Assembly: GCA_023053545.1 (NCBI GenBank)
Contig: JAKZAN010000007.1
Coordinates: 9,982,001 to 10,046,000, forward strand
Source: Lepidurus packardi
Lineage: Eukaryota > Arthropoda > Branchiopoda > Notostraca > Triopsidae
Length of the DNA: 64,000 nt
Reading direction: 5' to 3'
Shown here: piece by piece, positions 1 to 64,000 of the stretch
How positions within the stretch are numbered: position 1 is the first letter of the stretch
Layout of the letters: each line of letters opens with the position of its first letter
Translations under genes and position numbers: made by a program
Notes under the pieces: model-generated
Databases searched by the model: none
What the model was told of the DNA's origin: nothing
The model's input: only the letters and a program-made list of their open reading frames with translations

Positions 1-284
1 CGACTTCAAGGAACACGCGGCTACAATTGTAATCCAAGTTTCTAGAAAGCAAAGTTAAAGTTAAAACTCGTCCAAGCCCATCTTATTCTTAAGAGCGCTA
101 CGGCTACTCTTCTATTCGTGTGTTCTAGCCATGGTTGCGGTTTAAGAGACCTGGCCGCTTGTACCAATTCTTGTTCTTATGACAAGCGCCAGAGTGGGGC
201 TGTAATGGCGGATGCGACACTCTTTCTCAATAGATGGCGTAGTTTGGAAACCAGTCTATAATAGAGACAAATTTGCTAATAGAA

Positions 285-600
285 AATTCAGAGCTCCTTC
301 GAAGAACCTTTTGCAAAAGGGTTCGGCAGACAACTCCTATAGGACACATCTCAAACTGATAACGGATTTATTTCTTATTTGAACTATCCACATTTCTTCG
401 TACTTCTTCAAATTATTTATGTAGTCCATCTTTTTTATGTAGCCTTACATTAATCTTGAACATAACAACAGAATGGGTTACTGGGGCATAAATCAGCTTT
501 CCCACATAATCCAAATTTATTCACTTAACTGTCCAATTCAAACAGGTGAAAGTGAATTACTAAGCCTGCAGAAATATAAATGAAGTAGACCTAAACTGCT
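285..600. repeat. Dispersed repeat, copy 1 of 3
   Basis: About 300 bp recognisably shared with 20521-20890 and, for its left half, 43610-43755. Shared landmarks are GACAACTCCTATAG, a TTCTTCTTCAAAT-like stretch, and AATGGGTTA followed by AACAGGTGAA. No open frame or terminal repeats seen, so its class is unknown. The rest of 1-1648 shows no gene. Confidence 0.6.
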
Positions 601-606
601 CTGAAG

Positions 607-634
607 CCAGGGGGGGGCATTGCCACCCCCCTGG
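607..634. other. GC-rich hairpin
   Basis: CCAGGGGGG pairs with CCCCCCTGG, with an inner GGC/GCC stem around a 3-base loop and one bulged A. No adjacent gene; function unknown. Confidence 0.35.
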
Positions 635-1648
635 TTTCGAGAGCCCCCTCAAACCCGCAAATGCCGCCACGGGCTAATATTGATATATCAACATAAAATT
701 GCCACGTAAGAAAAAAGACCACCGACATATCTTGTGGAACTTAGATCATTTAACCTGGAACTTTTTAAAAGTGATTCGAAAATAATTGAGCCAGAGAACG
801 AGATGAGCACTTGATTGCACTCTTTACATGCGCAGGGTCGCGAAAGTTTTTAATGGGTCTTGTATTTAGGCAAACAAGGTATTAAACGGTGTTGATACGC
901 CGTAGCAGACTATGAGACCTTTTTCACCTTGCTTGAAGGAATAAAAACCACTGACCTGTTAGGTATGCATTCATTTGAAAAGCCTACTTGGCATGCCAAG
1001 GTTATCCTACTTGTATGTGCCATAGATGCTACTGCCAGGTATGTTTCCTAGCTCCTAACTTTCTAAGAAAAGTAAGGTAAAGCTTATATATAATACATAC
1101 TAACCACTTATGTATCTATTGATCTAGTTCTGAATAGGTTACAGTAGTGTAACATAGTTCTCTGGTACGTACCAGACACCACTTTTATAAGCGTGCCAAT
1201 AATTTTCATTAGTTTATTATATTCTAAATGAAGCTGTTTGGATCCTTTGATAAGCTTTAATGCTTTATCTGATCAATAAAGTTGGCAGTTTAAAGGCACG
1301 TATTAATGAGTATTAATGAAGGTCAACAGACATGTTCTGAATAATTTACTTGAATAAATATTTTCGTCAACGATTACATCAAACGTCAATCAGGTTATGG
1401 TTTTCATGTTACATGTGAGTCACTAAATAATAAAAAAATACTTTTATACCATGATTTGGCCGAAATAGCATCCAAGTATCATATATTCAATGTTATAGTA
1501 GACTTTGGCCTTTTTGAATTAAAGTTGTTAATTATAAGCATTTAAGTCGAATAGTTATGCTCGAAATAAAGGTTTAACTTCAATTTTTTTTCCGTGCTGT
1601 ATACCCTTGTTTAAACATTTTAAATGCTTCAAAATAATTGTTAGTGAC

Positions 1649-2806
1649 TTAATTCAAGGCGATAGTAGATGCATGCAAACTCGCTATATCCACGAAGGAA
1701 AGCGTAGGCTTGATAGGGAGGTTAGGGGAACCTTTGTCGAGGAGTTTTTCCAAATACATTCTTCTCCTGCTCGCTCCACATATAGAAGTTCCACTGCATT
1801 CGCTGCATGTCTTCGTCGCACTCGAATTCGCCGATGAATTTGGATCGTTACCACCTTTACAAACGCAGCAAGTGCTCGTGCATTGTGATACTGTAGCAGT
1901 ACAAGCTGTGCTCGTGCATTGTGATATTGTAGAAGTACATGCTGTGCTCGTGGCTGTGCATTGGGTTGACGTACTAGTACAGGACGTAGCGGTACAGCTT
2001 GACACTGTAACCGGAGTGGCCGAAGCTGTGCATTGCGATATTGTGCTAGTACAGGAGGTAGCAGTGCATTGCGATAGTGTACTAGTACAGGAGGTAGCAG
2101 TGCAAGATGACACTGTAGCCAGCGCTATGGTTTGGGTAGAGGTACAGCTTGTCAGTACACTCGCCGGTAGAGTGGAGTAGGAGGTTACCGTGACGGTTGT
2201 GTATTTCTTCTCCCAAAGAAGTCCAGGTCCAAGGCCAATGCCAGCGAAGCCTTCATGCCCAACATCTAGTTTGATACCCTTGGCCAAGAACGCTAGGACT
2301 GCCAAGGGTAGCAGTACTACTCCAGCAATCCCAAACCCGATAATTTTCTTTATCGACAGCGCCGCAATTGCTGGTCCCACTGCATCCAGAAAGAATCGAT
2401 CTTTGTCATCTGCGTCATGTTCCACTTCATGATAAGCGACTTGATGCTCGTCATCGTCATCATAGCCCGAGTATCGGTAGGCTTGCCCTCCGTCCGAATT
2501 GGGAAAAGGGATACGTAGCTGGCGATCAGCCTTTCTTGCTGGTTCTAGACCTTGGTTGACGTAGTCAGTCGTCTCTGTTGGCGTCCACGAGGGTTCGGTG
2601 TGTTTTTGGTCTAAGTCAGTCGTCTCTGCTGGCATCCATGAAGGTTCAATACGATAATCGTAATGAGCATTCGCTGGAGACCAAGAAGATTCAATATTGA
2701 ACATTGACTGTAAAAACTGGGGGATCTGGAAACTCTCCGCTGACGGCATCCACAAAGTTCCCAGTGAGCACACCAACAAAGATTGCACCATCAAAGCTTT
2801 CGCCAT
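1649..2806 (-). CDS. Mucin-like secreted or membrane protein with Cys/Ser/Thr repeats
   Basis: Single-exon gene of 385 codons, family not recognised. The start is the ATG at 2806, preceded by a signal peptide-like MAKALMVQSLLVCSLG run; the frame upstream of it has no other ATG. Residues about 35-85 hold three copies of a W-centred motif (ESSWSPA, EPSWMPAETTD, EPSWTPTETTD), then an acidic DDDD stretch. Around residue 160 is a hydrophobic block (IIGFGIAGVVLLPLAVLAFLA) that could be a membrane segment. After it comes a repeat region built on TSCTSTxSQCTA, very rich in Ser, Thr and Cys, then a CCVC cluster and a tail containing LPIKPTLSFVDI. The hydrophobic block, CCVC cluster and tail all recur in the gene at 9871-11685, so the two are paralogues. 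A TCAGT motif lies about 22 bp before the ATG. The Ser/Thr content suggests heavy O-glycosylation, but that is inference. Single-exon structure is assumed. Confidence 0.75.
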   Translation of the reverse strand: MAKALMVQSLLVCSLGTLWMPSAESFQIPQFLQSMFNIESSWSPANAHYDYRIEPSWMPAETTDLDQKHTEPSWTPTETTDYVNQGLEPARKADRQLRIPFPNSDGGQAYRYSGYDDDDEHQVAYHEVEHDADDKDRFFLDAVGPAIAALSIKKIIGFGIAGVVLLPLAVLAFLAKGIKLDVGHEGFAGIGLGPGLLWEKKYTTVTVTSYSTLPASVLTSCTSTQTIALATVSSCTATSCTSTLSQCTATSCTSTISQCTASATPVTVSSCTATSCTSTSTQCTATSTACTSTISQCTSTACTATVSQCTSTCCVCKGGNDPNSSANSSATKTCSECSGTSICGASRRRMYLEKLLDKGSPNLPIKPTLSFVDIASLHASTIALN

Positions 2807-3676
2807 CGTTTCTCTTTCCGGGAACTGAAGACAACTAATCAAACTTCTTCACTTGTATTTCCAACGGACGTTGCGATCTTAGTACAGCTCGCGAGACTCG
2901 CAAGTTTTGTACCGGTTGACGGGCGCCAGTACTGTGACTTTACTTGGGGTTGTCGAAGATGTTTTATGCCAGCCGATGTCCAAGCTTAGCCTACTTAGCC
3001 TACTTTAGGCAATTACTGTTGGCGCAGAAGAGTAAATGTATATTGTTTCACAAGTCCAACCTTTTACCAGCAATTCCCACCAATCGGAGCTCAGTGTCAA
3101 CTTCCTAGAGGTAGTCCGCTTTAATTACCGCAAGGCTCTACACTTGCATGCTTTTTATAGAACTTGGAGAACAGGTTTTTGCCGCTCTTAACCTTTAGCT
3201 GGATTTATAAAACATGTTCTTCGAGTTACCGCGTATAGTAATAATAGATATCCTGGTTCTTTTCTAACAGAACTTGCGGAACTGAAAAACCCAAAAGTTC
3301 AAGGATCTGAAACTTGCGGCACAAGACCCCACCAAAGCAACCATTTCCGTTAAATTCCAAGAAAACTAATTGGACCAAATTCTGCAGTACGTTCTCATCC
3401 GTTGGACTAGTTGCCTTCATCAAAGAACTTGAAGCAGATGAAGCCGCTATTATTATTTTTCTTAAATAATGATACTAGAACTGAATAGATATCGTAACGA
3501 TTCACTTGGTGAAGTGGAGAAAAAGCACAAATGCTGGTAAGTTGAAAAGATAACCAGACTTGTCAAACGTTTTGGGTTACCTCATAGTAAATGGTATTCT
3601 ACGGTAGGTTGCAGTTGGTGCTAACTATTGAATCCCTTATTATGAATCTACATTTCTGTCTATTAGTACATGACAT

Positions 3677-3812
3677 TGTAGTGCATTGCGTAGTGCATTG
3701 TGTATTGTGTAGTGCATTGTGTAGTGCATTGTGTAGTGCATTGCGTAGTGCATTGTGTAGTGCATTGCGTAGTGCAATGCATGACATTGTAGTGCATTGT
3801 AGTGCGTTGGTA
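3677..3812. repeat. Short tandem repeat, GTAGTGCATTG unit
   Basis: About a dozen imperfect copies of an 11-mer (GTAGTGCATTG/GTAGTGCATTGC). Open frames on both strands through it are products of the repeat. The same words GTGCATTG and GTAGTACA occur in the repeat region of the mucin-like gene at 1649-2806. Confidence 0.85.
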
Positions 3813-4176
3813 AGTCGAAAAACCTTTCTTTCATAGAAAGATTTCTTGCTAATTTAAAATTCTGCCGTTGTCATCGTATTGTGTTTGAAACTTTTCGAGA
3901 ATTTTATAACAGAGACGTACATTGCGTACTGTAGGCATGCTTAGGATAGCACACGGTTTTGGAATTCAAAATATGTGTAAGCTGAAGAGGGATCCGGTCT
4001 AGCTAAGAGGGACAGGTCTGGTTCTTGGAAAGGTAATTCAAGTTGAACTCTTGGAACATTTCTGGGGTAGGAAATTTTTTGTGGTTTCGCCTAGCCCGCT
4101 TCCGTAATGGTTCGGCCGTAGTCTAGTTTTTTAGTCGTGTCTGAGAAACGGACCGTTCACAAACCTGTTCAGGTTA

Positions 4177-5289
4177 ACAATGAACTCCCTATGTGCCACA
4201 TTCGGTCCAAAGGACGGGTTTATTTAATGGATGGCTTCGCCGAGCTCGTTGCATAGAGTCAATGGCTTAGTGTAATGTTGCTCCTATATTTTCTTACTTT
4301 TTAGAGGTGGCAACGGTACAGGTTTCTAAAATAAGCCTGCGTTTAGGCCAGGGAACCTGACCTCTTGACTATAGCCGAAGCTTGTGAGCCCTACCTTACG
4401 TTTTTAACGAGAGCTTTCCGGTCAGCTTTCCGGTCAGTCTTCAGTTGAATGCCTTTTCGAATAGTTCCTTCCTGCGTTATGATTAGTACCAGGCAATTAC
4501 TAAGGGTACCAGAGCCTATCCATGAACCACCCCCCACAATAGAAACAGAAAGATTCAGAGATTAGTTATACCGTTCACTACCCCATTCTTGGCTCACTTT
4601 GAATTCTAGTTCTGAGGTCACAACTTGTTCTCCATTAAACGGGGTAGCTTAGACAAAACAAACTACTTACATTGAACAAACAGGATTCCTAGAAGCATTC
4701 TTTTGGGTCCATACAAGGTCAATACCGACCATCTGGCGATCTCCTACTTCTTTAACAAAGAGGCTATTAATAGACGACTATTAGCCTCCTTTACGCCGGT
4801 TTTTGGAACCACATGCCATATAAATAAGTCAATGTACTGTAAGCAGTTCCATTTTCTGTTAAAGATACTATGTCGTGCACGTAACGAGGCAAGGAATGTA
4901 TTGTGCACTGATCTAAGTCTTAGAACATGTGTTTAGCGAATGATACATGGTCAAATAAGTGAACTGTTCTTGTCAAGTGATTTTTTGTGCACCGTCTCAG
5001 AAGACAGGTCTAACTGGCTGGTCTAATTTGTAATGCAACATTTCCACGAATACCAAACATCTAACCATTAGTTGTGTTTCACAACAAGGATTTCATTGGT
5101 TCTGTAGCGGCAGACGTGACAAGTTCGGTCAGTAGTACTTTTACTTGCTTTTATACGACTTTCAATTAGTTCTAAGTGTAGCAAGTGGCCGTTTTATTGT
5201 ACCCACGAAGCACTTTTTCTTCCTTGTTTATTTATGAGAGGATAACTTGGCCGTAGGCTACTTTTTGTTTGTTTTATATGTATAATGAT
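4177..5289. repeat. Tandem duplication of about 1.1 kb, left copy
   Basis: Begins near AACTCCCTATGTGCCACATT and matches 5299-6800 over most of its length, including GACGGGTTTATTTAATG, GCCAGGGAACCTGACCTCTTG and AACCACCCCCCA blocks in the same order. Each copy has small open frames containing FLLKI-CRA and CTD-SL-TC words, broken differently, so I do not call a gene. Confidence 0.75.
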
Positions 5290-5298
5290 AAAATCAGG

Positions 5299-6800
5299 CT
5301 AACAAACTCCCTATGTGCCACATTCCTTCCGAAAGACGGGTTTATTTAATGAGATGGCTTCGCCGGACTCGTTGCATGGAGTTAATTGTAATGTTGCCTC
5401 CATGTTTTCTTACTTTTTAGAGGCGGTAAGTATACAGTTTTCTAAAAATAAGCTTGCGTTTAGGCCAGGGAACCTGACCTCTTGACTATAGTCGAAAGCT
5501 TGCTCTACATTACGTTTTTTACGAGAGCTTTTCGTTCAGCCTTCAGTTGAATGCCCTTTTGAGAATAGTTCCTTCCTGCGTTATGATTAGTACCAGGTAA
5601 TTACTAAAGCTACCAGAGGCTATCCATGAACCACCCCCCAAAATAGAAACAGAAAGATTCAGGGATTAGTGCCACCGTTCACGACTCCCTGCCTGACTCA
5701 CTTTGAGTTATAGTTCTGAGACTACAACTTGTTCTCATTAAACGGGGTAACTTAGACAAAACAAACTACTTAAATTAAACAAACAGGATTCCTACAAGAG
5801 TTCTTTTTTGGACTATAAAAGGTCTATGTCGACCATCTGGCGATTACTTGATAACACAGGTTCTCGGAACAAAAGAAAATTGAAAGAGTCAAATGCTCCT
5901 ACTTCTTTAGCAAAGGGCTATTATTAGACGACTATTAGCTTCATGTATACCGGTTTTTGGAACCCACATGCTCTACACATAAGTCAATGTACCGTAAGCA
6001 GTTCGTTTCTCTGTTAAAGATAATATGTCGTGCAAGTTACGATGCCAAGAATGTATTGTGCACTGATCTAAGTCTTAGAACATGTTTTCAGCGGATGATA
6101 CATGGTCAAATCAGTTCCTTTTTCTGTTAAAGATAATATGTCGTGCAAGTCACGATGCCAAGAATATATTGGGCACTGATAAAAGTCTTGGGACATGTTT
6201 TCAGAGGACGCTACATGGTCAAATCAGTGAGTTGTTCTTGTCAAGGGATTTTTTGTGCACCGTCTCAGAGGACATCTCTAATTGGCTAGCCTAAGCTGAA
6301 ATACAATATCTCCACTGTAAGTGTGGTAGCCTTAAAAGTATGGTATGGTAAGCTTGTGTGGTATGACATAAGTGTAAGGTGAAGGTTGTCATTCTTGAGA
6401 CTTGACCAGGATCTGACTAACCGACCTGGACTGACTCACACTGGGATTGATTAACTGACCTGACCTTGTACCTCGACTATCTAGATAAAGGACCATGCTT
6501 CGTAAATACGTCAGTATTACGTTGAACTTGATTACTTTACACCATGAATAGCAAACATATAACCATTAGTTGTGTTTTTACAACAGGGATTTCATTGGTT
6601 CTGTAGAGGCAGACGTGACAAGTTCGGTCAGTAATATTTTTACGGGTTGTTTTCATATGACTTTCAAATAGTCCTAAATGTAGTAAGTGGCCGTTTTATT
6701 ATACCCACTTAGCATTTTTTCTTCCTTGTTTGTGTGTGAGATGATCGCTTGGCCGTAGGCTTTTTTTGGTTTTATATGTATAATTATAAAAACAGGGCAA
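5299..6800. repeat. Tandem duplication of about 1.1 kb, right copy
   Basis: Diverged copy of 4177-5289, longer because of a nested 113 bp tandem repeat (6001-6113 and 6114-6226) and an insertion at about 6300-6530 holding GAC(C)TGAC-rich sequence not found in the left copy. Confidence 0.75.
6001..6226. repeat. Nested 113 bp tandem duplication
   Basis: Two adjacent near-identical units, each containing TGTTAAAGATAATATGTCGT, then ATGCCAAGAATRTATTG and ACATGTTTTCAG. The first unit aligns to a single copy near 4845-4965. Confidence 0.8.
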
Positions 6801-6958
6801 CCAACTTATTCCTGTGTGGTAATAATACTTTGATGTTCAAGACAAAAATCACCATGTGCAGCATTGCGTAATTTACAATGTCACGTGAAATTCAACAACA
6901 ACATGAAATTATGCATTGTGACACTACTTCGTCCATTCACATCGTGCAAAACGGGTGA

Positions 6959-7392
6959 TCATAATAAGCGATCCTCATAATAAATCCTTAAAATTGGATT
7001 CTGTAATGCTGATGATTCTAATAACCAGTGGCCATAATCTGACGCCTACTGTAAATTGTGTCATAGCACTGCTTATGTAAATCGACACATTGTAGTATAT
7101 ATTCAAATTTGTATGACGAATGTCTATGGGTTAACTTGTGACATTGGACAAAAATACCAAATCTTTTATGGAGATAATAATCCAACGCAGTATTCTTTTA
7201 CGGACGACCTTCGTATGCGTAATGACGATCCATTAATAATGCCTGCGTAATGAGGTATTATTTTTCAATGAAAAGTCATAGAAACTACAACGGAGACTTG
7301 TGGAAAATTATATGGGTAAACCCATGGATATATATGAAAAAGAACATGGCGAATCTTGTAAACTTCGATGGATAAAACATGTAAAAATCTAT
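6959..7392. repeat. Segment duplicated at 27.5 kb, copy 1
   Basis: About 434 bp almost identical to 27503-27935 in the same orientation, ending at ACATGTAAAAAT. It includes a 60-odd-codon open frame starting MCHSTAYVNRH in both copies, but the two differ at its end, so coding status is doubtful. Confidence 0.85.
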
Positions 7393-7554
7393 AAAAAAAA
7401 AACCGGGCCCAATTCGAAGAAATAATCCATGTAACTCCATAATAGATTTTTCATAGAGAGACTTTTCATAGATTGACAAGGAAATGTGCTACTTTTTTCC
7501 CAACGGGGATTTCATTCTTGCGTTTAAATGACGTGACCTGCTGCCTAACCCCTT

Positions 7555-8075
7555 ATTAGGCTTGTGTTTCCACTCCCAGCTCAACACCGGTTTTGAGTAC
7601 CCTGAACTCAACACCGGAGTCGGGCTTAAGTCAACGAGCGTTCCAAATGGCGTAAATACTACTCAACCGAGTTACATAAGCATAAGAAAAATCAGCGCGC
7701 TTCCTTGTAGTATGCCACACACACAACTTCACTTTTCACGTCTCAGTGGAAATTTACAGTAACATAACATGATGTCTGAAAGGTGATTTGGGTGTGTGGC
7801 AATGACTTTTACCTATTCTATAAATAAAAAATATCTTTTACTTCAAATGAAAGGTCTATTGACATCAATTTGCAAACGCTTCTGGCTTTATTTACATTGC
7901 ACCTCGAGTCTCAGCGCGAAACGTCCCCCAACTTACCACTAGACCCCTGATCCGAAGTGGAGTTGACCAACCCTCACTTTGAACTAGAGTTTGGCCACGG
8001 ACAACAGGCGAGTTGATTTCCCACTTGAACTCCGAGTTGAGCTGGCAGTGGAAAAACAGCCTTAGACTAGGTCGC
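7555..8075. repeat. Possible inverted-repeat element
   Basis: TTTCCACTCCCAGCTCAACA near 7568 is repeated in inverted form near 8031-8055 (TTTCCACTGCCAGCTCAACT on the minus strand). Both sides carry several CAACTC/GAGTTG words. It resembles a decayed MITE or foldback, but clean ends and a target duplication were not found. Confidence 0.35.
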
Positions 8076-8651
8076 GCGTTCACCTTGAGGTGCCAAATCG
8101 AACGTGTTTGTACTGCTGCGTGCTGGGGCGATCCAACAGCCTCAGTTTTCAAGCCGTTTTGTATTCTCTGACATCTTTCAAAGATAGTCAAGTAGGAAGG
8201 CTTGCTTTGAAGGTCATGCTTTGCTGGTCTATAATGAAACGTAACCTAGCGAATGCAGCTTCCAACCGGCGCTCACCTGCAGTTACTCCAGAGGATATTA
8301 ATTCCTTTCAGATTCTTGGGCATTAGAGGCCAAGTTTACAAGCCAAAGGACAAGTCAAATACGCGTGACAATGTAACCTTCTGGTGAGGCGGCTACGGTG
8401 ACACAGTTTGATATCGGTTCCACATCGAGCATCGATCGTGAAGTTCTGAGAGACTTGCATTGTTTGTATATGATGAAAGAATTGGTAAATAGCTGTTAAA
8501 GTCGGACTGACAGGTCTGAACACCTCATCACATACCACACGTCGGAACTAACCTTAAAAATGTCTCTGCAGTTGGGATGTCGCCGCAAGGACTTTGGACC
8601 GCGACAAAGGGACTAAGCTAATGTGTATGGTCTTGTCCAAAAGGCATAGAT

Positions 8652-8820
8652 CAGTGGTTTTTAAACTTTTGGGTCCGCGGCTCCCCTCACACAAGCATGA
8701 CACCCACCGCGGCTTCCTCCAATATATAATGCCATATAATCCCAATTAGCCAACCGCTTTTGCAAAGACCCGCGGCTCCCTTAGCCTTAGGCTAAGTGGT
8801 TCACAGTTTGACCACCAGTG
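8652..8820. mobile_element. hAT-like MITE, 169 bp
   Basis: Left end CAGTGGTTTTTAAAC matches the complement of the right end, CACTGGTGGTCAAAC, in 12 of 15 positions, starting CA as hAT termini do. Flanking 8-mers GCATAGAT and GCGTATAT agree at 6 of 8 positions, fitting the 8 bp target duplication of hAT elements. Internal CCGCGGCTCCC occurs near both ends. No transposase, so non-autonomous. Confidence 0.7.
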
Positions 8821-9727
8821 GCGTATATGATTGTTTGATGACCCCAGAGATTAAGAAGTGCTTAGTTTGTTTTTAAACCGTAATTGATGACTTGACACAA
8901 AACTGTAGGAATGCTTAAGCAGGTGTTAATTTACAAATACATTTTAGTATATTCTAGTATCTATATCAGTAGCATCTTACCGCCTGTTGAAACCTTCAAC
9001 GTGCCTAGAATCGTTCAACACCAGTAGTTTTTGCATTAGTATTCTGCTTTGTTCATTAGTATCTTAGTTAAGAAATGATTTCTATAATCATCTAATTATA
9101 GAAGTGCTAAAAGGTTACTGTTAGAAAGAAGTATGGATTCAAACTGATTTACAAAGCAATGCCTTACTAGTGCGAAGTCCTTGTGCCGTTTTTCGTCTGT
9201 TATAAGTGAACATAAATCGATTAGGAATGAAATGGCTGAAACCTCCACTTTGGACCCAAATGGAAACGCGTTAATGAACCGTTAATAAAATAAGCGACCA
9301 AGATTGTATTTTTCGATACCATCTGCGAGCGAAGCTGGGTAGGACCCCGCTTAAGGGCGTATCACTTTAGAAGTTGTAATAGGACTTCTTTTGGCTTGAT
9401 CAAAACTTTGTCAACTGGTTTAGCAAACAACAACAGAATTTGCGTTGCATCTGATAGTCGGCAATGCATCTCTTAATATGGCTCATGTTTGGCAACCTGT
9501 TCCAATACAGACTAATAGTCTCGAATGCAATTTACGCCCTGCAATACCCTTTTTCAAGGTTTTCCCAACTTGTATAGTCGTTTTTATGGTTATTCCAAGT
9601 TATTCGCAATATGACCCTTAGCGCTCTTCTTACAAACAATGATAGCGCTCTTCTTACAATCAATACAAGCGATGTAAGGAAGTAACACCAATGGACAGAG
9701 TTAAGCACACGTGCTGTGAAAGACAAG

Positions 9728-9733
9728 TTTATT
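9728..9733 (-). terminator. Candidate polyadenylation signal
   Basis: AATAAA on the minus strand about 140 bp after the stop codon of the mucin-like gene 9871-11685. Confidence 0.45.
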
Positions 9734-9870
9734 ATTCAGTTAACTAGATACAATGGACGATAACATCGCTTGATTCGATTTGCAAGAGCACAAGAAAGAA
9801 ATTTCCTTTGCGGAAACGTGACTCTGCTATTGACTGCATTACACCTATGATTGTACGTTGTGGACAACAT

Positions 9871-11685
9871 TTAAGGGAGAACGCTAGTATACTGATGAAT
9901 GTGCTCAATGTCCATGACCGAGAGTGTCGGTTGGATGGGCAGAGTCCGAGTACTTGACAACTCAAGTATGTTTTCCTCGTTGTCTGATAAGATTCTCCTG
10001 TCGCGGGTTAAAAGACTACACTTGATGATTGAACCGCAGTTACAGTTGGAACCTGTGTTACATACACAACATGTCGTTGTGGATGTCACACTTACAAAGC
10101 TGGTCGTCGTAGATGTTCTTGTTGTTGTTGAAGACGACGTGTAGCTAGAAGTATACACGTTTGTAGCTGTTACTGTGCTTGTCGTCCCAGTCGTCACGAA
10201 TACAGTCTGAGTCGAGGAGAAAGTTGTGGATACACTAACTGATGCCGGGGTTGGAGATACCGTATTTGTTGTGACGGACACGGACACAGAGACGGTTTGC
10301 GAAACTGACACTGATACAGACACCGATGTCTTTGTCTCAGTAATTGAAACGGTCATGGTACTAGATGACGTCTGGGTTGCGGTCGAAGTAAAGATTGCAG
10401 TACTAGAAGAAGTCGCTGTTAAAGTCGTAGGGATACTTGTAGTGCTTATGTCCGTACTGGTCCAGGTAATCCAAGCTGTCGCTGTCTCTGTCTTAGTAGA
10501 TGAGACGGTCTGGGTACTAGATGACGTCTGGGTTTCGGTCGAAGTATAGGTTGCGGTACTAGAGGAAGTCTCTGTCAAAGTCGTAGAGATACTTATAGAG
10601 CTTGTGTCCGTACTGGTCAAGGTACTCCAAGCTGTCGATGTCTCTGTCTTAGTAGACGAGAAGGTCTGGGTACTGGATGACGTCTGGGTTTCGGTCGAAG
10701 AAAAGGTTGCGGTACTAGACGAAGTCTCTGTTACAGTCGTAGGGATACTTATAGTGCTTATGTCCGTACTGGTCAAGGTATTCCAAGCTGTCGATGTTTC
10801 TGTCGCAGTAGATGAGAAGGTCTGGGTACTGGATGACGTCTGGGTTTCGGTCGAAGAAAAGGTTGCGGTACTAGACGAAGTCTCTGTTACAGTCGTAGGG
10901 ATACTTATAGTGCTTACGTCCGTACTGGTCCAGATATTCCCAGTTGTCGATGTCTCTGTCTCAGTAGATGAGAAGATCTGGGTACTAGATGACGTCTGGG
11001 TTTCGGTCGAAGAAAAGATTGCGGTACTAGAAGAAATCGCTGTTACAGTCGTAGGGATACTTATAGAGCTTATGGCCGTATTGTTACAGGTACTCCAAGC
11101 TGTCGTGGTATCATACTTCGTACTGTAGATCGTTGCGGTACGTTTACCAAATATTTTATTGAACCCTTCGATAACACCCATTCCTCCAAGTTGCACCTCT
11201 GCGAAGTGTGCACCGTCATTATGCACGTTTATGGGCGGAAAAAAGCTGGGAACCCCTGCTAAACAAGCTACTATCCAGGGTGCAACAATAGATCCAAGGA
11301 AGCCCAAACCTAGTGCCGCTGGTATTGCCAAGCCTGCTACGGCTGCCGGACCAAAGTGTTCTAGGAATAGTCGGTCATGGGCATCTGGTACTGATTCCAA
11401 TTCAGCTTCCTCTTCTTTTGCCTGATATTCAGGGACTTCTGGATAGTGTTGGATTGGGAAATACCCAACGTTAACAGGATGGTTCGTATTCAATTGTCGT
11501 TTGAAACTGGAAATATGGTCAATACGCTGGTAGTCGTATTCCACCGTCTCCACAGGATTCCAAGAAGGTTCAAGTTGCAGAATACTGCGTAATAATCTGG
11601 GCATTTCATAGCTATTCACGTACAATCCGCAATAAGCACTAAGTATTACCATTAAGGTCGTTTTGGATTGCCAGACCTTTGACAT
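9871..11685 (-). CDS. Mucin-like protein with 52-residue Ser/Thr tandem repeats
   Basis: Single-exon gene of 604 codons. The start ATG at 11685 opens a signal peptide (MSKVWQSKTTLMVILSAYCG). An EPSWNPVETVEYDY motif (residues about 39-52) corresponds to the EPSWxPxET motifs of the paralogue at 1649-2806. After an acidic spacer comes a hydrophobic Ala/Gly-rich block (about 112-145) that may be one or two membrane segments. The middle is at least five tandem units of 156 bp (52 residues) with phases at 10451, 10607, 10763, 10919 and 11075, based on TSSSTxTFSSTETQTSSST and TSISIPTTVTETSSST. It then changes to SVSVSVSQTVSVSVS, a CCVCNTGSNCNC cluster, and a tail with LPIQPTLSVMDI like that of the paralogue. 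A secreted or tethered mucin-like coat, cuticle or silk-type role is possible, but no known family was recognised. Confidence 0.8.
   Translation of the reverse strand: MSKVWQSKTTLMVILSAYCGLYVNSYEMPRLLRSILQLEPSWNPVETVEYDYQRIDHISSFKRQLNTNHPVNVGYFPIQHYPEVPEYQAKEEEAELESVPDAHDRLFLEHFGPAAVAGLAIPAALGLGFLGSIVAPWIVACLAGVPSFFPPINVHNDGAHFAEVQLGGMGVIEGFNKIFGKRTATIYSTKYDTTTAWSTCNNTAISSISIPTTVTAISSSTAIFSSTETQTSSSTQIFSSTETETSTTGNIWTSTDVSTISIPTTVTETSSSTATFSSTETQTSSSTQTFSSTATETSTAWNTLTSTDISTISIPTTVTETSSSTATFSSTETQTSSSTQTFSSTKTETSTAWSTLTSTDTSSISISTTLTETSSSTATYTSTETQTSSSTQTVSSTKTETATAWITWTSTDISTTSIPTTLTATSSSTAIFTSTATQTSSSTMTVSITETKTSVSVSVSVSQTVSVSVSVTTNTVSPTPASVSVSTTFSSTQTVFVTTGTTSTVTATNVYTSSYTSSSTTTRTSTTTSFVSVTSTTTCCVCNTGSNCNCGSIIKCSLLTRDRRILSDNEENILELSSTRTLPIQPTLSVMDIEHIHQYTSVLP
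10340..11100 (-). repeat. 156 bp coding tandem repeat
   Basis: Five in-frame units with exact 156 bp spacing of the TCCGTACTGG-like landmark (10451, 10607, 10763, 10919; GCCGTATTGT at 11075). Neighbouring units are highly similar, suggesting recent unequal exchange. Confidence 0.9.
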
Positions 11686-13867
11686 GGTAACGGCTTACTC
11701 GATTCCCACGCTAGAGTTGGATACTTTAGTGCTCCTTGCAAAATGTAGAGTACTTTGCTGCTCTTATCCTCGGACTGAACTGACTTTGCTTCAGTATGTA
11801 AAGCTTCTAACCGATACTCGAATAATTCTATATGTACCTCCTTCTTTAGCCCATCCTACTACCGCAATTGTTTGGAAAGACCGCAGGGAAAAGTTCGTCA
11901 ACCTTTGTGATCAGCCGTGCAGTTCTAATCCCAAGGCTATCCTTTCCATTTTTGACAGCTAAGCCAGTTCGTTCTAATCTTGAGTCACACGACATGTATA
12001 TAAGTATAGAAGTAGGTGGGCATATTTTATTCCGCTTTTTGAACTCCTTGCGGCACAGTTTTATAATTGTTTTGCCGAAAACAAGAGCTGGAATACGTAT
12101 CTCCATGGCGTGCTCTAGGGTATTTAGTTAACGAACAGCCTAAACTACTTCTCGTAGCTCAACAGAACTTAAGAACTAAAGAAACTTGTAAGACGATGTA
12201 CCTAAACTATTTGTTTTTTACTTCTTACCTCCTATTTGTCTTTCAGTCATCCAATAAACAAAACCTTTTGGATTACTTTCCATTTTGTTCCGTTACCGTA
12301 AGGAAAACTGGATCTTCTTAGGGATAACTATTATAGAGGACATAGATTATATAACATAACCTGTACGATCCTGTGAACTTTTACTATGTTCAAAGCTGTT
12401 GCTCTTGTATTAAGCTTCTGTGCTCGTCAGCAGCAGGTTGATTATGGATTTGGGTAAATCTTCATTTAAGTGGCATCTTCGCCGAAGATGAAACATCATA
12501 CCAAGGCCTAAAACGATGGCTTTTTAGAACAAGTCTGTATTTTTTTATTTAATGATGAGGGAAGAGTGGGTTCTAAGAATTCGTGGACGTTGTAACATGA
12601 CAAATCTTAAGAAAGTTATATGTTTTATAATAACATAGTAATTTGCATATGAAACTAGAGACCTGTTTTGGAATACATTTCGCCCTTGAATGTAATGGCG
12701 AAATTCTTCTGTGGTTTTCTTGTATTTATCTCAGGCCTCTGGCCTAATTTCAAATTCGACAACGCTAACTCCTAATCAAGGAAGTAGCTTAAACACGTAG
12801 TAACCCCAAAGGTTAATGTACTCAATTCTGAAAATGTTTATATAAATCATTCGAATCTAATTGAATGCGGCGTTGTCTTATACGTCTACTGGATGCTGCA
12901 GCTCAACATGTGAACTATAGCAAACGTGATGTGCTTGAAACTTTTCTTCGCATGATCCACTTACTTTCTTGTCCGGCAATGCTATTGGGATTCCAGTTCG
13001 TGTTCAAAGAAGTGGAACTCCTACATTTCCTACAGGTTTTCCGCTTCTTAAACCCGAACTAGATTACATAGCAAAAGGCACACCTTTTACATACAGATAA
13101 CATTAAAAAGTTAACGTAAGGAAAGTACGTTAAAAAAGAACGAAAAAGAAACTTCGAGGGCTTGCGACATCAATTAAGGGATGAATATCGTGGATATCGG
13201 CTCAACTTTGGTTGTAATCTATATGGGCGTCCTTGTTTGAAGTTGTCACTTTGAGATTTGCTTTTATCGATTCCTCAAGGTTTTTCTTGCCATTCCTTGC
13301 TTAGAAGGCCCCTCTCTTGTCTTCTGGCGCTCATTTTCTGTACATACTGAATTCTGCGAGGACCGGTTATTTCCAAACCAAATTAGCTATTTTATTATTT
13401 ATTTTTTTACTATTTTATTATTTATTACTTATCCAAATCAGATAAGTAAACCAGCATGTAAGCAAAGCAAAAGTGGATAGCGAATCGTCTTTACTAAAGT
13501 AGTTCGAGTGCATCATGAGGCTGAATATGGAACCACTTTCCTAAATCTCCCGGGAAGTTCGTAATTGGGAATCACTCAATTGGATATTCCGCCTCTAACG
13601 CTTACACTTAAGGATTGTTCGATGATATCGTATAAGCTCGTTAGATATGGAAGCATAGGCTTGGGAAGTAAACTTGCGCCTTTTGGCTGTTTGGTCAATG
13701 AATATGTGAACTATGTGAGTGATAACAGGATTCCTGCGTGACATGCGATACGATCATTGCAGCTAGTTGGGCAAATCCCATAGAATCTGACTAAATTCCA
13801 CTTTAATTCCAGCTAAAAAGGGAGGCATGTGTTTGTTTCAGTTTCAGCTTCAAGCCTTGAAAAAATT

Positions 13868-14365
13868 ACCCTACAAGGGTGTTGAAGTCAATCTCTTCCA
13901 TATCGTATGGGAAGACCCATGTGTAAAACCTCCTGGGCCTGACTGTAAGAGTGCCTTTGGTACCTGTAGTGGTATGTGACCTAACCGTAGGGTTTTGATT
14001 GGCATGTACTTCATAGCAGTTTGACCTTGTCCTTTGTTTTCCCCTTTGTTATTGCCCATGAGAAAATCACTGAACTGGCTAGTTCTTGCGAACTAGGAAC
14101 TTTGCGGCTTTTACCCCTACAAGGGTGTTGAAGTCTATCCCTTCCATATCGTATGGGAAGACCCCTGTGTAAAACCTCCTGGGCCTGACTGTAAGAGTGC
14201 CTTTGGTACCTGTAGTGGTATGTGACCTAACCGTAGGGTTTGATTAGCATGTACTTCATAGCAGTTTGACCTTGTCATTTGTTTTCCCCTTTGTTATTGT
14301 ATTGCCCATGAGAAAATCACTGAACGGGCTAAATCTTGTGAACCAGGAACTTTGTGCCTTTTACA
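13868..14365. repeat. 245 bp direct tandem duplication
   Basis: Units 13868-14109 and 14113-14365 both begin at CCCTACAAGGGTGTTGAAGT and run through ACCTCCTGGGCCTGACTG to CTTTTAC, nearly identical. Noncoding in appearance. Confidence 0.9.
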
Positions 14366-14464
14366 TCTTTCAATTGTATATGTACATATATATTCCTCCT
14401 TTCAAAGACAGAGCAGTCTTAGCCTAAGCACGAAAACGTTACATTACGCAAGGATTAAAGACTC

Positions 14465-14560
14465 TGAATTAAGGTTAGGTTAGTTGGTTACCTTACGCTA
14501 GGTTACACTAGGTTAGATTATAGGTTTAGGTTAGTGAGTCAAGGTCTATAGTCCTTCTGA
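14465..14560. repeat. Degenerate AGGTTA (TTAGG-like) array
   Basis: Imperfect iterations of GGTTAGGTTAG and CTAGGTTA. TTAGG is the common arthropod telomere unit, and this may be an interstitial remnant. About 130 bp downstream (14690-14740) lies GACACGAGGACGACGGACC, resembling the 21 bp repeat at the right end of the window. Confidence 0.55.
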
Positions 14561-16057
14561 CGCTTATATAAAGGAGAATGAAGCCTTTTTTGAACGTTAA
14601 AAGTCCTTAACCAATAAGGGAAATCCTCCTCAGATCGGAAGGTTATTGGTCAACTGATGAAAGGTACGGAGCCCTTAGTCCTAGCGTCGGCAACGTGACA
14701 CGAGGACGACGGACCACGATACAAGGACCTGAGAGTCCGTCTGTCGAGTAATCCTTGCGTCTACGTACAGGTTAAGGCTAGTGCGGTACTTGTACGATGC
14801 CCTCAAATAACAGGCAACTCAACAAAAACATCCTAGCGATACAGGTACTTGGGTTGGAGCTGGTTTTAATTATGGGAGGGGCAAAAGTCTTGGTTTGTCT
14901 ATGCTTTCGAACAGTGTCGCCACCTAGTGCCCACAGTGAGAAGCACAGTGACTGCTGCTCGGTCTTAGAAAGAAACACAACGGAGCTCCATCTCAAGCCG
15001 ATAACCAATCAGATTTTAAATTAAAAACTGAGTTCATTTAACATTAAAATACGTTACCTTCACTTAGCTTCAGTACTGTACCTTTTGTTTCATAGATAGG
15101 AGGACTCACGACTCTTGATCTGTTGATTTATTGAAGAAAATTATTGAACAGGCAACCAATTAACGCAAATTGAGATTATTGTTCTTACTCTGCGCTTGAA
15201 TTTGATCTAAAAAGCGGAATTTTGTTGGGAATCGGCGATCTACGAAGAACAAATGCAGAAAATCAAAATAAGCGAAGGTAATGTTTTACAAAGTGCTACG
15301 AGGAAAAAAGATTAATGTTTGAACTTTCTTGCCATCTGCTGGAGCCAAACCAAAACGCAAAAGTTAAATAACAATTTTTCTCAAATCTCTTAAATAATTG
15401 AAAAACTATTTGTTTAAAGCCTGGTTTGCGTATAAAGTATACTAAACCTCTTATAGTGTTTTTCATGTGATTTCCTCACATTAATAAAAGACAAAAATAA
15501 ATAAAAAAAAATAATTTAAAGACAACCTAAGGTATGTATAATAATAACGGACTACGGACAAGGTTTTCCCTCCCAACTTTGGACGACAGAAATGATATTG
15601 ATTGGAATATTAAATGAAGACTACAAAAACTACCGTTTCGCCAGGACAATTTTGGTACTGGCGACGGATTTTTTGCTCACACGACTTTTATACATGAAAA
15701 ACAGTAAGCTTGGCTTGCTACCATGTTTCTGAATAATATACATGCCAATAGCATGCAATCAAACAACCAAGACGGGTTACTATAGGTTCACCAGAGTTTA
15801 AGGATTAGCGATCTCTATCCGAAGCTTGTTTTATGATATATAAAAACGCCCCCAGTTTTGTTCTAGCGATGAAAACGGATTGCAGTAATATTGGATCCTC
15901 CCTATTGTATCGGCAATCCATTAGTGAGAGCAACAACAAAAACTTAAGCTCGAGGTGCAATGAATAGCTGCCTTGGTTGCAGTTCAATGCGCCGTGAATT
16001 CAATTCCAAAATTATGTCCCTCTCCGTTAGTAACCTACTGAACATTTGTTGGCTAAC

Positions 16058-16819
16058 ATGGCTTCCAAGAGATCCAAACTCGTCGCTCTACAAGTACTGT
16101 ACATATGCCTGACCGGTAACGTAACCTCCTTCTAGTAATTATAAGACTATGGATTAATCAATTTTTTTACTTTCAATGACAGTAGTACCCTACATAGGGT
16201 CCCAAATCTTGGATTTCGAATGTATTGACAATGTGGGTCGAATCCCAGGAATTAACGCCATTATTCTGAAAGCTGGTCCGTACATACCCTCGAATCCAAC
16301 AGCAATAGGCATATCTGCTGTAGAATGTGCTGCTCTATGTGTTCGCACTCTGTTGGGTACGTGTCAATCCTATGCGTATAACCCAGGTAACCAATCCTGC
16401 TTTACCCGGAATGTTACCTTGTACCAAGCTGGGGTACTTTGTGGCATTCGCGTTGATTGGTCGCGGAGACGATGCTCACGATCTGGGGACACATTTGTTG
16501 CATTTGGTGGTACGTTACTGTATACATTTCAGATTGGTGTTTTTTATCTATTTCGTTCCACTTTATAGGAAAAGCTCGTACCATGATGGAATGTATTTGC
16601 GGCGGCGAAAGCTATAAATGGACACTGACGAATAAAACCTGGTATTACAGCTGCATCGAACGGTGCAACAACACGTACCCCTGTGCGGTTGACATGGACT
16701 TGGTTAATAACTGTAAAATGTGCAACCAAAGTATAAGCGCCTGTGGCGGTACCCCGGGTATTACCACCGTGTATCAACGCATAGTTTGCATGCCTATATT
16801 TGCTATGCAATCTACCTAA
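16058..16819 (+). CDS. Array gene 1: secreted two-domain cysteine-rich protein
   Basis: Three exons (16058-16115, 16183-16509, 16569-16819), 211 residues; GT-AG introns, both phase 1. Exon 1 is a signal peptide (MASKRSKLVALQVLYICLT). Exon 2 is a PAN/Apple-like domain: an early Cys, a GRIPGI turn, ISAVECAALC, GTCQSYAYNP, SCFTRNVTL, LCGI and a final RC before SGDTFVAFGG. Exon 3, not recognised, starts TMMECICG and continues with a WYYSC-ERC-YPC-C-MC-AC cysteine series to a VCMPI tail; here the end is extended to FAMQST. NVT and NKT are possible N-glycosylation sites. It is the most diverged member and first in the array. No function is known; extracellular binding is suggested by the PAN-like fold only. 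Confidence 0.85.
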
Positions 16820-17111
16820 CCAAAACTTAGATTTAACTTGTGGAATTTAAAAAAAGAATGAAGGTGCTATAGTTTCTGTGTAGGCTGATATACAGAAAGT
16901 TTTCGTTTAATGTAATCGTCTAGTCTGCATACCTTCTAGTTTAATACAACCAAAACTACTATACCCTTTGTTTGCTTCTATCTATTTCTTTCTAATGATT
17001 CTAAATGGGTTTTCATTTAGCTGGTCTTGAAAGAATAAAAGAGATTTACGAAGAGACCAGGATTTCTTCAGTCGGCTAATGGGTATTAGAATCAGAACAC
17101 CACAACGTTCG

Positions 17112-17246
17112 ATCGCATTGTCCCCATAGAAGGTAACCCGTTAACACAATCTTTGGAAAGACATTAGAGAGTTTCTTACTGGATATTGAATATCAATTGT
17201 GCACTACAACATTGCCATGCGACACGTCGTTAAGCGCAGAGTTGTT
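17112..17246. repeat. Duplicated upstream segment, copy 1
   Basis: Matches 18598-18735 (CCATAGAAGGT, CAATTGTGCAC, GTTGCCATG landmarks in order). Each copy lies upstream of an array gene (genes 2 and 3), so gene and leader were duplicated together. Confidence 0.7.
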
Positions 17247-17309
17247 TTCTTTTGGAAAGCGATACTTTGAAATAGGACAGTATTCCGAGTCCCGTCCATT
17301 CGACAAGAC

Positions 17310-18073
17310 ATGGCTAACACTGTAACCTTGGCAATCTTGCAGGCTTTATTCCTTTACATCACACGTAAGTACTTTATTTATTTTTATTAAATAAGGGAAA
17401 CTATCGTCAATGAATGCATTGTACATTTTAGTGTCGTCCACACAATGGAGTAATTTTCAATTTAAATGCCTTGGCAACGAAGGTCGTACACCAGGAATTC
17501 TTGATTATATTTCAAAATTTGGAGATTTGGCTCCCTCGATTCCAACGGCAGTGGACGTCTCAGCCCTACAATGCGCTTTACTATGTGTTCAAACTCGCTT
17601 TAGTGCTTGTCAATCGTATTCCTACGACCCAGTTACCCGGTATTGCTTTACTCGTAACATCACGCTGTATCAAACTGGGATCCTGTGTGGTATTCGCGTT
17701 GATCAATCCCGCTTAAGATGCCAACAACCGGGTGACACGTTCATTGCATACGCTGGTACATTGTTTGACTTCTTTCGAATCACTCAAGACAAATTTAGCT
17801 GTTAAGGTAACACGACTCTATCCTAATCCCCTAGGTCCGGATCAAACCATGATAGAATGTATTTGTGGGATAAGAGCTATCGATTGGACGAGTCAACCCG
17901 ATGATCCCACATTTAATGTGTGCATTGGAGGATGCCAGAATCAGTATCCTTGTGCGGTGCACATGGGTGCAACAAGAAATTGTGTGCTATGTACTTGGGC
18001 GCCACGTGCTTGCAGTAATACGGCCTTTGTTGACTCTAAAATTCGCCTTGTTTGCATGCCTATTCCAGTGTAA
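17310..18073 (+). CDS. Array gene 2: secreted two-domain cysteine-rich protein
   Basis: Exons 17310-17364, 17432-17755 and 17835-18073 give 205 residues in one frame. Signal peptide MANTVTLAILQALFLYIT. The PAN-like exon has ISA-replacing VSALQCALLC and FSACQSYSYDP, YCFTRNITL, LCGI. Exon 3 begins TMIECICG instead of TMMECICG and lacks the NW-PC word, using NQYPCAV. A CAGTATTCC version of the array start-site motif lies at 17278, 32 bp before the ATG. A broken close relative lies at 29.7 kb, so this subtype was also part of the block duplications. Confidence 0.85.
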
Positions 18074-18597
18074 TTATAACGTCAGCTTCACTGACAGGGG
18101 AGTCAACGGTATATTATCAAACAGTAGTTAATACATAGGTTTATGTCAACATCCAGTTTACTAATAGTGCAAAGTTAATTTTATATATTATTAAATGTTT
18201 TTACTATTTTATTATTAAATCTTTTATTTAGAACTTTTTATTACTAAATCAGACCAATATCCATGGAATACTATTTTCAAGCGAACCTCATCAACAACTT
18301 TACCTTTTCCTACTATGGACTTCCCCATGTATCCGCACATTCATGGGTAGTACCTTGTCTGTGTATTACCATACACCAGGACTTCAGGACCCCAGCAGGG
18401 TTTGTTCTCTTGCTCCATCACTCACTCAAATGTATCCTTTGCTTAATAGAAATTTCACACGCAGCAATTTGGAAGTAAAAACTGTATCACCAGTTCAAAA
18501 CAAAATAAAATATCTAGTAAAGCAAAACCACTGGCTTGAGCCGGTATCGACCTACGCTTTGCTAGCTAGTAAATTACCAATATTCTGTCCCAAATAA

Positions 18598-18735
18598 CGA
18601 CAATTGCATTGTCGCCATAGAAGGTGACAGGCTAAAACCTAACCTTTGGAAATATATTAAAGAGTTTATTACTGGGTACTGAATACCAATTGTGCACAAA
18701 AACGTTGCCATGTGATACGTTAGAACGCAGGCGTT
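18598..18735. repeat. Duplicated upstream segment, copy 2
   Basis: Diverged copy of 17112-17246, upstream of array gene 3. Confidence 0.65.
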
Positions 18736-18972
18736 TAGTATGTGAAGTATATTTCGGACAGAATGTTTAGTGATCAGCTGACCTTTTCTTTGAGGTGGCA
18801 TTGCATTCAGGTTTCGATCAGACCCAGTTTTATATTGAACATCAACTTCGTAGAAGGGCTACTTTTCTCTGGGTGTGCTTGCTTGCTAGTGCGTTGTCCA
18901 GTTGCGGATTCCTTTGTCGAAGTAATAGTTTAGGACAGGTTAGTCATCCAGGTAGTCACTAGTAGAAAAGAT

Positions 18973-19708
18973 ATGGCTAACAGGATGTTTAAACTCGGTG
19001 TCTTACAAGCTTTATACATGTACATCGCAGGTACGTCACTTTAATTTTATTGTCAAAGTGTTACAGCAATGGTCTATTTCCAGTGTCTTTCGAAGAGTCA
19101 AGTTTCTCAAATTTCAAATGTATTGACTCTCCCGGTCGTACATCGGGAATTCTTGATGTTATTCTGCAATTTGGACCATTGAACAACTCGACTTCAACAG
19201 CAATAGGCATCTCTGCCATACAGTGCGCAGCATTGTGTCAGCCATTTACGGCTTGTCAGTCATATTCATATAACCCAGTCACCCAACATTGCTTTACGCG
19301 TAACATCACGCTGCAACATCAGGGGATTTTATGCGGTATTCCGATTAATGACTCTCAACAAAAATGCCAACGATCTGGCGATACATTCATTGCGTATGGT
19401 GGTATATATATTTTTCAAAAGTTTGAGGAGGTTAGCTGCAATTAACGTAACACCCATTTTATATTATAGGTGAAAATAGAACTATGATGGAATGCATTTG
19501 TGGAGTATATAATAATCTGAACTGGGCTACAACAATGAACGAGCGCTACAAATGCATAGAAAGCTGCAAGAACTGGTATCCTTGTGCGGTTTATATGGGC
19601 GCAACGAATGCATGCCAATTTTGTAATGCAACCGTAAGTGCTTGTAGTCCGCTAACTCCTGACTTTGACAAGAAAACTCGTCTGGTGTGCATGCCTATTC
19701 ATTTTTAA
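18973..19708 (+). CDS. Array gene 3: secreted two-domain cysteine-rich protein
   Basis: Exons 18973-19030, 19084-19401 and 19470-19708; 204 residues. Signal peptide MANRMFKLGVLQALYMYIA of the A subtype. Exon 2 carries CIDSPGRTSGILDV and the short (318 bp) A-type version of the domain; exon 3 carries CNATVSAC and ends VCMPIHF. The leader has the A-type GAGGTGGCATTGC block at 18792, and TAGTCATCC in place of CAGTGTTCC at -32. All cysteines of the family pattern are present. Confidence 0.85.
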
Positions 19709-19807
19709 TTAGGACAATGTAATTTCGAACTACGTGTGCGAAACGAAGAAGTATTCGTGTTATTTTCAACCAAACAATTTTTAAGTTGTGTGTCTTTAAA
19801 GTTGTGT

Positions 19808-20308
19808 AAATCTCTGCCATTCAGTGTGCATCACTGTACAACCAATTAATAGCCTGCCAGTCATACTCGTATAACCCGGTAACGCAATATTGCTTTACAC
19901 GTAATATCACTCTGCAACATAACGCAGTTCTGTGCGGTATTTCCGTTAATGAGTCTCAACAAAAATGCCAACGATCTGGCGATACCTTCACTGCGTATGG
20001 TGGTATATATTGATTTTCCAAAAGTTTGGGAAGGTTAGCTGCAATTTTCGAAACGCCCTTTTTATATTGGTGAAAATAGAACTATGATGGAATGCATTTG
20101 CCAAGCATTTAATAATGGCCCACCAGTGACTAGTATTTCGCAGTACAATTGTATGGAAAGGTACGTGAACTGGTATCCTTGTGCGGTTTATACACGTGCA
20201 ATAAATTACTGAGATTTTTGTAACACAACGGTAAGTGCTTGTAATGGCGGAACACCAATTAGTGACAGTAATCCAATAAAATTGATTTGCATGCCCATTC
20301 CCCCTTAA
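19808..20308 (+). pseudogene. Array pseudogene after gene 3
   Basis: Matches the second half of exon 2 (19808-20002) and all of exon 3 (about 20070-20308), A subtype. No signal-peptide exon or first half of exon 2. In the CASLC word the second Cys codon has become Tyr. The exon 3 acceptor has lost its AG (ATATTGGTG instead of ATTATAGGTG), and a TGA at 20210-20212 replaces a conserved Cys codon. It ends with the family tail and stop. Confidence 0.85.
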
Positions 20309-20520
20309 TTACAATAATGTAACTTCGTATCTCTAGGAAACGAAGATGTTTTCATGGCCTATTGCACTAAACAGTTTTGAAATTGTGTGTTTTTCAAGTG
20401 TTCCAGCAAAATACACAATTAATCTTAGAATGCAAAGAAGTTTGTATTTAAATTTCGCTATCTGAATCATATCATGGTAATTCTGACGCTATAATTGAGA
20501 GAATAATTAACGGTAACAAA

Positions 20521-20890
20521 AATCCAGAGCTACTACAAAAAAAACTTTGCAGAAATGTTCGAAGGACAACTCCTATAGTGGAAATCATAAATTGACAACG
20601 AATTCACTCTATGTAAAAATATCCATATTTCTTCTTGATTCTTCAGACTATTTATGCATTTATTTTTTCATGTATCCCTATAATCTTGAACATACAACGG
20701 AATGGGTTATTGGAGCACCACTCAGTTTTCCCACGTGATCCACAGTTCTTCACTGAACTGGCCTATTGAAACAGGTGAAGGTAAAATAATAAGCCGGCTT
20801 AGTATTTCACTTTCAGAAATACAACAAAACATTTACGTCTTCCATTTCACCTCTTTTAATTTCAAAGAAATGAAGTAGACTTGGACTTCC
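20521..20890. repeat. Dispersed repeat, copy 2 of 3
   Basis: Longest copy of the repeat described at 285-600; continues into TTTCAAAGAAATGAAGTAGAC, which has a relative near 40858. Lies between the gene 3 pseudogene and the next block. Confidence 0.6.
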
Positions 20891-21179
20891 CTACTTGATC
20901 TTTACCGTGGACCCTCACGAGTACTTCCCCGTGTATGAAGCGACCAGGATTTCCTATCGAGCTGGTAAGGTATTGCGATTGCTGCTAAAGTCACTGAGCG
21001 CCCCAGAAAGGATAAGACTTGACTTGATAAGGTTGATGCCTGAGAAGGTTACGTTAAAGCAATGCTGTCGTTCATTTAGAAGATATACAACATACGCATG
21101 CTGATAAAGGACAATAAAAGGCAAAGTCTGCTAAGGATTATTGGAATCAGAATACTAAACGTTTGATCGCATTTTTCAC

Positions 21180-22085
21180 CATAGAAAAACTAAACTAGTG
21201 TGTATGCCTATTACTGTCGTACTAATACTCAAGACCGACTGGTGCAACGGGATATACTCAGAAATGCTTCAGAAAGAATGGGATAGTTTTGCTTTCAATA
21301 TGATATTCTATGCACCCAAATTAAGAAGTTTATAAGGTTTTTAGTGAGATTTAGCGAGCAATACATGATGCGTATCCGTATTTGAGCAAGTTTGGTGATT
21401 TGCAGTAATTTTTTATGGCTTGATAAGAAAATAAAAATATACGATGCGTATTTGCCTAGATCATAGAATAGCCTAAGGCAATTGTAGATCTGTCCTACAG
21501 TAGAAACTCTTTACACCGAAAATTCCGACTTAGTTTCAGTCAAATAGGAAGAAAATGAAAAACTTATAACACATATAACTTCAGCAGAAATATAATATCT
21601 GTGCTGTGCGTCAACTTAACGGCTTCCACGGAGGTTAGAGAGGAAATACAGAAGGCTTAGGCTATAGCTATAGGAAAGGAAAGGATTAGAATAAAACTCT
21701 AAAGATTATCGGTTATATACATGGGCGTGGTCGTGCAACGTTAGGATAATAAACTATACTCTAACGATTATCGGTTAGAAGATGAGACTACCAAACGTCT
21801 AGGCGCAATTTAGCGTGTCTGAGAAACGACAAATTCCTGTAATACCGATCCAATGGGCACAGAAATTTAGATACCTTGGTCGTCTATAGTCGATTTTTAT
21901 GATTTCTTAGCCCACCTTGGGGTTTGTACCTCTTGTATCCCAGTGTTCCAAGTTCTCGCAATTCGACAAGACATGGCTTACATAATTCGTAAACTGACTC
22001 TCTTACATATGTTGTGCGTTTACAACGAACGTAAGTATCTCTGCAAGCTATAACATACAAGCAAGACTTACCGTCTGTTTTTTCA
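21180..22085. repeat. B-type block duplication, leader of gene 5
   Basis: About 900 bp closely similar to 34685-35571 (leader of the gene at 35460) and partly to 30205-30682. It opens with a fragment of an exon 3 tail (GTGTATGCCTATTACTG) that is the same in the 34.7 kb copy, which marks the duplication edge. It contains GGGCGTGGTCGTGCAACGTT and CTAACGATTATCGGTTAGAAG. Confidence 0.8.
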
Positions 22086-22718
22086 GTGTCTTCAACACAA
22101 TTGAGTATTTTGCAGTTCAAGTGCGTTACTGTCTCCGGCCGCACTCCAGGAATAGTTATCTTGATCCCGCAGAGAGCTAATAACTTGGCTTCTCGGGTTC
22201 CGACAGCAATTGGCATTTCTGCAATACAATGTGCCTCACTGTGTGTCCAAACACCGCAAAATGCTTGTCAGTCCTATTCGTACAACCCAGACACCAAGTA
22301 CTGCTTCACTCGTAACATAACGCTGAGTTACAATGGGTCTCTGTGTGGAGTTGCTGTTGACCTAGCTCGTGACAAATGCCAACGATCTGGTGACACATTC
22401 ATTGCGTATGGTGGTACGAAGCCTTTGTATAGAGTTTTTTCTTATAAGAAAGTAACAGGATTACCTTTGGATTGTACAGGCCAAGCTCGAAGCATGATGG
22501 AGTGCATTTGTGGGGTCGATACCAACCAATGGATGGAACCGACAACATCGCTGTACAATTGCATCGAAATGTGCAACAACAAATACCCTTGTGCGGTTGA
22601 ATTAAGGTCAATTAATCGTTGTAGAATGTGTAATGGTTCAGTAGGTTCTTGTAACAGTGTCCCGATACTTACTGCTTCCGAAAAAAACCGCCTAGTTTGT
22701 ATGCCCATCCCTGCGTAA
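21973..22718 (+). CDS. Array gene 5: secreted two-domain cysteine-rich protein (B subtype)
   Basis: Exons 21973-22030, 22087-22413 and 22480-22718; 207 residues. Signal peptide MAYIIRKLTLLHMLCVYNE is shared with the genes at 30570 and 35460. B-type exon 2 is 327 bp, with CVTVSGRTPGIV, CASLCVQTPQNACQSYSYNP and a SYNGSLCG loop. Exon 3 has EMCNNKYPCAV and NGSVGSC. Intron 2 is 66 bp, a multiple of three, with no stop in frame, so an unspliced reading would also be open (see findings). CAGTGTTCC at 21941 lies 32 bp before the ATG. Confidence 0.85.
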
Positions 22719-23720
22719 TTATAATTTAGGCAATTACATGTGCGTCTAATATAGATAAGAAATACCACAGTATCTACGTAGTGTGTTCGTATGAAATACG
22801 CTTGTTCAATGAAAATACATCATCTTCTGTACATACCAAAAAACAGGCATTCCTTGGTCTAATGAATTTTTTTGTAGCTTGGATTTCAATCCGGTTAAGT
22901 TTTGAGCGAAAAGCGGACTTTAATCTAAAAAGTAAGATCACAAAGGACGCAATACTTTTTTCACGTCGTCTCCGTGTATCACCTTACAATTTCCTCAGTC
23001 CTTCACTCAAATCTATCTTCACCCAAATCAAATCTGGACCTTCCTTCGAATCAAGCGCATTGGGAATGGAGCAACGTATTGGGAAACGAGATTTCCTTCT
23101 AGAGACTACGTTCCTTTTTTGGGTGTCGAATATCTGGTGAAGTAAAAGCATTAGCTTAAAGCCGATATCCAGTTGCGCTTTGACAGCTAGGACATTAAGA
23201 ACATTTTGTCCAAATAACGATAATCACTAGCTGCGGTTGTCGCTACTTGGGACATAATGTTTAGCGATCAGTTGACCTATCTGTTGAGGTGGCAATGCGA
23301 TGGCAACATCAGTGCCATCTGTGAGTGTTTCGCAACAATAGGCTAAGGTAGACAGGAGCCAGATGTTTTTAAAGGGAAAGCGAACTTTCACGCAAAAATT
23401 CAGACCAACACCGATGGAATGTTTTTTTCCAGCAAACCTCGTCAACAGATCTACCTTCTTCCTACTATGGATTTGATCATTTATCCGCACATCCATGGGT
23501 ACTACCTTTTCCATGGGCACCATAAAACTCCATTCAGGAGTATTGTATCCCCTACAAGGCCACTGACTGGCCTAGGGTCGTTTTATGGGGTCGAACACTT
23601 ATAAAGTAAAAGATATACCTTTAGCCGGTATTCCCTTATGCTTTATGAGCAAGTAAAAATTAGTAGCATTCTGTTCCAAATAATGACAATGGATAGCTGC
23701 CGTTATCGCTTTTTCGACAG

Positions 23721-23763
23721 AATGTTTAGTGATCGGCAGACCTTTTGTATGAGGTGGCAATGC
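23721..23763 (+). promoter_or_regulatory. Conserved A-type upstream block, gene 6
   Basis: AATGTTTAGTGATCGGC then GAGGTGGCAATGC, about 85-125 bp before the presumed start-site motif at 23847. The same block precedes genes at 28310 (28161-28203), 31841 (31692-31734) and 37547 (37399-37440). Diverged forms lie upstream of 18973 and 26114. Confidence 0.45.
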
Positions 23764-23878
23764 TTTCGAGCATTCAAGCAGACATATCAGTTCCGTCGTC
23801 CGGTTCCGTCGTCGTGCCGGTTCCTTTATTCTGGTTTAGACCTGATCAGTGTTCCCGGTAGTATCGACTTGAGAAGAT

Positions 23879-24624
23879 ATGGCTGGCAGGACGTTTAAAC
23901 TGTGTGTCTTACAAGCTTTATACATGTACATCGCAGGTAACTCACTTTTGGACTAAAATCGTAACAACAATGGTCTCTTTCTAGTTTCATCTATGGAGTC
24001 AAGTATATCCCATTTTAAATGTATTGACTCTCCTGGTCGTACACCGGGTATTCTGGATGTAATTCTGCAATACGGGCCCTTGATCAACACGACTCCAACA
24101 GCAATAGGCATCTCTGCCGTACAATGTGCATCACTATGCAAGCGATATACAGCTTGCCAGTCATACTCATATAACCCGGTCACCCAATATTGCTTTACGC
24201 GTAATGTCACGCTGCAACATCAGGGGATTTTATACGGTACTCCCGTTAATGAGTCTCAACAAAAATGCCAACGATCTGGCGATACATTCGTTGCGTATGG
24301 TGGTACATGAGATTTTTAAAGTTTTAAGAAGTTAGCTGCAGCTAGAAAATAAGATGATTTCTTTCTGTTTGAACAGGTAAAGATAAAACCATGCTGGAAT
24401 GCATTTGTGGCGCATTTCATAATCATAAATGGGGTGACAGTGCTTCGGGTTACTCGCGCTACGATTGCAGTGACAGGTGCAAGAACTGGAATCCTTGTGC
24501 GGTTTACATAGGTGCAGCTGACGCATGCGATATTTGTAATACAACGGTAAGCGCTTGTAATGGGGGCACACCAACTAGGGACAATAATCCAAAACGAATG
24601 ATTTGCATGTCCATTCTCCCTTAA
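23879..24624 (+). CDS. Array gene 6: secreted two-domain cysteine-rich protein (A subtype)
   Basis: Exons 23879-23936, 23985-24302 and 24377-24624; 207 residues. Signal peptide MAGRTFKLCVLQALYMYIA. Exon 2 has CIDSPGRTPGILDV, CASLCKRYTACQSYSYNP and YCFTRNVTL. The usual LCG word reads LYG, so one domain cysteine is lost, as in the gene at 37547. Exon 3 starts TMLECICG and ends ICMSILP, where M-P-I-P is the norm. CAGTGTTCC at 23847. It may be functional with an unpaired cysteine or be starting to decay. Confidence 0.82.
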
Positions 24625-25189
24625 TTATAACAATGTACCGTTGTATCTATGTAGGAAACGAAGAAAGTACTCGTGTTCTATTGTAGTAAACCGTTTTTGA
24701 AGTTTTGTGTGCTTTAAAAGTGTTCTAGAAATACACAAACTTATAATCCTAAATGAATTCCTATAAAAGGTACTTTAACCGACTTCGATAAGACATGAAG
24801 CAATCACTTTCTAGTGATGTCCCAGTAAAGTTACTTTAGTATAATTAAGTCATCTAAGACTGAATGCCTATAATCGAGGACAATTAATTCAAAGTACGCG
24901 CTTCATTAAGTACGCTTCATAAAGTACGCGTAATATTGCGCATTGGACGCATTTTATCCACCATGATTTTACTTTCAGGTAAAAAGTTCGCTGTTCGCTC
25001 CAACACCTAATGAGATTTAAAACTAGCTACAGAAATCCAGTAAATCCAGACACAATAAAGTGCACCTAAACGTTTCATAGTCTCATCTTCTAACCGATAA
25101 TCCTTAGAGTTTATTATCTACAAAAGGTACTTTAACCGACTTCGATAGTGGTGGTATTCCGGTTCCTAAATCCTAAGACAACTTGCAAA

Positions 25190-25315
25190 GATCTGGCGAT
25201 ACATTCCTTGCATATTGTACTGTTACAGGAGATTTTTCAAAGTCTTACGAAGTTAGGTACACGAATTCGGGACACTAAAAACAGCGCCTGGTTCGCATGT
25301 CCTTTGCCTGTTAAT
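25190..25315 (+). pseudogene. Array gene remnant
   Basis: The end of an exon 2 (TCTGGCGATACATTC, TGCATATTG) followed by a piece resembling an exon 3 end (GCATGTCCTTTGCC). No open structure remains. A related remnant lies near 38440-38530. Confidence 0.55.
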
Positions 25316-26113
25316 TGCAACGTCGACTTCACCTTTATGAGGATAGACATAGACGCAGTAAATTCTATTGAATAATTAACTTTTAAATTTTGGAATCTGT
25401 TGTAAATATTACAGTACTATATTGTTATAAAATACGTAAATGGAAAAAAACAATTCAGATCTCTATAAAACTTAAAATTCCTATAAAAGTTACTTTGGTG
25501 CCCTTAGATTACATAAGAACGAATAATTAAAGCCGAGGTATTCATGAACTGAATATCATATCATAAACTGAAAGTATTCATAGGAATTACACAATTTATT
25601 AGACACTGCTATGTCCATTGAAAAAACTAAAACAAATCCTCGGGAAAATTCTTAAATCGAAAATCAGATTCGGTTTTTTAAACTTTTTCCGCCTTTCCCG
25701 AAAATCAAGAATGGAGAATTCCATTCCGGAGTATTTTACCTACTGCAAGGCCATTGGCTGGACTAGTTTCGTTTTTTGGGTGTCGAATATCTAGTAACGT
25801 AAAACCACTAGCTTTGACTGGTATATACAGCTATACCTTGATAGCTAGTACGTGATCCATATTCTGTCCCAAAAGGGTAATCGCTAGGTGTGATTACCGT
25901 TATTCGGGACAGAGTAATCGGTTGACCTTTTTGATGAGGTGGCAATGCGTTCACACTTTCAAGCAGAGACCGTCTTATATTGAAAATCAATTGTTACGTA
26001 AAAACGTGGTCCCTAGGTACCTGCTTGCTAACGCGTCATCTGGGTTGCCGGTTCCTTTATCCAAGCAAAAGATTAGACAATGCCAGTGCTCCAGGTGGTC
26101 TCTAGTTGAGAAG

Positions 26114-26858
26114 ATGTCTGACAGGATGCTTAAACTGTATGTTTTACAAGCACTATACATGTACATCGCAGGTATTTCCTTTTAATTTTATATTCTAATC
26201 CAATTAGCAATGGTACTTTTCCAGTGTCCTCCATACCGCCAAGTACGTCAATTTTTAAATGTATTGACTCTCCTAGTCGTACACCAGGACTTTTTGATGT
26301 TATTCTGCAATTTGGACCCTTGATCAACTCGACTCCCACAGCAAAAGGCATATCTGCCATACAGTGTGCATCACTGTGCAAACCATTTACAGCTTGCCAG
26401 TCCTACTCATATAACCCGGTCACCAGATATTGCTTTACGCGTAATGTTACGCTGCAGCATAAGGGGAATTTATGCGGTATTCCCGTTAATGAGTCTCAAC
26501 AGCAATGCCAACAATCTGGCGACACATTCATTGCGTATGGTGGTATATATAACCTTTTCAAAGTCTTTGTTAGTAAGCTGAAATGAACGTAACTTTTAAT
26601 ATGGTAGGTGAACATAAAACCATGATGGAATGTATTTGTGGCGCATCTAATAATTTTGCATGGTCTGATGGTAGTAGTTCCGTGTACTCGCGCTACAATT
26701 GCAGTGACAGGTGCAAGAACTGGCATCCTTGTGCGGTTTACATAGGTTCAAGTTCCTCGTGCGATATTTGTAATAGCACTGTAAGCGCTTGTAATGGCGG
26801 CACACCAATTAGGGACACTGCTCCAAAACGAATGATTTGCACGCCCATTCCCCCTTAA
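26114..26858 (+). CDS. Array gene 7: secreted two-domain cysteine-rich protein
   Basis: Exons 26114-26171, 26225-26542 and 26608-26858; 208 residues. Signal peptide MSDRMLKLYVLQALYMYIA starts MSD rather than MAG. Exon 2 has CIDSPSRTPGLFDV and CASLCKPFTACQSY; the last exon 2 Cys is set in QQCQQSGDTF. Exon 3 has a Ser-rich insert before YSRYNCSDRC and ends ICTPIPP, with Thr for the usual Met. The GAGGTGGCAATGC block is at 25936. CAGTGCTCC lies 30 rather than 32 bp before the ATG. Confidence 0.85.
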
Positions 26859-27502
26859 TTATAACAATGTAACGTCGTACAAGTGTATGAAATTAAGTAC
26901 TATTCACGTTTAAGGCACCAATCGTTTTTGAAGTTTTTTTTCGTGTTTTAAAAGTGTTTTAGCAATACACAAGCTTGTAATCCAAATTAAACTCTTGTAA
27001 AAAGTACTTTAAACGACTTCGGTAGAGAATGCTCTCGTGGTACTGTACAGGAGATTTGTTCCATTTCCTATCTTCTGCTCTTCAGATGAACCTCTAAGTA
27101 CCACATGCTTACTGCTATAACAACTGCAGAGTAGACCGCAGGATCTCTGTGGATTGAATATAGCTAGCAATATTCCGGTGTCCATTAAAAAGATAGAAAC
27201 GTCTCAGTATTACATGTGTTACAGACCAGTCCGTAAGCTGGTGCATCTTGAACGTGGGTTAGCGTCTCAACGGCTTTCCTACACAACCGAACAGACACTA
27301 GCCGTAGGCCCCATATACCTAAGCACATAGATGTCTAAGAGATTGCGAAACCACCTCCCTCTTTTTACTGCTAAACTGGAGAAAAAAGGGAAAATTTCTT
27401 TGGGAAAAATGGGCGGTGAGACAGTGGAGTTAGAAGAGTCTTTTAGTTTGTTCCTCACAATCAGTTTTCGTTATACCGAATCATCGTTGGACAGCTCAAA
27501 GC

Positions 27503-27935
27503 TCATAATAAGCGATCATCATAATAAGTCCTTTAAGATTGGATTCTGTAATGCTGATGATTCTAATAACCAGTGACCATAATCTGACGCCTACTGTAAA
27601 TTGTGTCATAGCACTGCTTATGTAAATCGACACATTGTAGTATATATTCAAATTTGTATGACGAATGTCTATGGGTTAACTTGTGACATTGGACAAAAAT
27701 ACCAAATCTTTTATGGAGATAATAATCCAACGCAGTATTCTTTTAGGGACGACCTACGTATGCGTAATGACGATCCATTAATAATGCTGCGTAATGAGGT
27801 ATTATTTTTCAATGAAAAGTCATAGAAACTACAACGGAGACTTGTGGAGAATTATATGGGTAAGTCCATGGATAAACATGAAAAGGAACATGGAGAATCT
27901 TGTAAACTTCGATGGATAAAACATGTAAAAATATA
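27503..27935. repeat. Segment duplicated from 7 kb, copy 2
   Basis: Near-identical to 6959-7392. It ends where A-type leader sequence begins, so it looks inserted between array blocks. Confidence 0.85.
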
Positions 27936-28309
27936 ACGTGCTGGCAAGATCGAGAAACGAGACTTCCATTCGGGAGTATTTTTTTCCCCCTACAAGGCCA
28001 CTTACTGGACTACGGTCGTTGTATGGGGTCAAACGCTTATAAAGTAAAAGCAATATACCTTGAGCCGGTATTCACTTAGGCTTTACGAGCAAGTAAAAAT
28101 TAGTAGCATTATGTACCAAATAACGATAATGGTTAGCTGCGGCTATCGCTTTTTCGACAGAATGTTTAGTAATTGGCTGACTATTTCTATGAGGTGGCAA
28201 TGCTTTCGAACATTCAATCAGACATATTAGTTCCGTCGTTCGGGTTGCCGGTTCCTTTATTCCTGTTTAGACCTGATCAGTGTTCCCGGTAGTTCCGACT
28301 TGAGAAGAT

Positions 28310-29063
28310 ATGGCTGGCAGGACGTTTAAACTGTGTGTCTTACAAGCTTTATACATGTACATTGCAGGTACGTCCCTTTAATTTTGCATTAAAAGATAAA
28401 CGACAATGGTTTCTTTCTAGTTTCATCTATGGAGTCAAGTATATCACATTTTAAATGTATTGACTCTCCTGGTCGTACACCGGGAATTCTTGATGTTATT
28501 CTGCAATATGGACCCTTGATTAAATCGACTCCTACAGCAAAAGGCATATCTGCCATACAGTGTGCATCACTGTGCAAACCATTTACAGCTTGCCAGTCAT
28601 ATTCATATAACCCAGTCACCCAACATTGCTTTACGCGTAACATCACGCTGCAACATAAGGGGATTTTATGCGGTATTCCCATGAATGAGTCTCAACAAAA
28701 ATGCCAACGATCTGGCAATACATTCATTGCATATGGTGGTAACAAGAGATTTTTCAAATTATTAAAAGGTTAGCTGCAGCCAAAAAATTGAAGTGTTCTC
28801 TTCCTGATTGTATAGGTAAAAATAAAACCATGATGGAATGCATTTGTGGCGCATTTCATAATCATAAATGGGGTGACAGTGCTTCGGGTTACTCGCGCTA
28901 CGATTGCAGTGACAGGTGCCAGAACTGGTATCCTTGTGCGGTTTACATAGGTACAGTTGACGCGTGCGATATTTGTAATGCAACGGTAAGCGCTTGCAAT
29001 AGCAGTACACCAATTGTGTTTTCTAATCCAAAACGATTGACTTGCATGCCTATTCCCCCTTAA
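28310..29063 (+). CDS. Array gene 8: secreted two-domain cysteine-rich protein (A subtype)
   Basis: Exons 28310-28367, 28421-28738 and 28816-29063; 207 residues. Signal peptide identical to gene 6 (MAGRTFKLCV...). Exon 2 keeps all family cysteines, including LCG, and has CKPFTACQSY like gene 7 and gene 3, so it mixes an A-type leader with the KPF variant. Exon 3 is almost identical to that of gene 6 over its first half (HNHKWGDSASGYSRYDC), then diverges and ends TCMPIPP. CAGTGTTCC at 28278; A-type upstream block at 28161-28203. Confidence 0.87.
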
Positions 29064-29730
29064 TTATAACAATGCAACGTTGTTTCTATGTGGGAAACGA
29101 AGAAAGTACTCGTGTTCTGTTGCAGTAAACCGCTGTTGAAGTTTTGTGTGTTTTAGAGGTGTTCTAGAAATACACAAACTTATAATCCTAAATGAATTCC
29201 TATAAAAGGTACTTTAACCGACTTCGATAGGCATGAAGCAATCACTTTCTAGTAATGTCCCAGTAAAGTTTCTTTAGTATAATTAAGTCATCTAAGACTG
29301 AATGCCTATAATCGAGGACAATTAATTCAAAGTACGCACATCCCAGATTGTACGAACTTCTTCACAGTAACTATATGTTCATTACTCATTTGTTACTCAA
29401 TAGTAACCATATGTTAATGACTCATTTGGGGATGCTTGCTTTTTTTCAAAAGAATATCCTTTTTATAATTATACAAGAAACCGTGTCTTGTTTCCTATCT
29501 TTTACGCTTACGATGATCCACTATAGGGCTCATGCCTCACTGCTTCGTAATTATAAAGTAGACCACACAATAACTAGTGATTGAATATAGACAGCTGTGA
29601 TAGACAGCCATATTCTTGTGCCCATAAAAACGTCGCAATGACTTGTTTTACTGTATTTAAACATATTGATTACCGGGACAAATAGTCGTTTTAGTGTGTT
29701 CCATTGTTTCTCGGTAACAATTACCCGGTA

Positions 29731-30200
29731 TTACTTCACTATGTGTTCAAACTCGCTATACGGCTTGTCAATCGTATTCGTACGACCCAGTTACCCGGTA
29801 TTGCTATACTCGTAAAATCACGCTGTATCAAACTGGGATCCTGTGTGGTATTCGCGTTGATCAATCCCGTTTAAGATGCCAACAACCGTGTGTCATGTTC
29901 ATCGCATACGCGGGTACATTGGTTTGACTGTTTTCAATCATTCAAGAGAAATTGAGTTGTTAGGCAATTTTAACTCTTTTAACCCTAAAAGTCCAGCTCG
30001 AACTATGACAGAGTGTATTTGCGGGTTAAGGGCTACCAGTTGGACGGATCAACCCGATGATCCCACATTTAATGTATGCATTGGAGGGTGCTAGAATCAG
30101 TATCCTTACGCCGTGAACATGGGTACCACAAAAAGTTGTGTGTTATGTAACAGGGCGCAAAGTTCTAGCAGCAATACCGCCACTGTGTATGCCCTATTAC
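29731..30200 (+). pseudogene. Array pseudogene related to gene 2
   Basis: Exon 2 remnant (29731-29913) matching the later part of gene 2 exon 2, and an exon 3 remnant from about 29990. Signal exon and the start of exon 2 are missing. The exon 3 acceptor AG is lost (CTAAAAGTCC where gene 2 has CCTAGGTCC), TAG at 30092-30094 interrupts the frame after GGC, and the final VCMPI part is shortened. Confidence 0.85.
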
Positions 30201-30204
30201 TGAT

Positions 30205-30682
30205 ACAGCTTATATAGCTATAGGAAACTAGGAACTGATATTAGTTATACAGCTATAGGAAAGGTAAGGAGTAGAATAAAACTACAAATTGTAAAGATTA
30301 TCCGTGATGTACAGTACATGGGCGTGGTCGTGCAACGTTAGGATAATAAACTATACTCTAACGATTATCGGTTAGAAGATGAGACTATCAAACGTCTAGA
30401 CGCATTTTAGCGTGTCTGAGGAACGACAAATTCCTGTAATACCGATCCACTGGGCACAGAAATGTAGATACGTTGATCCTCTATAGTCGATTTTTATGAT
30501 TTCTTAGCCCACCTTGGGGTTTGTACCTTTTGTATCCCAGTGTTCCAAGTCCTCTCCTTTCGACAAGACATGGCTTACATAATTCGTAAACTGACTCTCT
30601 TACATATGTTGTGCGTTTACAACGAACGTAAGTATCTCTGCAAACTATAACATACAAACAAGACTTACCGTCTGTTTTTCAG
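30205..30682. repeat. B-type block duplication, leader of gene 10
   Basis: Same leader as 21640-22085 and 35130-35571 but truncated on the left, where it abuts the gene 2-like pseudogene. Carries CTATAGTCGATTTTTATGAT and CTTTTGTATCCCAGTGTTCC. Confidence 0.75.
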
Positions 30683-31309
30683 TGTCTTCAAAACAATTGA
30701 GTATTTCGCAGTTCAAGTGCATTACTGTCTCGGGTCGCACTCCAGGAATAGATAGAATGATCCCGCTGGGAGCCAAATACTTGGCTTCTCGGGTTCCGAC
30801 AGCAATTGGCATTTCTGCAATACAATGTGCCTCACTGTGTGCCCAAACACCGCGAAATGCTTGTCAGTCCTATTCGTACAACCCAGACACCAAGTACTGC
30901 TTCACTCGTAACATCACGCTGAGTTACAATGGGTCTTTGTGTGGAGTTCCTGTTCACCTAGCTCGCGATAAATGCCACCGATCTGGCGACACATTCATTG
31001 CGTATGGTGGTACGAAGCCTTTGTATAGATTTTTTTTATAAGAAAGTAACAGGATTATCTTTGGATAGTACAGGCCAAGCTCGAAGCATGATGGAGTGCA
31101 TTTGTGGGGCCGACGCCAACCAATGGTCTGAAAAGTTAGCAACGCTGTACAATTGCATCGAAATGTGCAACACATATCCTTGTGCGATTGAATTTGTATC
31201 GCTCACCGTTCCTTGTAGAATTTGTAAAGGTTCAGTAGGTTCTTGTCACGGTGTTCCGATACTTACTTCGGAAAAAAGCCGCCTAGTTTGTATGCCCATT
31301 CCTGCGTAA
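30570..31309 (+). CDS. Array gene 10: secreted two-domain cysteine-rich protein (B subtype)
   Basis: Exons 30570-30627, 30683-31009 and 31074-31309; 206 residues. Same signal peptide as gene 5. Intron 2 is 64 bp, so unlike gene 5 it shifts frame if retained. Exon 2 has CITVSGRTPGID and CASLCAQTPRNACQSY. Exon 3 has EMCNTYPCAI, one residue shorter than in genes 5 and 15, then PCRICKGSVGSC. CAGTGTTCC at 30538. All family cysteines present. Confidence 0.87.
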
Positions 31310-31840
31310 TTATAATTTAGGCAATTACATGTGCGTTTAATATAGATAAGAAATACCACAGTATCTACATAGTGTGTTCTTATGAAGCACGCTTGTTCAA
31401 TGAAAATACATAATCATAAAAAAAGGCATGCCTTGGTCTAATGAACTTTTTTTGTAGCTTGGTTTTCCATCCGGTTAAGTATAGAGCGAAAAGCGGAGTA
31501 TTTCGGGAGTATTTTACCCCCTACAAGGTCACTGCCTGGCCTACGGTCGTTTTATGGGGGGAACGCTTACAAAGTAAAAGTAATATACCTTTTAGCCGGT
31601 ATTCACTTATGCTTTACAAGCAAGTTAAAATTACTAGCATTATGTCCCAAATAACGATAATGGATAGCTGCGGTTATCACTTTTTCGACAGAATGTTTAG
31701 TAATTGGCTGACGTTTTGTATGAGGTGGCAATGCTTTCGAACATTCAAGCAGACATATCAGTTCCGTCGTCCGGGTTGCCGGTTCCTTTATTCTGATTTA
31801 GACCTGATCAGTGTTCCTGGTAGTACCGACTTGAAAAGAT

Positions 31841-32629
31841 ATGGCTGGCAGGACGTTTAAACTGTGTGTCTTACAAGCATTATACATGTACATCGCAGGT
31901 ACGTCCCTTTAATTTTGCATTAAAAGATAAACGACAATGTCTCTTGCCAGTGTCGTCCGTAAAGCCAAGTATATCCCATTTTAAATGTATTGACTCTCCT
32001 GGTCGTACACCGGGTATTCTGGATGTAATTCTGCAATTTGGACCCTTGATCAACTCGACTCCAACAGCAATAGGCATCTCTGCCGTACAATGTGCATCAC
32101 TATGCAAGCGACAAAAAGCTTGCCAGTCGTACTCATATAACCCAGTCACCCAATATTGCTTTACGCGTAAAGTCACGCTGCAACATCAGGGGATTTCATG
32201 CGGTACTCCCGTTCATGAATCTCGACAGAAATGCAAACAATCGGGCGATACATTCATCGCATATCGCGGTAAGTACTTGAGACTACGCCTGCTACTACTA
32301 AAAAATTACTAGAGATTTTTCACAAGTTTTCAAAAGTTAGCTGCCGCTAGAAAATAAAATTATTTCTTCCTGATTTTACAGGTACAGATAAAACCATGCT
32401 GGAATGCATTTGCGGCGTATATAGTGGTTGGGTTGATACAACTACTTCGGTTTACTCGTTCTACAATTGCACTGACAGGTGCAAGAACTGGTATCCTTGT
32501 GCGGTTCTTATAGGTGCGTATAACGGGTGCGACATTTGTAATGCAACGGTAAGCGCATGTGGCGGTACCCCAACTAGGGACAGTAACCCAAAACGAATAG
32601 TTTGCATGCCCATTCCCACTAGATTTTAA
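31841..32629 (+). CDS. Array gene 11: secreted two-domain cysteine-rich protein (A subtype)
   Basis: Exons 31841-31898, 31951-32268 and 32382-32629; 207 residues. Signal peptide as in gene 6. Intron 2 (113 bp) is longer than in its sisters. Exon 2 has CKRQKACQSY and TRKVTL, losing the NVT glycosylation site kept in most copies. The exon ends AYRG instead of AYGG. Exon 3 has the shorter GVYSGWVDTTTSVYS segment and a charged tail, PIPTRF. CAGTGTTCC at 31809; upstream block at 31692-31734. Confidence 0.86.
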
Positions 32630-33257
32630 CAATTCAACTTTGTATATGCGTAGGAGAAAAAAGAAGTAATCGTGTTCTATTGCAAGAAACCGTTTGAAAA
32701 GATTGTGTGTGTCTTAAAAATGTCCTAGCAATACACAATTGGATCATCCAAATTAAATTCCTACAAAAGGTACTTTAACCGACTTCAAGAATGAAAACTG
32801 TATTCCTATCGGGTAGTCCCGTTCAAAATCTCAAGGATGTGGCAATAGCTTCCTGGCATTTGGTGGTGTAACATGACATTTTTCCATTTCCTATCTTTTA
32901 CGAATACGACGAACCTCACGTAGGGGTCTTTGCTCACTGCTTCGTAACTACCAAGTTGACCGCGCATTCACTGGGGACTGAATATAGAAAGCAATAACAA
33001 GTATAATAATAAGTACCCATTAAAGGTAGCAATGACTTAACTTAAATGAAAAAATCTTTGAATTTTTCTAACTTAATTAACGTAGTGCTGTTTTTAAAAC
33101 AAGACAAATCCCTCCGATTCTATATATTTAAGAATATCTTTAAATACAAAATTACTGCACGAATTCCAAGAGCTCTAGTAAAACTGGACTTTTTGACATT
33201 GCAACATGTTCTTTACTACTATTGTCAGACACGTGATCGTAACTAACAACCTACGAT

Positions 33258-33565
33258 TCTTGACGCATTCATTGTGCAAGGTGGTACATGAGATGTTTTA
33301 AAGTTTCAAAAAGTTAGGTGCAGCTATACAAAATATATTTCTTCCTGATTTTATAGGTGAAAATAAAACCATGATGGAGTGCATTTGTGGCGCATTTCAT
33401 AATAATGAATGGGGGGATAGTAGTATTTCGGGTTACTTGCGCTACGATTGCAGTGACAGGTGCAAGAACTGGTATCCTTGTGCGGTTCTCGTAGGTGCGC
33501 AAGGCCGGTGCGATATTTGTAATGCAACGGTAGGCGCATGTGGCGGTACACTAACTAGGACATAA
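33258..33565 (+). pseudogene. Array pseudogene, mainly exon 3
   Basis: The end of exon 2 (33258-33286, GCATTCATTGTGCAAGGTGG) and an exon 3 with a good acceptor (33357-33565) reading MMECICGAFHNNEWGD. The frame stops at TAA 33563-33565 after LTRT, so the last cysteine and MPIP tail are missing. No exon 1 or main part of exon 2 upstream. Confidence 0.8.
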
Positions 33566-33704
33566 AGGACAGTAATGAATATCATTGTAATAAAAACTGG
33601 AACTCGTTAAAGGTCCTTAAAATTACGTCACGCTCGTTCATTTCTTTGCCATAGAAATACTTGGAACCAGAACAGTGTTCCAAGTCGACTTCCTAAGAAA
33701 AGAC

Positions 33705-34462
33705 ATGGCTCTGATGATACTTGAACTGGTACTCTTGGTACAAGTTCTATACACTTATGTTACAGGTGAGTTCTTTAATTACTTTACAGTCTAACTATAT
33801 TAAACAAACATCGTTTGCTTCTTAGTGTCTTCTACACTGTCAAGCTTTTCGCAGTTTAAGTGTATTAACTCTCCCGGTCGTGTACCGGGAATTCTTGATA
33901 TTATTCTGCAAGATGGACCTTTGGTTCCTTTGATTCCAACAGCAGTGGGAATCTCGGCCTTTCAATGCGCATCATTGTGTGTTGAGGCGAAATTTAACGC
34001 TTGCCAATCCTACTCATATGATTCGGTCACCCGGCATTGCTTTACACGTAATATCACACTATATCAAACTGGGATCCTCTGCGGTATTCCTGTTGACCAG
34101 TCTCGAGGAAAGTGCCAAACAAATGTCGAAACATTCATCGCATACGGTGGTGCGTAAGATTGCTTCGTGTTAAAATGCTAATCGAAAGTAAACTGACACA
34201 GTATCTTCCTAATCAAATAGGTACAAATAAAACCATGATGGAATGCATTTGTGGGAAACGTAATGGCAATTGGAAACAAGTATCTGGCTATCCCTTGCCA
34301 TATGATTGCATAAATGCGTGTCAGAATTCGTATCCTTGCGCGATTAACATACATGGATCAAATTACTGTGATTTTTGTAATAATACAATAAGCACCTGTT
34401 CCTTTAAAGTATCCTCTACCAGAATAGAAAACGCTCTGATTTGCATGCCCATTCCCCCTTGA
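33705..34462 (+). CDS. Array gene 13: secreted two-domain cysteine-rich protein (C subtype)
   Basis: Exons 33705-33765, 33826-34149 and 34221-34462; 208 residues. The C-type signal peptide MALMILELVLLVQVLYTYVT is one codon longer than in A and B. Exon 2 has CINSPGRVPGILDI, CASLCVEAKFNACQSYSYDS and TNVETFIAYGG, so the usual SGD before TF is replaced. Intron 2 starts GTGCGT. Exon 3 has GKRNGNWKQVSGYPLPYDC and ends ICMPIPP. CAGTGTTCC at 33673, within an 80 bp leader shared with the genes at 39467 and 42715. Confidence 0.86.
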
Positions 34463-34619
34463 TTACGATATCGACTTGGTCTATACCTGGCTAAATGCCA
34501 CGTTTTAATTCACAACTGAAAACTTTCAAGTTTTGAGTGTATCAAAAGTGTTCCAACAATGCACAATTCCTTTTGTCCAGACAGACAGCTTGGATTCCTA
34601 GAAATTACCTTCACCCGAT

Positions 34620-34735
34620 TTCCTTGTACCATGTGTAACAAAACAGTAAGCGTTTGCACGACAACCCCGGTTCTTGTTGCCGACCAAACTAAACTAGTGT
34701 GTATGCCTATTACTGTCGTACTAATACTCTAGACC
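34620..34735 (+). pseudogene. Exon 3 tail fragment
   Basis: Contains CCATGTGTAACAAAACAGTAAG and GTGTATGCCTATTACTG, equivalent to the CNATVSAC and VCMPI parts of exon 3. Its last part is duplicated near 21176-21230 and marks the edge of the B-type block. Confidence 0.65.
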
Positions 34736-35571
34736 GACTGGTGCAACGGGATATATTCAGAAATGCTTCAGAAAGAATGGGATACTTTTGCTTTCAATAT
34801 GATATTCTATGCACCCAAATAGGAAGTTTGTAAGGTTTTTAGTGATTTTTAGCGAGCAATACATGATGCGTATCCGTATTTGAGCAAGTTTAGTGATTTG
34901 CAGTAATTTTTTATGGCTTGACAAGAAAAGAAAGATATAATGTGCGTGTTTGCCCAGATCATGGAACAGCCTAAGACAATTGTAGATCTGACCTACAATA
35001 GAAACTCTTTACACCAAAAATACAAATAATTTCAGTCAAATAGGAAGAAAATGAAAAACTTAAACTTCAGCAGAAATATAATATCTGTGCTGTGCGTCAA
35101 CTTAACGGCTTCCACGGAGACTAGAGAGGAAATACAAAAGACTTAGGCTATAGCTATAGGAAAGGTAAGGAGTAGAATGAAACTACAAATTGTAAAGATT
35201 ATCGGGTACATAAATGGGCGTGGTCGTGCAACGTTGGGATTATAAACTATACTCTAACGATTATCGGTTAGAAGATGGGACTATCAAACGTCTAGGCGAA
35301 TTTTAGGGTGAAACGACAAATTCCTGTAATACCGATCCACTGGGCAGAGAAATTTAGATACCTTGATCGTCTATAGTCGATTTTTATGATCTCTTAGCCA
35401 ACCTTGGGGCTTATACCTTTTGTATCCCAGTGTTCCAAGTTCTCGCATTTCGACAAGACATGGCTTTCATAATTCGTAAACTGACTCTCTTACATATGTT
35501 GTGCGTTTACATCGAACGTAAGTATCTCTGCAAGCTATAACATACAAGCAAGACTTAGCGTCTGTTTTTCA
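34685..35571. repeat. B-type block duplication, leader of gene 15
   Basis: Partner of 21180-22085. Similarity continues through gene 15 and past it to about 36780, equivalent to 22718-23280 downstream of gene 5. Confidence 0.8.
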
Positions 35572-36212
35572 GTGTCTTCAACACAGTTGAGTATTTCGCA
35601 GTTCAAGTGCGTTACTGTCTCCGGCCGCACTCCAGGAATAGCTAGCATAATCCCGATGGGAGCTACTAACTTGGCTTCTCGGGTTCCGACAGCAATTGGC
35701 ATTTCTGCAATACAGTGTGCATCACTGTGTGTCCAAACACCACGAAATGCTTGTCAGTCCTATTCGTACAACCCAGACACCAAGTACTGTTACACTCGTA
35801 ACATCACCCTGAGTTACAATGGGTCTCTGTGTGGAGCTCCTGTTGACCTAGCTCGCTATAAATGCCAACGATCTGGGGACACATTCATTGCGTATGGTGG
35901 TACGAAGCCTTTGTATAGAGTTTCTTTTTATAAAAATTAACAGGATTATCTTTGGATTGTATAGGCCAAGATCGAAGCATGATGGAGTGCATTTGTGGGG
36001 CCGACGCCGACAAATGGCTTGAAAAGTCAGCAACGCTCTACAATTGCATCGAAATGTGCAACAACACATATCCTTGTGCGATTGAATCTGTATCGCTCAC
36101 CGTTCCTTGTAGAATTTGTAAAGGTTCAGTAGGTTCTTGTAACAATTTTCCGATACTTGTTGCTTCGGAAAAACGCCGCCTAGTTTGTATGCCCATTCCG
36201 GCGCAATTATAA
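35460..36212 (+). CDS. Array gene 15: secreted two-domain cysteine-rich protein (B subtype)
   Basis: Exons 35460-35517, 35573-35899 and 35965-36212; 210 residues. Signal peptide MAFIIRKLTLLHMLCVYIE. Exon 2 has CVTVSGRTPGIAS and CASLCVQTPRNACQSY; the YCFTR word reads YCYTR. Intron 2 is 65 bp with an in-frame TAA near its 5' half. Exon 3 keeps EMCNNTYPCAI and PCRICKGSVGSC and ends CMPIPAQL, extended by two residues because the GCG TAA end of gene 5 reads GCG CAA here. CAGTGTTCC at 35428. Confidence 0.86.
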
Positions 36213-36991
36213 TATAGGCAATTACATGTGCGTTTAATATAGATACGAAATACCACAGTATCTACATGGTGTGTTCTTATGAAGTACGCTTGTTCAGTAA
36301 AAATACATAAGCTTCTGTACATACAAATAAACAGGCATGCCTTATTCTAATGATTTTTTTGTAGCTTGGTTTTCCATCCGGTTAAGTTTTGAGCGAAAAG
36401 CGAACTTTAATCTTAAAAATAAGATCACGATGGATGGAACACTTTTTTCACGTCGTCTCCGTGTATCACCTTACAATTTTCCTCAGTCCTTCACTCAAAT
36501 CTATCTTCACCCAAATCAAATCTGGACCGTCCTTCGAATCAAGCGCATTGGGAATGGAGCAACGTATTGGGAAACGAGATTCCCTTTTCGGAATAGTTTT
36601 AGCATATGCAAGGTCTTTGGTTGGACTACGTTCCTATTTTGGGTGTCGAATGCTGAAGTAAAACTAATAGAACTTAAAGATTGATAAGCTTAAAGCCGAT
36701 ATCCAGTTGCGCTTTGACAGCTAGTGAATTATTAACATTTTGTCCCAAATAACGATAATCACTAGCTGCGGTTGTCGCTAGTTGGAACATAATGTTTAGC
36801 GATCATTTGACCTATCTGTTGAGGTGGCAATGCGTTTAAACTTTAGAGTGGAGATAGTCTTATATTGAAAATCAATTGTTACGTAAAAACTTGGTCCCTA
36901 GGTACTTTGCTTGCTAATGCGTCATCCAGTTGCCGGTTGCTTTGTCGAAGCAAAGGTTTAGATCAGATCAGTGTTCCAGGGAGTGTAAGAT

Positions 36992-37049
36992 ATGGCTGAC
37001 AGTATGTTTAAACTGATTGCCCTACAAGGTTTGGACATGTACATCGCAG
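36992..37049 (+). pseudogene. Orphan signal-peptide exon
   Basis: An A-type exon 1 (MADSMFKL...) with its leader, including the GAGGTGGCAATGC block at 36821 and GATCAGTGTTCCAGG at about 36968. The donor GT after GCAG is GC (GCAGGCACGT), and no exon 2 follows before the next complete gene leader at 37.2 kb. Confidence 0.75.
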
Positions 37050-37546
37050 GCACGTACATTTAATTTTATATTTAAGTAGTAATAGCAAGATCAAGCGCAG
37101 CAATTTCAAAGTATTGATAAAAACCAAAACCAAAAATAAAAGCTGTTTATACAATCAAAACAAGGAGAAATATAACGTACTAGGAAAATCGAGTAACGAG
37201 ACTTCCATTCGGTAGGATTTTACCCCCTACAAGGCCACTGACTGGACTGCGGTCGTTTTATGGGGTCGAACACTTATAAAGTAAAAGCGATATACCTTTA
37301 GCCGGTATTCCCTTATGTTTTACGAGCAAGTACAAATTAGTAGCATTCTGTCCCAAATAATGGCAATGGATAGCTGCCGTTATCGCTTTTTCGACAGAAT
37401 GTTTAGTGATCGGCTGACCTTTTGCATGAGGTGGCAATGCTTTCGAACATTCAAGCAGACATATCAGTTCCGTCGTCCGGGTTGCCAGTTCCTTTATTCC
37501 TGTTTAGACCTGATCAGTGTTCCCGGTAGTATCGACTTGAGAAGAT

Positions 37547-38293
37547 ATGGCTGGCCGGGCGTTTAAACTGTGTGTCTTACAAGCTTTATACATGGACATC
37601 GCAGGTAATTCACTTTTGCACTAAATCGTAACGGCAATGGTCTCCTTCTAGTTTCGTCGTTGGAGTCAAGTATATCACATTTTAAAGGTATTGACTCTCC
37701 TGGTCGTACACCGGGACTTCTTGATGTTATTCTGAGATCTGGACCCTTGATTAACTCGACTCCAACAGCAATAGGCATCTCTGCCGTACAATGTGCATCA
37801 CTATGCATGCGATATACAGCTTGCCAGTCATACTCATATAACCCGGTCACCCAATATTGCTTTACGCGTAATGTCACGCTGCAACATCAGGGGATTTTAT
37901 ACGGTACTCCCGTTAATGAGTCTCAACAAAAATGCCAACGATCTGGCGACACATTCGTTGCGTATGGTGGTACATGAGATTTTTAAAGTTTAAGAAGTTA
38001 GCTTCAGCTAGAAAATAAAATGATTTCTTTCTGTTTGAACAGGTAAAGATAAAACCATGCTGGAATGCATTTGTGGCGCATTTCATAATTATGCATGGGG
38101 GGATAGTAATTCTTTGGGTTATTCGCGCTACGATTGCAGTGACAGGTGCAAGAACTGGAATCCTTGTGCGGTTTTCATAGGTGCAGCTGACGCGTGCGAT
38201 ATTTGTAATGCAACGGTAAGCGCTTGTAATAGCAGTACACCAATTGTGCACAATAATCCAAAACGATTGATTTGCATGCCCATTCCCGCTTAA
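37547..38293 (+). CDS. Array gene 16: secreted two-domain cysteine-rich protein (A subtype)
   Basis: Exons 37547-37604, 37652-37969 and 38043-38293; 208 residues. Signal peptide MAGRAFKLCVLQALYMDIA has an Asp near its end. Exon 2 lacks two family cysteines: the first one (FKC reads FKG) and LCG (reads LYG, as in gene 6). Exon 3 is intact (FHNYAWGDSNSLGYSRYDC, VSAC, ICMPIPA). CAGTGTTCC at 37515 and upstream block at 37399-37440. The frame is open, but loss of two cysteines in one domain suggests weakened constraint; the two may have been partners in one disulfide, which is inference. Confidence 0.82.
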
Positions 38294-38439
38294 CTATAAC
38301 CTGTAACTTCGTATCGGATTATAAAAAGAAGTAACCATGTTCTATTTCAATAAACCGTTCTTGAAGTTTTGTGTGTTTTGAAAGTGCTCTAGAAATACAC
38401 AAACAATAATTCAAAATTGAATTACTATAAGAGGGTACT

Positions 38440-38530
38440 TTAGCCGACTTGAATAGTGAATACGGGATTCCGATGCGGTATTCCCGTTCCTAAATCTCAA
38501 GAAAACTTCAACTGATCTGGTGGTACATGA
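38440..38530 (+). pseudogene. Exon 2 remnant
   Basis: Short decayed stretch with GCGGTATTCCCGTTC and GATCTGGTGGTACATGAGAT, equivalent to the CGIPV and SGD parts of A-type exon 2. A second, weaker one lies near 38760-38845. Confidence 0.5.
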
Positions 38531-38542
38531 GATCTTAACAAC

Positions 38543-38598
38543 ACCTCTATAACCATCTATATAACCTCTATAACCTCTAACCTATAACCTCTATAACC
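38543..38598. repeat. AACCTCTAT tandem repeat
   Basis: Five to six imperfect copies of an AACCTCTAT/ATAACCTCT unit. Confidence 0.8.
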
Positions 38599-39466
38599 GG
38601 AGAACCACTTAGGACTTCTTGACCAGACTCCCTGCAATGTTTCTTACAGCTTTTCTTTCAGTTTTAAAAACGTTCCAGCGATACATAATCTTATCATCCA
38701 ATTTAAATTCCTACAAACGGTACTCCTTACCTACTTCGCTAATGAAAATTGGGTTTCGTTGAGACGCTACCGTTCGTAAAGCTCAAGAAAAAGTCCAAGG
38801 ATCTGACGATACATTAATGGTATATCGTGGAGTTACACGAGAATTTTCAAAGTTTTGAAAAGCTAGGTACATCAACTAAGGTCACTAAAATCCAGTATAT
38901 AGTTTGCCTGCTCGTTGCCTCTTAATTGTAAGGTCAACTTCATCATTACTTCATTATTACCTTTCTTAAGTTTTCTATTATTCACGTAACGCTGTTTTTG
39001 AAACCACGAAATGCCTCTAATTCTATATTTCTAAGAATATCGTTAAATGAAAAATTACTGGAAGAATTCTAGGAGTTCTAATAAAACCAAATTTTGACAT
39101 TCCAACATGTTATTTATTACTATTGTTAGACACGTGAGCATAAAGAATAACCTAGAATTCTTGAAAAGAAATTACCTTTCCTTATCATGTTGGCCATGGT
39201 GACGCGCCTTTGCTTGTTTAGTAGCAGGTATTCGAGGAAGAAAATTTCATGCAACAAGAGTAAAAAAAATAAAACAGTCAACCTACCAAGATGCTACTCA
39301 ACTGCCTGTAGGTCTAACTAGGCAAAAGGACATTTACCTGGATATTCTTGTAATAAAACCTGTGAGCCGGTTAATGTCCTCAAAATGCGTCATGTTCGTT
39401 CATTTCTTTGTCACAGAAATAACAGGGACCAGAACAGTGTTCCAAGTCGACTTCCTAAGAAAAGAC

Positions 39467-40224
39467 ATGGCTCTGATGATACTTAAACTGGTACTCTTGG
39501 TACAAGTTCTATACACTTATGTTACAGGTGAGTTCTTTAATTACTTTACAGTCTAACTATATTCAACAAACACCGTTTGCTTCTTAGTGTCTTCTACACT
39601 GTCAAGCTTTTCGCAGTTTAAGTGTATTAACTCTCCCGGTCGTGTACCGGGAATTCTTGATATTATTCTGCAAGATGGACCGTTGGTTCCGTTGATTCCA
39701 ACAGCAGTGGGAATCTCGGCCTTTCAATGCGCATCATTGTGTGTTCAGGCGAAATTTAACCCTTGCCTATCTTACTCATATGATTCGGTCACCCGACATT
39801 GCTTTACACGTAATATCACACTATATCAAACTGGGATCCTCTGCGGTATTCCTGTTGACCAGTCTCGAGACAAATGCCAAACAACCGGCGAAACATTCAT
39901 CGCATACGGTGGTGCGTACGATTGTTTCGTTTTAAAATGCTAATCAAAATTAAGCTGACGCAGTCTCGTCCGAATCAAATAGGTACAAATAAAACCATGA
40001 TGGAATGCATTTCTGGGAAACGTAATGGCAATTGGAAACAAGTATCTGGCTATCCCTTGCCATATGATTGCATAAATGCGTGTAAGAATTCGTATCCCTG
40101 CTCGTTTGCCATAGAAGGAACAGATTACTGTCATTTTTGTAATGATACAATAAGCACCTGTTCCCTTAGAGTAGACTCTGTCGGTAAAGAAAACGCTCTG
40201 ATTTGCATTCCCATTCCCCCTTGA
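39467..40224 (+). CDS. Array gene 17: secreted two-domain cysteine-rich protein (C subtype)
   Basis: Exons 39467-39527, 39588-39911 and 39983-40224; 208 residues. Close sister of gene 13, with a nearly identical leader, introns and signal peptide (MALMILKLVLLVQVLYTYVT). Exon 2 has NPCLSYSYDS, losing the Q-S of CQSY but keeping Cys. Exon 3 starts MMECISG, so the second Cys of the invariant CIC word is Ser, and it ends ICIPIPP. CAGTGTTCC at 39435. Confidence 0.84.
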
Positions 40225-41379
40225 TTACGATATCGACTTGGTCTATATCTGGCTAAATTCCACGTTTTAATTCACAACTAAAAACTTTCAAGTTTTGAGT
40301 GTATCAAAAGTGTTCCAACAATGCACAATTCCTTTTGTCCAGACAGACAGCTTGGATTCCTAGAAACTACCTTCACCCGATTTCGATTATAGACAACTGA
40401 GCTAAAACCACACAGAAATTACCTGAAAATATTCGTGGATTTTGCAAATAAATGAAAAGCTTTTCACTTACACATACCAAATCGACTTTCTAACTATTTT
40501 CAAAGAAAAGAGGGGTTTTGCCTCCAACAGTGTACGTTATCATTATTATCATTATTTCAAACAGAACTATTCCAAACAAAACAGAACTTTTATAATAAAG
40601 ATAACCGAAGTATGCACTATGGAGCTTTTTTATTTCCTGCAAAGTACCACATCGCAGGTATGGAAGAAATATTCACAATAAAGCTTGGTAACCGATTAAA
40701 AGAGCACTTTCTCTCAGATATGAAATGGTTTTATTAAGCTTTTATTTTACTGTGCTCTTCAACATGACTTTGCTCTACTTTGCTTCACCAAACAGGAATA
40801 TTACTTCTTTGGAAATAGACGAAATTATTACATCTTTCACTGTGTGTTACTATTAATTTCAAGGAAATAAAGTTGACCTGAACTTCCCAGCCCTGTTTGA
40901 CATTTATTGTTGACCTGCCGGTACTTCGCTGTCTAAAGAATTTTGATAACTTGGGAGTCACGTGCAAGTGATACGGGGTCATAACTATATGGTAGGTGGA
41001 AACCTTAATTCATACTTGGTGTGAGCAATCTTAACGATGTCGAAGGACTCTTAACGATGTCGAAGCTCGATAGAACCTGGAATAATTTGTAATAAACCTT
41101 TACGGTATTGAACATCCCCTTCACATCCCTACTGACGCATTCTGATTACGCAATTCTCTAGTATAGCAGGTACCGTATCTGCTCAATAGTGCGTGCCATA
41201 GTAGTCCCCTTAACTTTGTCAAAAACAGACAGGGCTAACGAAACGTACGGAATTCTGTTGCGAGCTTTCTCTTTCCTATTTCTCAGTAAGTTAATCCTAT
41301 GTTAGTAATACAAAGCAAATAACCCTTAAAAATTGTAGTGTCGACTCCGTACTCAAATATCTTATATTTTCAATGTATA

Positions 41380-41500
41380 AACAATACCGATCGTACCTCC
41401 GGAATTCCTGATGTTAAGTAATCGACTAATCTTTCCAAGAGGGCTTGTTTCCTAATCGCATAGACATAAGTCAAAACTTGTATCCTTGTGCGGCTATCAT
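41380..41500 (+). pseudogene. Array gene remnant
   Basis: ACCGATCGTACCTCCGGAATTC and CTTGTATCCTTGTGCGGC correspond to the GRTSGI part of exon 2 and the YPCAV part of exon 3, now only about 90 bp apart and out of frame. Confidence 0.6.
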
Positions 41501-41511
41501 CTTATATCATA

Positions 41512-41562
41512 TTATCTTTTATCATATTATCTTTTATCATATTATCTTATATCCTTGGCAGC
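41512..41562. repeat. ATCATATTATCTTTT tandem repeat
   Basis: Three to four copies of a 15 bp AT-rich unit. Confidence 0.8.
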
Positions 41563-42189
41563 TATCAGTCCCATAGCTGACGGATATGACGCGTAAATCT
41601 GCGCGTACTACAAAAACAATTCAAGCTTTTGCACTTCTACATCGTCCATATTTGGCAGTGTAGGGAAATCAAATCTACTTGCATGCCACTTTCAGGGAGT
41701 CCTACCTTGGCGGTCTAATGAACGCCTAAATGTTTAGTCTCTGTATCGCAGCACTGTACTCAGGTACAGGAGTGGATTGGATTGAAGTTTGCGTCAATAC
41801 AATCAACGGAGTTTGCGAATGGAACTTCTTTATATGGTCCAATCCCAGTCCTTTGTATCCTGTACATTACCTCTGTCAACAATGCGTTTACTTCCCCTTT
41901 CAAATAAATGATGATAAATGTACTGATGTACAGTACAGTCCTATGGAGGTAAACGCTTCACAACGCACTTGGAATGCGTCATAGCATGCTCTAATCTTTG
42001 TCAATGAATAGAAGGACCTTTATTTTTCCAAAACGCAAGGCTTTCGCAAAAACGATAACAAACATCAACGCCATCTGTGGTTGTTTCGCATCAACTAGCT
42101 AAGGTATACGGGAGCCTTAACTAGGCCCTCACATGCCCTAAAAGTTGGCAGAACTCCAAGCTTACTATTTCTAGTGCATTTTATGGTCC

Positions 42190-42400
42190 TTCTGGACCAC
42201 ATTTCGAGTGCTATAAAGCGTTTTGTCAATACAAGGTACCCGCCCAATTCACCGTGTCAAAATGATGTACGACTACTTCGGCTTCTGGCACAGGACATGC
42301 ACAGGGTCATAACTGTCGTACGATGTTCCAACCTTCGTTCCTACTTGTACGATCGAATCCGGTGATGAGGCGTACGTAAGGCTTTAATGAACATTGGATC
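42190..42400. repeat. Direct repeat flanking gene 18, left copy
   Basis: Shares TACCCGCCCA, ACTACTTCGGCTTCTG, CACAGGGTCATAAC and CCGGTGATGAGGCGTACG with 44178-44398. Confidence 0.8.
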
Positions 42401-42714
42401 TTTTTTACGAGCATGTAACATGACTGGAATTCTTGACAAAACCCTTCCTTTTCCCTTCGTATGTTGACTCCCATACAGCACAGCACAATCAGCCGGAAGC
42501 GATTTGTCTTTATCCCGATAGCTATCGATCCGAAACAATACCACTCACTAGTCTAAAGCACAAGCTAGGGGCAGAAGCGAAAGGTCATTAACTGATATTA
42601 CTGTCTAATAAAAGCAGTAAAGGTCATTGAAATCACGTCACGTTTGTTCTTTCCTTCGCCACAGAAATACTTGGGACCAGAACAGTGTTCCAAGGCGACT
42701 TCCTAAGAAAAGAC

Positions 42715-43467
42715 ATGGCTCACGTAGTTCTTAAACTGGTACTCTTACAAGTTTTGTACACTTATATCAAACGTGAGTCCCTTAATTACTATACGGCCTA
42801 TAACTATGTTACAAATACGGTTTGCTTCTTAGTGTCTTCTACACTGGCAAGTATTTCAAATTATAAATGTACTGATTCTCCTGGTCGTACACCGGGAATT
42901 CTTGATGTTATTCTGACATTTGGACCCTTGATTAACTCGACTCCAACAGCAATAGGCATCTCTGCCGTACAATGTGCATCACTATGCAAGCGATATACAG
43001 ATTGCCAGTCATACTCATATAACCCGATCACGCAATACTGCTTTACGCGTAATATCACGCTGCAACATACAGGGAGTGTATGCGGTACTCCAGTTAACGA
43101 GTCTCAACAACAATGCCAACAATCTGGCGATACGTTCATTGCGTATGGTGGTATATTTAAATGTTTCAGAGTTTGGAGAAGTTAGCTGTAATTTTCATAA
43201 CCCCCTTTTAATATTGTAGGTAGAAATGCAACCATGTTGGAATGCATTTGTGGCGCATTTCATAATTTTAATTGGAATAGAACTTTAGAGGTTTACTCGC
43301 ACTACAATTGCAGTGACAGGTGCGAGAACTGGTATCCTTGTGCGGTTTACATAGGTGCTGGCGGTTATTGCGATATTTGTAATACAACGGTAAGTGGTTG
43401 CGATGGCGGTACACCAACTGGGCACATTAATTCGAAAAAATTGATTTGCATGCCCATTCCCTCTTGA
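42715..43467 (+). CDS. Array gene 18: secreted two-domain cysteine-rich protein (C/A chimera)
   Basis: Exons 42715-42772, 42833-43150 and 43220-43467; 207 residues. Leader and signal peptide (MAHVVLKLVLLQVLYTYIK) are C type, with CAGTGTTCC at 42683 as in genes 13 and 17. Exons 2 and 3 are A type: 318 bp exon 2 with CTDSPGRTPGILDV, CASLCKRYTDCQSYSYNP and SGDTF, then TMLECICG, YSHYNCSDRC and ICMPIPS. The switch lies in or near the start of exon 2, fitting a recombinant gene. Last intact member of the array. Confidence 0.86.
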
Positions 43468-43609
43468 TTATAACGATTGCTCTATTGTGTGTTCTAAAGG
43501 TGTTCGAGCAATACACAATTCGGATTAAATTTATAAGAAGTTCGTATATAAACTTAGCTATCAGAATCACACAGAATTTCTGTGCTATAATCGAGAGAAA
43601 TTAGCTGAA

Positions 43610-43755
43610 AGAAAATTCCGAGCTTCTTAGAATAACCATTTGCAAAAGGTTCGACAGACAACTCCTATAAGCTAAATCTTAAATTGATAACGGATTTACT
43701 GCTCCAAATTTCTTCGTACTTCTTCAAATGTTTAAGTAATCCATAGCACACTCTA
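43610..43755. repeat. Dispersed repeat, copy 3 of 3
   Basis: Shares GCAAAAGGTTCGACAGACAACTCCTATA and TTCTTCGTACTTCTTCAAAT-like blocks with 285-600; shorter on the right. Confidence 0.6.
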
Positions 43756-43918
43756 TGGAATTCTCTTGCGTTGGCAATGATGGCAATGCCTGTTATTTTT
43801 TAAAGACTTGACTTTTTTTTTATCAATTTCCAATTAAAGTAATACTATGAAACATTATGTTTCTCCATCACTGTACAGTACATACATCGGTACGGGAGTG
43901 ATTGGTCAACAGCAATTG

Positions 43919-43946
43919 GTCTATGCAATCATATGATTGCATAGAC
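43919..43946. other. Perfect 28 bp palindrome
   Basis: GTCTATGCAATCAT followed directly by its reverse complement with no loop. It lies 450 bp after gene 18 in otherwise unannotated DNA. Confidence 0.9.
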
Positions 43947-44177
43947 AATTACAAGAATTGTCTCTTGTTCGATGGTGGTACGTACACGATCATGGTTGCT
44001 GACGTTTTAACGAAACGCTAATCGCTTTCGATGGTACACCAGGTATTGCCTCTTTAAGAACTCGCTGTTTGGCACGTCCTAACTAATTCCCAATTAACTG
44101 AACCGTCAAATGCATTTAAGACTTGGCAAAACTACTGACTATTTCACGTTCTACTGCAACCTATTGTTCTTCTCAGG

Positions 44178-44398
44178 TAGATTTCGAGTGTTGACAATTC
44201 AGTGTTGGCATTTCGTCAATACAAAGTACCCGCCCAGTTCACCACGTCAAAAGGATGTACGATTACTTCGGCTTCTGATACCGTACACGCACAGGGTCAT
44301 AACCTTCGTAAGGTGTTACAACCTTCGTTCTTACTTGTACGGTGGAATCCAGGATTATCGGATCCGGTGATGAGGCGTACCTAAGGTTATAATGAGCA
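44178..44398. repeat. Direct repeat flanking gene 18, right copy
   Basis: Diverged copy of 42190-42400 in the same orientation, carrying an extra CAGGATTATCGGAT before the CCGGTGATGAGG word. Confidence 0.8.
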
Positions 44399-45306
44399 CT
44401 ATATATTTTTTACGAGCTTGACATGACTGCTAACTTCCTTTGACACCTGTCTGGCGCTCTAGCCTAGCAGAGCTTGTGAATTAAGGTTAATAACTAGTTA
44501 CACAGCTTAAAAAAAAATTTTGCGACCCAACATAACTTCAACGAGCTCAAATTAAACCGAGCTCAATAAACAGAAATACTAAGTTCATAAGTACACCTTT
44601 TGAATATCAAAGCACTTTGGAAAAGGAAATTACGACTAAGGAAACTTACCTAGTTCTAATGATTCTATCAAGTACTTCTTCCGCCAAGAATTCACTGAAA
44701 CTGCCAAGAAACATTAGCAACACATCTTTGGAAAAATTTTCATTTGGAAAACGAATCGAATGTAGGGTTACATTAGAAAGTTTGATGAAAAACCACTTCT
44801 CCATGCGTATCACCTTTATCTAGCCTGCATAGCAGGGAGTGTGCACACTCCCGCCCTCTACTGTCTTTTCTATAAACTCTCCACATCATCTCAAGCTTCT
44901 CCCAAGCATGTAAGTCTAAGTCAATCCACCATAAGTTAACATGTTATATAATATATGACAAAATAGCTCTGTCCGATTTGTGCTTCTAATTGTTCTTTGA
45001 CATAGGAGGGGGTTTTCAAAAAGGATTTACATAATAAAAAAAGGACCAAGCGAAATTCATTGTGGGATAGATCATAATATATATATATGTATATCACGAG
45101 AGACTAGAATAAACTTTTCATAAAAAATTTTCACACGCTTATTGGGAATGTATCCAGTGATTCACCCTGTAATTGGTGTGGTTGGCCAAAACAAGAAAAC
45201 ATTCCTTTTCATCTTTAGATGCATTTCTTTATGTTTTTAGATTTGTTTGTAGAAAAATTTTCAAAATATTTTTAAACTCTCCAACACGAGATGGCGTTAG
45301 TGTCTT

Positions 45307-48300
45307 CTAATCGTTCCCGCCATGACAGCTACTACCAACTTCCTGTACCCGATCTGTCGCATACCCTTCCAAGTAATAGGTAACCATCTCCCCTTTGCCC
45401 TTAACGTTTATGGTCCCTCGACATGTGAGTGGGTAACCTTTGGCTTGCAAGATTGTGTACACTTCCTGTGTCATCTACGTTCCATGTCAAGCCCAATTAA
45501 TTAATTCCAATTACGTTAGTATATTTTTCAAAATAAGTTTGTGATGGTTTTTTTACTTGAATTTTGTCCAGTACCCCTGTTGAGTCCATTCGTGACGCAA
45601 CATTAACCGCATTACCCCAAATGTCATACTGGGGTTTGCGAACTCCAATAACGCCCGCCACAACTGGCCCAACATTTAATCCTTCGAACAAATCGTGGTT
45701 CAGCGGGGGTTTGGTGGGAAAGTATGGAAGGAATTACCTATTCGGATTCTGAAATTGTTGAACGAATGCTCGTTAACGTGAGCCAATTGCTCTCGTATTC
45801 TTAGCGCATAGTCTGCCATGGCAGTCACGTGATTATAGTGCTTAAGATCGCTGGTAGATTTGGTGAGTCCTAACGCAATGAACCCAAACAAATAACTCGG
45901 ATGTAGCTCGAGGTTCTAGTTCTGCCAGTAGATGGCGTATACGGCGGTTCGTAAAAGCCTCTTAAATTTACAAAAATCGATAACTCGAGAAGTAATCATT
46001 AGATTTGAATGTGGTTTTCGATAAAATATGCTATTTCTAATCTTCTTTCATAAGTATTTTTGGTCGCGGAATGTAAGGCTACGACGACTTTAGATTTGAA
46101 TCACTAGATTCGAATGTGGGTTTCGAGAAAAGGTGATATTTTAATCCTCGTTCTAAAGTATTATTGAGGAAATGTTTGATCGTGAAATGTAAGGCTACGA
46201 GGACTTACATTTCCTTTCAAAAACAGACCCAAGTGTTACCTGAGGCTGCCATGTAGGTGGAGCCAGTGGACTTGATTTTCTCGATGGACCTGAAAGCTTC
46301 TTCTCCCAAGATCTCATCAAAGTCTGCGATGATTTCATTGAGAAGCCGCAGGCATTCGACGCCTTCGTTATTCGACTCGAGTTCCACATAAAACTCGGAG
46401 AAATTGGGTATCGAGGCGAACATGATACAGACGAATTCGCACTGTTCGTGGTACAGCTCATCAGTGTTCTTATCCATGGACATAAAATGCTCTGCCACGT
46501 GTACCGGTAAGATATTAATGAGCAGTTTGCGATTGTAGGCTTGCAAGTGCTCCATTTCCACTTTCTCTTCTGCCAAATTCAGTTCATTACTTCTTAATAT
46601 CCCCAACATCCGGCCTTCGAATACATCAAACATAACGTAAACAGCCTTTACCTGTGGCTTGCAACTTCCATAGAAAATCTAATCTCGAAGAAGATTCCGT
46701 ATGCTGTCCATGAATTACTAACGCGCTCACAAAAGCCACTAGAATTACTGCGGTTACCACGCCTGACGACAATGATTCCGGCCCTCTAGCGTCAGAAACA
46801 TCAATGATTTGGAAGGTCCACAGACAAATCTTCAAGAAATTTACCTTGCTTCAAGTAGGAGATCTTGGCTGTCAAACAGTATTGCATTGGTATAAAATAC
46901 CATCACTAAATACGTCACTAGCATGGATACCAGCAATGAAAACTTTAGCGGGCTGGTCAAATGCTGGAAGACTGCTACTACCAGTAGCGTCAGTAGCACA
47001 CACAGCGTAAAATACTAAATATAAAATTACAAGAAAAAAAAGCAAAAAAAACTTGAGGGTCTTGCTGTATTACCTGTGGGAAGTAAAGCCAACTGAAATC
47101 GTCGCAGTCCATAATTGGCCCATCACCGGTTAAATTAACCCATGACACGTTCGCAGTTCGGTTCCAGTGCCGAACCCAAATGTCATAGACACAAGGCGGG
47201 AAATGAGAAAGGTCCAGTGGGACCTTTCAAACGTGAGAAAACACATGTAAATCCATGACAGATCAGGGAGCTGCCAGTTAAGTTCATAGGTGGCGTGCAT
47301 GTTTGTTTACATAAGTTCTTAAAAAACTCTTAATTTTACAAAAATTGATAACTTGGGAAGGAATCAAGTGATTTTAATCCGTTTTTCGAAGTACTTTGGT
47401 GAAAGTTTTCTAGAAAAATGTCTGCTAAGAAACTTAAAGCTACGAAAAGCTCGGTGTCAATGCAAGACAGTGAGAAAATCCATGTCAACCCTCCAAATTT
47501 CGCTTGAGCTACCAACAGATGGCGTTGACAATTGTTTACACTAATGCTTAAAACTCTTAAATTTACACAAATCGATAACTAAAGAAGGAATTCATGGATT
47601 TGAACGCGGTTTTTGATAAAACATACTATAGTTGACCTCCTAGATTGTAACATTTTCTAGGAATTTTAGGAAATTTGGTATTACTGAAATCTTTGAATAC
47701 TAGCTTTCTAAATTCTGCAATGCGTCGTTGAAAATCTTTGGAGAAAAAAATCTAATAAAATAGGCACGTGCAATGTAGACACTGACATTTTAATAGGAAG
47801 GCATTGTGACAGGGAGTGACTGCTTGTAGCCGTCCGAAGTTTAGATAGACGGGAGCCTAAACCCTTTGTCGGGTTGACTTGGGATAAGAAAAAAAGGGCA
47901 CAACAACCAATATCTTGATCTTGACTAACAAAAAAAGAGGAAATCTTACCAAAGGTACGACGGCAGCACAGAAAATCAAGACACAGACCCAAGCTGCGAG
48001 GATTTGAGAAAGGCAGCGGCTTTCGGTAATATTTTTGGACAATCGCAGCATGGTTGACGTGGGAAACTAATCGAAACAGCTTATTCCCATGGTATCAGAT
48101 ATTTTCCCCAAGGAACTGAGACAATAACAAGCAACTTCACAGCGTGCGCGGGAAATAACATTACCTGGCATTTTTCCGACAAAACAACCAACACCGTTAA
48201 GCCCACGATGGGGAAGATGGTCAGGGCGGTGGCCAGCAATACAGCAGTGCTGCAGCAATGGGTTCCCCGTACAACACAGTAACGCCATTAAAAAGTACAT

Positions 48301-51300
48301 GATTCATTAGAAAGCGATACTTGCTGTGGTACGACGATACTCTGCACGCTCAAGATCCCCAGCAGCACCAAAAGCGAGCATAAGAAATACGCCTCCAACA
48401 TCATGTCCCGTTCTTTGGAATACTAAATAAATATAAAAACACCCGAGATGCCCAACTGTCAAAAATCTTCCAACGGGACCACATTTTTCTCTATTTCTGT
48501 ACCTTCCGCTCAATATCGGGGTCTCTAAAAGTGAGCAGTCCGCGGCGACAATGTTCTGCTCTCAATCGATCAATACTGCGGGCGTCAATAGCCCGAGACA
48601 AATAGTCATTTACCTCCACGTCCGGGTCCCTACATTCCGCGTTTTCTCCGAAACCTAATCTGAGCACGGAAAACGTAGACCAAGTTAGGACCCATCAAAC
48701 AAATCTAAAAATAACTCCCAGGAATGATAACATATCACGAAGAACCGCAAGCCGAAAACCTCTTTTCCAGTTTTAGTCCTTTTAATGGGAAGAAATAGTT
48801 TACTATTGTTTACTACTATCTACCTGAGCTAATGGAAATTTACATAAAATTAAATGTTTAAAGTTATGAAAAAGAAATTATTGTTAAACCATTACTCAGT
48901 ATAGTAACTAGTTATTTAAGTAATATATCTTTTCACAGTAAAATATCCTGATACTAAGTGGCTGTGCCCGCCAATCTGCAATATGGCAACGCTGCTTAAA
49001 GCCTGAGGGTATAAAAAGCTAAGTTTACCAAAACTTGACTAGCACACGAACCTGTTGGCATAAAGAAACAAAAAAGGACTCAAAAGAAAGCTGAGTTCAT
49101 AGCAAGTTTACCACAGGTTTGTCAATCTACTCTGCTCAAAACTTTCCAAGATAACGATCATTGAAGCTCGAGTCCCGCTATGGTAGGCGACACGCTTGCG
49201 GATGGGCCGCGGCGTTGCCAGAAAAAGGAAATTCGCGCGTTGCAAACTACAAATAGCAGACAAACTAAAATATGGTTCAAACTAGACGTGACAAAATAGA
49301 CCAATGAAACGTAAATTGATTTCGTCACGTCTAAGTTTATCTAGAATCATTTACTATGCAGAGTAATTTAAACTCTCTTTAATGCGGGAGAAGGAGACGT
49401 TCTTATGTTTAGTTTTCTTGAGGAGATAAAAAAAATGCGAAGGAAAGGAAGCAGTAACAAGCATTGAAGTGGAACGAATTGACACCAAATTGGCTTACTT
49501 GTTATGTATGTTTTGTTTGTTGTGCTCCGAGTGGCCCATGACTCGCAGCTCCTTGGCCGAGGCATTACCATTCATGGAATACGAGCTCGTTTTCTTCGCA
49601 TGGTGCTGTCATGGATAACACGTACCGGTATAAATTATTAAGAAAACACGTTTTCCCCATTGTTTTTTTTTGTTCTTTCTCTCTTTCCCAAAAACAATGA
49701 GGACAAATACTAATAAAAAGAGAAGGTAATCCACGTAGTTCATTTTTGTCCCATTAAAGCTCATTACCTCAGGCCCAAGGCTTTTAGCTCTGAGCTTAAG
49801 GCCACAGTTTGTCTTGTCTTATTAAGAACACAATATATAGCGCACGCATGATTGAAACTATCTGACGGAAAAAGGAAGAGCAAGAACAGACTTTGGGAAA
49901 CGAATCAGGGAACACGTAACTCCCATGGAACCAAGAAGAAAAGAAACATTCGGAGAAACATTAAGGTACAACTTACGTCGTTAAAATCGTCGTTAGGAAT
50001 AATCAGGAAAGTTTCGATGTTGTGCTCCCGTAAATAACCGTTCCGTTCGCCTCCGTGACCAGGCTCCACCCGATAATCCGTGCCTAGGTATTTGAGCGTC
50101 TCTTTTGTGATATGTACCCTCCTAAACATATGAACAAACAAACAAACCGTGTTTAGTCGTCGAACTTAAACACACAGAACTTCGGGGATACAATACATTG
50201 AATTGCAGGGTAATTACTCGATCTGAACCAAATCCGAGCCAAATCTGTTTTGGCCCCAGCCCACCAAGGCCAATTTGGCTCGGTTTTCAAAAAAGTGGCA
50301 GAATTTCATAATTCGATTTGGGGCAAACTAATGATCTGTAACACGTGGTCCAGGTACTCTTTTCATTTCCAAGAAAATGGATTCATTGCGCTAGATCAGA
50401 ACTTGCGGAAGGAACTCGTGAAAGAGCTACTACCATGGCAACATTCAATAATTCACCAACGCAAAAGTTTTAATCTTGGCAACATATTTCTTACTCTTGA
50501 AAGGCTTGATAAGGAACCTTATGAAACCCTGATACTCCCGTTTCCACGCTCTGGATTCGATTACTAAAAATTACATGTTTTGAAGCCTTAACCTCAAATC
50601 CCCAAATCTAGTTACTCTTTCTCGAGCAACCACCAAATTCCATAAAAAATCAGGAACACATTCTTGGAACAATCCGAAAAAATGCAAAACATACCCAGGA
50701 ATGCCTCCAGATTCCATATAGTTTGCTAGAGTGACGTCGTTGCTCCAGACATCAAACTGAAACTTGCTCAAACCGAGTACCCCGCAGTGCACTCTTCCGG
50801 AATGGATCCCAACTCGCATGTTGACGTTGACGCCGGTAACCTCGCGGACCAACCTAGACAATCAAAACCAGACCCCCGCACATCAATTACCCTCACTTTC
50901 CTTCTCAACCTTCTCTATTTCTTCCCAGAAGTTAATCTATCATCCTACTTTCGACTACATCTTGACACACATCTACACAACATCATGCAGTAAAAGAGGG
51001 AGGAGCTAAAAGAGAACTCAGGGCTTAATTACCCCCTCACAGACTTACGCGATTGCATCAATCATATCCAGTCCCATTTCTACGCAGCAATGACCATGAT
51101 CCGGCCGGGGCTCCGGCAAGCCCGATACGCAGTAATAACAGTCGCCAAGTAGCTTAATTCGCAAACAATGATGTTCAGCTGCCAATCTATCAAACCTATG
51201 TGCCAAAACACAGTCATCTGACTCGCCCAATAATGTCTACGGCATCCAGTATCTTTTTACCTCGCAAACAACTCGTTGAGTAGCCGCACCAGCTCCTCCG

Positions 51301-54300
51301 CAGTGCACTGATCCGAGAGACTCGTAAAACCACAGATGTCCGCGAATAAAATGCTGCAGAAATGTTTCATCACAACAAGTCTCTCTCACTTTAACAGCAA
51401 AACAAGTCGACAGACTTGTCTTTCTCTTAAAGTCTTTACGACGGGGAGAATCACTTACCTCACGTTCTCGTGACGCTGTATGTAGATTTTATGGAACATG
51501 GTGTCTTTAGGTTTGCCAGCGATGTCGGCCTTCATTTCCATAGCTATACACAACGTCCGCGAAAGAAGCGAGGCGAGAGAGAAAATCACATTTACATTAA
51601 TTGAGTCCTTATAAAAAATTTTCGATCTACTTACCCACGTGGCGGGGTAAAACGGATAATAGGAGTCTCTCCTACAAGACAAAAAAAAAAAAATTCGAAG
51701 AAAAAGGAAGAATAACAGAAGGCATAATTGATGAGCATAAAGTTCTCACGACTCCCGTTTCCCTTTCAACAATGAAAGTCCGACAGGGAAGCGTCTCAGC
51801 TGCCACGTCAATAAAAGCCCAAGGGTGAAACTTTAAAACCCTCTCCATATTCAAGAACCGCCTAAAAACTTCTATATAGGAACGCTTTCTATATTTAAAA
51901 TAGCGCCGATTAAGGCTAAAGTGGACTCAAAAGAAAGCCTAGTCCATGTAGGTAGTTGTGATATTTTTTCATAATTTCTGGAGACGTAGTAAGCGAGTTT
52001 TTCACTATTGAAGAGTTAAGGAGTTACGCGCCACCCGCAGGGCATTCCCGTGCGGAAAAGGTAGGGGACCCCGTAGCGCTTGCCGTTAGGCTGTCCTGGT
52101 GTTTAACAGCACTTTGCCGGGTAACTACTGTGTTTAGAAAAACGAAATTTTTTTCGAAACTTCTACTCTGTCTGGAGCACCATGCTATTCTATTTTAAAG
52201 GCCTTTAAATCTAAAGTTTGTTCGTTAGAATTTTTGTTTGGAGTCTACCCTTTCAATTCTCGCAACAACTTCCTAATTAAATTCCAATTCCCAACTCTCC
52301 TTCTATACACGTCCAAGGCTCCCAAAATAAATCATTCATACACAATACACTCGAGCCAACACGCATTGTTACGTTCTTCCTGTCTTTGTACCCAAAGACA
52401 GGAAGTATCTCTGAGCCTGATGAGATTTGGTAATCCCAACGACCTTTAATACTTGAAGTGCTCTCTCTCGGCGACTCCACTGAAAAGGTGCCTGAATGCT
52501 CCAAACCTTGGGACCTGAAAACAACGGCACCCTTTATGTTTTAAAAGTCCCCAACGGACCCCAGCAAAAAATAGCTCTGCGAAAAACAAAGCCCTTAAAA
52601 GCTCAGTTCCCTTCCCCGCAAAAAAACACATTTAAATCGCAGTAATTTAATTAAACAGCGTGAACGATGTCTCCTACCTGCTGTTGGTTTTCCCGTTGGA
52701 TACTGATGCGCGCTTCGATACATTGCCGCGTCTCCAGAAACGCTAACCGTTGCGCCACTTCACTCGGATACTGCGTAAAAATGCCCGCCAGGTTCGCGCA
52801 AAGAAACACCAGCAAATTGGCCGTCACCTTTATTGTCACGAAAACGGCAAAAAATTGTAAAAAATACGGTAAGTAGAACCTCATCAAGTATAATAAATTA
52901 CACTGGTTTACGGCTAACCATGTTGTCACGTGACAAAAGAAAACAAGGTTAGGACCCAATCTAGAAGCCCATAAAAAAGGTAAGGCTTTTTTTTATGTGA
53001 TCCCAAAGTTTCTTAATTGACCGTTAAAGGTTAACGGCGGTTAATACTTGTAATAGTGGCGAGACGTTGTAAAAGATCAATGGCAAATAGCTCAAAATGA
53101 TGCCAAGTTCCCTTGCTGCCGATACCTCTGGCACCCGCCAAACCTTTCTTCCCCACAAAGCTTGGTACAAAGGCGCGAGTTATCAAAAGAACCTTTTAGC
53201 TCGGTGTCCGTGTAACTTAAGCTCTTTTTATTATGAGGCTAGTACTCTAGATCAGCCAATAGATGTCTTATAAGCTTCTTTTTAGCCTTCCCTTGTGAAT
53301 AATAGCCTCTTTTCAAACCACCCAATCTTTTCTTTCTTTTACTGGATCGAAACCGCCAATACAGATAAGAGAGTAATTCCTTTAAACCTGCTAAAAATCT
53401 TTAAGATCAGTTAAATCAAATGAAAAAATATAAAATAAAAGTACGGGTAGTAAAGAGTCGGGTAGTAAGGATTTAAGTTGATTTCGCAAATTTCCTGACA
53501 AATTTTGCGTCACTTTTCTGTGCAGAAATAGGAAAATATTAATGTTGCAGACCTATAATCCAGGATTCCCTTAATCATAAAAGGTTTTGGGCTTTGGCTT
53601 TTAAGAATCTCGAAATCAAGGACCGAATTAAGAAAATTTTAAAAGTCCAAAAGAAGGCTTAAAATTGGATTTAAAAAAAAATCCCGCAACATCTTTTCTT
53701 AATACTTTATCTCATTTTGGTAAGCTTCAGAATTTTCCAAGTCCAAGTTTTTAAAATTTAATGGAATAAAATCTTTGGAGGATTTCCGCTACGTAGCGAA
53801 GTCATGAGTAAAAGTCTTTAAAACTGTTTAAAACATTGCTCCACACGCCATATAATTAACAGATAAATCACTTAACTCTGTCAGTTTCATTACATAACCT
53901 TTTCCTTCAATTAAAAGCTTTGGGAGTGCTTAAAAAAGTCATTTTGGACGCAAAATCCCTGAAATCTGACACCAAAGTACGCAATCTGTAAAGTGTACCA
54001 TTAAAGCCCTTCATAATTGGATCGATAGATGGCGTTAGATGAAAACTTGCTAGTGGGAGTTCAATTTTTTTTTTTTTTTATACTACTTGAAAAGTTCTAG
54101 AATTTCTTCTTTGAGTAATATTTCTTTTGGGGGTCTTGTTTATAGTACAGCTTATTTTTATTTCTTGAACTTTTTAAAGCTTCGAATGGTCTGAGATTCA
54201 AAAAAGTTTATAGGCTGTCAGTTGAAAAAACAGCTTTGGGTTTTTAGTTTCCGAGCGACCCTTCCATGTTGTGGGGGATCTTCTTTTGGAACGTTAAAAA

Positions 54301-57300
54301 AAATTGGCTCAACGAGGAAGTGCAGGGTTGGTATTGCTCCGTGATTTACGGCCTTGCTTTTCTTGCAATAACGCGATACGCGGGTTTATAGTTACGGAGC
54401 AAAGCAAACACTGACATGGAAGAACCGCGCTCTTGTGGCAGCACACCGGTTAAAAGATGCCGACTTTTATATAAGCTTATAAATCTTGCTCCCCTTGCTC
54501 CTTTTGTCGGTACACTCCATGGTACTCCATGGCCCGCTTTTTTATTACTTCTGGGGATTAGGAAATCGCCCTCTTCAAGAGACAGTAATTTCAAGTGCAA
54601 GTCAAGAGCAAAAGTCACGAGACCGTGCTTGGGGGCGTGAATAAGTGGGGAACGGTGGGCCAATGAAGCGTATTAATTTCTACCAAGTACTGGCACAAAA
54701 GACATCCCTTTCTGTTCATGGAAATAAGCCTGTAAATTGGATTCCTTTGCCACCTTGATTCAGAACAAAAGTTCCCATGAATTAATGCTGCCTTACTGAA
54801 CTAGACGAGGCACGGCGTTAATCGATAGCAATCCATTCAACTTCTACACCAATAGTACGCAGCCGAGTATCGGTTCCTGCCACTCCCTTTAAATTCTTCC
54901 GATAATTTCGAGTTTATTTATAATTTCTAGAAACTTATATTGACTTGTAATCGCTTTTGGTACGATGGTTTTAATTTCTGACCTTTGGAAGCAATAGGAA
55001 ATTTCTGGGGGGTCTGAACTGTCGTATTAATAGACATTACTTCAGCAATTCATGGAATGCTAGAGAAAAGTTCGCGAACCCAGTAATGGGATTATGCGAA
55101 GAGTAAATAATTGTATGTCTGAATGTTTTGGTGCAGTAAACTTTGAAGAAATTGACTTTTCGGCGGGGTTTGAACTGTCTACTTTAGGCATTGCTGCAGA
55201 AATTCGTGGAATGTTATTGCAAAGTACTCGGATTACTGATGGGATTTTGTGAAGAGTAAATAATTCTGGAATTGTGTATGTGAAATGTTTGGTTCGTAAT
55301 TTTTGAAAGAATAGCTGGCATATCTTCAGTTCGGCAGAAATAACTAGCTAATGAAAATACTATTTCTTCGCAGACATAGTTTCTGATCTTCCTACTGTTC
55401 CAGACAATGATTTAATGGAACAATAATTGCGGTCTGCACATCTTTAACATTTCTGAAGTAATTTAGTGTTCTTTCTGCAGTAATATTATATATGTGTGCA
55501 GTAATATAATATAATTTAGGCAATAATGACATATTTCTGCAGTAATATCATCTAATTTCTGTAGTAATAGGACATAATTTTTGCAGTAATGTCATATCAT
55601 TTCTTGTCAGTAATATCCTATCATTTCTCCGTAATTTTTGCAAGAATAGCTGGCATATCTTCAGTTAGGCAGAAATAACTAGCTAATGAAAATAATATTT
55701 CTTCGCAGACATAGTTTCTGATCTTCCTACGGTTCCAGACAATTTCCTCCCAGTAACATCATAGAATTTATCTAATAAACTACCAAAATTACTGCAACAA
55801 TTACCCAATTTTCTGCAGCAATATCTCCTTATTTCTTCAAAAATTATCTTAAAAAATTTCAGTAATTTTTTACAGTTTTGTCAGTGTAGCTCCTAAATAT
55901 CTGGAATAATAGACGAATTTCTAGCCCTATTTCGGATCTTTTTCAGTTGCTTTCCTTTTGAACCCCTCTGTGATAACTAAGGTACTGCGTGCTAAGGCGA
56001 TAGACCGGGCCACATCGGTGTCAGGAAAACATCACGAGGCCACAGTGTGATGAGAGCAAAGTAATAACACGAGAAAAAAGGGCAAAGGGCGGTTCTTTTT
56101 ACCTGTTGCCATAGCAAGGCATCATCGAAGTTCACGGTGAGCGCACAAGCAATTTGTGTGACAGCCAAAGCCACGCCGCACGCGGTGGATTCTCTCACAT
56201 GGAGGGGCAGGAAGGTGTAGGTGACATAGATGAAGAAGACGGTGCTCCACGCACCGGTAATGACGACAGCCTTCCGTCCCGGGTCGAGGCAGAGGACCAG
56301 TTCGATGCCCACGAACGACCCCAGCATCACGTACGAGAAAACGATGAGATACACTTCATTGAGAAGGGAACGAGCTACGACGATCTCCAAGCCAAGATAC
56401 AGGAGCGCGAACAAGCCCAACGTGATACTCTGGAAGACGTCCTCTTCCCCGCCCAAGGTGTAACAGAGGAGCGCTAACGTCGCTGCGAGGAGGATAAGGA
56501 GACCCAAGAGGCTGGAGAGATTGTTCTGGTTCATCCGCAAAAAATAGCGCTGGTATAATGCCTCTACATGCACGTTCTTAAACTGGTGGGAACGGAACAC
56601 CCGGCGTAAGATCCGACAGCATTGCCAGCCACTGTCGGGATGCTCCAGTAAGATCGACTCTTGATCTTCCCGACTCACAGACGGTTCTTCCTACTTTGGC
56701 GAATCCAGACATACACACCCAACCCACCCACCCCCCAAGCCAGTAATACAAAAAAGGACAGATCATTAGTTTTTTTTGTCTCGAACGAGCCATCTCAAAA
56801 TTCCTTCGCACGTCAGCGATGGAAGCAAAAAAACCCTCTTGAGAGGCACTCGGCAGAACAACTCCCAGACGACATGTACGCAAGAATGTAATAATAAATT
56901 GCCTTCGTTAAGAAAACTAATCCAGTTCTGCGGCTCAACCTCAAAAAAATCCTTCATAAAATACAGAAAAATTGTGAATTAAACAAAGAAATCAGACATT
57001 TCCAAATACTAGCTTTAAACACGAGGTTATTTCTGCGAAATGGGTTTTCCTACCATTTTTGTACAGAAAATACTGCAATGGATAAAAAAAACTGTAAGAA
57101 AGACAGAAAAGGAGGATTCAGATCTTAATAGTTTGAAAACTGACGAAGATCTTCGGCTAGTAAGTTAGGCAGAAATTGCGCGAAATTATCAAGACGAACT
57201 GGGAGAACTTGCTTCAGTAATATCCCAAGGTTAGCTTAACTTGTGGGAAGTTTTCAATGCATATTTCCACTTCTGCAATAATTGTCCGTACTTTCTGCAG

Positions 57301-58880
57301 TAAGTAAGCAGACATCTTGGGCAGTAATATTGCATTAACTAAAGCGCGAATAGTAAAGCAATTTCAGCAGTAATTCGGGTAAAAATTAGACTTTTTTTTT
57401 AGTAATTTCTGAGGAAACTTTGAATAAGGTTAGTCTGCAGTAATCCTAGAATTTCTGCAGAGATTGAGATCTGTCAACAGTAATGTGGCAGTAATTTCTG
57501 CAACAAAGTTTCTACGATTCCTAAAGATATTCACAAATAATTTCAGGTATTTCTGCAGAAATGTGAAAGTAATATTTGCAATAATTTCTGCTGTAATACG
57601 ACCGTCTTTTCTGCAGTAATACAAGAAAATTTGAAGAAATTTCTCAATTTCTGCAGTAATACCGCCGTCTTTTTTGCACTAATATAAAAAATCCTAACAA
57701 ATTTATAGAAATTCGTAGAAGTTTTCTAAGTACAGAATTTTTAAGAAATGTAAAGAAATTTGTAGATTTTTTTTTTAATTACAGAATTTTCAAGAAATGT
57801 AAGGAAAGTTGCAGAAATTACAAGAAGTTTATAGAAATTACAAGAAACTTACAGAAATTACAAGAACTTTATAGAAATTACAAGAAATTTATAGAAATTA
57901 CAAGAACTTTACAGAAATTACAAGAACTTTATAGAAATTTAAAGAAATTTAAAAGAAAAATTCCAAATTAAAACAGGCAATTTTTTTCTGAGATATCTTT
58001 TAAAGGATGCTGCCAAGTGCTCAAGAAGAAATACACAGAATTAGCTTTCCTTAGCGATCTGCCTTCTCCGTTTCTTCCGGGAAACAATAGTTGCAACACC
58101 TAACCTCTACCGAGCCATTAATTCTTCCCTAAGCCTCTGCGTTTTAATGCTACAGCGACAAAGCTATCTTCATTCGCCTGCCTCTTTTCCTGGCAGAATC
58201 CAAGCAGAAGGAAAAGCCCAGGCTCATGCGGACACAACTCACATACATACATACAAGCTAGCCTTCCTCCTATCGATTCTTCCTCCTGTTTAGTCTTAGG
58301 ATTCGCAATCCCCCGGAATCTCCCAACCTGCTGAAACTCACGTGTTCATTCATTCAAAACAAAACTCCCCCTCTAGAAACCCTACTTCCCCCCATTTCCC
58401 TACAAGTCTTTCCCCACAATCTGCCGCATTTCTTTCCTCCAGAAGCCCCAGAAAGAAAAAGAAAAAAAGAGAAAAAAATTAACTCGCCTTTTCTTTGTTG
58501 ATCGAGGAAGTGCCATGAAGTCCAGACTTGTGGTAATGTTCAATAACTTCCCAATTGGATTTACGGGGCACCGAAGGTTGGCTCCCGGAACTCGCTGTTC
58601 CCAACGGTCCCGGGGTCGTTGGCTCCGCCACCGAGGACATGGAAAAACCCAAACTGACCACACTTGAAGCCGCCACCGAAATGGAACTCGGTACAACGCC
58701 ATTTCCCACGCCTGCGCTCCGATGCTGCCGTAATGAAGCACTCCGCGTGCTCGTACTCTTACCGCTCCCCGCGCCTCGCTCCTGTATCAACACATTACAA
58801 ACACGTTTAAACAAGCGTAGGGAAACTCTTAGATACGGTCTTTCAACATCCTTAGCCATTTTTCTTCGAATTGCTTCCAT
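45307..58880 (-). CDS. ADCY5/6-like: Transmembrane adenylyl cyclase, type 5/6-like
   Basis: Class III cyclase making cAMP from ATP at the plasma membrane. Coding exons in transcript order: 58880-58488, 56690-56103, 52827-52678, 51671-51635, 51543-51459, 51353-51261, 51195-51049, 50853-50695, 50121-49977, 49605-49499, 48629-48503, 48422-48325, 48249-48165, 48066-47950, 47223-47074, 47014-46845, 46785-46652, 46569-46240, 45869-45738, 45681-45557, 45474-45307. All phases join: 1179 residues, close to the usual AC5/6 length. Order: Ser-rich cytosolic N-terminus (1-150), six membrane helices (about 180-345), C1 with metal-binding Asp in FADIC (423) and GDCYYC (467), a C1b linker with [12 protein letters not shown], helices 7-12 (about 690-910) with an NRT/NVS/NLT glycosylated loop, then C2 with KIKS (about 1028), QYDIW, NVASR and [32 protein letters not shown]-type linker is typical of AC5/6. 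The FADIE-type Glu after the first Asp is Cys here. The start at 58880 is tentative: an acceptor at 58782 could replace the first 33 codons. Introns after 58488 and 48325 read GC-AG. Confidence 0.93.
48250..48324 (-). other. GC-AG intron in the cyclase gene
   Basis: Only a CA|GCAAGT donor at 48325 gives a phase-2 join that keeps the VVPHTAV membrane-helix frame. The nearby GT (CAA|GTATCG) is phase 0 and would read the next exon in a non-hydrophobic frame ending in the wrong phase. Confidence 0.75.
52376..52405. other. Perfect 13 bp hairpin in a cyclase intron
   Basis: CTTCCTGTCTTTG, loop TACC, CAAAGACAGGAAG, inside the 1 kb intron 51672-52677. No consensus function. Confidence 0.8.
55005..55270. 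repeat. Diverged 130 bp tandem duplication
   Basis: Units about 55005-55120 and 55150-55270 share GGGGTCTGAACTGTC-like, ATTCATGGAATG-like and GAAGAGTAAATAATT words in order. Confidence 0.65.
55293..55745. repeat. 115 bp direct repeat pair
   Basis: Copies at about 55293-55412 and 55629-55745 share AGAATAGCTGGCATATCTTC through TTTCTGATCTTCCTAC with few changes. The space between is filled by TTTCTGCAGTAAT repeats. Confidence 0.85.
55480..55660. repeat. ATTTCTGCAGTAAT array
   Basis: Seven or more variants of ATTTCTGCAGTAATATCAT in succession. Further copies are scattered at 57.1-57.7 kb and singly to 63.1 kb. Confidence 0.75.
57260..57670. repeat. Second ATTTCTGCAGTAAT array
   Basis: A dozen or so degenerate units, including TTTCTGCAGTAATAC near 57608 and 57645, in the first cyclase intron. 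Confidence 0.75.
57790..57950. repeat. AGAAATTACAAGAA tandem repeat
   Basis: About nine copies of a 16-17 bp unit, TTATAGAAATTACAAGA and variants. Confidence 0.9.
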
Positions 58881-61800
58881 CCTTTTCTCTCTCCTCCCGA
58901 TCTCCTTTCTCACTTTCTATTCCTCAGCAACGTTCGGCTCACAAAAAGAATCTAATTTCGGGCACCTTCTCATAGGAAATGCTAACAAGCTTTCAGCCAT
59001 GCTGATCCGAACTGCAACTTCTTTTTTTAGAAGTTCTGAAACGGAACAGCTGTTCCGTTACGACACAGCGAGATCCAACTGTTACCCAATCTTTATGTAC
59101 CTAGCCATTCTACTAGGATCGGCAGGTGAACACGGAGACATTTCTGTAGAAATACAGACACACCTGCCGTTTAACCCATCTACAGGAGCAAAATGAACAA
59201 GAAAGACCCAACTTCTACCTTCGATGAGAAGATATACACTGCAGCACGTCACATAGCGGTTCCCTTCAAAGAAATTACATAGAAATGCGCCATGTCGTGA
59301 TTCCTTTGAAAGAAATTACAGTGATTCACAGAAATATACAGTGATTCAACAGAAAGAAGTACGACAATATTAGGAATTGCTCCGGCAATTTCTGTAACAA
59401 GAAATTACACAGAAATTTGTACTTTAAAAAGGACAAATTTCTCTTTCAGGTAGAACTAAATTACTAAGTAGAGATCAATCATTAGGCAATTGAAGCTCAA
59501 AGAGACTGAACTGAGCTAGCGATTCTTAATTTTTCTTAATATAATTAATTAATAAATACAATAAAAAACAGAATATAATAATGTAATAAAAGAATAAAAT
59601 TAATGTCTCACAAGATTATATTCAGAGGAAAATTCAGGTTGCATTCGATTTAGTTCCAAGCTTTTTAAAAATTAAACAGAAATGTCTGTTTTCATTTCTT
59701 CAGAATTTTTCCTTTTCTAAAGACGGTGCAGACCAAAGAGAATCGGATCCGGAGTTCTCGGTTCAACTTTTCAACAGTAATTTGGCCTTGCATACGTTCC
59801 CGTCTCGATGTCTCGTGAACGCGCTGGCTCCGTTGACACGCGAAGAAATTGGATTATTTCTGCCAACAGAGAAGATGAGCTTCAGCGCCGAATGAATAAA
59901 ACGCAATAAACGAAGACTTTTAGCCCATTTAACTTTTCCAACATCCAACAACTTGCGAGAAACATAGGCACCCTTGTCTTAAGTCAACAGGGACATTTCT
60001 GCCCGTTCCCGGTACTTCCTATTTCTTCGTAACTCTTCGATGCTTCTGTCAATTAAAAGGACTTGGAAGACAAACAAAAAAACTTTTTGAAATAACATTT
60101 CAAGTCGAGTTTTCCTCTTCTTTTCTTGCGGAAAGGAAATTCGGCAGAAATGCTGGTAATTGCTGTGACAGGCTGAAACATCTCCTAAGCCCCGCCCTCC
60201 TCTATCCCTTCATACTTTGAACACCGTTCGGGCCTAAACGTCCCCAACGTTTTGCAATTCGACAGGGGGAAAAAAGAGAAGAACTTTTTGCCGCAGGCGA
60301 CCCCCGAGTTCAACAACTTACTCGCCACATCGGCCACGTCCTCTCAATCGAAAATCAATGGCTCCTCCCTTAACTCCTCCCCCCTCTAGCTTCTTTTCCA
60401 TACCCACTCTTTTACATTCAGTTTCAGCGGCCAAGAATCTCTGCCTATCTGTCGAAGACATCCCTCTTCAAATCCGTTAGCTAGGTTTGAGCGACCTTTA
60501 ATACAGTCCCAACAAGTCTGTCAACTTCAATCCTTTTACTTTTAACCCCAAAATAGACTACCTGTGATTCAGTGCCAAGCCAGGTTTTCCTGGCTTGGCT
60601 TGATCACTTCCTTGATTATACGGTCGCATGCATTGAATCCTAAATCTTGGTTTAGAAACCAAGCAATTTCCTCCTTGCAGAAATAGGCAGATCTATATAG
60701 AAATGTCATCTTTTGAGGAGGAAAATTAACTCCCATAGGAACTGCTTTGATTACCTTTCCAAGTCCAAAGCCAAGAAAAAACTGGGAGAAATACAGTAAA
60801 AACTAGAGTCATGGGGTTCAAACTCGTAAAAATGGAGGAGAAAATCCAGGAGAATCTTACGGGAGTTTTCTATTGTTTCACATTTGTTTTCCGGAGTCTT
60901 TAGGACCTTGGCTGTGTTCCCAGAAGCCTGGCTAGGTTCCCAGTTTCCCCTCTTAGTGTTCGGAAACCTTCGCAGCTTCCTACAAACTAAGAGAGGGGGA
61001 TCAGAATGGATCGGACGTTTTCTCTCTATATCAATACACAGCCCTATGTTTCTATCTATCAAAGCGACGCGACATAAACACAACAGACCGGGTCTTACGC
61101 CTTGAGTAAAGGCTTATACACCGGGAGATGTCCGACAAAAGGGTGGGGATGGGTATTGATCCTTATACATTCCAGGTTTTCCTACCACACAGTTGTAACA
61201 TTAATTCTTAAGCAGGTACCCTTTCCCATATAGCCTGCCACAAATTGGGTCCCTTTGTGTCCTCGCCAGTGTAGTGTAGCTTAGGCTGCCACTTTCAACA
61301 CCGAAACCTAATTTCCGATACAATCCCGGTGTGGATCAGCTTCCTAGAGTAAAAGTTGTCCCTCCTAACCCCCTAGATGCCATCCCTCACTGTCTGACAG
61401 ATCTACGTGTGCCACTAAGCTTAGTGAGCATAGCTTACCACGCGACTCGGAAAGTCTAGGTGTCGGCTGAAAATGGGCTTAAAACCTTTCTATGTATACT
61501 TAAAAGTCCCGACTCGTACATTACTGTCAACAGAAACTGAAGAAATTTGTGCGTAAAGTGAAAGCCAGGCAATCATCTTAAGAAACTAAAACCTTCAATA
61601 CGAAGCAGTCCTAAATAAGTGGTTAAAACGTCCATTCCAAGTGGAAGGGCCGGCAGAAATAAGAAATCCTCGAATGGCCTATAATTGTCGCAGAAATTCC
61701 AAGAAACGGAGCAAGTTTCCGCGAAATGTCTGAAACGTCTGTCTAAAACCTCAATAGACAAACGCCAGTGCACGTGTAGCTGACTTTGAGACAGAAATCT

Positions 61801-62841
61801 CTGCCGGGTTTATTACTGTCGCAGTTAATTCCCCAGTATCTCGCTCACTCTTCTCACCCTCATCAAACTTCGTCAAAATTCCCGACAACGAACGTTCCCA
61901 GGGGTTCCAAAGTACGCAGACACTAGCGGTTGGAGCGTCTAAAACATGGCAGAAATACTACTAGATACCCAAATTTCTACTCCCTCAACCGCCTGACGGA
62001 GCATAAAACCCGCGTTAAAAAAACTTCTTCGAAAAAAACCAAGCAGCAGGAGGGCCTCGTCAAGTCTTTCACGCGGCTTTGCACTCTGACTAATCCAATC
62101 GCAGCCGCATGACCGTGTTCTCCCTTTAATCTCCAACCTAAACAATAGAAAGAAATTCCCCTTCCGGTAGCAGCTGCTTGCCTGCTTTCTCAAAAACCTC
62201 CCAACTTATACACTTGATCTTCCGACAAGAAAAAAAACCCCGTCGAGTCAACAATAAACCAATTACTGGTCGCAAAGGCTCCGCCTCCAAAGCGTCCCTC
62301 CTTCACCTCCGAGAACAAGGACTACTAGCATGAGAGGAGGAAAAATCTTCGGCCCGTCAAAGGCAGCAATGTGGAAACTAATTAAAATGGTACCCGAGTA
62401 CTCGGTATACGGTACCAGTGCCAGTACCGCCAAGCCTCTCTTGACAAACACAAGTGGATTCAACTAGCTCCTTCCCGGAAGGTTGGGGGCCAGGCATGAT
62501 CCTAACATTGATCAAAAGGATAACTGCGGAAGAGTGTTTATAGATGGACAAAGAAGACTCTTCTTCTATACTTCCTTTCTTCTTCTTTTCTTTAATGTAA
62601 AGGAAAAAAAAGGAGAACTGAAGCCACGTCATGTACATGTGTTGAAGCTTTCTCAACAGGATTCTTTATTTTCCTTTTGGCTATGGCTCTTCCAAAACCT
62701 GCACCTGCACCGTCTGTCTTGTGTATGAGTCTTATTAGATTTTCGCGGTCTGGGTGGGAAAGCGAAGTAGATCTGTATAAAAAATAAAAATCCGCAACCT
62801 AATTTTAGTTCCCTGACACGTAAAGAGGGTACAAGAAGAAA
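58881..62841. other. Upstream region of the cyclase gene
   Basis: No gene seen; promoter and 5' UTR of the cyclase should lie at the left edge. Contains a 20 bp perfect palindrome at 59040-59059 (centre CAGCTG), a 9 bp inverted repeat 59120-59128/59161-59169, an 11 bp perfect hairpin at 60574-60599 with TTTT loop, and scattered CAGAAAT words. Confidence 0.45.
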
Positions 62842-63399
62842 ATGGCGTACATAAACGTAGTGGAACAGTTGTTGAACAGGAATCGCCGAAGGGTTAGCAG
62901 AACAGACCACTGCAGCCATACAGCAAGTTTACTGCGGTGCGGTCCGCTTAAACTAACAAATAGTTCTTATTTCTTGGCCGATGGCTATAAATACGCCAAC
63001 ACAATGATAACAGGAGAGGGTATTCAAAGGGATGGAACAATGAGGGCTATTGTGTGCTTTGGGATACAAGGAGAGCGGGTGGAGCATTTCTTTGGCAGAA
63101 ATAGTCGTAGAAATATTCCGCACAATATTGGCCCACGCTTCACCAAACCCGAGCCAACAACACAGACACGGGTGAGCCAAAAAAGGTTCAAGGATGTGAA
63201 AGAAAAAAATTGGGCAAAAACAAATGAACAACTAGAAGTTAACGACAGAAACAAAAGGAGTAGAAATATAAAGAGAATAAGGGTAACAAGGAAGAAATAC
63301 GAATCGAGCATGAATTTTCCAGTAGAAATCCTATGCCAGCTATTTGTGTCGTCTGTCAACGGGCTGATGCTGTTTGGTTGGGCAAATGATTTGAATTGA
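62842..63399 (+). CDS. Hypothetical open frame, doubtful
   Basis: 185 codons from ATG at 62842, basic in its second half (SRNIKRIRVTRKK). No recognised domain, signal peptide or relative. A 139-codon frame runs opposite it, and the region still carries GGCAGAAAT repeat words. An open frame of this length may arise by chance in 64 kb, so it is listed only as a candidate. Confidence 0.18.
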   Translation: MAYINVVEQLLNRNRRRVSRTDHCSHTASLLRCGPLKLTNSSYFLADGYKYANTMITGEGIQRDGTMRAIVCFGIQGERVEHFFGRNSRRNIPHNIGPRFTKPEPTTQTRVSQKRFKDVKEKNWAKTNEQLEVNDRNKRSRNIKRIRVTRKKYESSMNFPVEILCQLFVSSVNGLMLFGWANDLN

Positions 63400-63649
63400 T
63401 CACGGAAGGATGAACAGTCATGGAAGAACTTTAAGGATCGCAAGGATCACGTACGGTGAATGGTTAAGTAAACGAAAAATGAGAGTGAATAAATTTGAGA
63501 AAATGTAAGAAATTTTTAGAATTGTTTTCTGCAAGAATATTCTGCACAACTTTAGTAGTAACTAGTGAAAAGATTGAATGAGGATCTTATAAGTTCAGCA
63601 ATGAAACTTTGCTGACTCGAAGCAGGCAAACACGAGACAAAGATGACCC

Positions 63650-63874
63650 GACATAAGGACGCCGGGCCCCGACACAAGGACGCCGGATCTCGACACAAGG
63701 ACGCCGGACCTCGACAGAAGGACGCCGGGCTCCGACACAAGGACGCCGGGCTCCGACACAAGGACGCCGGGCTCCGACACAAGGACGCCGGGCTCCGACA
63801 CAAGGACGCCGGACCTCGACTCAAGGACGCCGGGCCCCGACAGAAGGACGCCGGACCTCGACAGAAGGACGCCT
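63650..63874. repeat. 21 bp minisatellite
   Basis: About eleven units of CGACACAAGGACGCCGGACCT with small changes. It is a multiple of three, so both strands stay open; the resulting RHKDAGP-like peptides are not taken as coding. Confidence 0.95.
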
Positions 63875-63877
63875 AAC

Positions 63878-63965
63878 CCAATCTAACGTATCCCAACCTT
63901 TCCTAACGTACACTAATGTTACCTAACTTAACCTAGCCTAACCTAACCAAACCTAAGCTAAACTT
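63878..63965. repeat. Degenerate CCTAA array
   Basis: Imperfect CCTAACCTAA, CTAACGTA and ACCTAACTTA units directly after the 21 bp minisatellite. Resembles arthropod TTAGG telomere sequence read on the other strand. Confidence 0.6.
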
Positions 63966-64000
63966 ACTTTGTGACGTACTTTTTTTTTAGTAATTTCTCC

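What the first reader, a model, noticed from the sequence alone, without database searches (positions are those of the whole stretch)
16058..43467. Tandem array of 14 two-domain cysteine-rich secreted proteins
Fourteen intact three-exon genes and eight or more broken copies lie head to tail on one strand in 27 kb. Each joins a signal peptide, a PAN/Apple-like domain and a second cysteine-rich domain (TMMECICG ... CMPIP) that I do not recognise. All 14 models close in frame. Such clusters usually serve secretion-heavy roles (mucosal, salivary, cuticle, defence or mating), but which one is unknown.
Basis: partly seen in the sequence, partly recalled or inferred. Interest (0 to 1): 0.8.

Follow-up and report, generated by a model that had tools for sequence, protein, structure and literature searches.

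The report
Tandem PAN-domain secreted protein genes
A small arthropod genome, probably a crustacean's, carries a cluster of related genes for cysteine-rich proteins that are probably secreted; each joins a known binding module (PAN) to a second, unrecognised module with fast-changing loops, so they may be a family of diversifying binding proteins, but nobody yet knows what they bind.

Summary
All 14 models (16058..43467) splice cleanly: GT-AG introns, both in phase 1, 204-211 aa, one stop. I count ten remnants between them. Exon 2 is a PAN/Apple domain (Pfam PAN_1 reported for 14 of 14). Exon 3 has no convincing Pfam match and no PDB sequence match; structure prediction failed (pLDDT 54).

New here: (1) Six more copies lie upstream and 13 diverged places lie on four contigs. 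(2) Twelve of 14 genes carry an Inr-DPE-like core promoter just before the ATG. (3) Sixteen cysteines are kept in 21 of 28 members; paired losses suggest C1-C6 and C3-C4 as in apple domains, and a bond tying exon 2 to exon 3. (4) Exon 2 is under purifying selection. Exon 3 keeps its frame, while one loop, perhaps two, changes faster than neutral; this is suggestive, not proof. (5) At least two genes look mosaic.

The host is an arthropod; a branchiopod crustacean is my guess. Best reading: a secreted binding-protein repertoire. Ligand, tissue and expression are unknown.

The parts
16058..16819 (+). g01: exons 16058-16115, 16183-16509, 16569-16819; 211 aa; no Inr-DPE pattern found
17310..18073 (+). 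g02: exons 17310-17364, 17432-17755, 17835-18073; 205 aa; Inr-DPE pattern upstream
18973..19708 (+). g03: exons 18973-19030, 19084-19401, 19470-19708; 204 aa; no Inr-DPE pattern found
19810..20306 (+). remnant: part of exon 2 and exon 3 with a stop
21187..21321 (+). remnant: repeat copy (D20, 98%) of 34686-34820, reaching an exon-3 tail
21973..22718 (+). g04: exons 21973-22030, 22087-22413, 22480-22718; 207 aa; Inr-DPE pattern
23879..24624 (+). g05: exons 23879-23936, 23985-24302, 24377-24624; 207 aa; PAN cysteine 6 lost; Inr-DPE pattern
25153..25218 (+). remnant of exon 2
26114..26858 (+). g06: exons 26114-26171, 26225-26542, 26608-26858; 208 aa; Inr-DPE pattern, two bases nearer the ATG than in the others
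28310..29063 (+). g07: exons 28310-28367, 28421-28738, 28816-29063; 207 aa; Inr-DPE pattern
29734..30181 (+). remnant related to g02: part of exon 2 and exon 3 with a stop
30570..31309 (+). g08: exons 30570-30627, 30683-31009, 31074-31309; 206 aa; Inr-DPE pattern
31841..32629 (+). g09: exons 31841-31898, 31951-32268, 32382-32629; 207 aa; Inr-DPE pattern
33356..33550 (+). remnant of exon 3
33705..34462 (+). g10: exons 33705-33765, 33826-34149, 34221-34462; 208 aa; Inr-DPE pattern
34625..34711 (+). remnant: tail of exon 3
35460..36212 (+). g11: exons 35460-35517, 35573-35899, 35965-36212; 210 aa; Inr-DPE pattern
36992..37049 (+). remnant: lone exon 1
37547..38293 (+). g12: exons 37547-37604, 37652-37969, 38043-38293; 208 aa; PAN cysteines 1 and 6 both lost; Inr-DPE pattern
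38464..38528 (+). short remnant of exon 2
38782..38829 (+). short remnant of exon 2
39467..40224 (+). g13: exons 39467-39527, 39588-39911, 39983-40224; 208 aa; second cysteine of exon 3 lost; Inr-DPE pattern
41353..41416 (+). short remnant of exon 2
42715..43467 (+). g14: exons 42715-42772, 42833-43150, 43220-43467; 207 aa; 5' end of the g10/g13 type, exon 2 of the g05 type (mosaic); Inr-DPE pattern

Best explanation
A birth-and-death family of small, probably secreted, disulphide-rich binding proteins of an arthropod. Each gene is transcribed from its own TATA-less Inr-DPE type promoter (inferred from sequence). Exon 1 would encode most of a signal peptide (plausible). Exon 2 encodes a PAN/Apple domain (shown by profile match) that is kept by purifying selection (shown) and would hold the fold or a common partner (inferred). 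Exon 3 encodes a nine-cysteine module of unknown fold, tied to the PAN domain by one disulphide (inferred from paired cysteine losses); its long inter-cysteine loops vary in sequence and mostly in length on a fixed frame (shown) and would carry the variable ligand-binding surface (inferred). Unequal exchange adds, breaks and recombines copies (shown: remnants, mosaics). The most likely use is binding of varied glycans or proteins of microbes or other organisms in a secretion or at a body surface, that is, a recognition or defence role; this last step is a guess.
For:: 14 of 14 intact models, 204-211 aa, 15-17 Cys, 1-7 N-glycosylation sequons. PAN_1 reported for 14 of 14 exon-2 domains. Cysteine spacing of the core, +4,+8,+12 (+4,+6,+12 in the shorter type), against +4,+10,+12 for HGF positions 70, 74, 84, 96 given in PMC9249922 (passages); of 28 members, 21 keep all 16 cysteines; C1 and C6 are lost together in g12 (C6 alone in its relative g05), C3 and C4 together in three C4-contig genes (probably one event), C7 of exon 2 and the second Cys of exon 3 together in x6615. 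A first-to-last bond (Cys2-Cys85) is described for apple 1 of plasma kallikrein (PMC6899681, passages). CA[GT]T with RGWYV at +28..+32 in 12 of 14 window genes and 5 of 5 upstream copies that have an exon 1; pooled dN/dS of five disjoint pairs 0.34 in exon 2 and 0.98 in exon 3, N:S ratio different with p = 2e-6; loop C8-C9 of exon 3 above neutral (stratified one-sided p 0.002-0.003), loop C5-C6 p 0.016-0.018, rest of exon 3 strongly conserved (z about -6); mosaic genes.
Against: Exon 3 as a whole is not faster than neutral (p = 0.58; z -1.6 and -1.3), and its third long loop (C2-C3) is not either (p 0.21-0.23). The three loops were chosen after seeing 18 segments; with a correction for 18 only loop C8-C9 stays near 0.03-0.06. 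Relaxed constraint on loops would look much the same. Disulphide pairs rest on few loss events, and g13 lost the exon-3 cysteine without losing its proposed partner. The Inr-DPE pattern is missing in g01 and g03 and was not found at that position in 0 of 10 diverged genes; the copies share ancestry, so they are not independent. Secretion evidence is weak in 5 of 14 genes. No expression, ligand or structure data.
Confidence: 0.4

Rival explanations
1. Dosage array of structural or coating proteins: many copies are kept to make much of one product (egg-shell or cyst coat, cuticle, mucus, adhesive), and the exon-3 loops are simply unconstrained.
For: Exon 3 averages close to the neutral rate rather than above it; exon 2 is strongly conserved; many cysteines suit a cross-linked coat; two mucin-like T/S-rich open frames of probably secreted type lie beside the array.
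Against: Exon 3 keeps an exact nine-cysteine frame in 26 of 28 members while loop C8-C9 exceeds neutral in a stratified test; five subfamilies differ by more than a dosage array would need.
Confidence: 0.25
2. Reproductive proteins (seminal fluid, sperm-egg or egg-surface recognition) under sexual conflict or species recognition.
For: Fast loops on a fixed frame, mosaics and high turnover of copies are common in such genes (general knowledge).
Against: Nothing here points to gonads or accessory glands; no expression data.
Confidence: 0.15
3. Feeding or gland secretion acting on other organisms (for example anti-adhesion binding as reported for the leech antiplatelet protein, a PAN protein).
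For: PMC7191736 (passages) describes a secreted PAN protein of leech saliva that binds collagen.
Against: No gland expression known; the host is not shown to be a predator or parasite.
Confidence: 0.1
4. Exon 3 is a second, degenerate PAN or WSC-like domain, so the protein is just a double-PAN protein.
For: C-x3-C followed by cysteines at about +6 and +11 resembles the PAN core; the exon-3 model has the order b-b-a-b-b-b; WSC domains have a PAN/Apple fold (PMC9024836, passages).
Against: Profile comparison of exon 2 with exon 3 finds nothing; no PAN or WSC hit among 15 members; the model is of low confidence (pLDDT 54.1) and has no Foldseek match below E 3.0.
Confidence: 0.3

Closest known systems
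PAN/Apple domain superfamily (Pfam PF00024; HGF N domain, factor XI and prekallikrein apple domains)
   Same: Exon 2: profile match in 14 of 14, core cysteine spacing close to HGF's, first-to-last cysteine pair suggested (compare).
   Different: A seventh cysteine and an attached nine-cysteine module without known relatives; no protease, kringle or transmembrane part in these short proteins.
Secreted proteins with PAN modules: micronemal protein 4 (PDB 4a5v), leech antiplatelet protein, Ss-Sl2
   Same: Secreted, PAN as adhesive module; 4a5v is the best PDB match of exon 2, though weak (E 0.05 and 0.04). Ss-Sl2 is called secreted with two PAN modules (PMC3338822, abstract start in listing).
   Different: No significant sequence relation; the second module here is not recognisable as PAN.
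WSC domain (Wsc1, Kremen)
   Same: Exon 3 has a C-x-C-G followed by C-x3-C that recalls the end of WSC (recalled resemblance).
   Different: No Pfam WSC hit; no CGG motif, which PMC9024836 names as characteristic (passages).

Membership tests
PAN/Apple domain (exon 2) | Match to the family profile | tested here: met
   PAN_1 reported for 14 of 14 exon-2 domains at E <= 1, best 1.4e-6; the member shown in full scores 24.5 against a cut-off of 21.4. Two whole proteins fell just short, 19.1 and 21.0.
PAN/Apple domain (exon 2) | Core of four to six conserved cysteines with C-x3-C helix | tested here: met
   spacing compared with HGF. Three C4-contig genes have lost C3 and C4.
PAN/Apple domain (exon 2) | PAN fold | tested here: inconclusive
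   Model pLDDT 45.7; 86 Foldseek matches up to E 10, none at E <= 0.001.
PAN/Apple domain (exon 3) | Match to a PAN profile or to the exon-2 profile | tested here: not met
   No PAN family among 15 members; hhalign probability 0.2 and 0.3 percent.
WSC domain (exon 3) | Match to the WSC profile; CGG motif | tested here: not met
   No WSC hit; no CGG motif in the alignment.
Secreted lectin or adhesion protein | Signal peptide and secretion | tested here: inconclusive
   Crude hydropathy only; 5 of 14 have no clear N-terminal peak.
Secreted lectin or adhesion protein | Binding of sugar or protein ligand | not testable with these tools
   Needs protein and binding assays.

The most novel reading that the evidence does not exclude
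Exon 3 encodes a new disulphide scaffold, covalently locked to a PAN domain, that serves as a hypervariable recognition module; the array is a germline repertoire of secreted binders (immune or gamete recognition) in which exon-level exchange mixes PAN and variable modules.
Probability: 0.18. Interest if true: 0.72.

Novelty: new variant of a known kind. Interest (0 to 1): 0.42.

Why it matters
If true, it gives a compact, testable invertebrate example of a secreted binder repertoire: a conserved PAN module, a fast module of unknown fold tied to it, short promoters and mosaic copies all in one 27-kb array. Even if the function is ordinary, the exon-3 module is a well-defined orphan cysteine frame with at least 28 members in one genome, a good target for structure work and for comparison between related species.

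Tried and rejected
Fold of exon 3: two AlphaFold2 jobs gave low confidence, and Foldseek found nothing at E <= 0.001 for either model, so I draw nothing from the models beyond a remark on element order. Exon 2 and exon 3 as duplicates of each other: no profile support. WSC: no hit. Positive selection on exon 3 as a whole: not supported; one search used pairs beyond the five disjoint ones and only g04-g11 exceeded neutral (p 0.006 of 9 pairs). One search's neutral rate pooled unequal pairs and was too low (it gave p 9e-6, 0.001 and 0.009 for three loops); I replaced it by the stratified test. Viral contigs: 23 pattern matches, none a relative. Rfam: no family reaches its threshold in the window. 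Literature, listings only unless said: 'Daphnia' with 'PAN domain' 0 papers; 'PAN domain' with 'crustacean' 4 papers, which by title concern oomycetes (three) and psyllid chitinases (one); searches gave no paper that by its title describes this family. No eukaryote protein database was at hand, so 'undescribed' means only not found in these searches.
Full report
WHERE IT IS. A 25-base TTAGG repeat pattern occurs 104 times (90 forward, 14 reverse) against 0 for its reversed control, and nuclear copies of mitochondrial COI read as arthropod-like COI under the invertebrate code (the likeness is my recollection, not a search). Beside the array lie pieces of an adenylyl cyclase gene.

THE OBSERVATION. 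All 14 models close: three exons, 28 of 28 introns GT-AG, both introns in phase 1, 204-211 residues, 15-17 cysteines, 1-7 N-glycosylation sequons. Between them I count ten remnants, some only 48-66 nt long.

LARGER FAMILY. Six more copies lie upstream of the window at C6:9946333-9970676. By inspection four of the six (u1, u3, u4, u5) have all three exons open; u2 has its exon-3 remnant 1.2 kb away and u6 has no exon 1 within 420 nt. One further exon-2 fragment lies at C6:9969119-9969289. Thirteen diverged places lie on contigs C3, C4, C5 and C6 at 6.6 and 7.05 Mb; nine of them (x6612, x6615, x2808, x2810, x1816, x1847, x2452, x4066, x4067) have both large exons open, four are partial or broken. 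The searches are lower bounds by the tool's own statement. PAN_1 itself occurs 58 times at E <= 0.01 in the genome, many in unrelated genes.

EXON 2. Pfam PAN_1 is reported for 14 of 14 (best E 1.4e-6), with PAN_4 in 9 and PAN_2 in 8. Two whole proteins scored just under the PAN_1 cut-off. The best PDB sequence is micronemal protein 4 (4a5v, E 0.05, and 0.04), then HGF (E 0.24), both weak. The core cysteine spacing is +4,+8,+12, or +4,+6,+12 in the shorter type, against +4,+10,+12 in HGF (positions from PMC9249922, passages).

EXON 3. No PDB sequence up to E 10. In Pfam three unrelated families each match one of 15 members, best E 0.02. Profile comparison with exon 2 gives nothing. AlphaFold2 gave mean pLDDT 45.7 for exon 2 + read-through intron + exon 3 and 54.1 for exon 3 alone; Foldseek found 86 and 3 matches up to E 10 and none at E <= 0.001. 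The exon-3 model has the element order b-b-a-b-b-b, which would fit a PAN-like fold, but at this confidence that is only a remark.

CYSTEINES. In 28 members (14 window, 5 upstream, 9 diverged; u2 and four broken diverged places were left out) there are 7 + 9 cysteine columns, and 21 of 28 keep all 16. The seven exceptions: g12 has lost C1 and C6, g05 C6 alone; x1816, x1847 and x2452 have lost C3 and C4; x6615 has lost C7 and the second cysteine of exon 3; g13 has lost the second cysteine of exon 3 alone. C1-C6 is the first-to-last bond described for apple 1 of plasma kallikrein (Cys2-Cys85, PMC6899681, passages); C3-C4 and C2-C5 as the usual PAN core pairs are recalled. The x6615 pair suggests a bond between exon 2 and exon 3. 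This rests on three paired-loss events; g05 and g13 are single losses, and g13 speaks mildly against the last pair unless it is a recent change.

PROMOTERS. Upstream of the ATG, the pattern CA[GT]T with RGWYV at +28..+32 (Inr and DPE consensus recalled from Drosophila) is present in 12 of 14 window genes, not in g01 and g03, and in 5 of 5 upstream copies with an exon 1. The A of the Inr lies 31 nt before the A of the ATG in 11 window genes (printed as -30 by the script) and 29 nt in g06, so the DPE overlaps the start codon. Of 10 diverged genes, one shows the pattern, at another position, and none at this one. The copies share ancestry, so this is not 17 independent observations; still, no such pattern would be expected to survive in dead copies. 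Canonical AATAAA or ATTAAA within 350 nt after the stop is present in 8 of 14.

EVOLUTION. Over 91 pairs, median dN/dS is 0.31 in exon 2 (no pair with dN > dS) and 0.47 in exon 3 (10 pairs with dN > dS). For five disjoint pairs (not all of them sisters) the pooled values are 0.34 and 0.98, and the N:S ratio differs between exons with p = 2e-6. Exon 3 as a whole is not above neutral (p = 0.58). In the stratified test loop C8-C9 exceeds neutral (p 0.0019 with synonymous sites plus introns, 0.0032 with synonymous sites alone), loop C5-C6 gives 0.016 and 0.018, loop C2-C3 0.23 and 0.21, and the rest of exon 3 is strongly conserved (z -6.0 and -5.6). The loops were chosen after one search had looked at 18 segments; corrected for 18, loop C8-C9 is at 0.03-0.06. 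This is suggestive of diversification, not proof. Mosaics: g14 and u5 share an exon-1 peptide and are sisters in the exon-2 tree (support 0.99), but in the exon-3 tree u5 sits with g07 and g12 (0.715) inside a group that leaves g14 out (0.888). The 5' end of g14 belongs to a repeat with those of g10 and g13 (D16) although its exon 2 belongs with g05 and its kin (D1).

READING. Shown: intact genes, PAN domain in exon 2, conserved cysteine frame, unequal constraint of the exons, turnover and mosaic copies. Inferred: secretion, promoters, disulphide pairs, exposure of the loops. Guessed: ligand binding and a recognition or defence role. I put 0.4 on the secreted binder repertoire and 0.25 on a dosage array of coat or mucus proteins.

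NOVELTY. A new variant of a known kind: PAN proteins are common, but I found no description of a PAN domain joined to this nine-cysteine module. That statement covers Pfam, PDB sequences, viral contigs and the paper searches; no eukaryote protein database was searched.

Noticed in passing
window 1649-2848 (-) and 9871-11694 (-): Two T/S-rich, mucin-like open frames with similar N- and C-terminal parts and C-x-C ends lie beside the array; a search with the first found five places in the genome, three of them on C1 and C3.
   Followed up: partly
window 46217-46678 (-) and 55992-56690 (-): Pieces of an adenylyl cyclase gene (Pfam Guanylate_cyc E 6.6e-16 and AC_N E 9.9e-29).
   Followed up: no
window 63647-63873: Tandem repeat of 21 bases, 10.8 copies; the minus-strand frame reads as an (A/S)-rich seven-residue repeat.
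   Followed up: no
window 10324-11105: Tandem repeat of 156 bases, five copies, inside the longer T/S-rich frame.
   Followed up: no
G000 contigs C1, C2, C4, C6, C21, C38 and others: Many COX1-like stretches with in-frame TGA, probably nuclear copies of mitochondrial DNA; three contigs (C52, C214, C43) hold COX1-like frames without stops, perhaps bacterial contaminants.
   Followed up: partly
L029 (G000:C4:1531301-1535700): A long open frame (680 residues, minus strand, read with table 5) that looks like a transposase, lying between COI-like pieces.
   Followed up: no
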